Below are positions 1 through 64,000 of a stretch of 64,000 bases of DNA, in pieces. The translations under genes and the position numbers were made by a program. Position 1 is the first letter of the stretch. The number at the start of each line of letters is the position of its first letter. The notes under the pieces were generated by a model. That model searched no databases. It saw only the letters and a program-made list of their open reading frames with translations, and was not told the origin of the DNA. Source of the DNA: Pseudomonas grandcourensis (GTDB taxonomy: Bacteria > Pseudomonadota > Gammaproteobacteria > Pseudomonadales > Pseudomonadaceae); NCBI RefSeq assembly GCF_039909015.1, contig NZ_CP150919.1, positions 6,238,501-6,302,500 of the forward strand. The letters run 5' to 3'.

Positions 1-1003
1 TCTGCGAAAGACGCACCGCACGCCCCGCGTCACCGATCATGATCGGCTGGATCGGCGTGAAGCTGTCCATGAGTTCCAGGCCAATCTGCTCGGCACCTTC
101 GCGAAACTGGCGGATCAGCGTCTGCAAATGCTCGCGACGCCAGTGTTCGCTGCGTAGCAGTTCCAGGCTTTTCAACGTGGCGCAGGCCAGCGCGGGAGGC
201 TGGCTGGTGGTGTAGATGTAGGGGCGGGCGAACTGGATCAGGCTTTCGATCAACTCTTCGCTGCCAGCGACAAAGGCACCCGCCGTACCGAACGCCTTGC
301 CGAGGGTGCCGACCAGCACCGGAACGTCATCCTGACTCAAGCCAAAATGCTCGACGATGCCGCCACCGTTGGCACCCAGCGGTCCAAAACCATGGGCATC
401 GTCGACCATCAACCAGGCGCCTTTGGCTTTGGCCTCTCGGGCCAGCGCTGGCAAGTCGGCGATATCACCGTCCATGCTGAACACGCCGTCGGTGACCACC
501 AGCGTATTGCCGGTGGCTTTTTCCAGGCGCTTGGCCAGGCTCACCGGGTCGTTGTGCAGGTAGCGATTGAACCGCGCGCCGGACAACAGCCCCGCGTCGA
601 GCAGCGATGCATGATTGAGACGGTCTTCGAGCACCGTATCACCCTGCCCCACCAGCGCCGTGACCGCACCGAGGTTGGCCATGTAGCCAGTGGTGAACAG
701 CAACGCGCGCGGGCGACCGGTCAGGTCGGCCAACGCTTCTTCCAGGGCATGGTGCGGTGAGCTATGGCCAATGACCAGATGTGATGCCCCTCCGCCCACA
801 CCCCACTTTGAAGCGCCGGCACGCCAGGCTTCGATCACTTGCGGGTGGTTGGCCAGGCCCAGGTAGTCGTTGTTACAGAACGCCAGCAACGGCTGGCCAT
901 CGACCACCACTTGCGGCCCCTGCGGGCTTTCGAGCAGCGGGCGCTGGCGGTAGAGGTTTTCGGCACGACGGGCGGCAAGGCGTGCGGCGAGATCGAAAGA
1001 CAT
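1..1003 (-). CDS. bioF: 8-amino-7-oxononanoate synthase, C-terminus cut by window edge
   Basis: This PLP enzyme condenses pimeloyl-ACP or -CoA with L-alanine to make 8-amino-7-oxononanoate, the first committed step of the biotin ring pathway in the cytosol. The reverse strand from 1003 translates to [20 protein letters not shown] and continues through the alpha-oxoamine synthase motifs [29 protein letters not shown] and TLGKAFG, the last holding the PLP lysine. About 334 codons are visible. The family is near 390 residues, so roughly the last 55-60 residues lie outside the window. It is downstream of bioB on the same strand with a REPIN in the 174-bp gap, so the two are probably one bio operon. 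The assignment is secure. Confidence 0.96.
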
Positions 1004-1050
1004 GCAGGCCTCGACGTTCAGATCACAGAAATCAAAGTGAATGCGATCCC

Positions 1051-1140
1051 TGTGGGAGCGAGCTTGCTCGCGATGACGGCGTCACATTCAACATTGATGT
1101 CGACAGACCTGACGCAATCGCGAGCAAGCTCGCTCCCACA
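1051..1140. repeat. REPIN, family A, between bioB and bioF
   Basis: Two inverted copies of TGTGGGAGCGAGCTTGCTCG enclose a short spacer, and each copy also folds on itself (GAGCTTGCTC core). It lies inside the presumed bioBF transcript and could attenuate it or protect the mRNA 3' end. Confidence 0.9.
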
Positions 1141-1177
1141 GTGTTTTGCATTCCAATCAGAGGAGTCGGAGGAAGAC

Positions 1178-2233
1178 TCAAACCGCCGCGTTATAGAACT
1201 GCTCGCTGCTCTTCTGCTCCACCAGCGCCTGCTCGATAGCGGCCTGATGCACTTCATCGGCGTGCTCTTCGCGGGCTTCCGGCAGGATGCCCAGACGCGA
1301 GAACAGTTGCATGTCCTTGTCGGCCTGCGGGTTGGCGGTGGTCAGCAGTTTTTCGCCGTAGAAAATCGAGTTGGCGCCAGCGAAGAACGCCAGGGCCTGC
1401 ATCTGCTCGTTCATGGCTTCGCGGCCGGCGGACAGGCGCACGTGGGATTGCGGCATCAGAATGCGCGCGACGGCGAGCATGCGGATGAAGTCGAACGGGT
1501 CGACGTCGTCAGCATTTTCCAGCGGTGTACCGGCGACTTTCACCAGCATGTTGATCGGCACCGACTCCGGATGCTCCGGCAGGTTAGCCAGCTGGATGAG
1601 CAGGTTGGCGCGGTCGTCCAGCGACTCGCCCATGCCGAGAATGCCGCCGGAACAGATCTTCATCCCCGACTCACGTACATACGCCAGGGTTTGCAGGCGC
1701 TCGCTGTAGGTGCGGGTGGTGATGATGCTGCCGTAGAACTCCGGCGACGTATCGAGGTTGTGGTTGTAGTAGTCGAGGCCGGCCTTGGCCAGCGCTTCGG
1801 TCTGATCCTGATCCAGGCGACCGAGGGTCATGCAGGTTTCCAGGCCCAGGGCTTTCACGCCTTCGACCATCTTCAGAACATAAGGCATGTCCTTGGCCGA
1901 CGGATGCTTCCACGCCGCGCCCATGCAGAAACGGGTCGAACCGATGGCCTTGGCGCGAGCGGCCTCTTCGAGGACCTTCTGCACTTCCATCAGTTTTTCT
2001 TTTTCCAGGCCGGTGTTGTAGTGACCGGACTGCGGACAATATTTGCAATCTTCCGGGCAGGCGCCGGTTTTGATCGACAGCAGGGTCGACACCTGGACGC
2101 GGTTGGCGTCGAAATGCGCACGGTGCACCGTCTGCGCCTGGAACAACAGGTCATTGAATGGCTGAACGAAGAGCGCTTTGACTTCGGCCAAAGTCCAGTC
2201 ATGACGCAGGGTTGCAGTGGTGCTGGCGCTCAT
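1178..2233 (-). CDS. bioB: Biotin synthase, radical SAM
   Basis: BioB inserts sulfur into dethiobiotin, the last step of biotin synthesis, using S-adenosylmethionine and two iron-sulfur clusters. The 351-residue protein has the radical-SAM cluster motif [10 protein letters not shown] (Cys59, Cys63, Cys66), then [27 protein letters not shown], the glycine-rich [10 protein letters not shown] and RLSAGRE. All are typical of BioB, and the length is normal. The start at 2233 follows AAAGGAAACGCCC, a good ribosome site. It is divergent from comF, with a 93-bp intergenic region that must hold both promoters. The C-terminal tail of about 30 residues is rich in Glu, Ala and Gln and is the variable part of the family. 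Confidence 0.98.
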
Positions 2234-2326
2234 GGGCGTTTCCTTTGAATTATGCTTTGGCAGGCGGCTGGCTAATGGAATGTCACAGTCGCTTCACAGA
2301 TGTTTCGGCATATTTAAGGAAGAGCG

Positions 2327-3067
2327 ATGCGCTGTCAACCACGATACGAAGGACCGGTTTACATCTGGTTAAAAAACAAACAATCATGCCTTTTGTGCGA
2401 TGAAACGGCCGACGGCATCCCTCCTGTCTGCACGGCCTGCGAAATCGAGTTGCCCTGGCTCGGCGACCATTGCATCACCTGCGCCCTGCCGCTGCCGGCC
2501 CCGGGCCTGACCTGCGGCCATTGCCTGAAGCTGCCACCGGCCTTCGAACAGGTGATTGCGCCCTGGACCTACTGCTTTCCGGTGGACAGCCTGATCACCC
2601 GCTTCAAACACAACGCCAAGTGGCCGTTTGGTCGCCTGCTCGGCGAACTTCTTGCTCAATACCTGCAACATCGCTTCGAAGACGATCTGCTTCGACCCCA
2701 TGCTCTGATCCCGGTGCCGCTGGCCACCCGGCGCCTGCGCCAGCGCGGGTTCAATCAGGCGGCGATGCTGGCTCAGTGGTTGAGTGCGAGTCTCGATATA
2801 CCTTGCGACGAACGGTTGCTGCTGCGCACTCAGGACACGGACGCCCAACAGGCCTTGAACGCCCAAGACCGCCGAAAGAACCTGCGCAACGCTTTCTCCC
2901 TGGCTGCCGGCGCCATCGTCAAAGGCCAGCACCTGGCCTTGGTCGACGACGTAGTGACCACCGGTGCCACGGCCCAGGCTCTGGCTCGCCTGCTGATGGA
3001 CGCCGGTGCGGCGAGGGTCGACGTCTATTGCCTGGCCCGCACGCCCAAACCCGGCGAGACGCCCTGA
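2327..3067 (+). CDS. comF: ComF-family phosphoribosyltransferase-like protein
   Basis: ComF proteins are needed for uptake of single-stranded DNA during natural transformation in competent bacteria. Many non-competent bacteria also carry them and their role there is not settled. The 246-residue protein starts with a zinc-ribbon-like region (CLLCDE, CTAC, CITC, CGHC, about residues 22-66). A type I phosphoribosyltransferase fold follows, with RRLRQRGFNQAAMLA and the PRPP loop LVDDVVTTGAT near residues 204-214. The start is preceded by AAGGAAGA at 2316. It is divergent from bioB, and modE follows 63 bp downstream on the same strand. Confidence 0.93.
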   Translation: MRCQPRYEGPVYIWLKNKQSCLLCDETADGIPPVCTACEIELPWLGDHCITCALPLPAPGLTCGHCLKLPPAFEQVIAPWTYCFPVDSLITRFKHNAKWPFGRLLGELLAQYLQHRFEDDLLRPHALIPVPLATRRLRQRGFNQAAMLAQWLSASLDIPCDERLLLRTQDTDAQQALNAQDRRKNLRNAFSLAAGAIVKGQHLALVDDVVTTGATAQALARLLMDAGAARVDVYCLARTPKPGETP

Positions 3068-3130
3068 CTTGACTCGCGCGGTCCAAGCGGCCAACGTCCT
3101 CACCATCGTCACCACCCAAAGCGACTTGTC

Positions 3131-3895
3131 ATGTCTTTGCCAACCTTGCTGTCCCAGCACATTGTCCGCCGTCCGCAGCGCATCGCTCTGCTGCAGCACA
3201 TCGCCGAACAAGGCTCGATCACCCGCGCGGCCAAAAGCGCGGGCCTGAGCTACAAGGCCGCCTGGGATGCAATCGATGAGCTGAACAACCTGGCACAGAA
3301 GCCGCTGGTGGAGCGGATAGTCGGTGGCAAGGGCGGCGGCGGTGCCCGCCTGTCCATCGAAGGTGAGCGGGTGTTGCGCCTGTACCAGAAGCTGCAAGCC
3401 TTGCAGGCCCAGGTGCTGGAAGCCGCTGAAGACGCGAGCGATCTGGATCTGCTCGGGCGCCTGATGCTGCGCACCAGCGCGCGCAATCAGTTGCACGGCA
3501 AGGTGGTAGCGATCGAACCTCAGGGGCGCAACGACCTGATTCGCCTTGAAGTCGCGGAAGGCTTGATCGTCGATGCGCAAATCACCCACGACAGCACCGA
3601 GCGCCTGGAACTGCAAATCGGCACCGAAGTCGTGGCCTTGATAAAGGCTGGCTGGCTCGATGTGCTGGCAATCGATTCAGCTGAAACGCCTGGAAACAAT
3701 TGCCTCAGCGGCATCATCGAAAAAATCCTCGACGCCGACGATGGTCCCAGCGAAGTGCGCATCACCCTGCCCAACGGCTTGACGCTATGCGCCCTGGCCG
3801 AGCCGAAGCTTCTGCAAGCATTGGCGCTGACGGGCGGTAAACCGGTGCGCGTGGAGTTTTCGCCGTCCAGGGTTCTGCTGGGCACGCCGCTATAA
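3131..3895 (+). CDS. modE: ModE-type molybdate-responsive regulator
   Basis: ModE binds molybdate and represses molybdate uptake genes or activates molybdoenzyme genes. This 254-residue protein has a LysR-like winged helix at residues 15-80 (GSITRAAKSAGLSYKAAWDAID and the glycine loop GGKGGGGARL). Two Mop/TOBE repeats follow, at about 120-180 (SARNQLHGKVVAIEPQ) and 190-250 (GNNCLSGIIEKILDADDG). That is full ModE architecture and length. No modABC transporter is visible within the window, so any transport target lies elsewhere. The ribosome site upstream of 3131 is weak. The start is chosen because it is the first ATG before the helix-turn-helix. Confidence 0.93.
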   Translation: MSLPTLLSQHIVRRPQRIALLQHIAEQGSITRAAKSAGLSYKAAWDAIDELNNLAQKPLVERIVGGKGGGGARLSIEGERVLRLYQKLQALQAQVLEAAEDASDLDLLGRLMLRTSARNQLHGKVVAIEPQGRNDLIRLEVAEGLIVDAQITHDSTERLELQIGTEVVALIKAGWLDVLAIDSAETPGNNCLSGIIEKILDADDGPSEVRITLPNGLTLCALAEPKLLQALALTGGKPVRVEFSPSRVLLGTPL

Positions 3896-3962
3896 GCAAA
3901 ACTGCAACAAAAGGTTCATTACTCACCATTAAGGTGTCTGCAAAATCCGCAGGGAGCCTGAA

Positions 3963-5864
3963 ATGAGCCTATTAGAAGAAAACCAGTCCACCGACCTCGA
4001 AACCATGGTCGGCCTCAGCCGTCGTGGCTTCATCAGCGCGGGTGCCCTGTGCGGCGCTGCGATGTTCCTCGGTGGCAACCTGCTGAGCCGCAGCGTGATG
4101 GCCGCCAGTGTCAGCGCCGGTAACAGCCAGTTGCTGGGTTTCGACAGCATTGCCGCTGCCACCAGCGACGCCATCACCCTGCCACCGGGCTACAAGTCCT
4201 CGGTGTTGATCAGCTGGGGCCAGCCTCTGCACAAGGACGGTCCGGCGTTCGACCCGAGCGGCAACGGCAGCGCCGAACATCAGGAACTCCAGTTCGGCGA
4301 CAACAACGACGGCATGAGCCTGTTCGAATTTCCGGGCGAAAAAGACCGGGCGCTGATGGCGATCAACAACGAATACACCAACTACCGCTACCTCTACGCC
4401 CACGGCGGCATGCCGCAATCGGCGGAAGAAGTGCGCAAGGCGCTGGCCTGTGAAGGCGTGTCGGTGATTGAAGTGCAGCGCAAGAACGGCCAATGGCATT
4501 TCGTCCAGGGCTCGCGCTACAACCGCCGCATTCACGGCAACGCACCCATCACCCTGAGCGGCCCGGCCGCCGGACATGCCCTGCTCAAAACCAGTGCCGA
4601 TCCACACGGCAAGAACGTCCTGGGCACGTTCCAGAACTGCGCCAATGGCAAGACGCCGTGGGGCACCTACCTGACCTGTGAAGAGAACTTCACCGACTGC
4701 TTCGGCAGCAGCAACGCCGAGCAGAAATTCGACCCGGCGCAGAAACGCTACGGCGTGGTGGCCACCAGCAAAGAGATCAACTGGCACCCGCACGACGAGC
4801 GCTTCGACATGGCGAAGAACCCCAACGAACTCAACCGTCATGGCTGGGTGGTGGAGATCGATCCGTTCGATCCGAAATCGACGCCGGTCAAACGCACGGC
4901 CCTGGGGCGCTTCAAACACGAAAACGCCGCCCTGGCCGAAACCGGCGAAGGTCATGCCGTGGTGTACATGGGCGACGATGAGCGGGGGGAGTTCATCTAC
5001 AAATTCGTCAGCCGCGACAAGATCGACCACAAGAACCCCAAGGCCAACCGCGACATTCTCGACCACGGCACCCTGTACGTGGCGCGATTCGATGCAGGCG
5101 ACGGCAACGTCGATCACCCGAAAGGCCAAGGTGAATGGATCGAACTGACCCATGGCAAAAACGGCATCGACGCCAGCAGCGGCTTTGCCGATCAGGCCGA
5201 AGTGCTGATCCACGCCCGTCTTGCCGCCAGTGTGGTGAAAGCCACACGCATGGACCGCCCGGAATGGATCGTGGTCAGCCCCAAGGATGGTCAGGTCTAC
5301 TGCACGCTGACCAACAACGCCAAACGCGGCGAAGACGGGCAACCGGTGGGCGGGCCGAACCCCCGCGAGAAGAACGTCTACGGGCAGATCCTGCGCTGGC
5401 GCACCGAGCATGACGATCACGGCTCGAAAACTTTTGCCTGGGACCTGTTCGTCGTCGCCGGTAATCCGGGTGTTCACGCTGGCACACCAAAAGGCGGATC
5501 GTCGAACATCACGCCGCTGAACATGTTCAACAGCCCGGACGGCCTGGGCTTCGACAAGGCCGGACGCTTGTGGATTCTCACCGACGGCGATTCGAGCAAC
5601 GCCGGAGACTTTGCCGGCATGGGCAACAACCAGATGCTCTGTGCCGACCCGGTAACCGGCGAGATTCGCCGCTTCATGGTTGGCCCGGTAGGTTGTGAAG
5701 TGACGGGGATCAGCTTCTCGCCGGACCAGAAAACCCTGTTTGTCGGGATTCAGCATCCGGGTGAAAACGGCGGCTCGACCTTCCCCGAGCACCTGCCTAA
5801 CGGCAAGCCGCGGTCTTCGGTGATGGCCATTTCGCGGGAAGATGGCGGGATCGTCGGCGCCTGA
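3963..5864 (+). CDS. PhoX-family alkaline phosphatase (DUF839), Tat-exported
   Basis: PhoX enzymes are periplasmic or secreted calcium/iron phosphatases that free phosphate from phosphomonoesters. The 633-residue protein has a twin-arginine signal (SRRGF at residues 19-23, then a hydrophobic stretch ending MAASV). It has the DUF839/PhoX beta-propeller motifs NNEYTNYRYLY, GTYLTCEENF, HGWVVEIDPFDP, GRFKHENAA, YMGDDERGEFIYKF and SPDGLGFDKAGRLWILTDGD. The ribosome site is CAGGGAGCCTGAA just before 3963. I looked for tandem Pho boxes in 3896-3962 and saw none, so control by PhoB is not supported by sequence. The large reading frame on the opposite strand is a shadow. Confidence 0.92.
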   Translation: MSLLEENQSTDLETMVGLSRRGFISAGALCGAAMFLGGNLLSRSVMAASVSAGNSQLLGFDSIAAATSDAITLPPGYKSSVLISWGQPLHKDGPAFDPSGNGSAEHQELQFGDNNDGMSLFEFPGEKDRALMAINNEYTNYRYLYAHGGMPQSAEEVRKALACEGVSVIEVQRKNGQWHFVQGSRYNRRIHGNAPITLSGPAAGHALLKTSADPHGKNVLGTFQNCANGKTPWGTYLTCEENFTDCFGSSNAEQKFDPAQKRYGVVATSKEINWHPHDERFDMAKNPNELNRHGWVVEIDPFDPKSTPVKRTALGRFKHENAALAETGEGHAVVYMGDDERGEFIYKFVSRDKIDHKNPKANRDILDHGTLYVARFDAGDGNVDHPKGQGEWIELTHGKNGIDASSGFADQAEVLIHARLAASVVKATRMDRPEWIVVSPKDGQVYCTLTNNAKRGEDGQPVGGPNPREKNVYGQILRWRTEHDDHGSKTFAWDLFVVAGNPGVHAGTPKGGSSNITPLNMFNSPDGLGFDKAGRLWILTDGDSSNAGDFAGMGNNQMLCADPVTGEIRRFMVGPVGCEVTGISFSPDQKTLFVGIQHPGENGGSTFPEHLPNGKPRSSVMAISREDGGIVGA

Positions 5865-5873
5865 CAGACCTTC

Positions 5874-5939
5874 ATCGCGAGCAGGCTCGCTCCCACAGGG
5901 AATCATGTAGTCCTTGTGGGAGCGAGCCTGCTCGCGATG
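5874..5939. repeat. REPIN, family A, between phoX-like gene and srkA
   Basis: TCGCGAGCAGGCTCGCTCCC is followed after a short spacer by its inverse TGGGAGCGAGCCTGCTCGCG. Orientation is opposite to the copy at 1051. It directly follows the phosphatase stop codon. Confidence 0.9.
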
Positions 5940-6030
5940 GCGTCAGCAAGGACAACACTCACCTCAAGCCCCGCCGTCTGCGCTACCATGCCTGGCCGGA
6001 CGCAGCAGCCTGCTGCGCGCAGGAGTCAGC

Positions 6031-7005
6031 ATGGCCCACCCGTTTGAAACCCTCACACCAGACCTCGTGCTCGACGCCGTTGAAAGCATCGGCTTTCTCA
6101 GCGACGCGCGCATCCTGGCGCTCAACAGCTACGAGAACCGCGTCTATCAGGTCGGTATCGAAGACGCCGAGCCGCTGATCGCCAAGTTCTACCGGCCGCA
6201 ACGCTGGACCAACGAAGCGATTCTGGAAGAGCACCAGTTCACCGCCGAACTCGCCGACTGCGAGGTGCCGGTCGTGGCGCCGTTGATCCACAACGGTGAA
6301 ACCCTGCACGAACACAACGGATTCCGTTTCACCCTGTTCCCCCGCCGTGGCGGCCGCGCGCCGGAGCCGGGCAACCTCGACCAACTGTATCGCCTGGGCC
6401 AGTTGCTTGGGCGCCTGCATGCGGTCGGCTCGACCCGGCCGTTCGAGCACCGTGAAGCGCTGGCGGTAAAGAACTTCGGCCATGACTCGCTGGCCACGTT
6501 GCTCGACGGCAACTTCATCCCCCGCAGCCTGCTACCGGCCTACGAATCAGTGGCCCGCGATCTGCTCAAGCGTGTGGAAGATGCCTACAGCAACACGCCG
6601 CACCAGAACATCCGCATGCACGGTGACTGCCACCCCGGCAACATGATGTGCCGCGACGAGATGTTCCATATCGTCGACCTCGACGACTGCCGCATGGGCC
6701 CGGCGGTGCAGGACATCTGGATGATGCTCGCCGGCGATCGTCAGGATTGCCTGAGCCAGTTGTCGGAACTGATGGACGGCTACAACGAATTCCACGATTT
6801 CGATCCCCGTGAACTCGCCTTGATCGAACCGCTGCGCGCCTTGCGCCTGATGCACTACAGCGCCTGGCTCGCCCGCCGCTGGGAAGACCCGGCGTTCCCC
6901 CGCAGTTTCCCTTGGTTTGGCACCGAGCGTTATTGGGGGGATCAGGTGTTGGCATTGCGCGAGCAGTTGGCAGCGCTCAATGAAGAACCGTTGAAGCTGT
7001 TTTAA
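6031..7005 (+). CDS. srkA: Stress-response serine/threonine kinase SrkA (RdoA/YihE)
   Basis: SrkA is a small APH-fold kinase linked in enterobacteria to envelope and oxidative stress and to blocking programmed death. The 324-residue product begins MAHPFETLTPD, with AGGAG at 6021-6025 as a well-placed ribosome site. An in-frame upstream ATG at 5914 would start inside the REPIN and is rejected. Kinase motifs are visible: NRVYQVG, PLIAKFYRP with the ATP lysine, HGDCHPGNM (catalytic Asp near 199) and IVDLDDCRMGP (metal Asp near 216). Length fits the family. It appears monocistronic between two REPINs. Confidence 0.94.
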   Translation: MAHPFETLTPDLVLDAVESIGFLSDARILALNSYENRVYQVGIEDAEPLIAKFYRPQRWTNEAILEEHQFTAELADCEVPVVAPLIHNGETLHEHNGFRFTLFPRRGGRAPEPGNLDQLYRLGQLLGRLHAVGSTRPFEHREALAVKNFGHDSLATLLDGNFIPRSLLPAYESVARDLLKRVEDAYSNTPHQNIRMHGDCHPGNMMCRDEMFHIVDLDDCRMGPAVQDIWMMLAGDRQDCLSQLSELMDGYNEFHDFDPRELALIEPLRALRLMHYSAWLARRWEDPAFPRSFPWFGTERYWGDQVLALREQLAALNEEPLKLF

Positions 7006-7019
7006 TCGAAAATCAAAAG

Positions 7020-7087
7020 ATCGCAGCCTTCGGCAGCTCCTACAGGGCGAATATGTTTTCTCTGTAGGAGCTGCCGCAGGCTGCGAA
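7020..7087. repeat. REPIN, family C, after srkA
   Basis: TCGCAGCCTTCGGCAGCTCC and the inverted CTGTAGGAGCTGCCGCAGGC form a long hairpin. It ends with a T-run (ACTTTTTTC), so it may also act as the srkA terminator. This is the only copy of this sequence family seen in the window. Confidence 0.85.
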
Positions 7088-7163
7088 CTTTTTTCTGACA
7101 CGACACATCTATACAACCACCTTACAATCGCCTCTTTGTTAGCTGCCTAAGCAAGGACTTTGC

Positions 7164-8051
7164 ATGCAAGCCGCCAACCCGCGTCGCGGGTACATTCTAG
7201 GCCTGAGTGCCTACATCATCTGGGGGCTTTTCCCCCTCTACTTCAAAGCCATCGCCAGCGTGCCCGCCGTGGAAATCATCATCCACCGGGTGCTTTGGTC
7301 GGCACTGTTCGGCGCCTTGTTGCTGATGGTCTGGAAGCACCCGGGCTGGTGGCGCGAGCTGCGGGAAAACCCGCGACGGCTGGCGATCCTGGCTTTGAGC
7401 GGTGCGCTGATCGCGGCCAACTGGCTGACCTACGTCTGGTCGGTGAACAACGGACGCATGCTGGAGGCCAGCCTCGGTTACTACATCAATCCCTTGGTGA
7501 ACGTGTTGCTGGGCATGCTGATCCTCGGCGAACGGCTGCGGCGCATGCAATGGATTGCCGTCGGTCTGGCGGCTGTGGGTGTGGCGCAACAGGTCTGGCA
7601 AGTCGGCAGCCTGCCGTGGGTGTCGCTGGTGCTGGCACTGACCTTCGGTATCTATGGCCTGATTCGCAAGCAGGCGCCGGTTAAGGCGCTGCCGGGGCTG
7701 GTGGTGGAAACCTGGATGCTGGTACCGATTGCCCTCGGCTGGTTACTGCTCAATCCGACGGCCAGCAGTGCCCAGGCCGAATTCTGGACCACCTCCCAGG
7801 CTTGGTGGTTGGTCGCCGCCGGCCCGATCACCCTGGTGCCGCTGGTCTGCTTCAACGCTGCCGCACGGCATTTGCCCTACACGACACTGGGGTTTCTTCA
7901 GTACCTGGCGCCAACCCTGGTTCTGCTGCAAGCGGTCCTGCTGTTTGGCGAGCACCTGTCGTCCAGCACCCTGGTAGCGTTCATGTTTATCTGGGCCGGT
8001 CTGGCGGTTTACAGCATCGATGCGTGGATAAGTTTGCGCCGCCGCAGCTGA
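7164..8051 (+). CDS. rarD: RarD-type EamA permease
   Basis: RarD is an inner-membrane protein of the drug/metabolite transporter (EamA) superfamily; the name comes from a chloramphenicol-sensitivity phenotype and the natural substrate is not firmly known. The 295-residue protein shows about ten hydrophobic segments. It has RarD hallmarks such as YIIWGLFPLYFK, EIIIHRVLWS, NWLTYVWSVN, EASLGYYINPL and GFLQYLAPT. The start at 7164 follows AAGGACTTTGC. It stands alone between a REPIN and a hairpin-rich gap. Confidence 0.93.
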   Translation: MQAANPRRGYILGLSAYIIWGLFPLYFKAIASVPAVEIIIHRVLWSALFGALLLMVWKHPGWWRELRENPRRLAILALSGALIAANWLTYVWSVNNGRMLEASLGYYINPLVNVLLGMLILGERLRRMQWIAVGLAAVGVAQQVWQVGSLPWVSLVLALTFGIYGLIRKQAPVKALPGLVVETWMLVPIALGWLLLNPTASSAQAEFWTTSQAWWLVAAGPITLVPLVCFNAAARHLPYTTLGFLQYLAPTLVLLQAVLLFGEHLSSSTLVAFMFIWAGLAVYSIDAWISLRRRS

Positions 8052-8073
8052 TCAAAAAACGCACAAAACCCTA

Positions 8074-8096
8074 CAGGCCACGTCTCCCGTGGCCTG
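8074..8096. terminator. Perfect hairpin after rarD, possible terminator
   Basis: CAGGCCACG and CGTGGCCTG form a perfect 9-bp stem with a 5-nt loop 22 bp after the rarD stop codon. No strong T-run follows, so intrinsic termination is uncertain. Confidence 0.5.
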
Positions 8097-8114
8097 CATC
8101 ATTCCTTCCCAAGG

Positions 8115-8235
8115 TTATCCACAGCGTGATCCCCGCCGTTTGTGCGCAAGTATCTGAAACTGCTGGTTTTTTGATCAGAACCTGAAGAGCCCCGGTCGGC
8201 GTGGCCTGGCGGGGTGTCTCTACAGGTTATCCACA
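8115..8235. repeat. Dispersed DnaA-box/TTTTTTGATCAG repeat, copy 1
   Basis: Perfect TTATCCACA at 8115-8123 and 8227-8235 flank TTTTTTGATCAGAACCTGAA at 8167. The spacing from the T-run to the second box is 60 bp, the same as in the repeats at 44257-44634. It lies between convergent rarD and the GcvR-like gene and does not code. Confidence 0.7.
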
Positions 8236-8266
8236 GGCCGGTGCACGTTTAACTTGGATAACCTGA

Positions 8267-8785
8267 TCAGGGTTCACTGCGCAGCACCAATTCGACCATC
8301 AGGTCGTCAGCCAGGGTTTCCAGGCGCGATTGCAGTACGTCCAGCGACAGTGTCAGCGGGACCGCAAGAATCGCCTCGGCATGGAACAACGGCTCGCTGC
8401 TCATCGGTGCCGGGCGCACTTCGGTGACCAGCCGTTCCAGATTCACCCCCTGCTCGCTCAACAAGCGCGTGATGTCACGCACGATCCCCGGGCGATCATT
8501 GCCCACCAGTTCCATGGCGATCGGTTTCCAGGTGCAGGATTGTTCGATACCGCTTTCAGCGATCAACACGCGAATGCCATGGGCGGACAAGCCCTGCAAT
8601 GCATCGACCAATTCGTCGTAGGCCTCGGCCGGCACCCCCACTCGAAGAATCCCGGCGAACTGTCCCGCCATGCGCGACATGCGGCTTTCCAGCCAGTTAC
8701 CGCCGTGCTCGGCAATGCATTGGGCAATGCGCTCGACTTGTCCTGGCTTGTCCGGAGCAAAAACAGTGAGTACGAGGTGGTCCAT
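8267..8785 (-). CDS. GcvR-like double-ACT regulator
   Basis: This 172-residue cytosolic protein consists of two ACT domains, at about residues 3-80 (DHLVLTVFAPDKPGQVERIA) and 90-170 (MELVGNDRPGIVRDITRLLS). This is the layout of the glycine-cleavage repressor GcvR, which in E. coli binds glycine and GcvA. No helix-turn-helix is present, so it would act through a partner. A glycine-linked regulator fits a genome rich in betaine-to-glycine catabolism, but the direct target is not visible here. It faces rarD tail to tail. Confidence 0.85.
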   Translation of the reverse strand: MDHLVLTVFAPDKPGQVERIAQCIAEHGGNWLESRMSRMAGQFAGILRVGVPAEAYDELVDALQGLSAHGIRVLIAESGIEQSCTWKPIAMELVGNDRPGIVRDITRLLSEQGVNLERLVTEVRPAPMSSEPLFHAEAILAVPLTLSLDVLQSRLETLADDLMVELVLRSEP

Positions 8786-8868
8786 GGCGCAGCCCTCTTG
8801 TCATGACTTTTGTTATAGAGAACCAAGTATAGGCAAGGGTTGGACCTGCGCCGACAGGTCAGGCGTCT

Positions 8869-8932
8869 TCGCGAGCAGGCTCGCTCCCACAAGGGTTGCG
8901 CGGGCCTTTGTGGGAGCGAGCCTGCTCGCGAA
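8869..8932. repeat. REPIN, family A, upstream of the GcvR-like gene
   Basis: CGCGAGCAGGCTCGCTCCCA and its inverse TGGGAGCGAGCCTGCTCGCG are about 20 bp apart. It lies in the head-to-head gap between the GcvR-like gene and glcB. Confidence 0.9.
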
Positions 8933-9330
8933 TGAAGTCGCCGCCGATCGAAATGGAAAACAAATCGTGTACAACTTTTGATATTTAACTGGAACAATCC
9001 AATGGTTTTTTGAGAACATCACGCTCCCCGACGTGACCGCAATGCGTCATGGGGTCGCAGAACGACGTAATTAGTCTAATTTTCACAACCGCAATTCATC
9101 ATGTAGTATGCCGCAGCGCGCACTACATAACGTTGGATCGATGTCTGCCGCAGGCACGTTCGCAACCCTGAAAGCCCTGTCAGCAAGGCCCCAAGCCGTT
9201 GATTGGTCCCAACCCAGCCGCCTGTCATGGGCATGTACTGGTAGAGGGGTTTGTGGTTTAAATGGCCAAAGGCTTCATTGTTAAATTGAAGAGCTGAAAA
9301 GCGAAATAGCTGAGCAGAGTGAGGCAAGCA
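8933..9330. promoter_or_regulatory. glcB leader region with a 7+7 inverted repeat
   Basis: This 398-bp stretch before malate synthase has no convincing gene. It is more AT-rich than its surroundings. It contains ATGTAGT (9101-9107) and ACTACAT (9122-9128), a perfect inverted repeat with centres two helical turns apart, which could be a dimeric operator. The remainder is presumably promoter and 5' leader. No further motif was recognised. Confidence 0.4.
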
Positions 9331-11508
9331 ATGACTGAACACGTTCAAGTCGGTGGCCTGCAGGTCGCCAAAGTCCTGTTCGACTTCGTGAACAACGAAG
9401 CCATTCCCGGTACCGGCCTCACCGCCGATAAGTTCTGGGCCGGTGCCGACAAGGTCATCCATGACCTGGCGCCGAAGAACAAAGCCCTACTCGCCAAACG
9501 CGATGATTTCCAGGCTCGTATCGATGGCTGGCACCAGGTACGTGCCGGTCAGGCGCACGACGCCGTGGCCTATAAAGCCTTCCTGCAAGACATCGGTTAT
9601 CTGCTGCCAGAAGCGGCCGATTTCCAGGCAACGACGCAAAACGTCGATGAAGAAATCGCCCGCATGGCCGGTCCACAGCTCGTGGTGCCTGTCATGAACG
9701 CCCGCTTCGCGCTCAACGCCTCGAACGCCCGCTGGGGCTCGCTGTACGATGCGCTCTACGGCACCGACGCCATCAGCGAAGCCGACGGCGCGGAAAAAGG
9801 CAAAGGCTACAACAAGGTGCGCGGTGACAAAGTCATCGCTTTCGCCCGCGCCTTCCTCGACGAAGCGGCGCCTTTGGCGGCCGGCTCCCACGTCGATTCC
9901 ACTGGCTACAAGATCGTCGACGGCAAACTGGTGGTCGCCCTTAAAGGCGGCAGCAACACCGGCCTGCGCAACGACGCACAACTGATCGGCTTCCAGGGCG
10001 ATGCCGCTGCACCGACCGCGATCCTGCTGAAAAACAACGGCCTGCATTTCGAAATCCAGGTCGACGCCAGCACCCCGGTCGGCCAGACCGACGCGGCCGG
10101 CGTCAAAGACATCCTGATGGAAGCCGCGCTGACCACCATCATGGACTGCGAAGACTCCGTCGCCGCTGTCGATGCCGATGACAAAGTGGTGATCTACCGC
10201 AACTGGCTCGGCCTGATGAAGGGCGATCTGTCGGAAGAAGTCGCCAAGGGCGGTCAGACCTTTACCCGCACCATGAACGCCGACCGCACCTACACCGCTG
10301 TCGATGGCAGTGAACTGAGCCTGCACGGCCGTTCGTTGCTGTTCGTGCGTAACGTTGGTCACCTGATGACCATCGATGCAATTCTGGACAAAGACGGTAA
10401 CGAAGTGCCGGAAGGCATTCTCGATGGCCTGGTGACTTGCCTGGCATCGATGCACAACCTGAACGGCAATACCTCGCGCAAAAACACCCGCACCGGCTCG
10501 ATCTACATCGTCAAGCCGAAGATGCACGGCCCGGAAGAAGCGGCGTTCACCAACGAGCTGTTCGGTCGCATCGAAGACGTGCTGGGCCTGCCGCGCAACA
10601 CCCTCAAAGTCGGGATCATGGACGAGGAGCGTCGTACCACGATCAACCTCAAGGCCTGTATCAAGGCGGCGAGCGAGCGCGTGGTGTTCATCAACACCGG
10701 TTTCCTCGACCGTACGGGCGACGAAATCCACACCTCCATGGAAGCCGGCCCGATGGTGCGCAAGGCGGACATGAAGGCGGAAAAATGGATCGGTGCCTAC
10801 GAGAACTCCAACGTCGATATCGGTCTGAGCACCGGCCTGCAAGGTCGCGCACAGATCGGCAAAGGCATGTGGGCCATGCCTGACCTGATGGCTGCGATGC
10901 TCGAACAGAAAATCGCTCACCCGATGGCCGGTGCCAACACCGCCTGGGTACCATCACCGACCGCTGCTGCGCTGCACGTGCTGCATTACCACAAGGTTGA
11001 CGTGTTTGCCCGTCAGGCTGAACTGGCCAAACGTGCCCATGCTTCGGTAGACGACATCCTGACCATCCCGCTGGCGGTGAACCCGCAGTGGACCGCCGAA
11101 CAGATCAAGAACGAACTGGACAACAACTCCCAGGGCATTCTCGGTTATGTGGTGCGCTGGATCGACCAGGGCGTCGGCTGTTCGAAAGTGCCGGACATCA
11201 ACGACGTCGGCCTGATGGAAGACCGTGCCACGCTGCGTATTTCCAGCCAGCACATCGCCAACTGGCTGCGTCACGGCATCGTCAGCGAAGAGCAAGTGAT
11301 GGAAAGCCTCAAGCGCATGGCGCCGGTGGTTGACCGGCAGAACGCCGGCGACGCGCTGTACCGTCCGCTGGCCCCCAACTTCGACAGCAACATCGCCTTC
11401 CAGGCGGCGGTCGAACTGGTGGTTGAAGGCACGAAGCAGCCGAACGGCTACACCGAGCCGGTTCTGCACCGTCGTCGTCGCGAGTTCAAGGCTGCCAATG
11501 GCCTGTAA
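9331..11508 (+). CDS. glcB: Malate synthase G
   Basis: GlcB condenses glyoxylate with acetyl-CoA to malate, completing the glyoxylate shunt and glycolate/acetate use. The 725-residue protein matches the long G isoform. It begins [20 protein letters not shown] and contains [72 protein letters not shown] and [17 protein letters not shown]. An alternative GTG 12 nt upstream exists. The ATG at 9331 is preferred because the GTGAGG it would occupy serves as the ribosome site. The gene is monocistronic and ends at a strong terminator. Confidence 0.98.
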
Positions 11509-11530
11509 CTGAGCGCCTGCGCCGGACATG

Positions 11531-11565
11531 AAAAAGCCCTGATCGAAAGATCAGGGCTTTTTCTT
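11531..11565. terminator. Strong bidirectional intrinsic terminator
   Basis: AAAAAGCCCTGATC, loop GAAA, then GATCAGGGCTTTTT: a perfect stem flanked by A- and T-runs. It can serve glcB and, from the other strand, the convergent response-regulator gene. Confidence 0.95.
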
Positions 11566-11588
11566 TGTGGGCTGCTCGCTCCCACAAA
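11564..11588. repeat. Degenerate single REP remnant
   Basis: TTTGTGGG and CCCACAAA enclose CTGCTCGCT, a shortened family-A REP palindrome lying against the terminator. Only one arm pair is left. Confidence 0.55.
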
Positions 11589-11614
11589 GGCAGTTCAGGG
11601 CTGACAGGCTTGGA

Positions 11615-12076
11615 CTAAGGCTTCATCCCAAGCTCACGCTTGACCAACTCCAGCAGATTGCCGGCATCAATCGGCTTGAGCAGAAAATCCACCACGCTCA
11701 TATGCATCGCGGCAATCGCATCCTTCACGTCGGCGTCACCCGAGACAATGATGATCGGCAATGCCGCCCTGACCGATTCGCGTACCTGACGAATCAGTTC
11801 CAGACCGTCAATGTGGCTCATTCGCAAGTCGGTAATCAGTAAACCGATCGTGGGCTTTTTGATCTCCGCCTCGGTCACCAGCATCTTGAGCGCCGCTTCG
11901 CCACTGGCCGCGGTCAGGCAGCGGATACCGTCCAACGCGAGGATCTCTGACAGCAGGTCCCGGGCGTCTTTATCGTCATCGACGATCAGCACCCGTTGCG
12001 GCGGCAGGTCAGGTTCCAGCATGACGGCACTCAGCGCTTCGCGCTCGGCGTCGCTCAAAATATCGTGGTCGGACAT
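11615..12076 (-). CDS. Single-domain response regulator
   Basis: This 153-residue protein is a phosphoacceptor receiver domain without an output domain, preceded by a short N-terminal extension of about 26 residues. The acidic pocket is Asp33-Asp34, the phosphoacceptor is Asp83 (ITDLRM), and Ser112 (VSGDAD) and Lys134 (LLKP) complete the active site. The start at 12076 follows AGGGAATGCC. A longer frame to 12112 lacks a better site. Its cognate histidine kinase is not in the window. It is divergent from the cNMP/CBS/DUF294 gene with 259 bp between, which may reflect a shared function. Whether it relays or competes for phosphate is unknown. Confidence 0.9.
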   Translation of the reverse strand: MSDHDILSDAEREALSAVMLEPDLPPQRVLIVDDDKDARDLLSEILALDGIRCLTAASGEAALKMLVTEAEIKKPTIGLLITDLRMSHIDGLELIRQVRESVRAALPIIIVSGDADVKDAIAAMHMSVVDFLLKPIDAGNLLELVKRELGMKP

Positions 12077-12335
12077 GGCATTCCCTATATGTTCAATACA
12101 ATTCCCTGGCACAACAGTGAGACAGCGCTATGCAGACCATCAATGTGCACCTCGTCGGAGAATAGTCCAATAGGGCAGCAGAGAGGTTTTTCGCACATTT
12201 GCGTAGGACTTTTCCGACAATTCAGCGCGCCAACCGCCTACCTAGACTTACGTCCAATGGGCACCCCGGCCACAGGGGTCGACCATGTATGGGTCATCCG
12301 ACTACAACAATTCAAAAAAGACTGCGGTAATGGTT

Positions 12336-14270
12336 ATGAGTAAAGCGGACGCCTTCACACAGGCAGGGAAAACCGCGGTGTTGCAGAACATCCAGGGCAC
12401 GTTGCAATTCCTTCAGCGCTTCCCGCCCTTCAACCAGATGGAACACGCTCACCTGGCGTACCTGGTCGAGCAATGTCAGCTGCGTTTTTACGCCCCCGGC
12501 GAAAGCATCATCAAACCCGCCGACGGGCCAGTCGAGCACTTCTATATCGTCAAGCAAGGCCGGGTCGTGGGCGAGCGTCCGCACACGGCAAAAGGTGGCA
12601 CCGAAACGGTCTTCGAGATCACCACCGGCGAGTGTTTCCCCCTCGCGGCGTTGTTGGGTGAGCGGGCGACCCGCACCGAACATCTGGCTGGCGAGGACAC
12701 CTTCTGCCTGCAACTGAACAAGCCGGCGTTCATCCGCCTGTTTTCGCTATCGGACACCTTCCGCAACTTCGCCCTGCGCTGTGTCAGCAGCCTGCTGGAT
12801 CAGGTCAACCAGCAAGTGCAGCAAAAAGCCGTGGAAACCCTGGGCACCCAATATTCGCTCAATACCCGACTGGGTGAGTTGGCCATGCGCCACCCGGTAA
12901 CGTGCAGCCCGCAGACGCCATTGCGCGAAGCCGTGACGTTGATGCATGAACAGCAAGTCGGCAGCATCGTGGTGGTCGATGAACTCAAGGCGCCAATGGG
13001 GATTTTCACCCTACGCGACCTGCGCCAAACCGTAGCCAACGGCAGCAGTGACTTCAACGAAGCCATGGAAGGGCACATGACCCGGGCGCCGTTTTTCCTG
13101 TCGCCGGATCACAGTGCATTCGACGCGGCGATTGCCATGACCGAGCGTCACATCGCCCATGTCTGCCTGGTCAAGGACCAGCGCTTGTGCGGCGTGGTTT
13201 CCGAGCGTGACCTGTTTTCCCTGCAACGGGTCGACCTGGTGCACCTGGCGCGCACTATCCGCAATGCCCAGAAAGTGGAAAACCTGGTGGCGTTGCGGGG
13301 CGAAATCGGTCAACTGGTCGAGCGCATGCTGGCCCACGGCGCATCTTCGACGCAGATCACCCACATCATCACCTTGCTCAACGACCACACCGTGTGCAGG
13401 GTGATCGAACTGACCCTCGCCGAAAAAGGCGACCCCGGCGTGCCGTTCAGTTGGCTGTGTTTCGGCAGCGAAGGCCGTCGCGAGCAGACCCTGTACACCG
13501 ATCAGGACAACGGCATTCTGTTCGAAGCCAGGGATGCGGCCCATGCCGCCGAGATTCGCGGCAAGCTGCTGCCCATTGCCCAACAGATCAACCAGAGCCT
13601 GGCGCTGTGCGGCTTCACCTTGTGCAAGGGCAATATCATGGCCGGCAACCCCGAACTGTGCCTGTCCCGGGCCGAATGGGCGCGGCGCTTTGCGGCGTTT
13701 ATCCGCGAGGCAACCCCGGAGAACCTGCTGGGTTCGAGCATCTATTTCGATTTGCGCGTGGTCTGGGGCAGCGAGCAAGGCTGTGAGCAGTTGCGCCGGG
13801 GCATTCTCGATCAGGTCGGCGACAACCGTTTGTTCCAGCGCATGATGGCGGAGAATGCGCTGCGCAATCGCCCGCCCGTAGGACGTTTCCGCGAGTTCGT
13901 GCTGGCGCGCAAAAATGGCGAGAAGGCCACCCTGGACCTGAAGATCCAGGGCCTGGCACCCTTTGTCGATGGCGCCCGGTTGCTGGCCCTGGCCCATGGC
14001 ATCGAGACCAACAACACGCTGGAGCGTTTTCGCCAGCTGGTTGCCAAAGAGGTCATCGAACCCCTGGACGGCGCCGCGTACGAAGAGGCCTATCACTTCA
14101 TCCAGCAAGCCCGCATGCAGCAACATCAACTACAGACCCGGGAGAATTTTCCTTACTCGAATCGGGTCGATCCCGACAGCCTCAATCATCTGGACCGACG
14201 CATCCTGCGTGAGTCCCTGCGCCAGGCACAACGCCTGCAAAGCAGCCTGGCCTTGCGGTATCAGTTATGA
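12336..14270 (+). CDS. cNMP-binding/CBS/DUF294 nucleotidyltransferase signalling protein
   Basis: The 644-residue cytosolic protein has a cyclic-nucleotide-binding fold (residues ~25-150: FYAPGESIIKPADG, FYIVKQGRV). Two CBS domains follow (~185-240, MRHPVTCSPQTPLREAVTLM; ~250-310). A DUF294 nucleotidyltransferase core comes next, with GSEGRREQ at 377-384 and the metal pair Asp389/Asp391 in TDQDNG, and then a C-terminal DUF294 helical region. This is the known DUF294 architecture; its reaction is unproven in most organisms. The ATG at 12336 gives MSKADAFTQAG. In-frame starts upstream at 12285 or 12330 cannot be excluded. Its stop overlaps the exonuclease start (ATGA at 14267), so the two are translationally coupled. 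Confidence 0.85.
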   Translation: MSKADAFTQAGKTAVLQNIQGTLQFLQRFPPFNQMEHAHLAYLVEQCQLRFYAPGESIIKPADGPVEHFYIVKQGRVVGERPHTAKGGTETVFEITTGECFPLAALLGERATRTEHLAGEDTFCLQLNKPAFIRLFSLSDTFRNFALRCVSSLLDQVNQQVQQKAVETLGTQYSLNTRLGELAMRHPVTCSPQTPLREAVTLMHEQQVGSIVVVDELKAPMGIFTLRDLRQTVANGSSDFNEAMEGHMTRAPFFLSPDHSAFDAAIAMTERHIAHVCLVKDQRLCGVVSERDLFSLQRVDLVHLARTIRNAQKVENLVALRGEIGQLVERMLAHGASSTQITHIITLLNDHTVCRVIELTLAEKGDPGVPFSWLCFGSEGRREQTLYTDQDNGILFEARDAAHAAEIRGKLLPIAQQINQSLALCGFTLCKGNIMAGNPELCLSRAEWARRFAAFIREATPENLLGSSIYFDLRVVWGSEQGCEQLRRGILDQVGDNRLFQRMMAENALRNRPPVGRFREFVLARKNGEKATLDLKIQGLAPFVDGARLLALAHGIETNNTLERFRQLVAKEVIEPLDGAAYEEAYHFIQQARMQQHQLQTRENFPYSNRVDPDSLNHLDRRILRESLRQAQRLQSSLALRYQL

Positions 14271-14974
14271 GCCTGTTTTCGTGGCTGCGCCCGCCGAGCC
14301 CCAACCTGTCAGCCCACCTGCAACATCGGCTGGAGCAATTACCGACGGCTGCAGACCTGGCGCAGTGCAGCCTGCGCGAACAGCGCTGGGTGGTGCTCGA
14401 CCTGGAAACCACCGGCTTGAACATGAACAAGGACCATGTGTTGTCCATCGGCGCGGTGGTGATCGAGGACGGGGCCATCGACTTTCGCCAACAGTTCGAA
14501 CGCACCCTGCAATATCCGCAAGTGAAACTCGGCCCCAGCGTGCTGATCCATGGCATTGGCCCCAGCGCCATTGCAGCGGGCAGCGACCCGGCTGAAGCAC
14601 TGCTCGACCTGATGGAGTACATCGGGGACAGTCCGGTGCTGGCCTTCCACGCGCCGTTTGACCAGCACATGCTCGGCCGTGCGCTGAAAGATCACCTGGG
14701 TTTCAAGCTGCAGCATCCGTTTCTGGACGTGGCGGACATTGCACCGCTGCTGTGCCCCCAAGCGCACATTCGCGAGGCCGGGCTGGACGATTGGATCGAC
14801 TGGTTCAAGCTCGAAGTCTTCGAGCGCCACCACGCCAGTGCCGATGCCCTGGCCACCGCCGAACTGATGCTGATCCTGTTCAGCCGTGCGCGGCAGCAAC
14901 AGATTCATAGCCCGTTGAATCTGCAACAGCGCTTGAATCAGTGGAAGCGCCGGCAGCAGGCGCCGTCCTTCTGA
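14267..14974 (+). CDS. DnaQ-like DEDDh 3'-5' exonuclease
   Basis: This 235-residue protein has the DEDDh exonuclease fold: LDLETTGLN (Asp45, Glu47) for motif I, AFHAPFDQHML for motif II, and HHASADALATAEL with the catalytic His-Asp for motif III. It resembles the proofreading epsilon subunit but is encoded with the DUF294 protein rather than with replication genes. A repair, RNA-trimming or second-messenger-degrading role is possible. The start codon overlaps the upstream stop. A REPIN follows 15 bp after its own stop. Confidence 0.88.
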   Translation: MSLFSWLRPPSPNLSAHLQHRLEQLPTAADLAQCSLREQRWVVLDLETTGLNMNKDHVLSIGAVVIEDGAIDFRQQFERTLQYPQVKLGPSVLIHGIGPSAIAAGSDPAEALLDLMEYIGDSPVLAFHAPFDQHMLGRALKDHLGFKLQHPFLDVADIAPLLCPQAHIREAGLDDWIDWFKLEVFERHHASADALATAELMLILFSRARQQQIHSPLNLQQRLNQWKRRQQAPSF

Positions 14975-14988
14975 CCTATACGCAATCC

Positions 14989-15092
14989 CTGTAGGAGCGA
15001 GCCTGCTCGCGAAAAACGTCAACGGTGACACGTTTTTCCGGTAAGACCGAGGTGTCAGATAATTTTTCGCGAGCTTGCTCGCTCCTACAGGG
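14989..15092. repeat. REPIN, family A variant (TGTAGGAGCG)
   Basis: CTGTAGGAGCGAGCCTGCTC and inverted GAGCTTGCTCGCTCCTACAG flank a spacer that is itself partly symmetric (GCGAAAAACG, ATTTTTCGC). It follows the exonuclease gene. Confidence 0.9.
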
Positions 15093-15158
15093 GCCGTCGC
15101 CAAACTCCCACCCGACCAACGCCAATTGCTTACCTCCCTCGCCTCTGCCACAATCGCG

Positions 15159-15171
15159 AACAATTCTCGTT
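15159..15171. promoter_or_regulatory. Candidate Fur box upstream of ECF sigma gene
   Basis: The reverse strand reads AACGAGAATTGTT, close to the Fur core AATGAGAATNATT, 30 bp before the sigma factor start. Iron repression is expected for this type of operon, but the match is imperfect. Confidence 0.4.
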
Positions 15172-15200
15172 AGTTAATACTTCCCAATCGGTGATGCGGC

Positions 15201-15719
15201 GTGTCGTCAGTTCCAAGCCCTCAAAGTGAGCTCGTCGGTGCGTTGTATCGCGACCATCGTGGATGGCTATTGGCCTGGCTTCGACGCAACGTCGCCTGCC
15301 CGCAGCGGGCCGAAGACCTGAGCCAGGACACTTTCGTGCGTTTGCTGGGCCGCGAGGAGCTGAAGGTCCCGCGCGAGCCCCGGGCGTTCCTGGTGGCGAT
15401 CGCCAAGGGCCTGCTGTTCGATTATTTCCGTCGCGCCGCGCTGGAACAGGCTTACCTCACCGAGCTGATGCTGATCCCCGAAGCCGAACAACCGTCGGTG
15501 GAAGAACAGCAAATGATCCTCGAAGACCTGAAAAACATCGACCGCTTGCTCGGCAAGCTATCCAGTAAGGCTCGGGCGGCGTTCCTCTACAACCGCCTCG
15601 ACGGCCTCGGTCATGCAGAAATCGCCGAGCGCCTCGGCGTGTCGGTGCCGCGGGTGCGCCAGTACCTGGCCCAAGGCATTCGCCAGTGCTACATCGCACT
15701 GTATGGTGAGCCGACATGA
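15201..15719 (+). CDS. FecI/FiuI-type ECF sigma factor
   Basis: This 172-residue extracytoplasmic-function sigma factor directs RNA polymerase to the downstream TonB-receptor gene when its anti-sigma partner is signalled. Region 2 is at about residues 15-80 (ELVGALYRDHRGWLLAWLRRN, AEDLSQDTFVRLL). Region 4 is at about 112-165 (FLYNRLDGLGHAEIAERLGVSVPRVRQYL). The start is GTG at 15201; no in-frame ATG lies before region 2. The stop overlaps the anti-sigma start (ATGA). By position and order it resembles fiuI of P. aeruginosa. Confidence 0.92.
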   Translation: MSSVPSPQSELVGALYRDHRGWLLAWLRRNVACPQRAEDLSQDTFVRLLGREELKVPREPRAFLVAIAKGLLFDYFRRAALEQAYLTELMLIPEAEQPSVEEQQMILEDLKNIDRLLGKLSSKARAAFLYNRLDGLGHAEIAERLGVSVPRVRQYLAQGIRQCYIALYGEPT

Positions 15720-16690
15720 ATCCGATCAGTTCAAAACCGGTATCGGCCAGCGTGCTGGACGCGGCGATTGCCTGGCAGCTGTCCATGGACTGCGCCAACC
15801 CGGTAGAGCGCGAAGAATTCGCCAAGTGGCACGCGGCCCACGAAGAGCACGCCCGCGCCTGGCGCCAGCTGGGCATGCTCGACCAGCGTTTCAGCGTGGC
15901 CAGCGGCCCGGCCCGCACTGCCTTGCTGCAATCGCGCGAAGGCATCCGTCGGCGTGTGCGCAAGCTGAGTAGCGGTGTAGCCAGTATCGTTGCCGTGATC
16001 GGCCTGGCCCTGTTCGCCGGAGATCGCTACCTGCCGATCGACTATTGGCTGGCCGACCAGCGCACCGCCGTTGGCGAGCAGCGCACCCTGCGCCTGGCTG
16101 ACGGCACGCTGGTCAATCTCAACACCCACAGCGCGCTGGATGTGCGTTTCGATGAAAAGCAGCGGCGCATCGTGCTTCAGGAAGGCGAAATCCTGGTTGA
16201 AACGAGCCATGGCGATCCCCGGCCGTTCATCGTCGAAACCCGCGAAGGCAGCATGCGCGCGCTGGGTACGCGGTTTCTGGTCAAGCGCGAGGAAGACGGA
16301 ACGCGCCTGAGCGTATTGCAGTCGGCGGTGGCGGTTCACCCTGAGTCCAACCCGGACGAACAGATTCTGCGCGAAGGCCAGCAGGTGCTGATCCGAAACA
16401 ACGGCCTGGGCCCGGTTCTGGCGGTCAACCTCGGCGCGGATGCCTGGACCCGCGGCATGCTGGTGGTGGACAACACGCGGCTGGAAGATCTGGTGCATGA
16501 AATCGGTCGCTATCGAAACGGTTACGTCGGGGTCGCACCGGAAGTAGCCGACCTGCGCATCACCGGCAGCTTCCCGCTGCGCGACACCGACCTGGCACTC
16601 AACGCCCTGCTGCCGACCCTGCCGGTGCAGATTGAACAGCACACGCAATGGTGGGTGAAGGTCGTGGCCAAGGCCGATGCCAAGCCCTGA
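15716..16690 (+). CDS. FecR/FiuR-type transmembrane anti-sigma factor
   Basis: The 324-residue protein senses the loaded TonB receptor in the periplasm and controls the ECF sigma factor in the cytoplasm. An N-terminal FecR-N domain (DAAIAWQLSMDCANPVEREE FAKW, near residues 13-38) is followed by one membrane helix (about 83-102, SIVAVIGLALFAG). A periplasmic FecR domain comes next (QRTLRLADGTLVNLNTHSAL to WTRGMLVVDNTRLEDLVHEI), then a C-terminal STN-like segment. It overlaps the sigma gene by 4 nt. The 271-bp gap to the receptor contains a REPIN and presumably the sigma-dependent promoter. Confidence 0.92.
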   Translation: MNPISSKPVSASVLDAAIAWQLSMDCANPVEREEFAKWHAAHEEHARAWRQLGMLDQRFSVASGPARTALLQSREGIRRRVRKLSSGVASIVAVIGLALFAGDRYLPIDYWLADQRTAVGEQRTLRLADGTLVNLNTHSALDVRFDEKQRRIVLQEGEILVETSHGDPRPFIVETREGSMRALGTRFLVKREEDGTRLSVLQSAVAVHPESNPDEQILREGQQVLIRNNGLGPVLAVNLGADAWTRGMLVVDNTRLEDLVHEIGRYRNGYVGVAPEVADLRITGSFPLRDTDLALNALLPTLPVQIEQHTQWWVKVVAKADAKP

Positions 16691-16707
16691 ACCGCCACAC
16701 AGCCCCC

Positions 16708-16829
16708 TGTGGCGAGGGAGCTTGCTCCCGCTGGGTCGCGAAGCGGCCCCCTGTACTTTCCAGTTAAAACGCACTTGCTGACTTTACGACTGCTGCGCAG
16801 CCGAGCGGGAGCAAGCTCCCTCGCCACAG
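16708..16829. repeat. REPIN, family B, between anti-sigma and receptor genes
   Basis: CTGTGGCGAGGGAGCTTGCT and inverted AGCAAGCTCCCTCGCCACAG enclose GGGTCGCGAAGCGGCC and GCTGCGCAGCC side palindromes. It separates the regulators from the receptor gene. Confidence 0.9.
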
Positions 16830-16961
16830 AAGCGCATCCCGAAAGTACTTTGGCCGCAACTGGATAGCTGAATCGAAATTATTTTCATCCAGCCCTATCA
16901 CTTTTTGATTTTCGTTCGGCACACAGGCAATTGAGAAATGTTTCCATTCAGGAGCCGCTGT

Positions 16962-19406
16962 ATGCCTCGTTCGCTAGACTCCCTGTTGCGCCGCAGTTTG
17001 CTGGCGGTCGCCATCGCCCTTTGCACCCCGTTGGCCAGCAGCCAACTGGTCGCCGCTGAACAGGCGTCCAGCGTCCGCGCCTACAACCTGCCGGCCGCAC
17101 CACTGGCCAACACCCTGAACCAGATCGCCAGCCAGGCCGGTTTGGCCCTGTCGTTGAATCCATCCCTGGCGGCGGGCAAGACCTCGGCGCCGGTCAAAGG
17201 CCAGTTCGATGCAACCGGCGCCCTGCGCGAAGCCCTGCGTGGCACCGGCCTGCAACTGGAGCAGAGCAGTGCGGGCACCTACACCCTGGTGGCCGTGCCC
17301 GAGGGTGTGATGGACCTGCCGGCCACCAGCGTGATCGGCGTGCAAGACACTGAAAGCGCCTGGGGCCCGGTACAGGGTTACCTGGCCAAGCGCACCGCCG
17401 CCGGCACCAAGACCGACACCGCACTGGTCGAGGCACCGCGTTCGATTTCGGTCGTCACTCGTGAGCAGATGGACGACCGCAACGCGCACACCCTCGATGA
17501 TGCCGTGCGCTACTTGCCGGGCATCACCTCCAGCAGCTTCGGCAGCGACACCCGCTCCGACTGGTTGCGCGTGCGGGGTTTCGAGCCGACTCAATTCCTT
17601 GACGGCCTGCCACTGCCAAAAGGTGTGTACTCCAACCCGAAACAGGAAACCTGGAACCTCGACCGCCTGGCGCTGCTGCGCGGCCCGGCCTCCTCGGTGT
17701 ACGGCCAGACCCCGCCGGGCGGCCTGCTGGACATGGTCAGCCGTCGCCCAAGCGCTGAAGCCAGCAGCGAGATCCAGCTGCAATACGGCAGCGACAATCA
17801 TCGCCAGATCAACTTCGCCAGCACCGGCAAGATCGACGACGAAGGCCAGTTCCTGTACAGCCTCAGCGGCGTACTGCGTGACGGCGGCACACCCATCGAC
17901 CACATTGATGACAAGCGCTACAACATTGCGCCAAGCCTGACCTGGAACATCGACGAAGACACCAGCTTCACCCTGCTCACACAGTTCACCCGTGACGATA
18001 CCGGTATCACCAGTCAGTTCTATCCGATCCAGGGCACCAAGATCGACATGCCGTTCGGCGAGATCTCCCACCACAAGAACCTGGGTGACCCGAACTACGA
18101 CTTCTACGACCGCACCTACTACGCGCTGGGTTATGCCTTCGAACACCGCCTGAACGATGTCTGGCAGTTCCGCCAGAACCTGCGCTACACCAAGTCGGAG
18201 CTGTCGTTCCAGGCCGTGACCGTCAACAGCTACAACCCTGAGTTTGCCGAGTTCGGGTTTGTCGTCGACGATCAAGGCAACACCGGCCGTGGCACCACCA
18301 ATGTCGACGAAGACATCGCCCAATTCGCCGTGGACAACAACTTCCAGGGCGACTTCATCACCGGCGACGTCAGTCACACCTTGCTGATCGGCCTGGACCA
18401 CCAGCGCAACACCACCAACTACCTCTCGATCTTCGGCACCGCGCCGGGCATCAACGTCAACGACCCGATCTATGGCTTGCCGATCGAACGTCCGGCACGC
18501 TCCACGGCGTTCTACGACTACGAACAGAAGACCCAGCAGACCGGCCTGTACATCCAGGACCAGATGGCCCTCGGCCAATGGCGCCTGACCCTCGGCGGCC
18601 GTGAAGACTGGGTCCACACCGGCACCACGTTCTTCAACAAGGGCGATGCCACCAACACCGAACGCGACAAGAACTTCAGCGGCAACGCGGCGATCAGCTA
18701 CGTGTTCGACTCGGGCTTCGTGCCCTACCTGTCCTACGCCGAATCGTTCCAACCGACCAGCAATGCCGTCGCCTCGCCAACCGAGTCGTTCAAGCCGACC
18801 GAAGGCAAGCAATGGGAACTGGGGATCAAGTACCAGCCACCGGGCAGTAACACCCTGCTGACGGCAGCTGTGTATGACCTGACCCAGAAAAACGTTTCCG
18901 TCACCAACAACGTGGGCAACGTGACAGTCACCAGCCAGACCGGCGAAGTGAAAGTCAGAGGCCTGGAGCTGGAAGCCGTTTCCGACGTGACCGAAAACCT
19001 CAAGGTCACCGCTGCCTACACCCTGGCCAAATCCGAAGTGCAAGAGGGCATCTACAAGGGCAATCGCCTGCAACTGATGCCTAACCAGCAAGCGTCGGTG
19101 TGGGGCGACTACACCTGGCACAACGGCGTGCTGGACGGCTTCGGCATCGGCGCCGGCGCGCGCTATACCGGCAATACCTATGGCGACCAGGCCAACACCT
19201 GGCTAGGCAAGGCAGGCGCCTACACGGTGTTCGACGCCGTGGTTCACTACGACCTCGGTCGCCTGGACAACAGCCTTAAAGGCGCTTCGCTGGCCGTTAA
19301 CGCCACCAACCTGTTCGACAAGGACTACATCTCGACTTGCGACAGCTTCTACTGCTACTACGGCGACCAGCGCAGTGTCGTCGCAAGTGCAACCTACAAG
19401 TGGTAA
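16962..19406 (+). CDS. fiuA: TonB-dependent ferric-siderophore receptor with signalling domain, FiuA-like
   Basis: This 814-residue outer-membrane transducer imports a ferric hydroxamate siderophore, likely ferrichrome by resemblance. The start at 16962 has AGGAG at 16950-16954; the ATG 24 nt upstream lacks one. It has a signal peptide of about 34 residues and an STN signalling domain (VRAYNLPAAPLANTLNQIAS to AGTYTLV). A TonB-box-like LPATSVIG follows, then a plug (APRSISVVTREQMDDRNAHT to LLDMVSRRPS) and a beta-barrel ending in aromatic YKW. The Cys pair in CDSFYC near the C-terminus is typical of the FhuA/FiuA group. Substrate is inferred from family and locus, not read directly. Confidence 0.85.
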   Translation: MPRSLDSLLRRSLLAVAIALCTPLASSQLVAAEQASSVRAYNLPAAPLANTLNQIASQAGLALSLNPSLAAGKTSAPVKGQFDATGALREALRGTGLQLEQSSAGTYTLVAVPEGVMDLPATSVIGVQDTESAWGPVQGYLAKRTAAGTKTDTALVEAPRSISVVTREQMDDRNAHTLDDAVRYLPGITSSSFGSDTRSDWLRVRGFEPTQFLDGLPLPKGVYSNPKQETWNLDRLALLRGPASSVYGQTPPGGLLDMVSRRPSAEASSEIQLQYGSDNHRQINFASTGKIDDEGQFLYSLSGVLRDGGTPIDHIDDKRYNIAPSLTWNIDEDTSFTLLTQFTRDDTGITSQFYPIQGTKIDMPFGEISHHKNLGDPNYDFYDRTYYALGYAFEHRLNDVWQFRQNLRYTKSELSFQAVTVNSYNPEFAEFGFVVDDQGNTGRGTTNVDEDIAQFAVDNNFQGDFITGDVSHTLLIGLDHQRNTTNYLSIFGTAPGINVNDPIYGLPIERPARSTAFYDYEQKTQQTGLYIQDQMALGQWRLTLGGREDWVHTGTTFFNKGDATNTERDKNFSGNAAISYVFDSGFVPYLSYAESFQPTSNAVASPTESFKPTEGKQWELGIKYQPPGSNTLLTAAVYDLTQKNVSVTNNVGNVTVTSQTGEVKVRGLELEAVSDVTENLKVTAAYTLAKSEVQEGIYKGNRLQLMPNQQASVWGDYTWHNGVLDGFGIGAGARYTGNTYGDQANTWLGKAGAYTVFDAVVHYDLGRLDNSLKGASLAVNATNLFDKDYISTCDSFYCYYGDQRSVVASATYKW

Positions 19407-19478
19407 CGCTTTGAGCTGACACGCCCAATGACCAGGCCGTCCTTCGTGGGCGGCTTTGGTTTTTCTGAAGGCTATAAA

Positions 19479-20609
19479 ATGAAAAGTAAAACAATTCGCC
19501 GCTGGTCCGCTGTTCATACCTGGACCAGCCTGATTTGTACGGTGTTCCTGTTACTGCTGGCACTGACCGGCCTGCCGCTGATCTTTCACCACGAGATCGA
19601 CCACTTACTGGGCGACGCGCCTGAAGTGAAGGTAATGCCGGCAGACACCCCGCACCTGAATTTGCAGCAGTTGGTGGAAGCCGCCGAGAAGCATCGCCCC
19701 GGTGAAGTCATGCAGTATTTCGGCTTCGAGGACGATGAGCCCAACGCAGTGCTGACCATCATGGCCGCGACCGCGGGCACCGAGCCGAACGCGTCCCACA
19801 CTTTCATGCTGGATGCCCGTACTGGCGAAGCACTGGAAACGCCATCGGCCAACGGCGGTTTCATGATGACCATGCTGCGCCTGCACGTGGACATGTTCGC
19901 CGGCTTGCCGGGCAAGTTGCTGCTGGCATTCATGGGGATTCTGTTCGTGATGGCGATCGTTTCCGGCACGGTGCTGTACCTGCCGTTCATGCGTCGCTTG
20001 AAATTCGCCACCGTGCGTCAGGACAAATCCACCCGCCTGCGCTGGCTCGACCTGCATAACCTGATCGGTGTGGTGACGTTGACCTGGGCCGTGGTGGTCG
20101 GCGTGACGGGCGTGATCAGTGCCTGCGCCGACCTGATCATTGCCGCCTGGCGCAACGACAGCCTGAGCGCGATGGTCGCGCCGTACCGCGATGCGCCACC
20201 GCTGACGCAACTCGCGCCCGCGACCCGTTTGCTCGATATCGCCAAGGATGTCGCTCCGGGCATGCAGCCGGACTTTATCGCCTTCCCCGGCACGCGCTTT
20301 TCCAGTGAGCACCATTACGCAGTGTTCATGAAGGGCAGCACGCACCTGACCTCGCACCTGCTGACGCCGGTACTGACCGACGCCAGCACCCTGCAAGTCA
20401 CCGCCGTGGCCGAACGACCGTGGTACATGGACGCGATGGGCATGTCGCAGCCACTGCACTTCGGTGACTACGGCGGCATGCCGATGCAGATACTCTGGGC
20501 GACCCTGGATGTGCTGACCATCATCATGCTCGGCAGTGGGGTTTATCTGTGGGTAGTGCGGCGCAAGGCCGTCAGGCCGGTGCTGGAAAAAGCGGAGAGC
20601 GTGGCATGA
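19479..20609 (+). CDS. PepSY-associated transmembrane protein, likely siderophore-iron reductase partner
   Basis: This 376-residue inner-membrane protein has four expected membrane helices: TSLICTVFLLLLALTGLPLIF, FMGILFVMAIVSGTVLYLPF, IGVVTLTWAVVVGVTGVIS and a C-terminal LDVLTIIMLGSGVYLWVV. Periplasmic PepSY regions lie between them, with conserved His residues (HHEIDH, HLHVD, DLHNLIG). Proteins of this family next to TonB receptors are thought to help reduce or release iron in the periplasm. The ATG at 19479 is chosen over the one at 19428 because it begins directly before the first basic/hydrophobic segment and has AAGG upstream. It overlaps the next small gene. Confidence 0.85.
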   Translation: MKSKTIRRWSAVHTWTSLICTVFLLLLALTGLPLIFHHEIDHLLGDAPEVKVMPADTPHLNLQQLVEAAEKHRPGEVMQYFGFEDDEPNAVLTIMAATAGTEPNASHTFMLDARTGEALETPSANGGFMMTMLRLHVDMFAGLPGKLLLAFMGILFVMAIVSGTVLYLPFMRRLKFATVRQDKSTRLRWLDLHNLIGVVTLTWAVVVGVTGVISACADLIIAAWRNDSLSAMVAPYRDAPPLTQLAPATRLLDIAKDVAPGMQPDFIAFPGTRFSSEHHYAVFMKGSTHLTSHLLTPVLTDASTLQVTAVAERPWYMDAMGMSQPLHFGDYGGMPMQILWATLDVLTIIMLGSGVYLWVVRRKAVRPVLEKAESVA

Positions 20610-20785
20610 AGCCCCGGCAGTCGAACTTCTGGAAAGTGTTTGCCATTCCGACCGTCATCGCGGTGCTCAGCGCGGCAGGGTTGTTTGCCGCGTTGCTCGG
20701 GGATGGTGTGTGGGATTCGCTGAGTTGGTTGGGCTTGGGCATCCCCGCAGCCCTGGCCCTGCGCGGTCTCCTGCAACGCCGCTGA
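20606..20785 (+). CDS. 59-residue two-helix membrane protein
   Basis: The start codon overlaps the PepSY gene stop (ATGA), so translation is coupled. The product begins MKPRQSNFWKVFAIPTVIAV and has two hydrophobic segments separated by LGDGVWDS, a typical small two-pass inner-membrane protein. I do not recognise a named family. Its position at the end of the receptor/PepSY transcript suggests an accessory part of the same reductase complex. It ends 5 bp before a REPIN. Confidence 0.75.
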   Translation: MKPRQSNFWKVFAIPTVIAVLSAAGLFAALLGDGVWDSLSWLGLGIPAALALRGLLQRR

Positions 20786-20789
20786 TCCC

Positions 20790-20881
20790 CTGTAGGAGCG
20801 AGCCTGCTCGCGATGGGGCCGAATCAGTCGATATTGAATTGGCTGACACACAGCCATCGCGAGCAGGCTCACTCCTACAGG
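20790..20881. repeat. REPIN, family A variant
   Basis: TGTAGGAGCGAGCCTGCTCG and inverted CGAGCAGGCTCACTCCTACA; one mismatch (TCACTCC) marks drift in the second arm. Confidence 0.88.
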
Positions 20882-20969
20882 TTCGGCGGCAAGCCCCAAG
20901 TATTCGCCAGTCATACGATGACCTTACTTTCCACCCGTCGCCTCCCCCTGCAAACCCCCTGACATATTT

Positions 20970-21020
20970 GTTGACAACTTTACCCTTGCGCTCCTATAAA
21001 GGCACGCGTTGTACGACAAC
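20970..21020 (+). promoter_or_regulatory. Sigma70-type promoter with two palindromic operator candidates
   Basis: TTGACA (20971-20976), 18-bp spacer and TATAAA (20995-21000) form a strong promoter for the MFS gene. GTTGACAAC (20970-20978) overlaps the -35. GTTGTACGACAAC (21008-21020) sits just after the -10 and fits the FadR/GntR core TNGTNNNACNA. The layout suggests repression by a GntR-family protein encoded elsewhere. Confidence 0.65.
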
Positions 21021-21071
21021 TTACAACATGTGCGACACCAAAAATAAATCCAAAAAAATGACGGTGAAGTG

Positions 21072-22364
21072 ATGAAAGTCAAAGGCATCCGCTGGTGGAT
21101 GGTCGGCCTGGTGACGGCCGGCCTGATGGTCAACTACCTGGCTCGCAATACCCTGTCAGTGGCCGCTCCGACCCTGATGAGCGAAATGAACATCTCCACC
21201 GAGCAGTACTCGCACATCGTCGTCGCGTGGCAGGTGTGCTATGCGCTGATGCAACCGGTGGCGGGCTACATCATCGATGCCATCGGCACCAAAATGGGCT
21301 TTGCCATTTTCGCCTTCGCCTGGTCGATTGCCTGCGCACTGGCGGCCCTGGCGACCGGTTGGCAAGGCCTGGCCTTTGTCCGCGGCCTGCTTGGCCTGAC
21401 CGAAGCGGCGGGGTTGCCGGCGGCGGTCAAGACGTCCACTGAATGGTTCCCGGCCAAAGAGCGCTCGGTGGCCATCGGCTGGTTCAACATCGGCTCGTCG
21501 ATTGGCGCCGTGCTGGCGCCGCCACTGGTGGTCTGGGCGATTCTGCACAGCGGCTGGGAACTGGCGTTCCTGATCGTGGGTGGCCTGGGCGTGGCCTGGA
21601 CGTTTCTGTGGATGGTTTTCTACAAGCACCCACGGGACCAGAAGCGCCTGAGCGACGAAGAACGCGACTACATCCTCAGCGGTCAGGAAGATCACTTCAA
21701 AGACACGGCCAAGCAAAAAGGCAACTGGAAAAAAATCATCGGCAGCCGCAACTTCTACGCCATCGCCAGTGCGCGCATGCTCTCCGAGCCGGCCTGGCAG
21801 ACCTTCAACGCGTGGATTCCGCTGTACCTGATGACCGAACGGCACATGAACATCAAAGAGATCGCGATGTTCGCCTGGCTGCCGTTCCTGGCCGCCGACC
21901 TGGGCTGCGTGCTCGGCGGCTACCTGAGCCCGTTCTTCCACAAGTACTGCAACGTGTCGTTGTTCACCTCGCGCAAGATGGTCCTGTTGTTCGGCGCCTC
22001 GTGCATGATCGGCCCGGCCTGCATTGGCCTGGTGGCCAGCCCGTACACAGCCATCGCGCTGCTGTGCATTGGCGGCTTCGCACACCAGACCTTGTCCGGT
22101 GCGCTGTATGCGATCACATCCGACTCTTTCGGCAAAAACGAAGTGGCCACCGCCACCGGCATGGGTGGCATGTTCGGCTACCTGGGCGCCGCCGCGTTCA
22201 CCCTGGTGTTTGGCGTGATGGTGACCAAGATCGGCTACAGCCCGCTGTTTGTGGTGCTGGCGATTTTCGACATCGTTGCCGCGTTTATCGTCTGGACGGT
22301 TGCCCGTGAGATCAAGCCTCAGGTGGCCGCCCCAAATCTTCAAACTGCAGTTCCAGCCAGCTAA
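21072..22364 (+). CDS. MFS transporter, hexuronate/anion:cation symporter type
   Basis: The 430-residue inner-membrane protein has twelve hydrophobic segments and the anion:cation symporter signatures NYLARNTLSVAAPTLMSEM, GWFNIGSSIGAVLAPPLVVW and GLLGLTEAAGLPAAVKTSTE. It looks like ExuT-type galacturonate/glucuronate transporters. No uronate catabolic genes are nearby, so the substrate is not fixed by context. The ATG at 21072 follows GGTGAAG; a GTG one codon earlier is possible. A strong promoter with GntR-like operators precedes it, and a REPIN follows the stop. Confidence 0.82.
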   Translation: MKVKGIRWWMVGLVTAGLMVNYLARNTLSVAAPTLMSEMNISTEQYSHIVVAWQVCYALMQPVAGYIIDAIGTKMGFAIFAFAWSIACALAALATGWQGLAFVRGLLGLTEAAGLPAAVKTSTEWFPAKERSVAIGWFNIGSSIGAVLAPPLVVWAILHSGWELAFLIVGGLGVAWTFLWMVFYKHPRDQKRLSDEERDYILSGQEDHFKDTAKQKGNWKKIIGSRNFYAIASARMLSEPAWQTFNAWIPLYLMTERHMNIKEIAMFAWLPFLAADLGCVLGGYLSPFFHKYCNVSLFTSRKMVLLFGASCMIGPACIGLVASPYTAIALLCIGGFAHQTLSGALYAITSDSFGKNEVATATGMGGMFGYLGAAAFTLVFGVMVTKIGYSPLFVVLAIFDIVAAFIVWTVAREIKPQVAAPNLQTAVPAS

Positions 22365-22374
22365 GACACAAACC

Positions 22375-22466
22375 CTGTAGGAGCGAGCCTGCTCGCGATA
22401 GCGGTCTGTAAGCCAGCATTGATGTTGAATGTCAGGCCGCCATCGCGAGCAGGCTCGCTCCTACAA
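22375..22466. repeat. REPIN, family A variant, after the MFS gene
   Basis: TGTAGGAGCGAGCCTGCTCG and inverted CGAGCAGGCTCGCTCCTACA flank a spacer containing the common ATTGATGTTGAATGTC tract. Confidence 0.9.
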
Positions 22467-22539
22467 GGGTGTTTGCCATCTTGAGCTATCGCTCCAACAC
22501 GCTATGCTGCCCGACACTGCCATCGATCGAGACGCTGCC

Positions 22540-23169
22540 ATGTCCGCCCCGAGCATGACCCTGTACCACAACCCGCTCTCTCCCTTCGTTCGCAAAGTCA
22601 TGGTGCTGCTGCACGAAACCGGCCAGCAGAACCGTGTGGCGTTGCAGACCAGCGTGCTTACCCCGGTCAACCCGGACCTGACCCTGATCGAAGATAACCC
22701 GCTGAGCAAAATCCCGGCCCTGCGCCTGGCTGACGGCAACATCATCCACGACAGCCGGGTGATCCTCGACTACCTCGACCACCAGCACGTCGGCAACCCG
22801 CTGATCCCTCGCGAAGGCTCGGCCCGCTGGCGCCGCCTGACCCTCGCGTCGCTGGCCGACGGGATCATGGACGCGGCCGTGCTGGTGCGCTACGAAACCG
22901 CCCTGCGCGCCCCGGAAAAACACTGGGACGAATGGCTCGACGGCCAGCGCGACAAAATCCGTCGCGCCCTGGCATTGCTGGAAAAGGACGCGATAGCCGA
23001 ACTGACCTGCCACTTCGACGTAGCCGCGATCAGCGTGGCCTGTGCACTGGGTTACCTTGACCTGCGCCATCCGGATCTGGACTGGCGCACAGCGAATCCG
23101 CAGTTGGCGGCGTGGTATTTCGAGGTGAGTCAGCGGCCTTCGATGATTGCGACGATGCCGAAGGTTTAA
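22540..23169 (+). CDS. Glutathione S-transferase family protein
   Basis: This cytosolic protein of 209 residues has a thioredoxin-like N-terminal domain (MTLYHNPLSPFVRKVMVLLH, then NPLSKIPALRLADG and the glutathione-binding DSRVILDYLD). An all-helical C-terminal domain follows (GSARWRRLTLASLADGIMDA, FDVAAISVACALGYLDLRHP). It probably conjugates or reduces small electrophiles with glutathione. The start is uncertain: 22540 (MSAPSMTLYHN), 22555 (MTLYHN) and upstream 22504 are in frame, and none has a strong ribosome site. Function within this locus is not suggested by its neighbours. Confidence 0.85.
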   Translation: MSAPSMTLYHNPLSPFVRKVMVLLHETGQQNRVALQTSVLTPVNPDLTLIEDNPLSKIPALRLADGNIIHDSRVILDYLDHQHVGNPLIPREGSARWRRLTLASLADGIMDAAVLVRYETALRAPEKHWDEWLDGQRDKIRRALALLEKDAIAELTCHFDVAAISVACALGYLDLRHPDLDWRTANPQLAAWYFEVSQRPSMIATMPKV

Positions 23170-23181
23170 GCCTTCAAAAGA

Positions 23182-23703
23182 TCAACAATCCGGCTTATCC
23201 GCCGTAAACCGCCGAGCCGGATTCACCGCCGCCCCAAACTCACGCAACGCCTTGGCGCCGATCAGCAACGGATAATTGAAGCTACTGCGGTCAGTCAGGT
23301 TGACCTCGACCGTACGCTTGACGTTACCCAGGCACAGCTCCAGATCGACCACCGGACGCTTGGTGGGTGCGATCACTTCGCTGTCATCCTCTTCCTCTTC
23401 GGAGCGGGTCTTGATCTTACTGATGCGCGCGATCTTGTGCTCGTAGACCTGGTTGCCCGCATCTTTGGTGCCGAGGCGGAAACGCACCCAGTCTTCGCCG
23501 TCACGCTTGAAGGTTTCGATGTCCTTGGCCGACAGCGACGCGGTCAGGGCGCCGGTGTCCATTTTCGCCTTGAGGACCTTCCCGCCGATTTCCGGCAGGG
23601 CGATGTATTCGTAACGCCCATAGAGGGTCGGCTCGGCGGCCATGACCGGCAGGGCGATGAGGGAGAGCACTGCAAGGAGGGATTTCACGTAATGGGTTTC
23701 CAT
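23182..23703 (-). CDS. Periplasmic retropepsin-like aspartic endopeptidase, RloA type
   Basis: The 173-residue protein has a signal peptide (METHYVKSLLAVLSLIALPVMAAEP). A single retropepsin-like domain follows, with the catalytic KMDTGALTASLSA (Asp49), an acidic loop EEEEDDSE, and the fold-end motif YPLLIGAKALREFGA. It belongs to the DUF785/RimK-associated protease group. In P. aeruginosa proteins of this type (RloA) are, as I recall, linked to osmotic adaptation with RimK/ATP-grasp partners. No such partner is visible here. A GTG six codons inside could be the start, giving VKSLLAVLS. It is convergent with the GST gene and head-to-head with the acyltransferase. Confidence 0.8.
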   Translation of the reverse strand: METHYVKSLLAVLSLIALPVMAAEPTLYGRYEYIALPEIGGKVLKAKMDTGALTASLSAKDIETFKRDGEDWVRFRLGTKDAGNQVYEHKIARISKIKTRSEEEEDDSEVIAPTKRPVVDLELCLGNVKRTVEVNLTDRSSFNYPLLIGAKALREFGAAVNPARRFTADKPDC

Positions 23704-23852
23704 GAGAGTGAGCAGTCGGATTTTAGACCGTCGTTCGCTTGATCGTTCCCACAAGGTTACCGACCCAAAAGTGAAACATTTGTCAGCACCGATTTGGCCT
23801 GCCGCCCGAAGCTGCTTATCATGGCGCGCCCAACCGCTTCCACGAGTGACTT

Positions 23853-24740
23853 ATGCGCCGCCTGCTCACCGGCTGTTTTGTGACCCTGCTGCTCCTGCTC
23901 AACACCCTGGTCCTGATCGGGCCGTTGATGGTTTTTGCCCTGCTCAAACTGATTCTGCCCGGCCGTTTTCGCGATTACGCCTCTTGGTCGGTGATGTGGA
24001 TCGCCGAGACCTGGTCCGAGATCGACAAGCTGATCTTCCGTGTCTGCATCCCTACCCAATGGGACATCCGTGGCGGTGACGATCTGCGTCGCGACACTTC
24101 CTATCTGGTGATCAGCAACCATCAATCCTGGGTCGACATCCCGGCGCTGATCCAGACGCTGAACCGGCGCACGCCGTTCTTCAAATTCTTCCTCAAGAAA
24201 GAGCTGATCTGGGTGCCCTTCCTGGGCCTGGCGTGGTGGGCGCTGGATTACCCGTTCATGAAGCGCTACAGCAAGGCGTTCCTGGCCAGACACCCGGAAC
24301 TGGCCGGCAAGGATCTGGAAATCACCAGACAAGCCTGCGAACTGTTCAAGCGCCAACCGGTAACGGTGGTCAATTATCTGGAAGGCACCCGCTTCACCGC
24401 GGCTAAATGTGCCCAGCAACAGTCACCGTTCAATCACCTGCTCAAGCCCAAGGCCGGCGGGGTGGCCTTTGTGCTCGCAGCGATGGGCGAGCAGCTGGAC
24501 GCGATTCTCGATGTGACGGTGGTTTACCCGCAGCAGAAGATTCCGGGGTTCTGGGACTTGATCAGCGGCAATGTGCCGAAGGTCATCATTGATATCCAGA
24601 CCCGCGAACTCGACCCTGCGCTATGGCAGGGCGATTACGAAAACGACCCGGCGTTTCGCGAGAAGGTCCAGAACTGGGTCAGCCAGCTCTGGACCGAGAA
24701 GGACCGGCGCATCGACGCCTTGCGTGGTGGGCACCGCTGA
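23853..24740 (+). CDS. PlsC-type membrane acyltransferase, YihG-like
   Basis: The 295-residue inner-membrane enzyme starts with a hydrophobic helix (RLLTGCFVTLLLLLNTLVLI). It has the 1-acylglycerol-3-phosphate acyltransferase motifs NHQSWVD (His90, Asp95) and EGTRFT, with KKELIWVPFLG between. Homologs transfer acyl chains to lysophospholipids. E. coli YihG has this layout. It ends 1 bp before the stop of the convergent DUF2780 gene, leaving no room for a terminator between them. Confidence 0.88.
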   Translation: MRRLLTGCFVTLLLLLNTLVLIGPLMVFALLKLILPGRFRDYASWSVMWIAETWSEIDKLIFRVCIPTQWDIRGGDDLRRDTSYLVISNHQSWVDIPALIQTLNRRTPFFKFFLKKELIWVPFLGLAWWALDYPFMKRYSKAFLARHPELAGKDLEITRQACELFKRQPVTVVNYLEGTRFTAAKCAQQQSPFNHLLKPKAGGVAFVLAAMGEQLDAILDVTVVYPQQKIPGFWDLISGNVPKVIIDIQTRELDPALWQGDYENDPAFREKVQNWVSQLWTEKDRRIDALRGGHR

Positions 24741-24741
24741 A

Positions 24742-25302
24742 TCAGCTACCGGTACCGGCGCCGGCGCCCCAGATCCCGCCCAGGCTGCTCAGCAGCGAAC
24801 CACCGACGCCCTGCTGACCGAGGTACTGCAGGAGCACCGGGGTAAACAGGCCGATCATGCCGGTGTCCATGCCCAGGGCGCTGAAGGCGTTGTTCAGGTC
24901 GCTGGTGTTCTTGACGTTACCCAAGGCATTGTCCAGTCCTGCAGCTTTGCCACTGGAGCCGAGCAGACCGGCCAGTGCACCCAACTCACCGCCGCCCGAG
25001 AGCATGTCGATGCCCGGTACGCTTTTGGCCAGTTCCGAGTAGTCGGTCGAACTCAACTGGTTCTTCGCCAGCCCCAGCATCGCCCCGGCACCGCCGATGG
25101 CTTGTTGTGGGGTGATGTCCAATTCAGTGAGAGTGCTCAGCAGATCGGCTGTCTGCGGCGTCGGTGCGGCGGTCGCGGCCGTGTCACCGCCCTTCATGCC
25201 GGCAATGGCATTGGCCGCATCGCCCAGGCTGAACTGTGCAAAGGCCGGGCTGGCAGCCAGGGTCAGGAGCGATGCCAATGCAAAACCTCGTGAAATCTTC
25301 AT
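24742..25302 (-). CDS. DUF2780 secreted/periplasmic protein
   Basis: The 186-residue protein has a clean signal peptide (MKISRGFALASLLTLAASPAFA, cut before QFSL). A DUF2780 domain rich in Gly, Leu and Ala follows (TPQQAIGGAGAMLGLAKNQL, VPGIDMLSGGGELGALAGLLG, LGMDTGMIGLFTPVLLQYL). It is predicted to be helical and exported. The function of DUF2780 is unknown. A glycine-rich C-terminal tail (GGIWGAGAGTGS) may be flexible. It converges with the acyltransferase gene. Confidence 0.85.
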   Translation of the reverse strand: MKISRGFALASLLTLAASPAFAQFSLGDAANAIAGMKGGDTAATAAPTPQTADLLSTLTELDITPQQAIGGAGAMLGLAKNQLSSTDYSELAKSVPGIDMLSGGGELGALAGLLGSSGKAAGLDNALGNVKNTSDLNNAFSALGMDTGMIGLFTPVLLQYLGQQGVGGSLLSSLGGIWGAGAGTGS

Positions 25303-25527
25303 TCAGACATCCTCTTGCGTCATGAAAAACGCCCGGCTTACAGGCGCAAAGCTGCCGATTTGACCGGGCAAACGCGGGCATGTTCCTCAGGTTTCCACCC
25401 ATTTCCCATCCGCTCGTCACAAAGCAGCCCTGAAGCCTGCGGCACTATCAGTTCTGCTAGTAGGCGGTTCTGTTCGAATGCGCCACAGTAAAACCCTGGA
25501 TCGACAAACTCATTCAGGAATCCGGGC

Positions 25528-26667
25528 ATGCTCCCCAAACGTGAAACGCTGCTGTGCAGCTACCACTACGACCCGCTGGATCGTCTGGTTGATTGCACTC
25601 CCACATCACTAGACACCTGCCGGCGCTTTTATCTGAAAGATCGTCTGGCCACCGAGATTCAAGGTGTGGTGCAGCGTTCGATCATGCAGCACGACGATCA
25701 ACTGCTGGCTCAGCAACAGCGTCAGAACGGGGCCGTGGAAGCGCGCTTGCTTGCCACTGATCAACAGCGTTCGGTATTGAATGTGATCGACGCAACTCGT
25801 CCCCATTCCTTGGCCTATTCACCCTATGGTCATCGCCCTGCGGAAAGCGGCTTACTCAGCCTGCTCGGCTTCAATGGCGAAAGACCGGATCCGGTGACGG
25901 GGTGTTATTTGTTGGGGAATGGTTATCGGGCGTTTAACCCGGTTTTGATGCGGTTTAACAGTCCGGACAGTTGGAGTCCGTTTGGGGAGGGTGGGTTGAA
26001 TGCGTATGTGTATTGCGTGGGGGATCCGGTAAATCGGACCGATCCGTCGGGACATATTTCACAATTCGTCAAGAACGCACTTTTGAAAGGCTCATCACTC
26101 AAGTTGCCTCGACACGTAGCACCTAAGAACACGCGAGCACGCACTGCCTACATAAAAACGCCTGACCTACAGATTATAAAAAATCCGACTCATTTTGAAC
26201 CACCATCAAATACGACTAGAGGTGTTTCTGAGCCACCGCCGCAACCAAAAGTAGATTTAAGTACGTTAGATTATATTGGCACCCATGGATCCACGACAGC
26301 ACACCATAATAGTTTAACAGCCGGGCTACACTCCAACTTCATGAATAGCGCTAGCGGTCTCAGCAGCGGTCCAGGCTTCTATGTATCCCCTACTCGAAGA
26401 ACAGCAGTAGATTTTTCGGAGATCGCGGCCAGTTACTCCAACAATGGCACACCCCACGTTTATGAAGTATATGTCAGTGACTTTAGTTCCATGATTCCTG
26501 GTCGCCATTACCGGTATGGAACAATGGGCGAGGGAGGCTTGATTTACAGATCGTTAAACGAAATGGAAATAGTTTTGCATGAGCGTATTTATAGACGAGT
26601 TTCAATTCATGCTACGGAGATCAGAAGGCCCCAGGTACTTCCCAGAGCCTCCGAGGCACCGTTCTGA
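25528..26667 (+). CDS. Short Rhs core protein with variable ART-like C-terminal toxin candidate
   Basis: The 379-residue protein has an Rhs-associated core at about residues 97-175 (YSPYGHRP, LLGFNGERPDPVTGCYLLGN, GYRAFNPVLMRF, NAYVYCVGDPVNRTDPSGH). A new C-terminal domain follows from residue 176. That domain holds YIGTHG (His253), GPGFYVSP (Tyr285) and EMEIVL (Glu345/347), the His-Tyr-Glu order of diphtheria-toxin-type ADP-ribosyltransferases. DNA from about 26053 is clearly more AT-rich than the core, as expected for a swapped polymorphic-toxin tip. There is no signal peptide, no full-length Rhs or Tc shell, and no immunity gene before the terminator. It may be an orphan tip module, a T6SS-linked effector or a recombination donor. 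The ART reading is by motif only. Confidence 0.8.
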   Translation: MLPKRETLLCSYHYDPLDRLVDCTPTSLDTCRRFYLKDRLATEIQGVVQRSIMQHDDQLLAQQQRQNGAVEARLLATDQQRSVLNVIDATRPHSLAYSPYGHRPAESGLLSLLGFNGERPDPVTGCYLLGNGYRAFNPVLMRFNSPDSWSPFGEGGLNAYVYCVGDPVNRTDPSGHISQFVKNALLKGSSLKLPRHVAPKNTRARTAYIKTPDLQIIKNPTHFEPPSNTTRGVSEPPPQPKVDLSTLDYIGTHGSTTAHHNSLTAGLHSNFMNSASGLSSGPGFYVSPTRRTAVDFSEIAASYSNNGTPHVYEVYVSDFSSMIPGRHYRYGTMGEGGLIYRSLNEMEIVLHERIYRRVSIHATEIRRPQVLPRASEAPF

Positions 26668-26686
26668 ATTCTACCAAGGGATAACA

Positions 26687-26715
26687 AAAGAGGGTGACAT
26701 CATTTCACCCTCTTT
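26687..26715. terminator. Strong bidirectional terminator between rhs and fdhA
   Basis: AAAGAGGGTGA and TCACCCTCTTT form a perfect 11-bp stem with a short loop (CATCATT) 20 bp after the rhs stop and 16 bp beyond the fdhA stop. It can close both convergent transcripts. Confidence 0.93.
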
Positions 26716-26730
26716 GTTTACCCTAAGCCT

Positions 26731-27930
26731 TTACGCCGCACTAAACATCTTATGCGGATCAATCACAAACTTCTTCGGCACACCCGCATCGAACTCGCCA
26801 TACCCCTGCGGCGCCTGATCCAGGCTGATCACCTGCACGCCCACCACTTCGGCGATGTTGATGCGGTCCCACATGATCGCTTGCATGAGCGCGCGGTTGT
26901 ACTTCATCACCGGGGTCTGGCCGGTGTGGAAGCTGTGGGATTTGGCCCAGCCCAGGCCGAAGCGGATGCTCAGGCTGCCCATTTTCGCGGCAGCGTCGAC
27001 GGCACCCGGGTCTTCGGTCACGTAGAGGCCGGGGATGCCGATCTTGCCTGCCACACGCACCACGCCCATCAGCGAGTTGAGCACGGTGGCCGGGGCTTCG
27101 TGTTTCACGCCGTCATGGCCATGGCCACGGGCTTCGAAGCCGACGGCGTCGATGGCGCAATCCACTTCCGGTTCACCGAGCAGCGCGGCGATCTGTTCGT
27201 GCAGCGGTGTGTCCAGGGACAGGTCGGCGATCTCGAAGCCTTGGGCCTTGGCGTGAGCCAGGCGAACGGTGTTGACATCACCGACGATCACCACCGCCGC
27301 GCCCAGCAGGCGAGCGGATGCGGCCGCCGCCAGACCGACCGGACCGGCACCGGCGATGTACACAGTGCTGCCCGGGCCAACGCCGGCAGTCACGGCGCCG
27401 TGATAACCGGTCGGCAGGATGTCGGAGAGGCAAGTCAGGTCACGGATTTTTTCCATGGCCCGGTCGCGATCCGGCAGTTTCAGCAAGTTGAAATCGGCGT
27501 ACGGCACCATGGCGTATTCGGCCTGGCCGCCAGTCCAGTCGCCCATGTCGACATAACCATAGGCACCGCCCGGACGCGCCGGGTTGACGCTCAGGCACAC
27601 GCCGGTATGCATCTCTTTGCAGGAACGGCAGCGCCCGCAAGCGACGTTGAACGGTACGGATACCAGGTCGCCGATTTGCAGGTTCTCGACGTCGCTGCCC
27701 TTCTCGATCACTTCGCCGGTGATTTCGTGGCCCAGCACCAGGCCGGTTTGAGCGGTGGTACGACCGCGCACCATGTGCTGGTCGGAACCACAGATGTTGG
27801 TGGAAACCACACGCAGGATGACGGCGTGGTTAATCTTCCTGCCGCGCGGATCCTGCATTTTCGGATAGTCAATACTTTGCACTTCGACCTTGCCAGCGCC
27901 GAGATACACCACACCACGATTGCCAGACAT
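26731..27930 (-). CDS. fdhA: Glutathione-independent formaldehyde dehydrogenase
   Basis: FdhA is a zinc NAD+-linked medium-chain dehydrogenase that oxidises formaldehyde to formate. It disposes of the formaldehyde released when sarcosine and dimethylglycine are demethylated. The 399-residue protein shows catalytic zinc ligands in NICGSDQH (Cys47) and GHEITGEV (His68). Structural zinc cysteines lie at 98, 101, 104 and 112 (CGRCRSCKEMHTGVC), and the NAD fold is VYIAGAGPVGLAAAASARLLG. Length matches the Pseudomonas enzyme. It lies last in the glyA-soxBDAG-purU-fdhA series. Confidence 0.97.
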   Translation of the reverse strand: MSGNRGVVYLGAGKVEVQSIDYPKMQDPRGRKINHAVILRVVSTNICGSDQHMVRGRTTAQTGLVLGHEITGEVIEKGSDVENLQIGDLVSVPFNVACGRCRSCKEMHTGVCLSVNPARPGGAYGYVDMGDWTGGQAEYAMVPYADFNLLKLPDRDRAMEKIRDLTCLSDILPTGYHGAVTAGVGPGSTVYIAGAGPVGLAAAASARLLGAAVVIVGDVNTVRLAHAKAQGFEIADLSLDTPLHEQIAALLGEPEVDCAIDAVGFEARGHGHDGVKHEAPATVLNSLMGVVRVAGKIGIPGLYVTEDPGAVDAAAKMGSLSIRFGLGWAKSHSFHTGQTPVMKYNRALMQAIMWDRINIAEVVGVQVISLDQAPQGYGEFDAGVPKKFVIDPHKMFSAA

Positions 27931-28034
27931 GCTTTCACCTCGCTGTTGTTTTTATGAAACCGCGTTGCCCAGGCAGGCAGCGCGTTAAGTGCTCGGGTTA
28001 TTGCCTGTGTGTCTTGTGTTGCTTGTAAGGGCCT

Positions 28035-28056
28035 CATCGCGAGCTTGCTCGCGATG
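28035..28056. repeat. Single family-A REP core
   Basis: CATCGCGAGCTTGCTCGCGATG is a perfect palindromic core without the GTGGGAGCGAG shoulders, in the purU-fdhA gap. Confidence 0.7.
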
Positions 28057-28061
28057 GCGAT

Positions 28062-28919
28062 TTAAAGAACGACCGTGCGATTGGCGTTCAAAAACACTCT
28101 TCGCTCAATGTGATACCCAACCGCCCGCGCCAGGGTCAGTCCTTCGATATCCCGCCCCTTGGCGATCAGGTCTTCCGGGTAATGGCTGTGGTCCACGGCC
28201 TCCACGCCCTGGGCAATGATCGGGCCTTCATCCAGGTCGTTATTGATGTAATGCGCCGTGGCGCCCACCAGTTTCACGCCCTTGTTGTAGGCCTGGTGAT
28301 AGGGCTTGGCGCCCTTGAAACCCGGCAGCAGGGAGTGGTGAATGTTGATCGCCTTGCCATCGAGCTTGCGGCACAGCTCCGGCGACAGCACTTGCATGTA
28401 GCGCGCAAGGATCACCAGTTCGGCGCCGGATTCTTCGATCACCTGCCACACCTGACGCTCTTGCGACGGTTTGTCGTTCGGGTCCAGCGGGAAGTGGTAG
28501 TACGGAATCTGGTGCCAGTCGGCCAGCGGCTTGAGGTCCGGGTGGTTGGAGACCACAGCGGCGACATCCATCGACAACTGGCCGATGCGTTGGCGATAGA
28601 GCAAGTCGTTGAGGCAGTGATCGGCCTTGGAAACCATGATCACCACTTTCGGCCGATAGTTCGGCGCGGTCAGTTCGAAGATCATGCCGAAGGCTTCACC
28701 GCGTTCAGCCAGGCCCGCGCGGAAGGACTGCTCGTCGAAGCCATCGGGCTGGCGGAATTCCACACGAATGAAGAAACGGCCCGAGAGCCGGTCATCGAAG
28801 GAATGGTGTTCGGTGACGTAGCAGCCCTGCTCGAACAGAAAGCGGGTCACCGCGTCCACGGTGCCGAGCACGCTGGGGCAGTCGGCGGTCAGAATCCATG
28901 TGTCTGGGGCGCGGCTCAT
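28062..28919 (-). CDS. purU: Formyltetrahydrofolate deformylase
   Basis: PurU hydrolyses 10-formyl-tetrahydrofolate to formate and tetrahydrofolate. In this setting it would drain one-carbon units from sarcosine oxidation and recycle folate. The 285-residue protein has an N-terminal ACT domain (WILTADCPSVLGTVDAVTRF). The formyltransferase fold follows, with SNHPDLKPLADWHQIPYYHF, the active-site INIHHSLLPGFKGAKPYHQA and HYINNDLDEGPIIAQ. A C-terminal RRVFLNANRTVVL ends the protein. It sits between soxG and fdhA with REPs on both sides, as in P. aeruginosa. Confidence 0.96.
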   Translation of the reverse strand: MSRAPDTWILTADCPSVLGTVDAVTRFLFEQGCYVTEHHSFDDRLSGRFFIRVEFRQPDGFDEQSFRAGLAERGEAFGMIFELTAPNYRPKVVIMVSKADHCLNDLLYRQRIGQLSMDVAAVVSNHPDLKPLADWHQIPYYHFPLDPNDKPSQERQVWQVIEESGAELVILARYMQVLSPELCRKLDGKAINIHHSLLPGFKGAKPYHQAYNKGVKLVGATAHYINNDLDEGPIIAQGVEAVDHSHYPEDLIAKGRDIEGLTLARAVGYHIERRVFLNANRTVVL

Positions 28920-28953
28920 AGTGCGGTGACTCCTGAGAAATCGGTGGATGCCT

Positions 28954-29057
28954 CCTGTAGGAGCGAGCCCTGCTCGCGATGGAGGCCAACGATGACGCGT
29001 ACTTCCTGATTCAACGCGTTGCCTTGAAGTCCATCGCGAGCAGGCTCGCTCCTACAG
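28954..29057. repeat. REPIN, family A variant, between soxG and purU
   Basis: CTGTAGGAGCGAGCCCTGCT, with one extra C in the core, and inverted AGCAGGCTCGCTCCTACAG lie in the soxG-purU gap. Confidence 0.87.
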
Positions 29058-29069
29058 TGACGGTGGTGA

Positions 29070-29702
29070 TCAGGCCTGCACGCTCAGGCCGTACTCGGCA
29101 GAAGCATCCTGCAACCACAACCACCAGTAATCCGAGAAGCTGCGACGAATCAGCAGTTCCCAGGTGTCTTCGGCGGTGTGACGGATCATCAGTTGCGACT
29201 TGGCGAACACCGTGCCGACGGCTTTGCCCACCGGGAAGTTGTTCGGGTGCACGTCGTAGCTGGTGGACTTCATCAGCACTTGGCGCACGTTCGGGCCGCT
29301 CAGTTCGAGGAGTTGCTGGCCGCCGCTGACGTTGACGATTGCAATGTGCAAATCGCCCAGTGCTGCGCGCAGTTTTTGCTCGGCGGCCAGTTCTTCACCG
29401 GTCGGCACGATCAGCAGCCACTCATCCGGCCCCATCCATTGCAGGCTGGTTTCACCTTTGACGATGACAGTCAGCGCGCCCGGCAACTCGATGCCCAGGG
29501 CCTTGTGCACGCCTGCGGCGAATGCTGCGTCGTGGCCATCGCCACGGATGGTCAGGTGGCCGAGGAGTTTTTTCTCACGCACGATCACGCCGGCGTTCTT
29601 GCGGCCCTTGCCCACCAGGCTGGCGAGGTCGGCGTGATGCAGCGACGACTCGGCCTTGGCCCCGGAGGTTGGGCGTTGTTGGTAAACATTGGCTGCGGTC
29701 AT
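29070..29702 (-). CDS. soxG: Sarcosine oxidase gamma subunit
   Basis: SoxG is the gamma chain of the heterotetrameric sarcosine oxidase, a cytosolic flavoenzyme that converts sarcosine to glycine. It has a GcvT-like fold and no cofactor of its own. The 210-residue product contains IRGDGHDAAFAAGVHKALGI, LQWMGPDEWLLIVP, VNVSGGQQLLELSGPNVRQV and the C-terminal RRSFSDYWWLWLQDA, all typical of SoxG. It follows soxA after a REPIN in the same operon. Confidence 0.96.
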   Translation of the reverse strand: MTAANVYQQRPTSGAKAESSLHHADLASLVGKGRKNAGVIVREKKLLGHLTIRGDGHDAAFAAGVHKALGIELPGALTVIVKGETSLQWMGPDEWLLIVPTGEELAAEQKLRAALGDLHIAIVNVSGGQQLLELSGPNVRQVLMKSTSYDVHPNNFPVGKAVGTVFAKSQLMIRHTAEDTWELLIRRSFSDYWWLWLQDASAEYGLSVQA

Positions 29703-29729
29703 AAAGCACCTTTCCTGAATTCGTAATCC

Positions 29730-29821
29730 CTGTGGGAGCGGGCTTGCCCGCGATGGGAGCGACGCGTTCTGCCTGAAGCACCGCGTTATCGTTCATCGCG
29801 GGCAAGCCACGCTCCCACAGG
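29730..29821. repeat. REPIN, family A/B hybrid core, between soxA and soxG
   Basis: TGTGGGAGCGGGCTTGCCCG and inverted CGGGCAAGCCACGCTCCCAC; the core is GGCTTGCC rather than AGCTTGCT. It lies inside the sox operon. Confidence 0.87.
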
Positions 29822-29831
29822 TACTGTGGTG

Positions 29832-32800
29832 TCACACGTTCTGGCGTTCGCCCTTCGGATCGAAGAACACCGAAGAAACGATTTCCGCCTCGATCACGCT
29901 GCCGTCGGCCAGCGGTGCGAACACGCGCTCGCCCATCCGCTGCAAACCGCCCTTGACCACGCCCATGGCGAACGAATAGCCCAGGGAGTTGTGCAGGTAA
30001 CTGGAAGTCACGTGACCCACCATGGTCATCGGGATCGCCTGCTTGGTGTTGAACACCAGTTGCGCGCCTTCCGGCAGCCATTTGTTCGGATCGATCGGCT
30101 TCAGGCCAACCAGTTGCTTGCGCTGATCACGCACGCAGTCTTCACGGTTCATGCCACGCCAGCCGATCCACGAGAACGGTTTGGTGCGACCGACACACCA
30201 GCCCATGTTCAGGTCGTCCGGGGTCATCGAGCTGTCAGTGTCCTGGCCAACGATGATGAAGCCCTTCTCGGCCCGCAGCACGTGCATGGTTTCGGTGCCG
30301 TACGGCGTCAGGTTGTACTTCTTGCCGGCGTCGACGATTTTCTCGAGCACGCCCATGGCGTAGTCGGCTTGTACGTTGACTTCGTACGACAGTTCACCGG
30401 TAAACGAAATCCGGAATACCCGCGCCGGCACACCACCCACCAGACCTTCTTTCCAGGTCATGAACGGGAAGGCTTCGCTGCTCAGGTCGATATCGGTGAC
30501 TTCAGCGAGCAGCTTGCGGCTGTTCGGCCCGGACAGGGTCATGGTTGCCCAGTGGTCGGTGACGGAGGTGAAGTACACCTTCATGTCCGGCCATTCGGTC
30601 TGGTGGTACAACTCCAGCCACTGAAGCACGCGAGCCGCGCCGCCGGTGGTGGTGGTCATGACGAAATGGTTGTCGGCCAGGCAAGCCGTCACGCCGTCGT
30701 CGAAGACCATGCCGTCTTCTTTGCACATCAGGCCGTAACGCGCCTTGCCCACATCAAGCTTGGTCCAGGCGTTGGTGTAGACGCGGTTGAGGAACTCACG
30801 CGCATCCGGGCCCTGGATGTCGATCTTGCCCAGGGTCGAAGCGTCCAGCAGGCCGACGCTGTCGCGCACGGCTTTGCATTCGCGCTTAATGGCGGCGTGC
30901 AGGTCTTCACCGGATTTCGGGAAGTACCAAGGACGTTTCCACTGGCCGACATCTTCGAACTCGGCGCCGTTTTTCAGGTGCCATTGATGCAGTGCGGTAT
31001 AACGCACCGGCTCGAAGATGTGCCCACAGTGACGACCGGCCACGGCGCCGAAAGTCACCGGCGTGTAGTTCGGGCGGAACATGGTGGTGCCCATCTGCGG
31101 GATGGTCACGTTCAGTGAGCGGGCCGCGATGGCCAGGCCGTTGACGTTGCCGAGCTTGCCCTGATCGGTGCCGAAGCCCAGGGCGGTGTAGCGCTTGACG
31201 TGCTCGACCGACTCGAAGCCCTCGCGGGTCGCCAGTTCGATGGCGGCGGCAGTGACGTCGTTTTGCAGGTCGACGAATTGCTTCGGCGCCCGTGCGGTGT
31301 TCTTTTCATGGGGCACCTGGAACAGCGCCAAAGTCGGCTCTTCGAGACGGCTCAGGGCTTTGGGCAGCACGCCTTCGACCGACTGGAAGCCGGCTTCGGC
31401 AGCAGCGCGAACGCCACCTTCAAAACCGTCAGCCAGGGAATCGCCGAGGCCGTAGACGCCGTTGATGCCGCCGACGCACACGCGTTTCTGCGGTGCTTCA
31501 CCCGGTACGAAACCGAGGATGTCTTCGCGCCAGATCGGCTTGCCACCCAAGTGCGAAGCCAGGTGAACCACCGGGCTGTAGCCACCGGAGCTGGCCACCA
31601 CGTCGCAATCAAGCCATTCGCCAGGGCTGGTCACGGTGTGGGCTTTGACATCGATCGCGGCCACACGGGCAGCGGTCACGTGCTTGCTGCCACGGGCCTC
31701 GATCACGGCGCTGCCGGTGAGGATGCGAATGCCTTTGGCGCGGGCTTCTTCCACCAGCGCACCACGGGGATTGCTGCGGGCGTCGGCGATGGCCACCACT
31801 TGCAGGCTGGCATCGAGCCAATCCAGGGCAACGCGGTAGGCGTGGTCGTTGTTGGTCGACAGCACCAGCTTCTTGCCCGGTGCCACGCCGTAACGGCGCA
31901 CGTAGGTCGAGATCGCGCCGGCGAGCATGTTGCCCGGCACGTCGTTGTTACCGTAGACCAGTGGACGCTCGTGAGCGCCGGTCGCCAGCACCACACGTTT
32001 GGCGCGGACCCGGTGAATGCGCTGACGCACCTGGCCAATCGGTGCACGGTCGCCGAGGTGATCGGTCAAGCGCTCGTGAATGGTCAGGAAGTTGTGGTCG
32101 TGGTAGCCGTTGACGGTGGCGCGCGGCAGCAGCAGCACGTCCGGGGTGTTCTTCAGTTCGTCGATGACGCTGGCGACCCACTCGGTCGCAGGCTTGCCGT
32201 CGAGGCTTTCGCGGGAATCGAGCAGGCTGCCGCCGAACTCTTCCTGCTCATCGGCGAGGATCACCCGGGCACCGCTGCGCGCAGCGGCCAGTGCAGCGGC
32301 CAAGCCAGCAGGGCCGGCACCGACGATCAGCACGTCGCAGTGCTGGTTCATGTAGTCGTAGGTGTCCGGATCGTTCTCGGTCGGCGAGCGGCCAAGACCG
32401 GCAGCCTTGCGGATGTACTTCTCGTAGGTCATCCAGAACGATTGCGGGTACATGAAGGTTTTGTAGTAGAAGCCCGGCGGCATCAGCTTGCCGCCGACCT
32501 TGCCGAGAATCCCCATCATGTCGTTGTTCACGCTCGGCCAGCCGTTGGTGCTGGTGGCGACCAGGCCTTGGTACAGCGCCTGTTGCGTGGCGCGCACGTT
32601 CGGGATCTGCGTGGCTTCGGTGGCGCCGATCTGCAGCACCGCGTTCGGCTCTTCAGCGCCTGCGGCGAAGATGCCGCGCGGACGGGAATACTTGAAGCTG
32701 CGACCGATGATGTCGACACCGTTGGCCAGCAGTGCAGCGGCCAGGGAATCGCCTTCGAAGCCTTTGTAGTTCTGGCCGTTGAAGGTGAAGGTCAAGACTT

Positions 32801-32849
32801 TGTTGCGGTCGATCCGTCCGCCGTTGGACAGGCGATTGATCTGGCTCAT
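29832..32849 (-). CDS. soxA: Sarcosine oxidase alpha subunit
   Basis: SoxA, 1005 residues, binds NAD+ and tetrahydrofolate in the heterotetramer, and passes the methyl carbon of sarcosine to THF as 5,10-methylene-THF. The N-terminus has a 2Fe-2S-ferredoxin-like domain without cluster cysteines (TFTFNGQNYKGFEGDSLAAA, FKYSRPRGIFAAGAEEPNA). A dinucleotide-binding disulfide-reductase-type region follows (DVLIVGAGPAGLAAALAAAR), and then a C-terminal GcvT-like folate domain (LDASTLGKIDIQGPDAREFL, RISFTGELSYEVNV). Its start overlaps the soxD stop by 4 nt. A long plus-strand frame across it is a shadow. Confidence 0.97.
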   Translation of the reverse strand: MSQINRLSNGGRIDRNKVLTFTFNGQNYKGFEGDSLAAALLANGVDIIGRSFKYSRPRGIFAAGAEEPNAVLQIGATEATQIPNVRATQQALYQGLVATSTNGWPSVNNDMMGILGKVGGKLMPPGFYYKTFMYPQSFWMTYEKYIRKAAGLGRSPTENDPDTYDYMNQHCDVLIVGAGPAGLAAALAAARSGARVILADEQEEFGGSLLDSRESLDGKPATEWVASVIDELKNTPDVLLLPRATVNGYHDHNFLTIHERLTDHLGDRAPIGQVRQRIHRVRAKRVVLATGAHERPLVYGNNDVPGNMLAGAISTYVRRYGVAPGKKLVLSTNNDHAYRVALDWLDASLQVVAIADARSNPRGALVEEARAKGIRILTGSAVIEARGSKHVTAARVAAIDVKAHTVTSPGEWLDCDVVASSGGYSPVVHLASHLGGKPIWREDILGFVPGEAPQKRVCVGGINGVYGLGDSLADGFEGGVRAAAEAGFQSVEGVLPKALSRLEEPTLALFQVPHEKNTARAPKQFVDLQNDVTAAAIELATREGFESVEHVKRYTALGFGTDQGKLGNVNGLAIAARSLNVTIPQMGTTMFRPNYTPVTFGAVAGRHCGHIFEPVRYTALHQWHLKNGAEFEDVGQWKRPWYFPKSGEDLHAAIKRECKAVRDSVGLLDASTLGKIDIQGPDAREFLNRVYTNAWTKLDVGKARYGLMCKEDGMVFDDGVTACLADNHFVMTTTTGGAARVLQWLELYHQTEWPDMKVYFTSVTDHWATMTLSGPNSRKLLAEVTDIDLSSEAFPFMTWKEGLVGGVPARVFRISFTGELSYEVNVQADYAMGVLEKIVDAGKKYNLTPYGTETMHVLRAEKGFIIVGQDTDSSMTPDDLNMGWCVGRTKPFSWIGWRGMNREDCVRDQRKQLVGLKPIDPNKWLPEGAQLVFNTKQAIPMTMVGHVTSSYLHNSLGYSFAMGVVKGGLQRMGERVFAPLADGSVIEAEIVSSVFFDPKGERQNV

Positions 32850-33175
32850 ACCTTCTCTCCCAGAGCCGTGCTGGCCGCTTTCGGGCTATCGGTCTTGTCG
32901 GTGAATTGTGGCTTGGTGCCGATCTTGTAGGTTTCGAGAATCTCGTAGGTCACGGTGTCGCGGGTGACGTTGAAGTACTGACGGCAACCGGCGACGTGAT
33001 CCCACAGTTCGTGGTGCAGACCGCGAGGGTTATCGCGGAAGAACATGTAGTCGCCCCACTCCTCGTCGGTGCAGGTGTTCGGATCCAGTGGACGCGGGAT
33101 GTGCGCCTGGCCGGATGCATGGAATTCCTCTTCGGAGCGCAGTTCGCCGCAGTGAGGACAGAAGATATGCAACAT
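32846..33175 (-). CDS. soxD: Sarcosine oxidase delta subunit
   Basis: SoxD is the small zinc-binding chain of heterotetrameric sarcosine oxidase. The 109-residue product has CPHCGELRSEEEF with the Cys-x2-Cys pair. It also has the invariant DEEWGDYMFFRDNPRGLHHE and WDHVAGCRQYFNVTRDTVTY. Only 14 bp separate it from soxB, and it overlaps soxA by 4 nt, which is the standard soxBDA arrangement. Confidence 0.97.
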   Translation of the reverse strand: MLHIFCPHCGELRSEEEFHASGQAHIPRPLDPNTCTDEEWGDYMFFRDNPRGLHHELWDHVAGCRQYFNVTRDTVTYEILETYKIGTKPQFTDKTDSPKAASTALGEKV

Positions 33176-33189
33176 GGGGATTTCTCCTG

Positions 33190-34440
33190 TTAGTGGGCAA
33201 CCGCAGCAGCGCCGTGTTCATCGATCAACGCACCGTTGTGGAAACGGTCGATGGAGAAAGGTGCGGCCAATGGATGCATTTCACCCTTGGCCAGGCTCGC
33301 GGCAAACACGTTGCCCGAGCCAGGTGTGGCCTTGAAGCCGCCGGTGCCCCAACCGCAGTTGAAGAACATGTTCGGTACCGGGGTTTTCGAAATGATCGGG
33401 CAGGCATCCGGCGTGGTGTCGACGATGCCGCCCCACTGGCGGTTCATGCGTACGCGCGACAGTACCGGGAACATCTCGACGATGGCCTGGATGGTGTGCT
33501 CGATCACCGGGTACGAACCACGCTGGCCGTAGCCGTTGTAGCCGTCGATACCGGCGCCGATCACCAGGTCGCCCTTGTCGGACTGGCTGATGTAGCCGTG
33601 CACGGCGTTGGACATGATCACGCTGTCGATAATCGGCTTGATCGGCTCGGACACCAGCGCTTGCAGCGGGTGGGATTCGATCGGCAGGCGGAAACCGGCG
33701 AGCTTGGCCATGTGTCCGGAGTTACCGGCGGTCACTACGCCGACGCGCTTGGCGCCGATGAAGCCCTTGTTGGTTTCAACGCCGATGCACACGCCGTTTT
33801 CCTTGCGGAAACCGATCACTTCGGTCTGCTGGATCAGGTCCACGCCGAGGGCGTCGGCGGCACGGGCAAAGCCCCAGGCCACGGCATCGTGACGGGCCAC
33901 GCCGCCGCGACGCTGGACGGTAGCGCCCATCACCGGGTAGCGAGTGTTCTTGGAGCAGTCGAGGTACGGAATCTCGTCCGCAACCTGTTTGGCATCGAGC
34001 AGTTCACCGTCGACGCCGTTGAGGCGGTTGGCGCTGACCCGACGCTCGGAATCACGGATGTCCTGCAGGGTGTGGCACAGGTTGTAGACGCCGCGCTGGG
34101 AGAACATCACGTTGTAGTTCAGGTCCTGGGACAGGCCTTCCCAGAGTTTCATCGCGTGTTCGTACAGGTGCGCCGACTCGTCCCACAGGTAGTTGGAGCG
34201 AACGATGGTGGTGTTGCGCGCGGTGTTACCGCCGCCCAGCCAGCCTTTCTCGACCACGGCCACGTTGGTGATGCCGTGTTCCTTGGCCAGGTAGTAGGCC
34301 GTTGCAAGACCATGCCCGCCACCGCCGACGATGACCACGTCGTAGACCTTTTTAGGGGTCGGCGTGCGCCACATTTTCTGCCAGTTTTCATGATGGCTGA
34401 GAGAGTGCTTGAAGAGGCCGAAGCCCGAGTAGCGTTGCAT
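33190..34440 (-). CDS. soxB: Sarcosine oxidase beta subunit
   Basis: SoxB carries the covalent FMN and noncovalent FAD sites where sarcosine is oxidised and oxygen reduced. The 416-residue product begins [20 protein letters not shown]. It has the FAD-binding [40 protein letters not shown], and the C-terminal [20 protein letters not shown]. Another ATG two codons upstream (34446) is only 3 nt from the GGAG ribosome site. The ATG at 34440 is better spaced and matches the usual family start. It follows glyA in the operon. Confidence 0.97.
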
Positions 34441-34463
34441 AGTCATTTACTCCAAAACCGCAC

Positions 34464-35717
<1,254 letters not shown>

Positions 35718-35885
35718 CGCGTCTCTCCCAGCGGCGGTGGTGCGCCATTCGTCTCGGTGAGGCACTGGCTTTTCGGCAGTGCCCTTTGGTAGCGATGGTA
35801 TGACTGGCTTGGAGTCGTCAAATGCCTACGGGCGCCACGCAAAGGTGCGTTTACGACATGGGAGGAAATGACGAGGGTGGTGAGT

Positions 35886-35925
35886 GCCTTTGTGGCGAGG
35901 GAGCAAGCTCCCTCGCCACAAAGGC
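35886..35925. repeat. Solitary family-B REP, perfect 19-bp arms
   Basis: Arms 35886-35904 and 35907-35925 are perfect inverted copies around the central AA, including GCCTTTGTGGCGAGGGAGC. It lies 5 bp past the traX-like stop codon and may end its transcript. Confidence 0.9.
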
Positions 35926-35929
35926 GGGG

Positions 35930-36646
35930 TCAGGCGATGGCCTGACGCACTGCGAGCAATAGCAGGAAATGCAGGGGATAGAGCGCATACGCCCGGCGCC
36001 GCATCGGCGGTGGTTTTGCGCCCTTTGCATGTCGCAACAAGAACAGCCCGAGCCATGGCGCAATCAGGCACGTGACAATGGCCGAAATCGCCGCGACATT
36101 GCCCAGACGAGCGGCGTAATACAGCACCTGCCACTGATTGGCCGCCAGGCACACCAACCCCGCCAACAGCGCGAAGTACCAGGGGCGTTGCAGTACCAGC
36201 AACATCGCCAGCGGCAACAACACGCCAAAGAACCCGAACATCAATCGCTGGGAGAAAAACCCTGCCAGCAGCAACGCGCCCACCGCCAGCAGGCGCGACG
36301 CAAGCACCGGCTGCTGCCAGCCACGAACTACCAGCAAGCCCAGGGCAAGGGTGGGCAGCACATTCAAGGTGTCGGGATTGGGGATGTACATCCGGTAAGG
36401 AATTTCACTCACCGCACTAAACAGCAACAACCACCCCAGGTAGCGCCATTGCCCACCGTTCACCACAACAGGCTTTCGCGCCAGATTGACCGCCATCGCC
36501 AGGCAGAACCACGGAAACGCCAGGCGGCCCGGCACATACAACAGATCGGCGGAATAACCGACATATCGCAGGTGATCGAGCACCATGCTCAAAAGCGCCA
36601 GCCACTTGAGCAGATCCAGTGCCCCGTCCCTTGAACTCACGTGCAT
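35930..36646 (-). CDS. TraX-family integral membrane protein
   Basis: This 238-residue inner-membrane protein has about eight hydrophobic helices and the TraX signatures RDGALDLLKWLALLSMVLDH, GRLAFPWFCLAMAVNLAR and RRAYALYPLHFLLLLAVR. TraX acetylates the F-pilin N-terminus on plasmids. Chromosomal homologs are membrane acyltransferase-like proteins of unknown substrate. The start at 36646 (MHVSSRDGALDLL) is preferred over the longer frame from 36730, whose first 28 residues lie outside the domain. It sits between the sox-operon promoter and ltaE, with no obvious functional link to either. Confidence 0.85.
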   Translation of the reverse strand: MHVSSRDGALDLLKWLALLSMVLDHLRYVGYSADLLYVPGRLAFPWFCLAMAVNLARKPVVVNGGQWRYLGWLLLFSAVSEIPYRMYIPNPDTLNVLPTLALGLLVVRGWQQPVLASRLLAVGALLLAGFFSQRLMFGFFGVLLPLAMLLVLQRPWYFALLAGLVCLAANQWQVLYYAARLGNVAAISAIVTCLIAPWLGLFLLRHAKGAKPPPMRRRAYALYPLHFLLLLAVRQAIA

Positions 36647-36778
36647 AATTGGCCTTCGACTGTGTATGTTCCTGACAGCGACATCCTGTGCGCTCCACCT
36701 GACGATCTTGGGTACAGTGCGCACCCTCATTGACCACGGGACGCTTCACCATAGGCATCTCGACCACGGAAGCAGGCC

Positions 36779-37816
36779 ATGACCGACAAGAGCCAACAAT
36801 TCGCCAGCGACAACTATTCCGGCATCTGCCCTGAAGCCTGGGCTGCCATGGAACAGGCCAACCACGGCCACCAGCGCGCCTACGGCGACGACGAGTGGAC
36901 CGCCCGCGCCTCCGACGATTTTCGCAAACTGTTCGCGACCGACTGCGAAGTGTTTTTCGCCTTCAACGGCACCGCTGCCAACTCGCTGGCGTTGTCGTCG
37001 TTGTGCCAGAGTTACCACAGCGTGATCTGCTCGGAAACCGCCCACGTCGAAACCGACGAATGCGGCGCCCCGGAATTCTTCTCCAACGGTTCCAAACTGC
37101 TGATCGCCCGCACTGAAAACGGCAAGCTGACCCCGGAATCGATCCGCGAGGTCGCGCTCAAGCGCCAGGACATCCACTACCCGAAACCCCGCGTCGTGAC
37201 CCTGACCCAGGCCACCGAAGTCGGCAGCGTCTACACCCCGGACGAAATCCGCGCCATCAGCGCCACCTGCAAGGAACTGGGCCTGAACCTGCACATGGAC
37301 GGCGCACGGTTCTCCAACGCCTGTGCATTCCTCGGCTGCACCCCGGCTGACCTGACCTGGAAGGCCGGCGTCGACGTGTTGTGCTTCGGCGGCACGAAAA
37401 ACGGCATGGCGGTGGGTGAGGCGATTCTGTTCTTCAACCACAAACTGGCAGAAGACTTCGATTACCGCTGCAAGCAGGCCGGGCAGCTGGCGTCGAAAAT
37501 GCGCTTCCTGTCAGCACCGTGGGTCGGGATCCTGGAAAACGACGCCTGGCTCAAATACGCCAACCACGCCAACCACTGCGCGCAATTGCTGGCCGAACTG
37601 GTCAGCGACATTCCCGGCGTGGAACTGATGTTCCCGGTACAGGCCAACGGCGTGTTCCTGCAACTGTCGGAACCGGCCATCGCCGCACTGACCGCCAAGG
37701 GCTGGCGCTTCTACACCTTCATCGGCAACGGCGGCGCACGCTTCATGTGCTCGTGGGACACCGAGGAAGAGCGGGTGCGCGAATTGGCGCGGGATATCCG
37801 TGAAGTGATGGCATAA
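36779..37816 (+). CDS. ltaE: Low-specificity L-threonine aldolase
   Basis: This PLP enzyme splits L-threonine or allo-threonine to glycine and acetaldehyde and joins threonine to the glycine pool fed by betaine. The 345-residue protein shows NGTAANSLAL, SETAHVETDECGAPEF, LHMDGARFSNACAFLG and the PLP-lysine motif CFGGTKNGMA (Lys207). It is followed by a family-B REPIN. It lies in the betaine/glycine neighbourhood, as in P. aeruginosa. Confidence 0.95.
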   Translation: MTDKSQQFASDNYSGICPEAWAAMEQANHGHQRAYGDDEWTARASDDFRKLFATDCEVFFAFNGTAANSLALSSLCQSYHSVICSETAHVETDECGAPEFFSNGSKLLIARTENGKLTPESIREVALKRQDIHYPKPRVVTLTQATEVGSVYTPDEIRAISATCKELGLNLHMDGARFSNACAFLGCTPADLTWKAGVDVLCFGGTKNGMAVGEAILFFNHKLAEDFDYRCKQAGQLASKMRFLSAPWVGILENDAWLKYANHANHCAQLLAELVSDIPGVELMFPVQANGVFLQLSEPAIAALTAKGWRFYTFIGNGGARFMCSWDTEEERVRELARDIREVMA

Positions 37817-37825
37817 CCGCGATCC

Positions 37826-37962
37826 CCTGTGGCGAGGGGGCTTGCCCCCGTTGGACTGCGCAGCAGGCCCAAAGTCTGAGTCGGTGGTTTGTCAGTCAGA
37901 CCGCGACAGCAGGTTTTACGACGGCTGCGCCGCCGAACGGGGGCAAGCCCCCTCGCCACAGG
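37826..37962. repeat. REPIN, family B, after ltaE
   Basis: CCTGTGGCGAGGGGGCTTGC and inverted GCAAGCCCCCTCGCCACAGG; the spacer carries GGACTGCGCAGCAGG and ACGGCTGCGCCGCC side stems. Confidence 0.9.
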
Positions 37963-38058
37963 TTCGCGCTCGTCCGTTCCCCCGCCACTGCTCCTGAAGA
38001 CTTCGTCTACATTGTTTGTCGAGCCTGTGCTCACATAAAAACAATCAGGAGCGTCAGC

Positions 38059-38883
38059 ATGTCATTGCAAGGCAAAACCCTGTTCATCACCGGTGCCAGC
38101 CGCGGCATCGGCCGCGAGATCGCGCTGCGGGCCGCTCGCGATGGGGCCAACATCGTGATTGCCGCCAAAAGCGCCGAACCCCATGCCAAGCTGCCGGGCA
38201 CGATTTTCAGCGTGGCCGAGGAAGTGGAAGCCGCAGGCGGCAAGGCGCTGGCCTTGCAGGTGGATGTGCGTGAAGAGGATGCCGTACGTGCGGCCCTGGC
38301 CCAGGCCAACGAACATTTCGGTGGCATCGATGCACTGATCAACAACGCCGGGGCGATCAAGCTGACCGGGGTCCAGCACCTCGAACTCAAGCGCTTCGAC
38401 CTGATGCACCAGATCAACACCCGCGCCGTCTTGCTGTGCAGTCAGGCTGCGTTGCCGTACCTGAAGAAGTCCGGCGGCCACATCCTCAACCTGTCCCCGC
38501 CGCTGAACCTGGCCACCAAATGGTTCGCCCAGTACAGCCCCTACACCGTCACCAAATACGGCATGAGCATGCTGACTTTGGGCATGAGCGAGGAATTCAA
38601 GAATTACGGGATCAGCGTCAACTCGCTATGGCCACAGACGATGATTGCCACCGCTGCCATCGAGTTTCAGCTGGGATCGAGGGAATCGTTCAAGCATGCG
38701 CGCCTGCCTGCGATCATGGCGGATGCGGCGCATGTGATTCTGAGCAGCACAAATCGCAGCCTGACCGGGCGTTTGCTGATCGATGAGGAAATACTGCGGG
38801 AGAACGGTGTGACGGAGTTCGAACACTATCGGTTCGCGCCGGACAGCAGCGACAAACTCATGACTGACCTGTTCGTTGACTGA
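38059..38883 (+). CDS. Short-chain dehydrogenase, HSDL2-like
   Basis: This 274-residue NAD(P)-dependent oxidoreductase has the Rossmann glycine motif TGASRGIGREIALR, NNAGAI, and the catalytic LSPPLNLATKWFAQYSPYTV followed by TKYGMS (Tyr-x3-Lys). The Ser-to-Tyr spacing is three residues longer than in classical SDRs, as in the HSDL2 subgroup. It lacks the SCP2 lipid-binding domain of animal HSDL2. Substrate is unknown; a fatty-acyl or steroid-like alcohol is possible. The ribosome site is CAGGAGCGTCAGC. It lies between ltaE and gbcB, and REPINs isolate it from both. Confidence 0.87.
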   Translation: MSLQGKTLFITGASRGIGREIALRAARDGANIVIAAKSAEPHAKLPGTIFSVAEEVEAAGGKALALQVDVREEDAVRAALAQANEHFGGIDALINNAGAIKLTGVQHLELKRFDLMHQINTRAVLLCSQAALPYLKKSGGHILNLSPPLNLATKWFAQYSPYTVTKYGMSMLTLGMSEEFKNYGISVNSLWPQTMIATAAIEFQLGSRESFKHARLPAIMADAAHVILSSTNRSLTGRLLIDEEILRENGVTEFEHYRFAPDSSDKLMTDLFVD

Positions 38884-38895
38884 AAAAACACTGCA

Positions 38896-38990
38896 CCTGT
38901 GGGAGCGAGCTTGCTCGCGATGACGGAATCAGATTCAACATCAATGTTGGCTGATCCAACGCTATCGCGAGCAAGCTCGCTCCCACAGGG
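38896..38990. repeat. REPIN, family A, between SDR and gbcB
   Basis: CTGTGGGAGCGAGCTTGCTC and inverted GAGCAAGCTCGCTCCCACAG in the gap between two convergent genes. Confidence 0.9.
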
Positions 38991-39004
38991 AGTGATGGCG
39001 CTTA

Positions 39005-40105
39005 TTAAAACTCGATCCGCACATCCCCCTTCGGCACGCTGCAGCACGACAGAATGTACCCTTCGGCTTCGTCTTCCTCGGTGATCCCGCCGTTGTGCTC
39101 CATCTCCACTTCGCCGCCCAGCTTCAGCACCTTGCAGGTCCCGCAAATCCCCATGCCGCACGCTTTCGGAATCATCAGGCCGACCTTGGCCGCTGCTGCA
39201 TGCACGGTCTCGCCCGGGGCCACGCGGATGCTCTTGCCGGAGGCGGTGAATTCCACTTGATGCAAGTCCGCGGCGTCGACTTCAGGTGCCTCGGCCGCTT
39301 GTTCGGCGTGTTCCACGGCGTCAGCGCGCGCCTCTGGCGGGGTCGCACCGAAGGATTCTTCGTGATAACGCGACATGTCGAAGCCAGCGGCTTCCAGCAA
39401 GCGCTTGACCGCATTCATATACGGTGTCGGACCGCAGCAGAATACTTCGCGCTCAAGGAAGTCAGGCGCCATCAATTCAAGCATTCTGTGGTTGAGGTAA
39501 CCGCGATAGCCGGCCCAGGGCTCACCCATACCGTGCTTCTCGCAGATCAGGTGCAGGCTGAAGTTGTCGATCCGCGACGCCATGTGTTCCAGCTCGCGGT
39601 GGTAAATGATGTCTTTAGGCGAACGGGCGCTGTGGATAAACACCATGTCGACATTGCCGTTGGTGTCGTAGAACCAGCGCGCCATGGACATGACCGGCGT
39701 GATACCAACGCCGCCGCTGAGGTAGAGCACCTTCGGCGCGGTGAAGTCCATGGCATTGAACAGCCCGACCGGCCCGTGCACCGCCAGCTCCTGGCCTTCG
39801 TGCAGGGTGTCGTGCAGCCAGTTGGACACCTTGCCGCCCGGCACGCGCTTGATGGTCACCGAAAAGCTGTACGGCACCGATGGCGAGCTGGAAATGGTGT
39901 ACGAACGCATGATCGGCTGGCCTTCAATCTCCAGCTCCAGGGTGACAAACTGCCCCGGCTTGAAGAAGAACAGGATCGGCTGGTCGGCCATGAAGCAAAA
40001 GGTGCGCACATCCCAGGTTTCCTGGATGACTTTGACGCAACGGACGATGTGTCGACCATTGGCCCAGGTCTGGGTGGTTACCGGGTTCAGGAAGCTGTTG
40101 GACAT
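39005..40105 (-). CDS. gbcB: Glycine betaine monooxygenase, reductase subunit
   Basis: GbcB passes electrons from NAD(P)H through FAD and a 2Fe-2S cluster to the Rieske oxygenase GbcA, which demethylates glycine betaine to dimethylglycine. The 366-residue protein has an FAD domain (FVTLELEIEGQPIMRSYTIS). An NAD-binding domain follows (KVLYLSGGVGITPVMSMARW, EREVFCCGPTPYMNAVKRLL), then a C-terminal plant-type ferredoxin domain (CGMGICGTCKVLKLGGEVEM, SCCSVPKGDVRIEF). The start at 40105 follows GTGGAGATCAGC; the longer frame to 40171 is not preferred. It is divergent from gbcA. Confidence 0.96.
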   Translation of the reverse strand: MSNSFLNPVTTQTWANGRHIVRCVKVIQETWDVRTFCFMADQPILFFFKPGQFVTLELEIEGQPIMRSYTISSSPSVPYSFSVTIKRVPGGKVSNWLHDTLHEGQELAVHGPVGLFNAMDFTAPKVLYLSGGVGITPVMSMARWFYDTNGNVDMVFIHSARSPKDIIYHRELEHMASRIDNFSLHLICEKHGMGEPWAGYRGYLNHRMLELMAPDFLEREVFCCGPTPYMNAVKRLLEAAGFDMSRYHEESFGATPPEARADAVEHAEQAAEAPEVDAADLHQVEFTASGKSIRVAPGETVHAAAAKVGLMIPKACGMGICGTCKVLKLGGEVEMEHNGGITEEDEAEGYILSCCSVPKGDVRIEF

Positions 40106-40401
40106 GCTGATCTCCACGGCCGACTGTCGGCCTTCATGTTGGCGATTCTGCGTATAGCGCGAACCATCCATTTACCTATCTGCGACATTGACATGCTTAT
40201 CGCGACCAGCCCCCAACGACCGGGGCTTGCGCGTCGGGAACAGATTGCACCATGTCGCCCATGGATAAGGTTCTGGCCAGCGCCGGCCCCACACTCGCCC
40301 CATACCAAGACACATTCTTTACACCTTGCGTAGCAACCCTGAGCAGCACACCTGATTAGCCACTTTCGCCGGCCACACAGAATGGCCTTGAGGATTAAAC
40401 G
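40106..40401. promoter_or_regulatory. Divergent gbcB-gbcA control region
   Basis: This 296-bp gap must hold both promoters and, by family knowledge, GbdR-binding sites. I could not assign the GbdR half-sites with certainty. No coding feature or REP is present. Confidence 0.5.
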
Positions 40402-41697
40402 ATGGACGTCACTACTACCCTGAGCCTGGGCGATCCGCTGGAACCCGCACGCAAGGCCACCGCACAGATGCTGCAAGAGCGCGAGCGCACGTTCTCGCTG
40501 CCGCAGCCGTTTTACTCCGACGAGCGCCTGTTTGATATCGACATGCAGGAAATCTTTCAGAAAGAGTGGTTGATCGCCGGCATGACCTGCGAAATCCCTA
40601 CCAAGGGCAACTACCTGACCCTGCAGATCGGCAAGAACCCGATCATCGTGATCCGTGGCGCCGAAGGCGTGGTGCATGCGTTCCATAACGTCTGCCGCCA
40701 CCGTGGCTCGCGCCTGTGCACCAGCGAAAAAGGCAAGGTTGCCAAGCTGGTTTGCCACTACCACCAGTGGACCTACGAACTGGACGGCCGCCTGCTGTTC
40801 GCCGGCACCGAAATGGGCGCCGACTTCGACATGAAAGACTACGGCCTCAAGCCGGTGAACGTGAAGACCGCCGGCGGCTACATTTTCATCAGCCTTGCGG
40901 AGAACCCGCCGGCCATCGATGACTTCCTGTCGACGCTCAACCACTACATGGAACCGTACGACATGGAGAACACCAAGGTGGCGATCACCACCACCTTGAT
41001 GGAAAAGGCCAACTGGAAACTGGTGCTGGAAAACAACCGCGAGTGCTACCACTGCAACGCGTCGCACCCGGAATTGTTGAAAACCCTGCTTGAGTGGGAC
41101 GACGTCACCGACCCGCGCGCCGACCAGGCCTTCAAGGACCACGTCGCCGCCTCTGCCGCTGCCTGGGAAGCCGAAAAGATCCCTTACGCCCACGCCAGCT
41201 TCGGCCTGCGCAACCGCATCGTGCGCATGCCGCTGCTAAAGGGCACCGTGTCGATGACCATGGACGGCAAACAGGGCTGCGCCAAGCTGATGGGCCGCAT
41301 CCAGAACCCGGACCTGGGCTCGATGCGCATCCTGCACCTGCCGCACTCCTGGAACCACTGCATGGGCGACCACATCATCGTGTTCACCGTGTGGCCGATC
41401 AGCGCCCAGGAAACCATGGTCACCACCAAGTGGATCGTGCACAAGGACGCGGTCGAAGGCGTGGACTACGACGTGGAGCGCATGCGCCAGGTCTGGGACG
41501 CCACCAACGACCAGGACCGTCGCCTGGCCGAAGAGAACCAGCGCGGCATCAACTCCACCGCGTACCAGCCTGGACCGTACTCCAAGACCTATGAGTTCGG
41601 CGTGGTGAACTTTGTGGACTGGTACAGCGAGCGTCTGCTGAGCAACCTGGGGGCTGAGCCTGCGCCGTATTTGAAGGGTGTGCCGGTTAGCGGTTGA
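40402..41697 (+). CDS. gbcA: Glycine betaine monooxygenase, Rieske oxygenase subunit
   Basis: GbcA removes one methyl group from glycine betaine, giving dimethylglycine and formaldehyde. The 431-residue protein has a Rieske 2Fe-2S site (Cys98-x-His100 in VCRHRGSRLC, Cys118-x2-His121 in VCHYHQW). The mononuclear iron site lies in NRECYHCNASHPELL (His217, His222). Length and motifs match the Pseudomonas enzyme. The ribosome site is TTGAGGATTAAACG before 40402. A terminator follows its stop. Confidence 0.97.
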   Translation: MDVTTTLSLGDPLEPARKATAQMLQERERTFSLPQPFYSDERLFDIDMQEIFQKEWLIAGMTCEIPTKGNYLTLQIGKNPIIVIRGAEGVVHAFHNVCRHRGSRLCTSEKGKVAKLVCHYHQWTYELDGRLLFAGTEMGADFDMKDYGLKPVNVKTAGGYIFISLAENPPAIDDFLSTLNHYMEPYDMENTKVAITTTLMEKANWKLVLENNRECYHCNASHPELLKTLLEWDDVTDPRADQAFKDHVAASAAAWEAEKIPYAHASFGLRNRIVRMPLLKGTVSMTMDGKQGCAKLMGRIQNPDLGSMRILHLPHSWNHCMGDHIIVFTVWPISAQETMVTTKWIVHKDAVEGVDYDVERMRQVWDATNDQDRRLAEENQRGINSTAYQPGPYSKTYEFGVVNFVDWYSERLLSNLGAEPAPYLKGVPVSG

Positions 41698-41718
41698 GGA
41701 TTGAAGGATTGAACCAGT

Positions 41719-41758
41719 AGAGGCCTATGAACTACGCAGTAAACAGGCCTCTGTTTTT
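41719..41758 (+). terminator. Intrinsic terminator after gbcA
   Basis: AGAGGCCT (41719-41726) pairs with AGGCCTCT (41745-41752) and is followed by GTTTTTC, 21 bp after the gbcA stop. It abuts the stop of the convergent PLC-X gene. Confidence 0.8.
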
Positions 41759-44022
41759 CATGGCTGGGGGTGAACTGGTAATCTAGCCCAATCCGATTCG
41801 GTGCCATTTGCAAACCTGCACCTGACACCGACCGCGATTGGAATCAGGGGTATCAGGTTTTCAAGAGTAAAAGTCCTTGTAGGGCCCAGATACGCTTCAA
41901 ACTCAACGACGAACACCTTGAATACATATCCGATTACATTGCCGGCCCCCTCGTCGGGAAGATCCCAGGCAAAAGAAACGCTGCGATTAGCATTGGCGGT
42001 GACGCGGAAATTGGTAGGCACTGCTGTACTGTCATCTAATGTTCTAAATACAAGCGATGCAGGTTCGGACGACAGACCGGAATGACCGATTGCGAATACA
42101 CGCACGGTATAAGGCGTATCACGCGACAACCCTGCTAGTCGAATAGTTGTTTCAACCGTATCCTGGCCAATCAGTCCGTTCAAATCGTATCTATAGCGAG
42201 CAACACCGGGACCTGAACTGAGCCAGAAAATATTCGCGGACTGTACTAAGGGTTCTGCACTCAATCCCTTGGGCGCTTCCGGCCTGGCCTCCCCATTCAC
42301 CACGGTGAAAGAGGCGTCTGCCGAGTACCGGGAATTCAGTCCACCCATTGTCTGATCACAGGTCAAGACAAACCCCCCTTCCGGCAATTCGACATCTGGC
42401 GGTGCCGACCAATTGCCGTTGGCATCAACCGACGCCGTGCCGTACAAAATAGTCCCCAAACCGCTTTCATAGAAACGGACTGTCGCCCCAGGCACTCCAT
42501 TCCTGCCCCTGATCACGGGTTTGGTCGTCGTCACCACGGAACCGTTAGCGGGTTCAAGAATGATCGGGATTGGAAGATTGACAGTAAACGTAGTGACTTC
42601 TGAGTAGCCGGACGTCAAGTCGTTGAAGTCCTGAGCACACACCAAGGCAAAACTTCCGTACGGCAAATCGACATTTGGCGCTGCCGACCAATTGCCATTG
42701 TCATCAACCCGCGCCGTGCCGTACAAAATAGTCCCCAAACCGCTTTCATAGAAGCGGACCGTCGCCAAAGGCACACCACTTCCCCTGAACGACGGCCTCA
42801 CGCTATTCACGTCAGAACCATGGACCGGCGTACTGATGGTCGGAGGATCAATGCTTGTAATTACTTGAATGGTTACTGGCTCTGTCCATCTGGATACTTG
42901 GCCGTGACGGCTCTGCCGGCACGTCAACTTAATAGTGCCACCAGGAAGTTGCGCATCCATTCTCCACGAACCATTTGAATCGGCGACCGTTGTACCCAAA
43001 TCCGTCCCAATGTCACTTTGAGACAGCGTCACTATTGCGTTAGGCATTGCATATCCATTTACCTGAACGGCGTTGGTATAGGAGGTGTATCCCGGCGGAG
43101 GAAAGTGCATACGTAATCGAGTGCCTATGACAACCCGCTTTGGATTGCTTGAAATACAATGCCGAATAAACGCCGAGTTCTCACGCGCAACAAAATCAAA
43201 ACTGACGATGCTGCTTTTACGCTGCCAATCACCCCCCGCTGGGTACCAGCCAACAAGCCGTGGAATAATGGCCCCGGGGCCACCGGCCCCGAAAACCGTT
43301 GCTGACATTGACCATGGATAATCATTAAATGGCGGATTTACCATTACGCCCTGTATATGAGCATACAGCCGGTCCGGATCAACAGCACCACTTCCCGCCC
43401 AAGAGTGATCAAGCTTGTCCCAAAAAAAAGTTGGATCTCGATCTGCCGATACTTCTCGAGGTACAGCGACAATCAAACGGGGTCCAGGATACTGACTCTT
43501 GATCTCTTCAAGCGTCAAGCCTTCCGCGGACCGTGGCAGCATTTTACGGGTGTAATGCCGCATGAAATGCGCGTGAATAGCGGCATAAGGTACAGGATAA
43601 CTGTTGTTATGAAGTTCGAATCGGTGAAAATCAAGAATGACAATCTCCCCCGGGTTGGTCTCTTGAAAACGATCAACATCGTTCAGCATATTGGCGAATG
43701 TTCTACCTGACGTCTGGTCACTATGGGTGAATCGCAGCCCTTGATTAACATTATCCGAGCCATACCCATGAAACCATCTAAGCCTGATATCCAAAACACG
43801 TATGCCGTTGTCGAGCTGATAGCGAAAACTCTTATCCTGGCATGTTATATAACTGTTGCTATAGTCCGCCTCATTATCCATTCCAGCATTATGCGCACTT
43901 GCAAGAAGAAGCTCACTCACCCGTAAATGCTGGATGTAGGGGTGAAGATCTACCATCCAGCTGTTCAGGTTGTAAGCGTAAGATTCAACATTCGGCTCTG
44001 ACAGTTCATTTTGATCGTTCAT
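41758..44022 (-). CDS. PI-PLC-X domain protein with Ig-like and fibronectin III repeats
   Basis: The 754-residue protein begins with a phosphatidylinositol-phospholipase-C X domain (about residues 25-310): SAHNAGMDN (His44), VLDIRLRWFHG (Asp79, Arg80), FTHSDQT (His100) and ILDFHRF. Three Ig-like domains follow (about 318-388, 393-482, 486-575), and then two fibronectin III domains (about 582-663, 667-752). Ig domains 2 and 3 share TVRFYESGLGTILYGTA exactly. There is no signal peptide. The start at 44022 has AGGAG six bases upstream. The gene is more AT-rich than its neighbours, suggesting transfer. It may act on phosphoinositides or on sugar/lipid phosphates and be exported by a non-Sec route. 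Activity is inferred from fold motifs only. Confidence 0.82.
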   Translation of the reverse strand: MNDQNELSEPNVESYAYNLNSWMVDLHPYIQHLRVSELLLASAHNAGMDNEADYSNSYITCQDKSFRYQLDNGIRVLDIRLRWFHGYGSDNVNQGLRFTHSDQTSGRTFANMLNDVDRFQETNPGEIVILDFHRFELHNNSYPVPYAAIHAHFMRHYTRKMLPRSAEGLTLEEIKSQYPGPRLIVAVPREVSADRDPTFFWDKLDHSWAGSGAVDPDRLYAHIQGVMVNPPFNDYPWSMSATVFGAGGPGAIIPRLVGWYPAGGDWQRKSSIVSFDFVARENSAFIRHCISSNPKRVVIGTRLRMHFPPPGYTSYTNAVQVNGYAMPNAIVTLSQSDIGTDLGTTVADSNGSWRMDAQLPGGTIKLTCRQSRHGQVSRWTEPVTIQVITSIDPPTISTPVHGSDVNSVRPSFRGSGVPLATVRFYESGLGTILYGTARVDDNGNWSAAPNVDLPYGSFALVCAQDFNDLTSGYSEVTTFTVNLPIPIILEPANGSVVTTTKPVIRGRNGVPGATVRFYESGLGTILYGTASVDANGNWSAPPDVELPEGGFVLTCDQTMGGLNSRYSADASFTVVNGEARPEAPKGLSAEPLVQSANIFWLSSGPGVARYRYDLNGLIGQDTVETTIRLAGLSRDTPYTVRVFAIGHSGLSSEPASLVFRTLDDSTAVPTNFRVTANANRSVSFAWDLPDEGAGNVIGYVFKVFVVEFEAYLGPTRTFTLENLIPLIPIAVGVRCRFANGTESDWARLPVHPQP
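42418..42757. repeat. Intragenic direct repeat in the PLC-X gene
   Basis: Nearly identical DNA, including GCCGTGCCGTACAAAATAGT, recurs about 269 bp apart (near 42434 and 42713) and encodes the shared core of Ig domains 2 and 3. High DNA identity implies recent duplication or gene conversion. Confidence 0.8.
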
Positions 44023-44256
44023 TCCGAACTCCTGCATTAACTTGAAATCAAAAATTACTGTACATTTGAACTTTAAACACCTAACAGAAAAGATAGTTTT
44101 TATACTTTTTTCATCTGAACTGGTTACTGCTAATTCCTTCCTTTATGGCACTGGTTCACCACCCTTCCCCGTGATGTAGCAGTTTCAGCTGTACGAAATA
44201 TGATCTATCTCGTTCAGGCCTATGCCCGCCGCACCTCCCAGCCTTCCGCAAACAAG

Positions 44257-44634
44257 TTATCCACATCTCCACCCACAGCTATTGGGGACAACTGTGGAAA
44301 TGCTGCAAAAATTCTCCACAAAAACCAAAGAAAAACCGTGACTTATCCAGAAGCATGCTTCCATGGACGGACTGGTCATTTTTTGATCAGAAACCTAAAA
44401 GGCACGGACTGCGTAGCTTTCAGAGGACGACAAACACCTTATCCACAGAAGCGCCAACAGAGATTGGGGGCAAGTCTGCATCCCCAGCAGCACTTATCCC
44501 CTTGAAAAAGCTTGGAAAAACCACCAACAAGGCTGATTGCTTTTTGACCAGCAGCCTGCAGGGCTTGATTTGTATGGGGTGTAGCGAGGGGCGAACATGT
44601 TATCCACAGAACCACCAACAGGGATTGTGGATAA
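44257..44634. repeat. Degenerate tandem repeat with four perfect DnaA boxes
   Basis: TTATCCACA occurs at 44257, 44439 and 44600 and inverted at 44626-44634. TTTTTTGATCAG (44379) and TTTTTGACCAG (44541) lie 60 and 59 bp before the next box. CCAACAGRGATTG follows the second and third boxes. Unit length is about 160-180 bp. The rest of the 625-bp gap 44023-44647 holds no gene; its left third is an AT-rich leader of the PLC-X gene. Confidence 0.75.
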
Positions 44635-44647
44635 ACACCGAAGTTGT

Positions 44648-45819
44648 TCAGATTTTATTGAGGCATGAGCGACCCGAATCCAGGTCCAGGTCCAGGTTCA
44701 ATTCAAAGTCTTTGAACGCGCGCCATCCGAGCAGTATCGACGGGACGTATTGCCCGCCGATCAGCGACGGCGGGATGGTAAAGCCCGGGTAGTATTTGTA
44801 GGTGACCGCCATGGTATTGCCTTGCAGGGCCAATACGCCGTCGAAGCGTTGAAAGCGCTTGTTGTTGCCGGTGTAAACGTTCGAGCCTCCCGGTGTCAGC
44901 GCCTGCACAACGCTGACTTGCCTGCCGGGCGACGAGGCCGTCAGGTAGTCGACATTTCCGGTATCGATGATGGCCTGCGTTGCCTGGCGATCCAGTTGTG
45001 CGGCCACCACCAGCCGTTGATTGAGATCCAGGCGGCTAACGACAACCGACGCATCACAGCCTGTGGCCGGCGACGGATTCAGCTCCAGTGTTCTGCTGGT
45101 GATCTTCAGGCGCCCCAGCTTGCTGATCAGATCCAGCCCCAACAGGTTATCCCGGTCGCTGACAAAGACCAGGACGTTCCTGAACTCGCGGCCAGGCCAT
45201 TTTCGCCATAAAACGTGCTGTAGCGATAAAAAGCATCGGGCAACAACCTGATGCCCATCTGTTTCGCCGTGTCGATGTTGACCCGGGTTTGCGGTGCGCC
45301 CGTGTCCAGTACAAAACGCGCCGAGGCACCATTGGCCGCGCCGACCTCGATAAATGGCAGCACTTGTTCAGCGACGTAAAAGTCGTCGGCATACGGATGG
45401 AGCGGCAGCACCTCATGCCGCACCGAACCATTGACCGAGAAATCGCCGGTCGCCGCCAGGATAGCCAGTGATTTGCTGCCAAACGTGGAGAACAGAGGTT
45501 TCAGATCGGCGTTGGTGGCAATCGCCCGGGCATGCCTGGCCTTGATCGCCAGGTAGTATTCGGGGATTTGATTAGCGGCCTTGGCTTCGAGCAATCTGGC
45601 GAAGACCGTCACCGAGCAACTGAGGTGTCTGTCGGCATCCAGTACCTTGTCGCACTGTTGCCGCAGTTGCGCCAGGGACGCGTTGCGGCCCTGCTCGGAG
45701 TCTATCCAGCGATAAAAATCCTGATCAGCCTCGGACGCTTTTGTCTGGGCGGCAGAGATCAAGCCTGTGGATAAGCACATGGCCGAAGCAAAGAGCGACA
45801 GAAGAGCGAAAGTCTTCAT
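44648..45819 (-). pseudogene. Aspartic protease-like gene broken by a frameshift
   Basis: Two adjacent minus-strand frames make one protein. The upstream part (45819 to about 45185) has a signal peptide (MKTFALLSLFASAMCLSTGL), a helical region and a first active-site motif FVLDTGAPQTRVN. The downstream part (to 44648) has LLGLDLISKLGRL, a second motif IIDTGNVDYLT and a closing ILLGWRAFKDFEL. Frames switch near 45180-45190. One frame reads GENGLAAS and stops soon after; the other supplies EFRNVLVFVSDRDNLLGLDL, which joins smoothly. A single indel explains the break. The intact protein would be a periplasmic retropepsin-like protease of about 390 residues. A sequencing error or programmed shift cannot be excluded from sequence alone. 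Confidence 0.75.
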
Positions 45820-45950
45820 ATTCAGGCCAGTCATAAAACCGGGTTTTATGAGTCAGCGCTGAATGTCTGAAAGCTCCCGAAAGCGTGCCGCACCCTTGAT
45901 CAGCGCATAGGAAACTGTAGTTCACCGCCCGGAATGGTGCGATGCGACAC

Positions 45951-46043
45951 CCTGTAGGAGCGAGCCTGCTCGCGAAAGCGTCTTAACAGGCAACATTGAT
46001 GTCGACTGATACTCAGTCTTCGCGAGCAGGCTCGCTCCCACAG
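45951..46043. repeat. REPIN, family A mixed arms, after etfB
   Basis: CCTGTAGGAGCGAGCCTGCT (TAGGAG type) pairs with inverted AGCAGGCTCGCTCCCACAG (TGGGAG type), so the two arms come from different subtypes. Confidence 0.87.
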
Positions 46044-46049
46044 TGTTTG

Positions 46050-46820
46050 CTAGCGGACCACACCTTCTTCAATCAGCAATTTGAGGATGGCCTCGGCCCC
46101 GGCTTGCGCCGTGACACCCTTGAGCACCTGCCCACCTCCACCACTGGCTTTGGCCGTCGCAGCTTTCATGCGGTCGGCACCGCTCTTGGCCTTGATCACC
46201 TTCAGGCGCTTGGGCCGTGGTTTGGCCGGTTGCAGGGTGGCGACCGCGAGCAGCTCATCGTCGACGACCTCTACGTCCTGCGCTTGCAGCACGCCGCGTC
46301 GAGCAGGGCCGTAAGCGCTCTGCCGAGGCTTGGGGGCAGCGTTATCCACCGTTGCCAGAAATGGCAGGCGCACCTTCAGCCGACGGCGTTGACCGCGGGG
46401 CAAGGCTTGCAGCACCAGCGCCGAACCGCCATCGATGGACTCGACCTGCGCCAGCCCCACCACCAGCGGCCAGCCCAGGCTTTCGGCCAGCAGGAAGGGC
46501 AACATGCCCGAGCCTTCACCGGTTTCCGCCTGGCTGCCGGTCAACACCACCTGAGCACCTGCATCGCGCAAATAGTCGGTCAGCGCCGGTAGCGCGTCGG
46601 CGCCTTGGGGTTGTTCCAGCACATGCAGTTGCTCAAGCCCCATGCCCAGGTAGGCGCGCAAGGCAGGCTCGGCGATGTCGCCGGCATGCAGCACTTGCAG
46701 GTTATCCCCAGCCAGTTGTAGGCCCAGTTCAACCGCCCGCGCATCCTGTTCCGCGCGACGCGGCCGACCGGACGTCGGGTGGGCGCCGATGGACACCAGG
46801 CTGATGATTTTCGTGCTCAT
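46050..46820 (-). CDS. etfB: Electron transfer flavoprotein beta subunit of the dimethylglycine system
   Basis: With the alpha subunit this protein carries electrons from dimethylglycine demethylation to the quinone pool. The 256-residue product has the ETF-beta core AEQDARAVELGLQLAGDNLQ, QVVLTGSQAETGEGSGMLPF and a divergent C-terminal region with VIKAKSGADRMK. It is more divergent than housekeeping EtfB, as is usual for the dgc-linked pair. It is last in the operon DUF5943-dgcA-dgcB-etfA-etfB. Confidence 0.9.
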   Translation of the reverse strand: MSTKIISLVSIGAHPTSGRPRRAEQDARAVELGLQLAGDNLQVLHAGDIAEPALRAYLGMGLEQLHVLEQPQGADALPALTDYLRDAGAQVVLTGSQAETGEGSGMLPFLLAESLGWPLVVGLAQVESIDGGSALVLQALPRGQRRRLKVRLPFLATVDNAAPKPRQSAYGPARRGVLQAQDVEVVDDELLAVATLQPAKPRPKRLKVIKAKSGADRMKAATAKASGGGGQVLKGVTAQAGAEAILKLLIEEGVVR

Positions 46821-46835
46821 AACCCTTTCCTTCCC

Positions 46836-48056
46836 TTAAGCCGCATCGCGCTTGGCGTCGTTGCGGTAAGCCTCTACCGCCTCGATCAAGGCTTGAAGAA
46901 TCTCCGCACTCTCGCCGATCACCGAGAGGTCAGCGCGCTTGATCATGTCGCAGCCAGGGTCGAGGTTGATCGCCACCACCTTGTCGCAGGCACCAATGCC
47001 TTGCAGGTGCTGGATCGCCCCGGAAATCCCCACCGCCACATAGACCCGTGCGGTAACCCAGGTGCCGGACGCGCCGACCTGACGGTCGCGGGCCATGAAG
47101 CCGTCGTCCACCGCCACCCGCGATGCGCCTTCGGTCGCGCCGAGGGCTTCGGCTGTCCTGTGGAAAAGTCCCCAGTCCTTGACCCCGTTGCCGCCGGAGA
47201 AAATGAACTCGGCCTCGGCCATGGGGATCGCCGCCGGGTCCACCGCCACCGCGCCCAGATCTTCGATCCGCGACAGGCTGCGCGCCACGGTTGTGGATAA
47301 CTCCACGGGCAAGGCTTCGTGACGGGTTTCGCTGACCGGTTCGGCGCACTCGGCAGCCGCCAGAATCAAACGCGCCAGCGGCCGGGCGAGGTCTTGCAGA
47401 CCCGCGCCGGCGCGGCCGATGCACTCATGATCCTTGACCTGCCAGACCCGCGTGGCCGGGCGCTCGCCCAGTGCCGCGGCAAAACGTCGGCCGAGTTCGC
47501 CGCCGCCACTGCGGCTGTCCGGCAGCAACCAGTGACGCGGGCTGAACTGGTTATCCACAGCCCGCAGGCCCTGGACCCGTTGTTCCGGTGCATAACCGTT
47601 GAACTCTTCACCTTCAAGCACCAGCAGACGGTCGACGCCTGCCGTGGCGAAAGCGTTTTCCTTGTGTTCGCCGAACACCACGGCCAGCACTGCGCCGTCC
47701 TTGCCGGCCAATTGATGGGCCAGGCCCAAGAGGTCGCGGTCGTGGCTGCTCAAACGACCACCGACCATGTCCGGCACCACACTGATGTAAAACGCCGGTG
47801 CGGCCACCTGATGCAGCGGCAATTGCACTTCAACCGCCGCTGAGCGTTTGGTCGCCCCGCCCTGTTGAGCGCCGCTGCGGTCGATGCGTTTGATGCCGTT
47901 GGGGCCGATAAAGCCAATGCCATGGGGATTCTTGCGGATGACGCCGTTAGGCCCCATCCAGCTGTGTTGCGCCGGTTGCATCGCCGCGTGCAGCGGGTGC
48001 AGACGGTTGCGGGCAATCCATTCGGCCCGAGGGTCGCGGCGGATAATGTCGCTCAT
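46836..48056 (-). CDS. etfA: Electron transfer flavoprotein alpha subunit of the dimethylglycine system
   Basis: The 406-residue FAD-binding alpha subunit has an extended N-terminus (RAEWIARNRLHPLHAAMQPA, MGPNGVIRKNPHGIGFIGPN) not found in housekeeping EtfA. The ETF-alpha FAD domain follows: EAEFIFSGGNGVKDWGLF, RQVGASGTWVTARVYVAVGI and SGAIQHLQGIGACDKVVAIN. The start shares one base with the dgcB stop, so the two are coupled. Two DnaA-box-like TTATCCAC sites fall inside the gene, probably by chance. Confidence 0.92.
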   Translation of the reverse strand: MSDIIRRDPRAEWIARNRLHPLHAAMQPAQHSWMGPNGVIRKNPHGIGFIGPNGIKRIDRSGAQQGGATKRSAAVEVQLPLHQVAAPAFYISVVPDMVGGRLSSHDRDLLGLAHQLAGKDGAVLAVVFGEHKENAFATAGVDRLLVLEGEEFNGYAPEQRVQGLRAVDNQFSPRHWLLPDSRSGGGELGRRFAAALGERPATRVWQVKDHECIGRAGAGLQDLARPLARLILAAAECAEPVSETRHEALPVELSTTVARSLSRIEDLGAVAVDPAAIPMAEAEFIFSGGNGVKDWGLFHRTAEALGATEGASRVAVDDGFMARDRQVGASGTWVTARVYVAVGISGAIQHLQGIGACDKVVAINLDPGCDMIKRADLSVIGESAEILQALIEAVEAYRNDAKRDAA

Positions 48057-50005
48057 CAGTGCACCTCCGCGGTTTCACGTTGGGCCGGAGCAGCCGGTTT
48101 GTTTGGCGTTGCGTCTTCGAGCAACGCGTCGGCCACCAGCTCGGCAATGTCCTTGATCATCGGCCGGGGTTCGACCACGCCTTCGAGCATGGCGGTGCAT
48201 TGTGGACAACCCACCGCCACCAGTTCGGCGCCGGTTTCGCGGATGTCTTCCATGCGCATGTCAGGGATGCGTTGCTTGCCGGGAATGTCGGTGATCGGCG
48301 CGCCGCCACCACCGCCGCAGCAGCGCGAACGGAAGCCGGAGCGTTCCATCTCTTTCACTTCAATCCCGAGGGCGCGCAATACCTGACGCGGCGCCTCGTA
48401 TTCGCCGTTGTAGCGGCCGAGGTAGCACGGGTCATGGTAGGTCACGCTGTCGCCTTTGTGCTGACCGAGATTGAGCGCGCCAGCATCGATGATTTCTGCC
48501 ATGTAGGTGCTGTGATGCTGCACCAGGTAGTTGCCATTGAAAGCGCCGTACTCGTTTTTCAGCACGTGGAAACTGTGCGGATCGCAGGTGACGATGCGGT
48601 TGAAACTGTATTTGGCCAGGGTCTGGATGTTGCGCTTGGCCAACAGCTGGAAGGTCGCTTCGTCGCCCAGGCGCCGGGCCACGTCACCGCTGTCGCGCTC
48701 TTCGAGGCCGAGCACGGCGAAGTCGATCTTCGCCGCCTTGAGCACTTTGACGAACGCGCGCAGTGTGCGCTGGTTGCGCATGTCGAAGGCACCGTCGCCA
48801 ACCCAGAACAGCACGTCGGTGGATTTCTTTTCACTGAGCAGGTTGAGGTTCAGGTCAGCCGCCCAGTTCATCCGCCCGCCCGGCGCGAAGCCGCCCGGGT
48901 TGTCGGTAGCGATCAGGTTTTCCAGGACTTCGGCACCCTTGTTCGGGGTCGCGCCTTTTTCCAGGGTCAGATGGCGGCGCATGTCGACGATGGCATCGAC
49001 GTGCTCGATCATCATCGGGCATTCCTCGACGCAGGCGCGGCAGGTGGTGCATGACCACAGGGTCTCGGCGTCCACCAGACCGTTGACGATCGGTTGATGT
49101 GGGTTCCCTGAATGCTCGCCAATAGCCTTGCCCGGATATGGGCTGCCAGCGAATTTTGCATCGGTGCCACCGGCCAGGCCGACGACCATGTCCTGAATCA
49201 GTTTTTTCGGGTTCAGCGGCTGGCCGGCAGCGAAGGCCGGGCACGCCGCTTCGCATTTACCGCACTGCACGCAGGCGTCGAAGCCGAGCAATTGGTTCCA
49301 GGTGAAATCCTTGGGTTTTTCCACGCCCAGTGGCGCGGTCGGATCGTTCAAGTCCAGAGGCTTGAGGCCCGTAGAACGACCGCCACCGAAGCGTTCGGCG
49401 CGTCGGTGCCAGGCCAGGTGCAGCGCACCGGCGAAGGCGTGCTTCATCGGCCCGCCCCAGGTCATGCCGAAGAACAATTCCGACACGCCCCACAACACGC
49501 CAACCCCGAGAATCGCCGCCAACAGCCAGCCACCGAAGTTTTCCGGGAGGATCCCGGCCACCGGCAGGGTCAACAGGAAGAACGAGACCGAGAACGCCAG
49601 CAGGCTTTTCGGCAGGCGCATCCACGGGCCTTTCGACAGGCGCGACGGCGGATTGCGCCGACGCAGGTAAACAAAGATCGCGCCGAGGAACATCACCGCT
49701 GTCATCAGCAGCAGCGCATAGCCGAGGAAGCGGTTATGCAGGCCGAAACCATGCACCAGAATCGCCAGCACGATGGACGCCACCGCACCGCCAGCCGTAG
49801 CGACGTGGGTGTTGGCAATGTATTTGTCCCGCGCGACCACATGGTGCAAGTCGACCATGTAGCGCTTGGGCATGGCAAACAGGCCGCCGATCAGGTCGAC
49901 TTTCGAAGCCCGGCCCCGGCGCCACATGGCCACCCGCCGCAACGCGCCCAGGACACCAAGGCCAAGGGCGGCGAACAACAGGATTGGAAGAAGGGTGTTC
50001 AACAT
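48056..50005 (-). CDS. dgcB: Dimethylglycine catabolism iron-sulfur membrane subunit
   Basis: DgcB is the partner of the flavoprotein DgcA in demethylating dimethylglycine to sarcosine and probably links it to the ETF and respiratory chain. The 649-residue protein has several N-terminal membrane helices (LLPILLFAALGLGVLGAL, GFGLHNRFLGYALLLMTAVM). Two 4Fe-4S motifs follow (CVQCGKCEAACPAF and CTTCRACVEECPMM), then heterodisulfide-reductase-like CCG domains (DPCYLGRYNGEYEAPRQVL, RSRCCGGGGGAP; a second near CPQCTAMLE). It lies 221 bp after dgcA across a REPIN. Confidence 0.94.
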   Translation of the reverse strand: MLNTLLPILLFAALGLGVLGALRRVAMWRRGRASKVDLIGGLFAMPKRYMVDLHHVVARDKYIANTHVATAGGAVASIVLAILVHGFGLHNRFLGYALLLMTAVMFLGAIFVYLRRRNPPSRLSKGPWMRLPKSLLAFSVSFFLLTLPVAGILPENFGGWLLAAILGVGVLWGVSELFFGMTWGGPMKHAFAGALHLAWHRRAERFGGGRSTGLKPLDLNDPTAPLGVEKPKDFTWNQLLGFDACVQCGKCEAACPAFAAGQPLNPKKLIQDMVVGLAGGTDAKFAGSPYPGKAIGEHSGNPHQPIVNGLVDAETLWSCTTCRACVEECPMMIEHVDAIVDMRRHLTLEKGATPNKGAEVLENLIATDNPGGFAPGGRMNWAADLNLNLLSEKKSTDVLFWVGDGAFDMRNQRTLRAFVKVLKAAKIDFAVLGLEERDSGDVARRLGDEATFQLLAKRNIQTLAKYSFNRIVTCDPHSFHVLKNEYGAFNGNYLVQHHSTYMAEIIDAGALNLGQHKGDSVTYHDPCYLGRYNGEYEAPRQVLRALGIEVKEMERSGFRSRCCGGGGGAPITDIPGKQRIPDMRMEDIRETGAELVAVGCPQCTAMLEGVVEPRPMIKDIAELVADALLEDATPNKPAAPAQRETAEVH

Positions 50006-50073
50006 GGTGAAGCTCCCAAAGACCTCGGGTCTTGCAAGGGTTCATGTGCTTGCCGTTAAAGGCCTGACACCGA

Positions 50074-50209
50074 CCTGTGGCGAGGGGGCTTGCCCCCGTT
50101 CGGCTGCGTAGCAGTCGTAAATCGGTCAAATGCATTTTTACTGACAGACCGCATTGACTGATTTTGGGGCCGCTTCGCAGCCCAACGGGGGCAAGCCCCC
50201 TCGCCACAG
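50074..50209. repeat. REPIN, family B, between dgcA and dgcB
   Basis: CCTGTGGCGAGGGGGCTTGC and inverted GCAAGCCCCCTCGCCACAG lie inside the dgc operon. Confidence 0.9.
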
Positions 50210-50226
50210 TGATGGTGGTGATGCCG

Positions 50227-52287
50227 TTAGAAATCCTTGCAGAGCCGCAGCGCGTCATAGATGGCGGCGTGTGTATTACGCTGGGCCACGCAGTCGCCGA
50301 TGCGGAACAGCAAGTAGCCGTCGCCCGCCTGGCTCAGCGATGGCTGCGGCTTGATCGCGAACAAGGCTTCGATGTCCATCTGGCCTTTGTTGCGCGAGCC
50401 TTCCTTCAGCGAGTAGTAGATTTCTTCGTCCGGACGCACGCCGTTTTCCACCACCACCTGGTCGACCACCCGCTCCTCTTTGGCGCCGGTGTATTCGTTT
50501 TCCAGCACTGCCACCAGCTTGTCGCCTTCGCGGTAGACCTTCTCCAGCATCATGTCGCCGGTCATGATCACTTCTTTGGGGTACATGCTGCGGTAGTAAG
50601 TCGGGAACGACGTACCGCCGATGGCCACACCCGGCTTGATGTCGTCGGTGACGATCTCGACCTGGCTGCCCTTGTCGGCGAGGAAGTCGGCCGTCGACAT
50701 CCCGGTGAACTCGCAAATGGTGTCGTAGACCAGCACGTTCTTGCCCGGTGCGACCTTGCCGTCGAGGATGTCCCAGCTGCTGACGACCAGGCCTTCAGCC
50801 GCACCCCAGTGTTCGTTCTGTTCCAGGAACGGATGACCGCCGACGGCGAGCACCACCACGTCTGGACGCAAGTCGAGAATGGTTGCTGCATCGGCCGCCA
50901 CGCCCAGGCGCAGGTCAACTTTCAAACGCGCCAATTCCAGTTGGAACCAGCGGGTGATACCGGCGATCTGGTCCCGTTGCGGGGCTTTCGATGCGGTAGT
51001 GATCTGCCCACCGATGAATTCTTTCTTCTCGAACAGGGTCACGTCGTGGCCGCGTTCGGCTGATACACGAGCAGCTTCCATCCCGGCCGGGCCGGCACCG
51101 ACCACCACTACCTTGCGTTTGATGCCGGTGGTTTTCTCGATGATGTGCGGCACGCCCATGTATTCACGGGAGGTCGCGGCGTTCTGGATGCAAAGTACGT
51201 CCAGACCCTGGTACTGACGGTCGATGCAATAGTTGGCGCCGACGCACTGTTTGATCTGGTCGACCTGGCCCATCTTGATCTTGGCGATCAGGTGCGGGTC
51301 GGCGATGTGAGCGCGGGTCATGCCGACCATGTCGACGTAGCCGCCCTCCAGGATACGGGTCGCCTGGTTCGGATCCTTGATGTTCTGCGCGTGCAGCACA
51401 GGCGCCTTGACCACTTCCTTGATACCGGCCGCCAGATGCAGGAACGGCTCCGGTGGATAACTCATGTTCGGGATAACGTTGGCCAGGGTGTTGTGGGTGT
51501 CGCAACCCGAGCCGACCACACCGATGAAGTCGATCATGCCGGTGTCGTCGTAGTACTTGGCGATCTGCTTCATGTCCTCATGGGACAAGCCATCCGGGTG
51601 GAATTCATCACCGCACAGACGGATGCCGACGCAGAAATCCGGACCGACTTCCTTGCGCACAGCCTTGATCACTTCCAGGCCGAAACGCATGCGGTTCTCG
51701 AAGCTGCCGCCCCATTCGTCGGTACGCTTGTTGACCCGCGGGCTCCAGAACTGGTCGATCATGTGCTGGTGCACGGCCGACAGTTCGACGCCGTCCAGGC
51801 CACCGGCCTTGGCCCGCGCCGCAGCAGTGGCGTAGTTGCCGATCACGCGCCAGATTTCTTCCGGCTCGATGGTCTTGCAGGTCGCACGGTGCACCGGTTC
51901 ACGGATGCCCGACGGCGACAGCAGGGTTGGCCAGTGCTCGCCGTCCCAACGCGAGCGTCGGCCCATGTGGGTAATCTGGATCATGATCTTGGCGCCATGC
52001 TTGTGCATGGCATCGGCCAGGTTCTGGAAGTGCGGAATGATCCGGTCATCCGCCAGGTTCACCGACTTCCACCACCCTTGCGGGCTGTCGATGGCCACGC
52101 TGGAGGAGCCGCCGCAAATCGCCAGGCCGATCCCGCCCTTGGCTTTCTCTTCGTAATACTTGACGTACCGGTCGGTGGTCATGCCGCCGTCGGTGGCATA
52201 GACCTCAGCGTGCGCGGTGCTGAGCACGCGGTTGCGGATGGTCAGTTTGCCGATCTGGATCGGCTGGAACATTGCTTCGAAAGCCAT
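50227..52287 (-). CDS. dgcA: Dimethylglycine demethylase, flavin subunit
   Basis: DgcA oxidatively demethylates dimethylglycine to sarcosine. The 686-residue protein is of the old-yellow-enzyme/trimethylamine-dehydrogenase type. An FMN TIM barrel spans about residues 5-370 (RNRVLSTAHAEVYATDG, IQITHMGRRSRWDGEHWPT, GLDGVELSAVHQHMIDQFWS). A 4Fe-4S motif CVGANYCIDRQYQGLDVLC follows, and then an FAD/NAD domain (VVVVGAGPAGMEAARVSAER). Length matches the Pseudomonas protein. The plus-strand frame across this and the next genes is a shadow. Confidence 0.95.
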   Translation of the reverse strand: MAFEAMFQPIQIGKLTIRNRVLSTAHAEVYATDGGMTTDRYVKYYEEKAKGGIGLAICGGSSSVAIDSPQGWWKSVNLADDRIIPHFQNLADAMHKHGAKIMIQITHMGRRSRWDGEHWPTLLSPSGIREPVHRATCKTIEPEEIWRVIGNYATAAARAKAGGLDGVELSAVHQHMIDQFWSPRVNKRTDEWGGSFENRMRFGLEVIKAVRKEVGPDFCVGIRLCGDEFHPDGLSHEDMKQIAKYYDDTGMIDFIGVVGSGCDTHNTLANVIPNMSYPPEPFLHLAAGIKEVVKAPVLHAQNIKDPNQATRILEGGYVDMVGMTRAHIADPHLIAKIKMGQVDQIKQCVGANYCIDRQYQGLDVLCIQNAATSREYMGVPHIIEKTTGIKRKVVVVGAGPAGMEAARVSAERGHDVTLFEKKEFIGGQITTASKAPQRDQIAGITRWFQLELARLKVDLRLGVAADAATILDLRPDVVVLAVGGHPFLEQNEHWGAAEGLVVSSWDILDGKVAPGKNVLVYDTICEFTGMSTADFLADKGSQVEIVTDDIKPGVAIGGTSFPTYYRSMYPKEVIMTGDMMLEKVYREGDKLVAVLENEYTGAKEERVVDQVVVENGVRPDEEIYYSLKEGSRNKGQMDIEALFAIKPQPSLSQAGDGYLLFRIGDCVAQRNTHAAIYDALRLCKDF

Positions 52288-52302
52288 GGCGGGTTCCTCG
52301 AC

Positions 52303-52833
52303 TTACAACGGCTTGACGGTGAACAAGCCGTCTTCGTGGCCCTCTTCGGAGCCACCGTAGACTTGCTCGGCCACGGTGCGGATCTTGCTGCCGCGAGCGG
52401 CGAGGATCTGGTCCATGGCCCCTGCAAACCAGCCAGTGAACATGTAGTCGACCTTGCGTCCGACCTTGCCGTACACGTAGACGAATGCCGAGTGTTCGAG
52501 CTTGACGCTGGCGGTGCCTTTGTCGAGGTCGATGTCCTGGGTCTTGAACAGGCCCCAGCCGCGCTGCGACAGGCGCTTCATGTAGTGCTCGAACACCGCG
52601 ACGCCTTCCAGGCCGTGGCATTCGGCTTCTTTTTCACACCAGTGCCAGGCGGACTTGTAGCCGGCCTTGTAGAGGATTTCAGCATAGGCTTCAGCGCCCA
52701 GCACTTCCTCGATGCCCATGTGATTGTTGACAAAGAAATGGCGCGGCACGTACAGCATCGGCAGGGCGTCGGAGGTCCAGACACCGGTTTCGCTGTCGAC
52801 TTCGATTGGCAATTGCGGGGCGATCTTGGCCAT
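52303..52833 (-). CDS. DUF5943 protein of the dimethylglycine operon
   Basis: This 176-residue cytosolic protein sits 15 bp upstream of dgcA and is clearly co-transcribed. It contains MLYVPRHFFVNNHMGIEEVL, AWHWCEKEAECHGLEGVAVF and SAFVYVYGKVGRKVDYMFTG. The fold resembles small-ligand 4-vinyl-reductase (V4R) domains, but catalytic residues are not obvious. P. aeruginosa has a homolog at the same place. Its role is not established; assembly or stability of DgcAB, or sensing of a methylated amine, are possibilities. Confidence 0.85.
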   Translation of the reverse strand: MAKIAPQLPIEVDSETGVWTSDALPMLYVPRHFFVNNHMGIEEVLGAEAYAEILYKAGYKSAWHWCEKEAECHGLEGVAVFEHYMKRLSQRGWGLFKTQDIDLDKGTASVKLEHSAFVYVYGKVGRKVDYMFTGWFAGAMDQILAARGSKIRTVAEQVYGGSEEGHEDGLFTVKPL

Positions 52834-52911
52834 GGAAACTTAACTCCAGAAAATTCGTTGTGTTGCCCGCTGCACGGACGGCAGCGGGAAAGGATTCAGA
52901 GATGCGGCGGC

Positions 52912-53889
52912 TTACTCGCCCCAAACGTCCTTGAGGACGTTCACCCAGTTCTCGCCCATGATCTTGCGCACCACGCGCTCGGAGTGGCCGCGCTTGAGCA
53001 ACGTCTCGGTCAGGTTCGGGAACTCGCCCACGGTGCGGATGCCCAGCGGGTTGATGATCTTGCCGAAGCTGGTCAAGCGGCGGGCGTAGCCCTTGTCGTG
53101 GGTCAGGTATTCGAAGAAGTCCTGGCCGTGGCCTTGGGTGAAGTCGGTGCCGATGCCGATGGCGTCTTCGCCGACGATGTTCATCACGTACTCGATGGCT
53201 TCGGCGTAGTCGTCGATGGTCGAGTCGATACCCTTGGCCAGGAACGGCGCGAACATGGTCACGCCGACAAAACCACCGTGGTCGGCAATGAACTTGAGCT
53301 CTTCATCGGACTTGTTGCGCGGGTGCTCCTTGAGCCCCGACGGCAAGCAGTGGGAGTAGCAGACCGGCTTCTTCGATTCGAGGATGACTTCTTCGGAAGT
53401 CTTGGAGCCGACGTGGGACAGGTCGCACATCACGCCAGCCCGGTTCATCTCGGCGACGATTTCGCGACCGAAGCCCGACAGGCCGCCGTCACGCTCGTAG
53501 CAGCCGGTGCCCACCAGGTTCTGGGTGTTGTAGCACATCTGCACGATGCCGACGCCCAGCTGCTTGAAGACTTCGACATAGCCGATCTGGTCTTCAAAGG
53601 CGTGGGCATTCTGGAAGCCGAAAAGGATGCCGGTCTTGCCCTGCTCCTTGGCTTTACGGATGTCGGCGGTGGTGCGGACCGGAATCACCAGGTCGCTGTT
53701 CTCGCGGATCAGCTTCTGGCTGGCGGCGATGTTATTGACGGTGGCCTGAAAGCCCTCCCACACCGACACGGTGCAGTTGGCTGCGGTCAAACCGCCCTTG
53801 CGCATGTCTTCGAACAGTTCACGGTTCCACTTGGCAATAATCAGCCCGTCGATAACGATGCTGTCGGCGTGCAATTCGGCTGGGCTCAT
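52912..53889 (-). CDS. Membrane-dipeptidase (M19) fold protein lacking canonical metal ligands
   Basis: The 325-residue protein has the M19 barrel: DLSHVGSKTSEEVILESKKP (His159), VCYSHCLPSGLKEHPRN (His180), GIGTDFTQGHGQDFFEY (Asp249). The first metal pair, His-x-Asp after VIDG in active enzymes, is Leu16-x-Ile18 here (VIDGLIIAK). The bridging Glu of GxEGGH is Gln93 in FGFQNAH. An ordinary binuclear zinc dipeptidase is therefore unlikely. It may bind a substrate or use another metal set. It begins at 53889 behind GGGGACAGCCTG. It is first in the dgc operon and keeps this place in P. aeruginosa as I recall. Confidence 0.88.
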   Translation of the reverse strand: MSPAELHADSIVIDGLIIAKWNRELFEDMRKGGLTAANCTVSVWEGFQATVNNIAASQKLIRENSDLVIPVRTTADIRKAKEQGKTGILFGFQNAHAFEDQIGYVEVFKQLGVGIVQMCYNTQNLVGTGCYERDGGLSGFGREIVAEMNRAGVMCDLSHVGSKTSEEVILESKKPVCYSHCLPSGLKEHPRNKSDEELKFIADHGGFVGVTMFAPFLAKGIDSTIDDYAEAIEYVMNIVGEDAIGIGTDFTQGHGQDFFEYLTHDKGYARRLTSFGKIINPLGIRTVGEFPNLTETLLKRGHSERVVRKIMGENWVNVLKDVWGE

Positions 53890-54124
53890 CAGGCTGTCCC
53901 CTATTAGCGATTCATGCGCCGAATCGTCTGCCGGCGCTTTGGGGCCAGCATATGCCTGAGCACCGGGGCAGCCGGGTGCAAAAACGACAGGGGGTTTGCC
54001 GAAAGCGTCAATCCGCGACAAAGGGTCGTCGCCAGGCACAATCACCGACCTGTTCAAGGCCCTCGGCTTGGGCCAGAATTCGCCGCATCACTGGATGCTT
54101 CACTGGACAAGAGCGGCGACGATA

Positions 54125-54526
54125 ATGAAATCGATCATTCTGGCAATGGCACTGATTGCGACCGGCGTACACGCAGCGGAGGTGTCCGACGACAACCCGT
54201 GCGACAAAGTCGAAAACGACGTCCAGACCCTGGAATGCTCGGCCTTCAGCAAAACCACCGCCGAAGACCTGCTAAAGGAGAACCTCCAGGGCCTGTCCGA
54301 GCGCATGCAGTCGCAGTACGGCAAAACCCCGTCGCAACTGGCCGACATCACCGCCAAGATCAAAGCCGCCCAACAGCAATGGCTGAAGACCCGCGACGCC
54401 GATTGCGCTGTAGAAGCCTTCCCGGCCACCAGTGGCAGCAAGGCGTTCACCATTGCCCAGAACGATTGTGTGGCGCGGATGAGCGACGAGCGGTCGGAGT
54501 TTTTGGAGTCGATTGGGCAGGAGTAG
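54125..54526 (+). CDS. LprI-type (DUF1311) periplasmic protein
   Basis: The 133-residue protein has a signal peptide (MKSIILAMALIATGVHAAEV). A DUF1311/LprI N-terminal domain follows, with disulfide-forming Cys residues in NPCDKVENDVQTLECSAF, RDADCAVEA and NDCVARM and the helical KIKAAQQQWLKTRDADC. Family members include lysozyme inhibitors. The longer frame from 53996 lacks a signal sequence and is rejected. A hairpin follows the stop. It is alone between the dgc operon and the toxin-antitoxin pair. Confidence 0.85.
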   Translation: MKSIILAMALIATGVHAAEVSDDNPCDKVENDVQTLECSAFSKTTAEDLLKENLQGLSERMQSQYGKTPSQLADITAKIKAAQQQWLKTRDADCAVEAFPATSGSKAFTIAQNDCVARMSDERSEFLESIGQE

Positions 54527-54543
54527 TCCTGAAAATTCCGGTG

Positions 54544-54567
54544 AAAGCTGGAACTGCATCCAGCTTT
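54544..54567 (+). terminator. Hairpin after the LprI-like gene
   Basis: AAAGCTGGA and TCCAGCTTT form a perfect 9-bp stem with a 6-nt loop, 17 bp after the stop. The T-run is only three bases, so termination may be partial. Confidence 0.6.
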
Positions 54568-54693
54568 AAACTGCGGTATCCCTTCTTCCTACAACAAGTT
54601 CTGATCTCGCCTACGCGCATTGCCTGGAAGCCCCAATGTGTGGGTTTTTCACGCAACATCCTGACAATTGTTGTTGATTGGCCACCTGAAAAA

Positions 54694-54731
54694 TATAAGT
54701 AAAGATTCGCAAATCTTATAAAAGACTTATA
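54694..54731. promoter_or_regulatory. Candidate toxin-antitoxin operator
   Basis: AAGATT-CGCA-AATCTT (54702-54717) is a perfect inverted repeat. TATAAGT (54694-54700) and ACTTATA (54725-54731) form a second pair around it. The TATAAG can be a -10 box with TTGTTG 17 bp upstream. Such overlap is typical of autoregulated TA promoters. Confidence 0.6.
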
Positions 54732-54738
54732 TTCTTCC

Positions 54739-54993
54739 ATGAACAGCATCCACTGGACTCGAAAGGCCGTTAAGCAACTCCTGAAATTGCATTCCGTTCA
54801 TCAGGGTCAGGTTCGTGATGCCATCACGGCGCTGGCAGGCATGCCCGATGTAGGCAATGTCAAAGCACTGGTCGGTCATGACTACGCTTATCGACTGCGT
54901 GTCGGTAACTATCGGGTTATGTTTGATTGGGATGGCGCGATCAAAGTGGTCAGTATTCAAGAGGTCAAAAAACGCGATGAACGCACCTACTGA
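54739..54993 (+). CDS. RelE/HigB-family toxin
   Basis: This 84-residue protein is of the RelE/ParE fold: MNSIHWTRKAVKQLLKLHSV, then VKALVGHDYAYRLRVGNYRV and MFDWDGAIKVVSIQEVKKRD. Members of this type (HigB) are ribosome-dependent mRNA endonucleases. It overlaps the start of the antitoxin gene by 17 nt. Toxin-first order is the HigBA arrangement. DNA here and upstream is more AT-rich than the surrounding chromosome. Confidence 0.9.
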   Translation: MNSIHWTRKAVKQLLKLHSVHQGQVRDAITALAGMPDVGNVKALVGHDYAYRLRVGNYRVMFDWDGAIKVVSIQEVKKRDERTY

Positions 54994-55300
54994 CATCCAA
55001 ATCATCAATGACGCCGAAGGTAATCCAGCCTTCGTGGTCATTCCCTATGCACAATACGTGGCGCAGAAAATCGAACCCGACTTGATCCCCCATGAGGTGG
55101 TGAGCCGAATCGTCGATGGCGCTACTCCCATCCGCGCCTGGCGCGAACACTTGAACCTTACCCAGGAAGAAGTGGCCAAACGCATGGGCATCACTCAACC
55201 GGCTTTCGCCCAGCAAGAGACTGTCGCCAAGCCTCGCAAGGCCACCCGCGAGAAGATCGCTGCGGCTTTTGGCATCACCGCCAGTCAGCTTGAACTGTAA
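54977..55300 (+). CDS. HigA/XRE-family antitoxin
   Basis: This 107-residue antitoxin starts MNAPTDIQIINDAEGNPAFV, where the N-terminal part resembles type II antitoxins with a beta strand region. An XRE helix-turn-helix follows at about residues 50-100 (LTQEEVAKRMGITQPAFAQQ, REKIAAAFGITASQLEL). It would neutralise the toxin and repress the shared promoter. Unlike most HTHs of this type, the recognition helix carries Gln-Gln-Glu rather than Ser. A longer upstream start at 54857 lies within the toxin gene and is rejected. Confidence 0.9.
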   Translation: MNAPTDIQIINDAEGNPAFVVIPYAQYVAQKIEPDLIPHEVVSRIVDGATPIRAWREHLNLTQEEVAKRMGITQPAFAQQETVAKPRKATREKIAAAFGITASQLEL

Positions 55301-55333
55301 GCTGCACACCCTCTGTCACTAATGGGATTGAAC

Positions 55334-55750
55334 ATGAAAGTCTGCGGCATCGAAATCAAAGGCAGCGAAGCGATCATCGCCGTGGCCACGCTGGACGGTC
55401 AGGCGCTGGGCCATTTCGCGCTCGCCACCAAGAAAATTGCCCTGGACGATGACGACGAAGCCGCCAACGTCAAAGTGTTCGCCGCTCAGGTCGCTTCGTT
55501 TGTCCGTAAGAATTCCATCGACCGCATTGCGATCAAGAAGCGCAGCAAGAAAGGCGAGTTCGCTGGCGGGCCGACGACGTTCAAGATCGAAGGGGTTTTC
55601 CAGTTGCTGGAGAATTGCGAAGTGACCCTGCTGTCGCCGCAGACCATCAATGCCCAGGCCAAGAAGCACAATTTTGAGCTGCCGGGGACGCTGAACAAGT
55701 ATCAGCATGAGGCTTACAAGGCGGCGTGTTCGGCGTTGGTGAAGAAGTAA
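55334..55750 (+). CDS. DUF3010 family protein
   Basis: This 138-residue protein starts MKVCGIEIKGSEAIIAVATL. It has the DUF3010 pattern ASFVRKNSIDRIAIKKRSKK, GEFAGGPTTFKIEGVFQLLE and NKYQHEAYKAACSALVKK. Its start resembles RNase H-like folds (GIEIKGSEA), and homologs are of unknown function. The ATG at 55334 is favoured over 55322 because the family begins MKVCGI. It lies 33 bp behind the antitoxin gene, but nothing suggests it belongs to the module. Confidence 0.85.
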   Translation: MKVCGIEIKGSEAIIAVATLDGQALGHFALATKKIALDDDDEAANVKVFAAQVASFVRKNSIDRIAIKKRSKKGEFAGGPTTFKIEGVFQLLENCEVTLLSPQTINAQAKKHNFELPGTLNKYQHEAYKAACSALVKK

Positions 55751-55770
55751 CTCCAGGCGCCGCTGTACAA

Positions 55771-55862
55771 CTGTAGGAGTGAGCCTGCTCGCGATAGCGG
55801 TGCATCAGTCGACATGAATGTGTCTGACAGACTGCCTTCGCGAGCAGGCTCACTCCTACAGG
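55771..55862. repeat. REPIN, family A variant, between DUF3010 gene and cdhR
   Basis: CTGTAGGAGTGAGCCTGCTC and inverted GAGCAGGCTCACTCCTACAG share the same TGAG/TCAC substitution on both arms, a compensated change that keeps the stem paired. Confidence 0.9.
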
Positions 55863-55875
55863 GTTTCTCGGGTGT

Positions 55876-56820
55876 TTATACTTTCGCGGTACGCCGATCT
55901 TCTCGCGGGCACCGCTCATACTTCGCCCGATAACTGCGGGTGAAATACGACGGCGATTCAAACCCGCAGGCAATGCTCACTTCCAGCACGCTCATGTCTG
56001 TTTGCCGTAGCAACTGCCGCGCCTTCTCCAGCCTCAATCTCAGGTAGAAATTGCTCGGCGTGTCGTTCAGGTGCAACCGAAACAGGCGCTCCAGCTGTCG
56101 CCGCGTCACCTTGATCGATTCCGCCAGTTCCAGCGTGCTCAGCGGCGGTTCGCTGTGCTGCTCCATCTCACCGATCACATGAACCAGCTTCTTGTTGCTG
56201 ATGCCATAGCGCGTGGCGACTTCCATGCGCTGGTGGTCTTTGCGCGGGCGGATGCGGCCAAGCACGAATTGTTCGCTGACCTGGATCGCCAGTTCCGGGC
56301 TGTGGGCCTGGGCGATCAGATCCAGCATCAGGTCAATGGAAGCGGTGCCGCCGGCGGAAGTAATGCGCCGGCGATCGATCTCGAACAGCTCCTGGGTGAC
56401 GCTGAGCTGTGGATAGGATTCCTTGAAGGCATCGATGGCTTCCCAGTGCAGGGTCAGGCGATGGCCGTCGAGCAGCCCCGCCTCGGCGAGGATGAAGCTG
56501 CCGGTGTCGATGGCGCCTAGGGTCACGCCTTCGTGGTCCAGGCGGCGCAGCCAGTGCTCCAGCGCCGGGGTGGTGAACTTCAGGGGTTCGAACCCGGCGA
56601 CCACCAGCAGCGTCGCGCCTTTTTTCAACGGTTCCAGTGCCGCGTCGGCGTTGACCGACATCCCGTTGCTCGCCAGCACCGCACCGCCATCGGCGCTCAG
56701 CACATGCCAGCGATAGAGTTCACCGCGAAAACGGTTGGCGACCCGCAACGGCTCGATGGCCGAGATAAATCCGATGGCCGAGAAACCCGGCATCAACAAG
56801 AAATAGAAATCCTGGGACAT
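55876..56820 (-). CDS. cdhR: Carnitine catabolism regulator, GATase1-AraC type
   Basis: This 314-residue activator controls the divergent caiX-cdh genes in response to carnitine. The N-terminal DJ-1/PfpI-like sensor (FLLMPGFSAIGFISAIEPLR, LLVVAGFEPLKFTTPALEHW, LGAIDTGSFILAEAGLLDGH) is followed by a C-terminal AraC double helix-turn-helix (LELAESIKVTRRQLERLFRL, MSVLEVSIACGFESPSYFTR). It starts MSQDFYFLLMPGF at 56820. The longer frame from 56919 is not preferred. It is a paralog of GbdR at the right edge of the window. Confidence 0.92.
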   Translation of the reverse strand: MSQDFYFLLMPGFSAIGFISAIEPLRVANRFRGELYRWHVLSADGGAVLASNGMSVNADAALEPLKKGATLLVVAGFEPLKFTTPALEHWLRRLDHEGVTLGAIDTGSFILAEAGLLDGHRLTLHWEAIDAFKESYPQLSVTQELFEIDRRRITSAGGTASIDLMLDLIAQAHSPELAIQVSEQFVLGRIRPRKDHQRMEVATRYGISNKKLVHVIGEMEQHSEPPLSTLELAESIKVTRRQLERLFRLHLNDTPSNFYLRLRLEKARQLLRQTDMSVLEVSIACGFESPSYFTRSYRAKYERCPREDRRTAKV

Positions 56821-57044
56821 GGAGCGCACTCGCTTAGCAGGTAACAGGAGGCCAGGTAACGAGAGGGCGGGCAGCGTAGGGATGTTGATACGCCACTTGC
56901 ACGCGGCATTCAAGAGCACAGGTCGCTGCAGTGCAAGAGCTGGTCGCCGCAGTGCGCTTTCATCGGTGCTTTGCTGCGTAACTTGGCATCACCGGCGCAT
57001 CAGACACCGGAACTCACAATAAACGAACTGCCGAGGAACCTGAG

Positions 57045-57989
57045 ATGAAACGACTGATCAGCAGCTGTGTTCTTGCACTCAGTGGTACCGCTTTGCTGAG
57101 CGCCAGTGTCATGGCCGCCGAACCCGCCGCGTGCCAGAACGTGCGCATGGGTGTAGTGAACTGGACCGACGTGATCGCCACCAGTGCCATGACCCAGGTA
57201 TTGCTCGATGGCCTCGGCTACAGCACCAAACAAACCAGCGCCTCCCAGCAAATCATCTTCGCCGGGATACGCGACCAGCGTCTGGATCTGTTCCTCGGCT
57301 ACTGGAACCCGCTGATGACCCAGACCATCACCCCGTTCGTCGACGCCAAACAGGTCAAGGTGCTTGAAGCGCCAAGCCTGCAGGACGCCCGCGCGACCCT
57401 CGCCGTGCCGACCTACCTCGCCGACAAGGGCCTGAAAACCTTCGCTGACATCGCCAAGTTCGAAAAAGAACTGGGCGGCAAGATCTACGGCATCGAGCCT
57501 GGCTCGGGCGCCAACACCCAGATCAAGGCGATGATCTCCAAGAACCAGTTCGGCCTCGGCAAGTTCCAGCTGGTCGAGTCCAGCGAAGCCGGCATGCTCG
57601 CCGCCGTGGATCGCGCCGTACGTCGCAACGAAGCCGTGGTGTTCTTCGGCTGGGCGCCGCATCCGATGAACGTCAACGTGAAAATGACCTACCTCACCGG
57701 CAGTGAAAACGCCCTTGGGCCGGACGAAGGCAAGGCCACCGTGTGGACCGTCACCGCACCGACATACGCCCAACAATGCCCGAACATCGGTCGCCTGCTG
57801 AGCAACCTGACGTTCACCGCCGAAGACGAGAGCCGGATGATGCAGCCGCTGCTGGATCACAAGGACGCTTTCGAGTCGGCCAAGCAATGGATCAAGGATC
57901 ACCCGCAGGACAAAAAGCGCTGGCTTGAAGGCGTCACCACCTTCGATGGCAAACCGGCCGCTGAAAACCTGCAACTGACCAGTAAATAA
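57045..57989 (+). CDS. caiX: Carnitine/betaine ABC-transporter substrate-binding protein
   Basis: This 314-residue periplasmic protein has a signal peptide ([20 protein letters not shown]). The OpuAC/ProX-type quaternary-amine fold follows: [59 protein letters not shown] and [19 protein letters not shown]. The aromatic Trp-rich motifs bind trimethylammonium groups. Such proteins share core permeases encoded elsewhere, none of which is here. It is first of the cdh series and divergent from cdhR. Confidence 0.9.
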
Positions 57990-58008
57990 ACCCGAACGAA
58001 CCACCGGC

Positions 58009-58030
58009 TCGCAGCCCCAACGGGCTGCGA
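58009..58030 (+). terminator. Hairpin between caiX and cdhC
   Basis: TCGCAGCCC and GGGCTGCGA form a perfect 9-bp stem with loop CAAC and no T-run. It may lower expression of downstream genes relative to the binding protein. Confidence 0.5.
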
Positions 58031-58084
58031 ACGGGACCACCACGCCTGGCCAAAGCCAAAAACTCGCCTGTAAGGAACCGCCAA

Positions 58085-58972
58085 ATGAACCACGACGTCA
58101 TCATCACCTGCGCACTCACCGGTGCTGGCGACACGACCGCCAAGAGCCCACACGTGCCGGTCACCCCGAAACAAATCGCCGCTGCCGCCGTGGAAGCCGC
58201 CAAGGCCGGTGCCACCGTGGTTCACTGCCATGTGCGTGACCCGCAAACCGGCAAGTTCAGCCGTGACGTGGCGCTGTACCGCGAAGTGATGGAGCGCATC
58301 CGCGAGGCGGACGTCGACATCATCGTCAACCTCACCGCCGGCATGGGTGGCGACCTGGAGATCGGAGCCGGCGAGAGCCCGATGGAGTTCGGCCCGAATA
58401 CCGACCTGGTCGGCCCGCTGACCCGCCTGGCCCACGTCGAAGAACTGCTGCCGGAAATCTGCACCCTCGACTGCGGCACCCTGAACTTCGGCGACGGCGA
58501 CACCATTTACGTGTCCACCCCGGCCCAGCTGCGTGCCGGCGCCAAACGCATTCAAGAGCTGGGCGTAAAGGCCGAGCTGGAAATCTTCGACACCGGCCAC
58601 CTGTGGTTCGCCAAGCAGATGATCAAGGAAGGCCTGCTCGACAACCCTCTGTTCCAGCTGTGCCTGGGCATCCCGTGGGGCGCACCGGCGGACACCACCA
58701 CCATGAAAGCCATGGTCGACAACCTGCCGGCCGACGCGGTCTGGGCCGGCTTCGGTATTGGTCGCATGCAAATGCCGATGGCGGCGCAAGCGGTGTTGCT
58801 CGGCGGCAACGTGCGAGTCGGGCTGGAAGACAACCTGTGGCTGGACAAGGGCGTGCTGGCGACCAACGGCCAACTGGTCGAGCGCGCTGGCGAAATCCTC
58901 AGCCGCCTCGGTGCCCGCGTCCTGACCCCGGCTGAAGGCCGGGCAAAAATGGGCCTGACCAAGCGCGGCTAA
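58085..58972 (+). CDS. cdhC: Dehydrocarnitine:acetyl-CoA betainyl-transferase (BKACE family)
   Basis: CdhC is a beta-keto acid cleavage enzyme that splits 3-dehydrocarnitine with acetyl-CoA to acetoacetate and betainyl-CoA. The 295-residue protein has the zinc motif VHCHVRDP (His47, His49) and [18 protein letters not shown] at the N-terminus. It also has [19 protein letters not shown], and is of normal BKACE length. It lies between caiX and cdhA. Confidence 0.93.
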
Positions 58973-58990
58973 TTCAAAACAACTTTCCCC

Positions 58991-59118
58991 CTGTGGGAGC
59001 GAGCTTTTGTGGCGAGGGGGCTTGCCCCCGTTGGGTCGCGAAGCGGCCCTAAAAGCTTTACGACTGCTTCGCAGCCGAACGGGGGCAAGCCCCCTAGCCA
59101 CAGAGCTCGCTCCCACAG
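58991..59118. repeat. Family-B REPIN nested inside a family-A REP
   Basis: The outer pair CTGTGGGAGCGAGCT (58991-59005) and AGCTCGCTCCCACAG (59104-59118) is a split family-A palindrome. Between them lies a complete family-B REPIN, TGTGGCGAGGGGGCTTGCCC to GGGCAAGCCCCCTAGCCACA (59008-59102). The simplest reading is insertion of one element into another. Confidence 0.88.
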
Positions 59119-59147
59119 TTTTTTAGAGCCAAATTCAGGAAATTGCC

Positions 59148-60113
59148 ATGAGCTTTATCACCGAAATCAAAACCTTCGCAGCGTTGGGCAGTGGTGTCAT
59201 CGGCAGCGGTTGGGTGTCCCGCGCCCTCGCCCATGGTCTGGATGTAGTGGCCTGGGACCCGGCCCCCGGCGCTGAAGCGGCCTTGCGCAAACGCGTCGCC
59301 AATGCCTGGGGCGCGCTGGAGAAACAAGGCCTGACGCCGGGTGCATCGCAGGATCGCCTGCGCTTTGTCGCGACCATCGAAGAGTGCGTGCGCGATGCCG
59401 ATTTCATCCAGGAGAGCGCCCCGGAACGACTGGAGCTGAAACTGGACCTGCACAGCAAAATCAGCGCGGCGGCCAAGCCCAATGCGTTGATCGGTTCCAG
59501 CACCTCCGGCCTGCTGCCGAGCGAGTTCTACGAGAGCGCCACACACCCGGAACGCTGCGTGGTCGGTCACCCGTTCAACCCGGTTTACCTACTGCCGCTG
59601 GTCGAAGTAGTCGGCGGCAAAAACACCGCCCCTGAAGCGGTGCAAGCGGCCATGAAGGTCTATGAATCCCTGGGCATGCGCCCGCTGCACGTGCGCAAGG
59701 AAGTGCCGGGGTTCATCGCCGACCGTCTGCTCGAAGCGCTGTGGCGTGAAGCCCTGCACCTGGTCAACGACGGCGTGGCCACCACCGGCGAAATCGACGA
59801 TGCCATCCGCTTCGGCGCGGGCTTGCGCTGGTCGTTCATGGGCACCTTCCTGACCTACACCCTGGCCGGTGGCGATGCCGGCATGCGCCACTTCATGGCG
59901 CAGTTCGGCCCGGCGCTGCAATTGCCGTGGACCTACCTGCCGGCGCCGGAACTGACCGACAAGCTGATCGACGACGTGGTCGATGGCACCAGCGATCAAC
60001 TGGGTAAACACAGCATTTCGGCGCTGGAGCGCTATCGTGATGACTGCCTGCTGGCGGTGCTGGAGGCGGTGAAGACCACCAAAGAGAAGCATGGGATGGC
60101 GTTCAGCGAGTAA
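59148..60113 (+). CDS. cdhA: L-carnitine 3-dehydrogenase
   Basis: CdhA oxidises L-carnitine to 3-dehydrocarnitine with NAD+. The 321-residue protein is of the 3-hydroxyacyl-CoA dehydrogenase type: [20 protein letters not shown] (Rossmann), [40 protein letters not shown] with the catalytic His, and [20 protein letters not shown]. The length is normal. The start at 59148 follows CAGGAAATTGCC, and the nested REP lies upstream. Confidence 0.94.
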
Positions 60114-60135
60114 TCAGTCAGCAGGCCCGGCCCCT

Positions 60136-60198
60136 TCGCGAGCAGGCTCGCTCCCACAGGTTATGCGCGGTCCCTGTAGGAGCGAGCCTGCTCGCGAT
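60136..60198. repeat. REPIN, family A, between cdhA and cdhB
   Basis: TCGCGAGCAGGCTCGCTCCC and inverted GTAGGAGCGAGCCTGCTCGC, with one TGGG and one TAGG arm, lie 40 bp before cdhB. Confidence 0.88.
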
Positions 60199-60237
60199 AG
60201 CGGCAGCCCAGTCACCATCAATGTTGGAACTAACATC

Positions 60238-60714
60238 ATGCCCACCCTCACCACCTACCAAACCACCATCATCCCCGACTGGGTCGACTACAACGGCCAC
60301 CTGCGTGACGCCTTCTACCTGCTGATTTTCAGCTACGCCACCGATGCCCTGATGGATCGCCTGGGCCTGGACAGCAACAGCCGCGAGGCCAGCGGCAACT
60401 CGCTGTTCACCCTCGAACTGCACCTGAACTACCTGCACGAAGTGAAGCTCGACGCCCAGGTCGAAGTGCACACCCAAATCATCTCCCACGACAGCAAACG
60501 CGTGCACCTCTATCACAGCCTGCACCTGGTCGGTGATGCCCAGGAGCTTGCCGGCAACGAACAGATGCTGCTGCACGTCGATCTCGCCGGGCCGCGTTCG
60601 GCGCCGTTCAGCGAACTGTCCTTGGGACGCCTGCAAGCCATCGTCGCCGAACAGGCGGACCTGCCGGCGCCCGACTACATTGGCCGAGTGATCGCATTAC
60701 CCCCAAAAAAATAA
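60238..60714 (+). CDS. cdhB: Betainyl-CoA thioesterase
   Basis: CdhB hydrolyses betainyl-CoA to glycine betaine and CoA, closing the carnitine-to-betaine route. The 158-residue hot-dog-fold protein has the 4-hydroxybenzoyl-CoA thioesterase-like motif IIPDWVDYNGHLRDAFYLL with Asp-Tyr-Asn-Gly-His. It also has FTLELHLNYLHEVKLDAQVE. The start at 60238 follows GGAACTAACATC. Only 13 bp separate it from the next gene. Confidence 0.92.
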   Translation: MPTLTTYQTTIIPDWVDYNGHLRDAFYLLIFSYATDALMDRLGLDSNSREASGNSLFTLELHLNYLHEVKLDAQVEVHTQIISHDSKRVHLYHSLHLVGDAQELAGNEQMLLHVDLAGPRSAPFSELSLGRLQAIVAEQADLPAPDYIGRVIALPPKK

Positions 60715-60727
60715 CAAGGAGATCGCC

Positions 60728-61891
60728 ATGAACACCGCCGCAGCATTTGCCGACTTTCGTACCTATCCGTTGATCAGCGCGCTGACTGGCGTGCAGACCC
60801 AGGCGGACCGTGTTCTGGTGAAGTGGGCCGATGATCGCGTCAGCCTTTTCCACCATCAATGGCTGCGGGATAACTGCCCGTGCCCGCAGTGCGTCTACAC
60901 CGTGACCCGCGAGCAAGTGCTGGAAATCATCGATGTGGCTCAAGATCTGACAGCTGAACAAGTGCACATCGACAGCGAAGGCTGCCTGTCGGTTGACTGG
61001 CGAGACGGCCACAGCAGCCGCTTCGACCCCGGCTGGCTGCGCGCCCACGCCTATGACGATGAATCCCGTGCCGAGCGTCAGGCACGCAAGCCGAAAGCCA
61101 GGCTCTGGCACAGCGATTTACAGCTGCCTGTGTTCGAGTATCAAGCGCTGATGACGGATAACAACGCGCTGTTGCAATGGTTGTTGGCGGTACGGGACGT
61201 CGGATTGACCCAGGTCCGTGGCGTGCCCACCGAACCCGGCTCCTTGAAACTGATCGCCCAACGGATTTCCTTCATCCGCGAGAGCAACTTCGGCGTGCTG
61301 TTCAACGTGCAATCCAAGGCCGACGCCGACAGCAACGCCTACACTGCCTTCAACCTGCCGCTGCACAGCGATTTGCCGACCCGGGAGTTGCAACCGGGGC
61401 TGCAATTTTTGCATTGCCTGGTCAATGACGCCGAGGGTGGCGAGAGCATTTTCGTCGACGGTTTTGCCATTGCCGACGCCTTGCGCCGGGAAGACCCCGA
61501 ATCCTTCAAAAGCCTCTGCGAAATCCCCGTGGAGTTTCGCAACAAGGACCGTCACAGCGATTACCGTTGCCTGGCGCCGATCATCGCCCTGGATGCGTTG
61601 GGGCAGGTGTCTGAGATCCGCATGGCTAACTTTCTGCGCGGGCCGTTCGATGCCTCGGTGGAACAGATGCCCAAGCTGTATCAGGCCTACCGGCGCTTTA
61701 TCGCGATGACCCGCGAGCCTCGATTCAGGTTGATGCAGCGGCTCAATCCCGGTGAGCTGTGGTGCTTCGACAACCGCCGCACCCTGCATGCCCGCAACGC
61801 CTTCGACCCCGCCACCGGGGCGCGGCATTTCCAGGGCTGCTATGTCGACCGGGATGAGTTGTTGTCGCGGATTCTGGTGTTGCAGCGTTAA
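60728..61891 (+). CDS. Gamma-butyrobetaine 2-oxoglutarate dioxygenase
   Basis: This enzyme hydroxylates gamma-butyrobetaine to L-carnitine with O2, 2-oxoglutarate and Fe(II). The 387-residue protein has an N-terminal zinc-binding DUF971-like domain (WLRDNCPCPQC, Cys50/52/55). A C-terminal TauD/BBOX double-stranded helix follows, with the iron triad His213-x-Asp215 (PLHSDLPTREL) and His354 (RTLHARNAF). It starts behind AACAAGGAGATCGCC. It extends the cdh pathway upstream to gamma-butyrobetaine and is last in the operon. Crotonobetaine-type substrates are less likely. Confidence 0.93.
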   Translation: MNTAAAFADFRTYPLISALTGVQTQADRVLVKWADDRVSLFHHQWLRDNCPCPQCVYTVTREQVLEIIDVAQDLTAEQVHIDSEGCLSVDWRDGHSSRFDPGWLRAHAYDDESRAERQARKPKARLWHSDLQLPVFEYQALMTDNNALLQWLLAVRDVGLTQVRGVPTEPGSLKLIAQRISFIRESNFGVLFNVQSKADADSNAYTAFNLPLHSDLPTRELQPGLQFLHCLVNDAEGGESIFVDGFAIADALRREDPESFKSLCEIPVEFRNKDRHSDYRCLAPIIALDALGQVSEIRMANFLRGPFDASVEQMPKLYQAYRRFIAMTREPRFRLMQRLNPGELWCFDNRRTLHARNAFDPATGARHFQGCYVDRDELLSRILVLQR

Positions 61892-61905
61892 ACCGAGTCA
61901 TCGTT

Positions 61906-61927
61906 CATCGCGAGCCTGCTCGCGATG
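61906..61927. repeat. Single family-A REP core
   Basis: CATCGCGAGCCTGCTCGCGATG is a near-perfect palindrome lacking the outer shoulder, 14 bp after the dioxygenase stop. Confidence 0.75.
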
Positions 61928-62214
61928 GCGCCAGTCCAGACACCGCATATCTCCCTGAATCACAGGCAAAAAAAGCCCCGATCAAGCCGTGACAGGATCG
62001 AGGCAGAGGGTACTGTTGAGGAGCTGCCGTGCGAGGGTGACCAAACCTTCGTGAAGCGAGCTGAGTCCAGTGTGCCCACTCCCCCGTGCGCCGGGTTAGC
62101 CGAAAACGACATGTTCATAACCAATTGAGCCATTGCGACAATTCGCCCTTGCCGACACCCGGCACCCCTACCAGAATCGAACCACGACACCGTTCCCTGA
62201 AGAAGGATTGCGTC
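61928..62214. other. Noncoding gap before the 87-residue gene
   Basis: No convincing gene, tRNA or REPIN is seen. A partly paired AAGCCCCGATC and GGATCGAGGC lie near 61980-62005 but lack a T-run in the right place. AAGGA at 62203 is the ribosome site of the next gene. Confidence 0.5.
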
Positions 62215-62478
62215 ATGATGCACGCCGATTTGATAGACCAGGAAGACCTGTTGGGCCAGCTCAAGTCGTTGGGGTTCAACGTGCCCAGTGGGGCCACCGC
62301 CGAGCAGGCTTGCGAGTGCGTGGTAAGGGGCCTGGACGATGCTCGGGCGTATGAGCTTCGCAAGATGGTCAAGGAGATGTACACCAGCAGCGCAACGATC
62401 CTGCCGGCAGTGCGCCAGGCCATCGACAAACAATTGCTGCCGGCGTTGTCGGAGTACCAGCAAAACCATCGCACTTGA
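62215..62478 (+). CDS. Small hypothetical protein, 87 residues
   Basis: The start is supported by AAGGA seven bases upstream. The product starts MMHADLIDQEDLLGQLKSLG, continues VPSGATAEQACECVVRGLDD and ends LLPALSEYQQNHRT. It is acidic, predicted mostly helical, with no signal peptide and no membrane segment. I do not recognise the family. It lies 47 bp before an acetyltransferase gene and may be co-transcribed with it. Codon use looks native. Confidence 0.7.
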   Translation: MMHADLIDQEDLLGQLKSLGFNVPSGATAEQACECVVRGLDDARAYELRKMVKEMYTSSATILPAVRQAIDKQLLPALSEYQQNHRT

Positions 62479-62525
62479 GCGTTTGCTAGAGTGTCGGCCT
62501 GTTTGGCAACTGCGAGCAAACGCTG

Positions 62526-62972
62526 ATGTTTCGAATCCAACACTGCCAGTCCAGCGAACAATCGGGCTGGCTGCTTTTGCGTCAGGCCCTCTGGCCGGAT
62601 GCTTCCGAACAGGAGCATCGGGATGAGATCGGCCAACAGCTGAGCGAGCCGCAACGCTATATCAACTTCGTTGCTTACGACAGTCGGGAGCAACCCGTTG
62701 GATTGGTCGAGGCTTCATTGCGTCGCGACTACGTAAATGGCACCGACGTCTCTCCGGTGGTGTTTCTGGAAGGTATCTACGTAGAGCCCCAGCAGCGGCG
62801 CCAAGGCTTGGCCGCGAAGCTAATCGAAATTGTGGCGCAATGGGGACGAGAACGGGGCTGCGTCCAAATGGCCTCCGACACCGAGCTCGACAATCTGCCG
62901 AGCCAGAAGACGCACAAGGCGCTCGGTTTCGAGGAAACCGAGCGCGTCGTATTTTTCAAACGCCGGCTCTGA
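62526..62972 (+). CDS. GNAT acetyltransferase, AAC(6')-I-like
   Basis: This 148-residue protein has the GNAT fold, with a strong resemblance in layout to aminoglycoside 6'-N-acetyltransferases of the Acinetobacter-type AAC(6')-I group. It has LRQALWPDASEQEHRDEIGQ, EASLRRDYVNGTDVSPVVFL, the acetyl-CoA loop VEPQQRRQGLAAKLI, and LGFEETERVVFFKRRL at the C-terminus. Whether it acetylates an antibiotic or a native amine is unknown. It appears chromosomal and not in a mobile element. The ribosome site is weak. Its stop is directly adjacent to that of gbdR on the other strand. Confidence 0.85.
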   Translation: MFRIQHCQSSEQSGWLLLRQALWPDASEQEHRDEIGQQLSEPQRYINFVAYDSREQPVGLVEASLRRDYVNGTDVSPVVFLEGIYVEPQQRRQGLAAKLIEIVAQWGRERGCVQMASDTELDNLPSQKTHKALGFEETERVVFFKRRL

Positions 62973-64000
62973 CTAGAGCCTTACACTGGCAAACGTCGAC
63001 TCATTGCGCGCCTGGCTCAGCGCCGACAACGGCCCGGACAACGGCGACAGCACCAGCGCTTGTGGCAACGGCATCATCGCCACTTGCTGGGTGGTGTTGG
63101 ACCCTACGCGCTCGTCACGCGGCGGAATGCCGAAGTATTCGCGGTAGCACTTGGAAAAGTGCGGCGTGGACACGAAGCCACAGACCGACGCCACTTCGAT
63201 GATCGACATCGGCGTTTGCTTGAGCAGCTGGCGCGCGCGGATCAGGCGCAGCTTGAGGTAGTAACGCGACGGCGAGCAGTGCAGGTATTTCTGGAACAGG
63301 CGTTCGAGCTGACGTCGGGACACCGCGACATACACCGCCAGTTCGTCCAGGTCGATCGGCTCTTCGAGATTGGCCTCCATCAACGCAACGATTTCCTGCA
63401 ACTTCGGCTGGTTGGTGCCGAGCATGTGCTTGAGCGGCACACGCTGGTGATCCTGCTCGTTGCGGATGCGCTCGTAGACGAACATTTCCGAAATGGCCGC
63501 CGACAGCTCACGACCGTGATCGCGGCTGATCAAGTGCAGCATCATGTCCAGCGGCGCGGTGCCGCCGGAGCTGGTGAAACGGTTACGGTCGAGGGTGAAC
63601 AGGCGAGTGCTCATCGCTACACGAGGGAAAGCCTCCTGCATCGCCGCCAGGCATTCCCAGTGCACGCTGCAATCAAAACCGTCGAGCAGGCCGGCGCAGG
63701 CCAGGGCCCAGCTGCCGGTGCACACCGCACCGAGGCGGCGGGACTGGCGCGCCTGGCTTTGCAGCCATGACACGTGTTCGCGGGTAACAGTGCGCTGGAT
63801 GCCGATGCCACCGCAAACAATCACGGTGTCCATTGGCGGCGCTTTGTGCATGGAGGCGTCGGGGGTGATTTGCAGGCCGTCACTGGCCCAGACCTGGCCG
63901 CCGTCGACGGTGAGGGTGGTCCAGCGATACAGCTCGCGACCGGACAACTGGTTGGCCATGCGCAGGGGTTCCACTGCGGAGGCCAGAGAAATCAGCGTGA
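62973..64000 (-). CDS. gbdR: Glycine betaine catabolism regulator GbdR, N-terminus cut by window edge
   Basis: GbdR is the GATase1-AraC activator that senses glycine betaine and dimethylglycine and turns on gbcAB, dgcAB and the sox operon. The visible part reads TLISLASAVEPLRMANQLSG at the edge and then the DJ-1-like sensor (DTVIVCGGIGIQRTVTREHV, RLGAVCTGSWALACAGLLDG). The C-terminal AraC domain follows (LDELAVYVAVSRRQLERLFQ, MSIIEVASVCGFVSTPHFSK, CYREYFGIPPRDER). The internal ATG at 63974 is not the true start; the frame runs off the window. About 20-30 N-terminal residues are missing by family length. Confidence 0.93.
   Translation of the reverse strand, partial: TLISLASAVEPLRMANQLSGRELYRWTTLTVDGGQVWASDGLQITPDASMHKAPPMDTVIVCGGIGIQRTVTREHVSWLQSQARQSRRLGAVCTGSWALACAGLLDGFDCSVHWECLAAMQEAFPRVAMSTRLFTLDRNRFTSSGGTAPLDMMLHLISRDHGRELSAAISEMFVYERIRNEQDHQRVPLKHMLGTNQPKLQEIVALMEANLEEPIDLDELAVYVAVSRRQLERLFQKYLHCSPSRYYLKLRLIRARQLLKQTPMSIIEVASVCGFVSTPHFSKCYREYFGIPPRDERVGSNTTQQVAMMPLPQALVLSPLSGPLSALSQARNESTFASVRL

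Follow-up and report, generated by a model that had tools for sequence, protein, structure and literature searches.

Near-origin repeats of Pseudomonas grandcourensis as probable DARS-type elements with a Fis site and an inner dyad

The window analyzed here is a stretch of 64,000 nucleotides of Pseudomonas grandcourensis (contig NZ_CP150919.1, positions 6,238,501 to 6,302,500), and it contains five copies of one element. The start of copy A1 is overlapped by 4 bp by the end of a rarD-type gene. Since A2 is abutted by the 3' end of an ACT-domain gene, the two copies together take up the space that separates these two convergent genes; the ACT-domain gene also gives a weak match, under cut-off, to the glycine cleavage repressor model. 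Cluster B is situated beyond the start of a gene for an Ig-like repeat protein. The features are as follows, with scores from the profile R1.

7164..8051, + strand: rarD-type EamA transporter gene (TIGR00688 over cut-off)
8048..8151, + strand: element A1, probably DARS-type; 45.8 bits, E 2e-13 in 64 kb (A1 is itself among the 104 copies that built R1)
A1 modules: Fis consensus 8050-8064 in the A-tract form GATCAAAAAACGCAC; dyad 8072-8098
A1 boxes: III 8115-8123 TTATCCACA; II 8127-8135 TGATCCCCG; I 8141-8149 (reverse) TTGCGCACA
8159..8263, + strand: element A2, first copy in the first-pass annotation; 65.1 bits
A2 modules: Fis-like sequence 8162-8176 GCTGGTTTTTTGATC, short of the full consensus; dyad 8184-8210
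A2 boxes: III 8227-8235 TTATCCACA; II 8239-8247 CGGTGCACG; I 8253-8261 (reverse) TTATCCAAG
8267..8785, - strand: ACT-domain gene (PF13740 and PF01842 over cut-off)
41758..44037, - strand: Ig-like repeat protein gene (Big_13, Big_6 and fn3 over cut-off)
44189..44293, + strand: element B1; 41.9 bits
B1 modules: Fis consensus 1 bp off, 44191-44205; dyad region 44214-44240, poor
B1 boxes: III 44257-44265 TTATCCACA; II 44269-44277 CCACCCACA; I 44283-44291 (reverse) TTGTCCCCA
44371..44476, + strand: element B2, second copy in the first-pass annotation; 82.7 bits (B2 is likewise among the 104 copies)
B2 modules: Fis consensus 44374-44388 GGTCATTTTTTGATC; dyad 44396-44422
B2 boxes: III 44439-44447 TTATCCACA; II 44451-44459 GCGCCAACA; I 44465-44473 (reverse) TTGCCCCCA
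44533..44636, + strand: element B3, third copy in the first-pass annotation; 76.7 bits
B3 modules: Fis consensus 44535-44549 GATTGCTTTTTGACC; dyad 44557-44583
B3 boxes: III 44600-44608 TTATCCACA; II 44612-44620 CCACCAACA; I 44626-44634 (reverse) TTATCCACA

The first-pass annotation had recognized A2, B2 and B3 as pairs of a T-run with GAYCAG and a DnaA box. Rechecking of sequence and coordinates bore out all three: TTTTTTGATCAG at 8167 with TTATCCACA at 8227, TTTTTTGATCAG at 44379 with TTATCCACA at 44439, and TTTTTGACCAG at 44541 with TTATCCACA at 44600. The spacing it had called fixed is exactly 48 bp from GAYCAG to TTATCCACA in 3/3 pairs, its values of 59 and 60 bp differing because of T5 versus T6 runs. 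These are the only exact pairs in the genome of 6,763,687 bp (gaps of 40-65 bp allowed), all of them in the window, and the reversed pattern gives 0. When a free gap of 34-64 bp was permitted after TTTTTGATCA in 398 genomes of the genus, a match was present in 211, with none for the control among the matches listed. More than 150 matches exist, and the 150 listed, which are not independent because the genomes are related, have the identical gap in 144 cases, the deviants being two at +1, one at +3 and three at +11. The last three are A-tract forms of the element, so the T-run is dispensable. This had been missed, as had the full length of the element (about -5 to 98) and the window copies at 8048-8151 and 44189-44293. 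What stood of the earlier interpretation is a conserved element with DnaA-box sites at fixed spacing, and its titrating role may still apply; the proposal of an RNA-coding unit found no support, and the statement that no named family fits was not upheld.

The repeat pair forms one end of this ~105-bp element, in which the order of modules is Fis consensus, 27-bp dyad and three DnaA-box positions. In element coordinates, the putative Fis site occupies -5..9, the dyad is centered on position 30, and the boxes lie at 60-68 (box III, +), 72-80 (box II, +) and 86-94 (box I, -), giving the core geometry III(+)-3 bp-II(+)-5 bp-I(-). Box positions and orientation are all in register in the five window copies, which match the DnaA-box consensus at 9/9 positions in box III, 6-9/9 in box I and 4-6/9 in box II. 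Among the near-origin copies, box III is 9/9 in nine of ten, part of this strength being ascertainment because the copies were gathered by box III, and box II is degenerate with 4-7/9 matches to TTATCCACA.

The T-run of the pair is half of a Fis-binding consensus, the 15-bp form GNNYRNNWNNYRNNC. In the window the consensus is exact in A1, B2 and B3, 1 bp off in B1 and unmet in A2; elsewhere in the same genome all five copies of loci C, D and E carry it in exact register. The same holds for 129/130 B-type copies, the left half of the consensus lying outside the pattern used to gather them, and for 28/56 A-type copies. At class level it is in register in 35/39 matches, which were chosen with R1, whose columns include the Fis site, versus 0/39 in each of two flanking controls. 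A conserved in-register IHF consensus was not found, the best being 15/130 and 15/56 with one mismatch allowed. IHF was also considered as the reader of the TGATCA motif and set aside for the poor fit of WATCAANNNNTTR.

A profile search returned ten copies in the genome, including the five of the window, at -518, -481, -792, +669 and +798 kb from dnaA. As to the suggested count and position relative to the origin, the copies thus occupy both arms within ~0.8 Mb of oriC. Distances between tandem copies change by roughly one turn of the helix at a time (period ~10.8 bp). A canonical-looking copy at +1.92 Mb has boxes II and I at 9/9 and box III at 6/9, with the dyad in register and the Fis consensus 1 bp off, and in four far-arm variants the Fis consensus is exactly 12 bp closer to the core (4/4). 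The three-box core is retained in single copies distant from the origin. The word TTATCCACA occurs 133 times in the genome versus 22 for its reverse, and clusters around the origin among the 100 matches listed. Element matches are found in 296/298 genomes of the family and 182/369 of the class.

DARS, or DnaA-reactivating sequences, are sites at which DnaA is recharged in E. coli. Two boxes in the element are obvious and 17 bp apart; class-wide matches place a third between them with DARS spacing, and the comparison was taken up for this reason. The core of E. coli DARS1 reads TAATACACA TGG TTATCCACA GGAAT AGTGGATAA, and passages of PMC5742627 describe the same box spacing in DARS1 and DARS2, with box I oriented opposite to II and III. 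Both R1 and R2, the latter a profile built solely on 41 matches from genomes of other families, match DARS1 in equal register; R2 does so with 29 bits (E 1.4e-7, 169 kb searched), and scores up to 44.2 bits on the window copies. When 23,826 positions in 12 kb of E. coli DNA are scored with a dyad-only profile trained on Pseudomonas, the in-register site of DARS1 comes out on top, at shift 0. DARS1 is enhanced by a flank of ~50 bp (PMC5742627, in part), and by the dyad-profile rank the element shares the ~50-bp flank on the box III side, the side being our assignment. Far from lacking a named family, then, the element arranges its three boxes as the DARS core of E. coli does, and the profiles tie it to DARS1. 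Therefore, core geometry together with the R2 and dyad-profile matches points to DARS-type elements.

Over 186 copies of the element, the inner inverted repeat does not covary in general, Watson-Crick pairing being close to the column-composition expectation; the exceptions are two A-type pairs (observed 0.52 versus expected 0.33, and 0.59 versus 0.45). For this reason it is treated as a putative protein site. A dyad-like motif may also lie upstream of dnaA, with best scores of 10.3-17.1 in six of eight stretches scanned at length and no score of at least 7 in the other two; four further stretches were short or one-sided. Near oriC of the P. grandcourensis genome the best score is 10.2, but the background in the window reaches 15.3 and 18.6 (126,284 positions).

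Taken together, the near-origin repeats are probably DARS-type elements of ~105 bp, with a Fis site, a dyad and a three-place DnaA core, that would recharge DnaA. From sequence, we infer that they act by ADP-to-ATP exchange on DnaA or by titration. In the exchange mechanism, the perfect box III would recruit DnaA, mostly ADP-bound, and boxes II and I would set two DnaA molecules head to head. Bending by Fis and a dyad-bound protein would then fold the DNA so that DnaA drops ADP and reloads ATP. Fis would tie recharging to fast growth, and the amount of DnaA that the ten origin-proximal copies recharge, and also hold, would scale with the origin-proximal DNA just replicated. More tentatively, DARS of the Gammaproteobacteria may share an overlooked third module, a dyad whose protein reader would likewise act at E. 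coli DARS1, next to a Fis site at fixed distance; Pseudomonadaceae may in turn carry about ten origin-proximal DARS, partly in helically phased arrays, through which Fis would make the recharging of DnaA on either arm follow the growth rate.

With box II degenerate and box III perfect, however, little or no exchange activity may remain. The near-origin copies might then be DARS-derived sinks with a decayed box II, which titrate DnaA or promote ATP hydrolysis in the manner of datA and, doubling soon after initiation, block early re-initiation. We consider this unlikely, if deserving of some weight. The state of boxes II and III in the ten copies agrees with it, as do the excess and origin crowding of TTATCCACA among the matches listed and the datA-like distances from the origin, E. 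coli datA lying ~0.47 Mb from oriC. Moreover, titration by origin-proximal boxes has been argued for E. coli (PMC12371093, in part). Yet the IHF site of datA is unseen in register and its box order is absent, and pure titration would need neither the rigid spacing of Fis site, dyad and core nor the 3' half of box II, which is kept. Improbable is a role as architectural or segregation sites, in which Fis and DnaA build a nucleoprotein array in the origin domain and replication control is secondary; helical steps between tandem copies and location in the origin domain on both arms would fit, but single copies remote from the origin keep the three-box core too. A small structured RNA or mRNA leader, for which an intergenic position and a central inverted repeat could speak, is very improbable given 186 copies without general covariation, no Rfam match in the window at gathering scores and unchanged length in 144/150 free-gap matches listed.

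No account of such Pseudomonas elements appears in the portions consulted of PMC12371093, PMC4245941, PMC10380432, PMC4585315, PMC8682772, PMC5742627, PMC6072106, PMC10218098 and PMC4285127. An earlier mention of Pseudomonas is possible, as a review (PMC10380432, in part) points to the founding DARS paper for sequences of this kind in numerous proteobacteria. If the DARS-type reading is correct, studies of DnaA recharging between replication rounds outside E. coli gain a consensus, a set of coordinates and component parts that can be put to the test, in Pseudomonas and across the class. The conserved dyad offers an explanation of the ~50-bp stimulatory flank at E. coli DARS1, and predicts a new DnaA-cycle protein.

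Among known systems, datA resembles the element as a DnaA-box cluster a few hundred kb from oriC, here at -518 and -481 kb from dnaA; part of the text of PMC10380432 likewise places datA near oriC. Boxes 2, 3 and 7 of datA flank one IHF site, whereas the element has a different box order and no conserved IHF match, and R2 matches datA only partially (12.8 bits, over a box). The DARS loci of E. coli are not known to be origin-proximal. In DARS2 the Fis/IHF region lies on the box III side, as does the Fis consensus in the element. DARS2 shares the DARS core, and Fis is required there (PMC4245941, in part). It needs IHF sites between core and Fis, unlike the element, which is without an in-register IHF consensus; it lacks the dyad (score -28.4), and its only full Fis consensus, by the rule applied here, begins 163 bp before box III. 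As a match E. coli DARS2 was rejected, R2 giving its core 9.9 bits, below 16.3 bits elsewhere in the same intergenic region, and no match to the element was found beyond the boxes. DARS1 differs in having no Fis consensus in the 120 bp before box III and in its perfect box II and 7/9 box III, opposite to the pattern in the Pseudomonas copies near the origin; it is presumably single-copy and not origin-proximal. In contrast to these differences, DARS1 and the element have three DnaA boxes in identical order, orientation and spacing (III-3-II-5-I), a dyad upstream at exactly equal distance, and a total length of ~100 bp, DARS1 having 101 bp (PMC5742627, in part).

The repeat is of a kind that is already known, DARS, and its modules, geometry, conservation, profile similarity and placement can be observed directly. 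The first-pass annotation placed three pairs of a T-run and a DnaA box correctly, and the fixed spacing that it claimed is seen in all three, with 48 bp from GAYCAG to the DnaA box. When the whole genome was searched with this pattern (gaps 40-65 bp, 6,763,687 bp in one contig), only these 3 exact matches were returned, against 0 for the reversed pattern; the window spans 6,238,501-6,302,500 of that contig. Allowing gaps of 34-64 bp in 57 genomes including our own, 6 carried a match (control 0), and the 5 matches outside our genome had an identical gap with very different intervening sequence. For wider comparisons, the genus, family and class were taken as Pseudomonas, Pseudomonadaceae and Gammaproteobacteria. 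Matches occurred in 272/298 genus genomes when the gap was fixed and at most 2 mismatches were tolerated, and in 211 of 398 when it was free at 34-64 bp; both controls gave 0 among the matches listed. Variable spacing elsewhere would have spoken against a conserved unit, but 144 of the 150 free-gap matches listed keep the same gap, while 2 are off by +1, 1 by +3 and 3 by +11; those off by +11 are A-tract forms of the element. The spacing is considered rigid because of these free-gap searches; fixed-gap patterns served to gather the copies for alignment, whose gapless form is therefore no proof of rigidity in itself.

The copies were inventoried with R1, a sequence-only covariance model whose 104 training copies include A1, B2, C1, C2 and D2. 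At E < 1e-9 it yields ten full copies genome-wide, besides one partial copy at a weaker E-value:

Cluster A (A1, A2): 6246548 and 6246659, plus strand, -518 kb from dnaA
Cluster B (B1, B2, B3): 6282689, 6282871 and 6283033, plus strand, -481 kb from dnaA
Locus C (C1, C2): 668986 and 669361, minus strand, +669 kb from dnaA
Locus D (D1, D2): 798213 and 798414, plus strand, +798 kb from dnaA
Locus E: 5971824, minus strand, -792 kb from dnaA
Partial copy: 1920737, plus strand, R1 E 0.004, +1.92 Mb from dnaA
dnaA of the same genome: 511

Scanning the window alone with filters off gives five copies at 82.7 to 41.9 bits, the next match scoring 10.2. The rarD-type and ACT-domain genes converge, and the two cluster A elements fill the space between them; cluster B is located past the start of a gene for an Ig-repeat protein. 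Near cluster B, on the minus strand at window 46050-52287, are electron-transfer flavoprotein genes with genes for a DUF3483 iron-sulphur protein and an FMN/FAD oxidoreductase.

The block structure of the element was obtained from a logo of 59 copies (32 + 27), 186 distinct copies (130 B-type and 56 A-type) and an alignment of 104 non-redundant copies. Numbering starts, as position 1, at the T that opens TTTTTGAYCAG, and the opening T of TTATCCACA is position 60; position p corresponds to window p + 8055 (A1), 8167 (A2), 44197 (B1), 44379 (B2) or 44540 (B3). Positions -5 to 9 read G, Y-R, an A/T centre, Y-R and C, which we take to be the 15-bp Fis consensus GNNYRNNWNNYRNNC. It is exact and in register in 129/130 B-type copies, whose collecting pattern did not contain the G at -5, Y at -2 or R at -1, and in only 28/56 A-type copies, because these mostly have G at -2. 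Its centre is an A-tract in A1, C1, C2, D1 and E and mixed in D2. Copies that have no T-run, picked up through the dyad or through the model, show the Fis consensus at the same place; judged by sequence, the T-run noticed at first therefore makes up half of a Fis-type site.

Positions 17-43 form a degenerate dyad, CTGNANGCCNYG-N5-CRNGGCNTNCAG, centred at 30. Its pairing is near the expectation from column composition, with exceptions at 2/17 pairs in the A-type set; an RNA hairpin was therefore dropped, and the dyad is read as a putative protein site. Then follow box III, TTATCCACA, at 60-68; box II at 72-80, a weak box that usually retains its 3' end (GCGCCAACA, GGGTGCACA, AGTTCCACA and similar); and box I at 86-94, an inverted box (TTGCCCACA, TTATCCACA and similar). 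Naming follows PMC5742627, where box I is oriented opposite to II and III.

The element is widespread. R1 finds it in 296/298 family genomes and 19/19 genera at E <= 0.01, where 13 candidates were scored per genome, making copy counts lower bounds, and in 182/369 class genomes and 146/272 genera at E <= 0.001, all of these E-values being rough. One exact form occurs in at least 120 stretches of named records; the 80 listed are mostly Pseudomonas, with two SAR86 MAGs, Marinospirillum alkaliphilum, and one Fredinandcohnia and one Uhrbacteria record, the last two of which may reflect chance or contamination. Among 16 further genomes, dnaA was located in 16/16 and R1 matches were present in 15 (E <= 1e-5). 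Together with our genome, entered with its ten strong copies only, these give 58 clusters at a median distance from dnaA of 0.22 of the half-chromosome, most lengths being rounded to 0.1 Mb; 53/58 fall in the origin half (binomial p 1.7e-11, ignoring kinship of the genomes). The word TTATCCACA occurs 133 times in our genome versus 22 for the reversed word, and the 100 occurrences listed are concentrated within ~1.3 Mb of oriC. By eye, 30/40 listed occurrences at 0.53-1.32 and 5.31-5.97 Mb, bounds set post hoc, have leading-strand orientation.

Neighbouring copies also tend to lie at phased distances. There were 226 neighbour spacings below 400 bp, and most of the 166 of 126-205 bp, mainly from cluster B, coincide with 128, 138, 150, 161, 172, 182, 193 or 203 or miss one of these values by 1 bp, giving a period of ~10.8 bp with resultant 0.90 for the 166. 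Taking each of the 26 distinct values once, the resultant is 0.65, reached by 0/5000 random sets, a control that ignores kinship and clumping of neighbouring values. This phasing test omitted 13 other spacings and 47 of 112-113 bp, mainly from cluster A, whose phase is off by roughly half a turn.

The +1.92 Mb copy has the core CTGTTCACA AGG TTATCCACA ATTTG TGTGGATAA, with the dyad in register (profile score 20.5) and the Fis consensus 1 bp off. On these features, our genome seems to hold a single DARS of canonical appearance besides its ten near-origin relatives, in which box III is strong and box II weak; part of the strength of box III comes from that box having been used to collect the copies. 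In three other genomes, four far-arm matches (L359-L362) retain the box-3 bp-box-5 bp-box core, and in 4/4 the Fis consensus lies at -53 from box III, not -65, and thus 12 bp nearer. At 1881784, 39 kb from the canonical-looking copy at 1920737, lies another gene with a DnaA domain, Hda-sized with a frame of 269 aa. In several genomes, the rpmH-dnaA region carries a dyad-like motif close to DnaA boxes (L041 6361, upstream of dnaA in our genome; L352, L356, L357, L347, L348), at scores of 10-17 that are not clearly above background. A second oriC-like stretch, AT-rich and rich in DnaA boxes, lies ~5 kb from dnaA (L041 1700-2150, chromosome ~6758700-6759150).

As a DARS, the element would bind DnaA at its boxes; TTATCCACA is listed as the high-affinity DnaA box of P. 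putida (PMC4285127). Fis may bind the candidate Fis site, and Fis sites of P. putida have been footprinted (PMC6072106). DnaA molecules head-to-head on boxes I and II would then release ADP, as described for E. coli (PMC8682772). The main doubt about this comes from box II, which is weak in the near-origin copies and makes DnaA titration by these copies the leading rival.

Turning from titration back to DARS, a review mentions similar sequences in many proteobacteria (PMC10380432), and conserved IHF/Fis sites at DARS2 are reported for species near E. coli (PMC4245941). In the literature searched, partial texts with the founding DARS paper outside them, we found no description of a multicopy near-origin DARS-type set in Pseudomonadaceae, of a dyad common to the element and E. 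coli DARS1 or of turn-wise spacing of copies, nor, in the same literature on DnaA control, of a fixed Fis-dyad-core layout across the class.

Many class-level matches have a full DnaA box at 72-80, e.g. TTATCCACA-AAG-TTATCCACA-GNTTT-TGTGGATAA, and this three-box layout is that of the E. coli cores, TAATACACA TGG TTATCCACA GGAAT AGTGGATAA in DARS1 and TCTTACACC ATG TTATCCACA GAAAG CTGGGATAA in DARS2. The Fis consensus is in exact register in 35/39 class-level matches and in 0/39 in each of two flanking windows, the matches having been selected with a model containing Fis columns (39 of 41 used, two starting later). In E. coli, none lies within 120 bp before box III of DARS1, and the sole one at DARS2 is at -163. 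R1 scores DARS1 at 15 bits, in register. R2 was built solely from the 41 matches outside the family, one or more of which may come from a close relative of E. coli. It scores DARS1 at 29 bits (E 1.4e-7 in 169 kb) and the window copies at a maximum of 44.2 bits; the core of DARS2 reaches no more than 9.9, and datA, matched in part, 12.8. Within the DARS2 intergenic region, R2 scores 1636-1700 of the stretch (L062) at 16.3 bits, above the DARS2 core.

A box-free comparison slid the Pseudomonas dyad profile (positions 15-45) over both strands of 12 kb of E. coli DNA surrounding DARS1, DARS2 and datA. In-register DARS1 is the sole top score of 23,826 positions, at 15.6 with a best register shift of 0, a value to be read with caution given background scores of 15.3 and 18.6 among 126,284 window positions; DARS2 scores -28.4. 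The DARS1 dyad, GCAAGC-N13-GCTTGC, is likewise centred on position 30, and it falls within reach of the ~50-bp flank that a review describes as stimulatory (PMC5742627).
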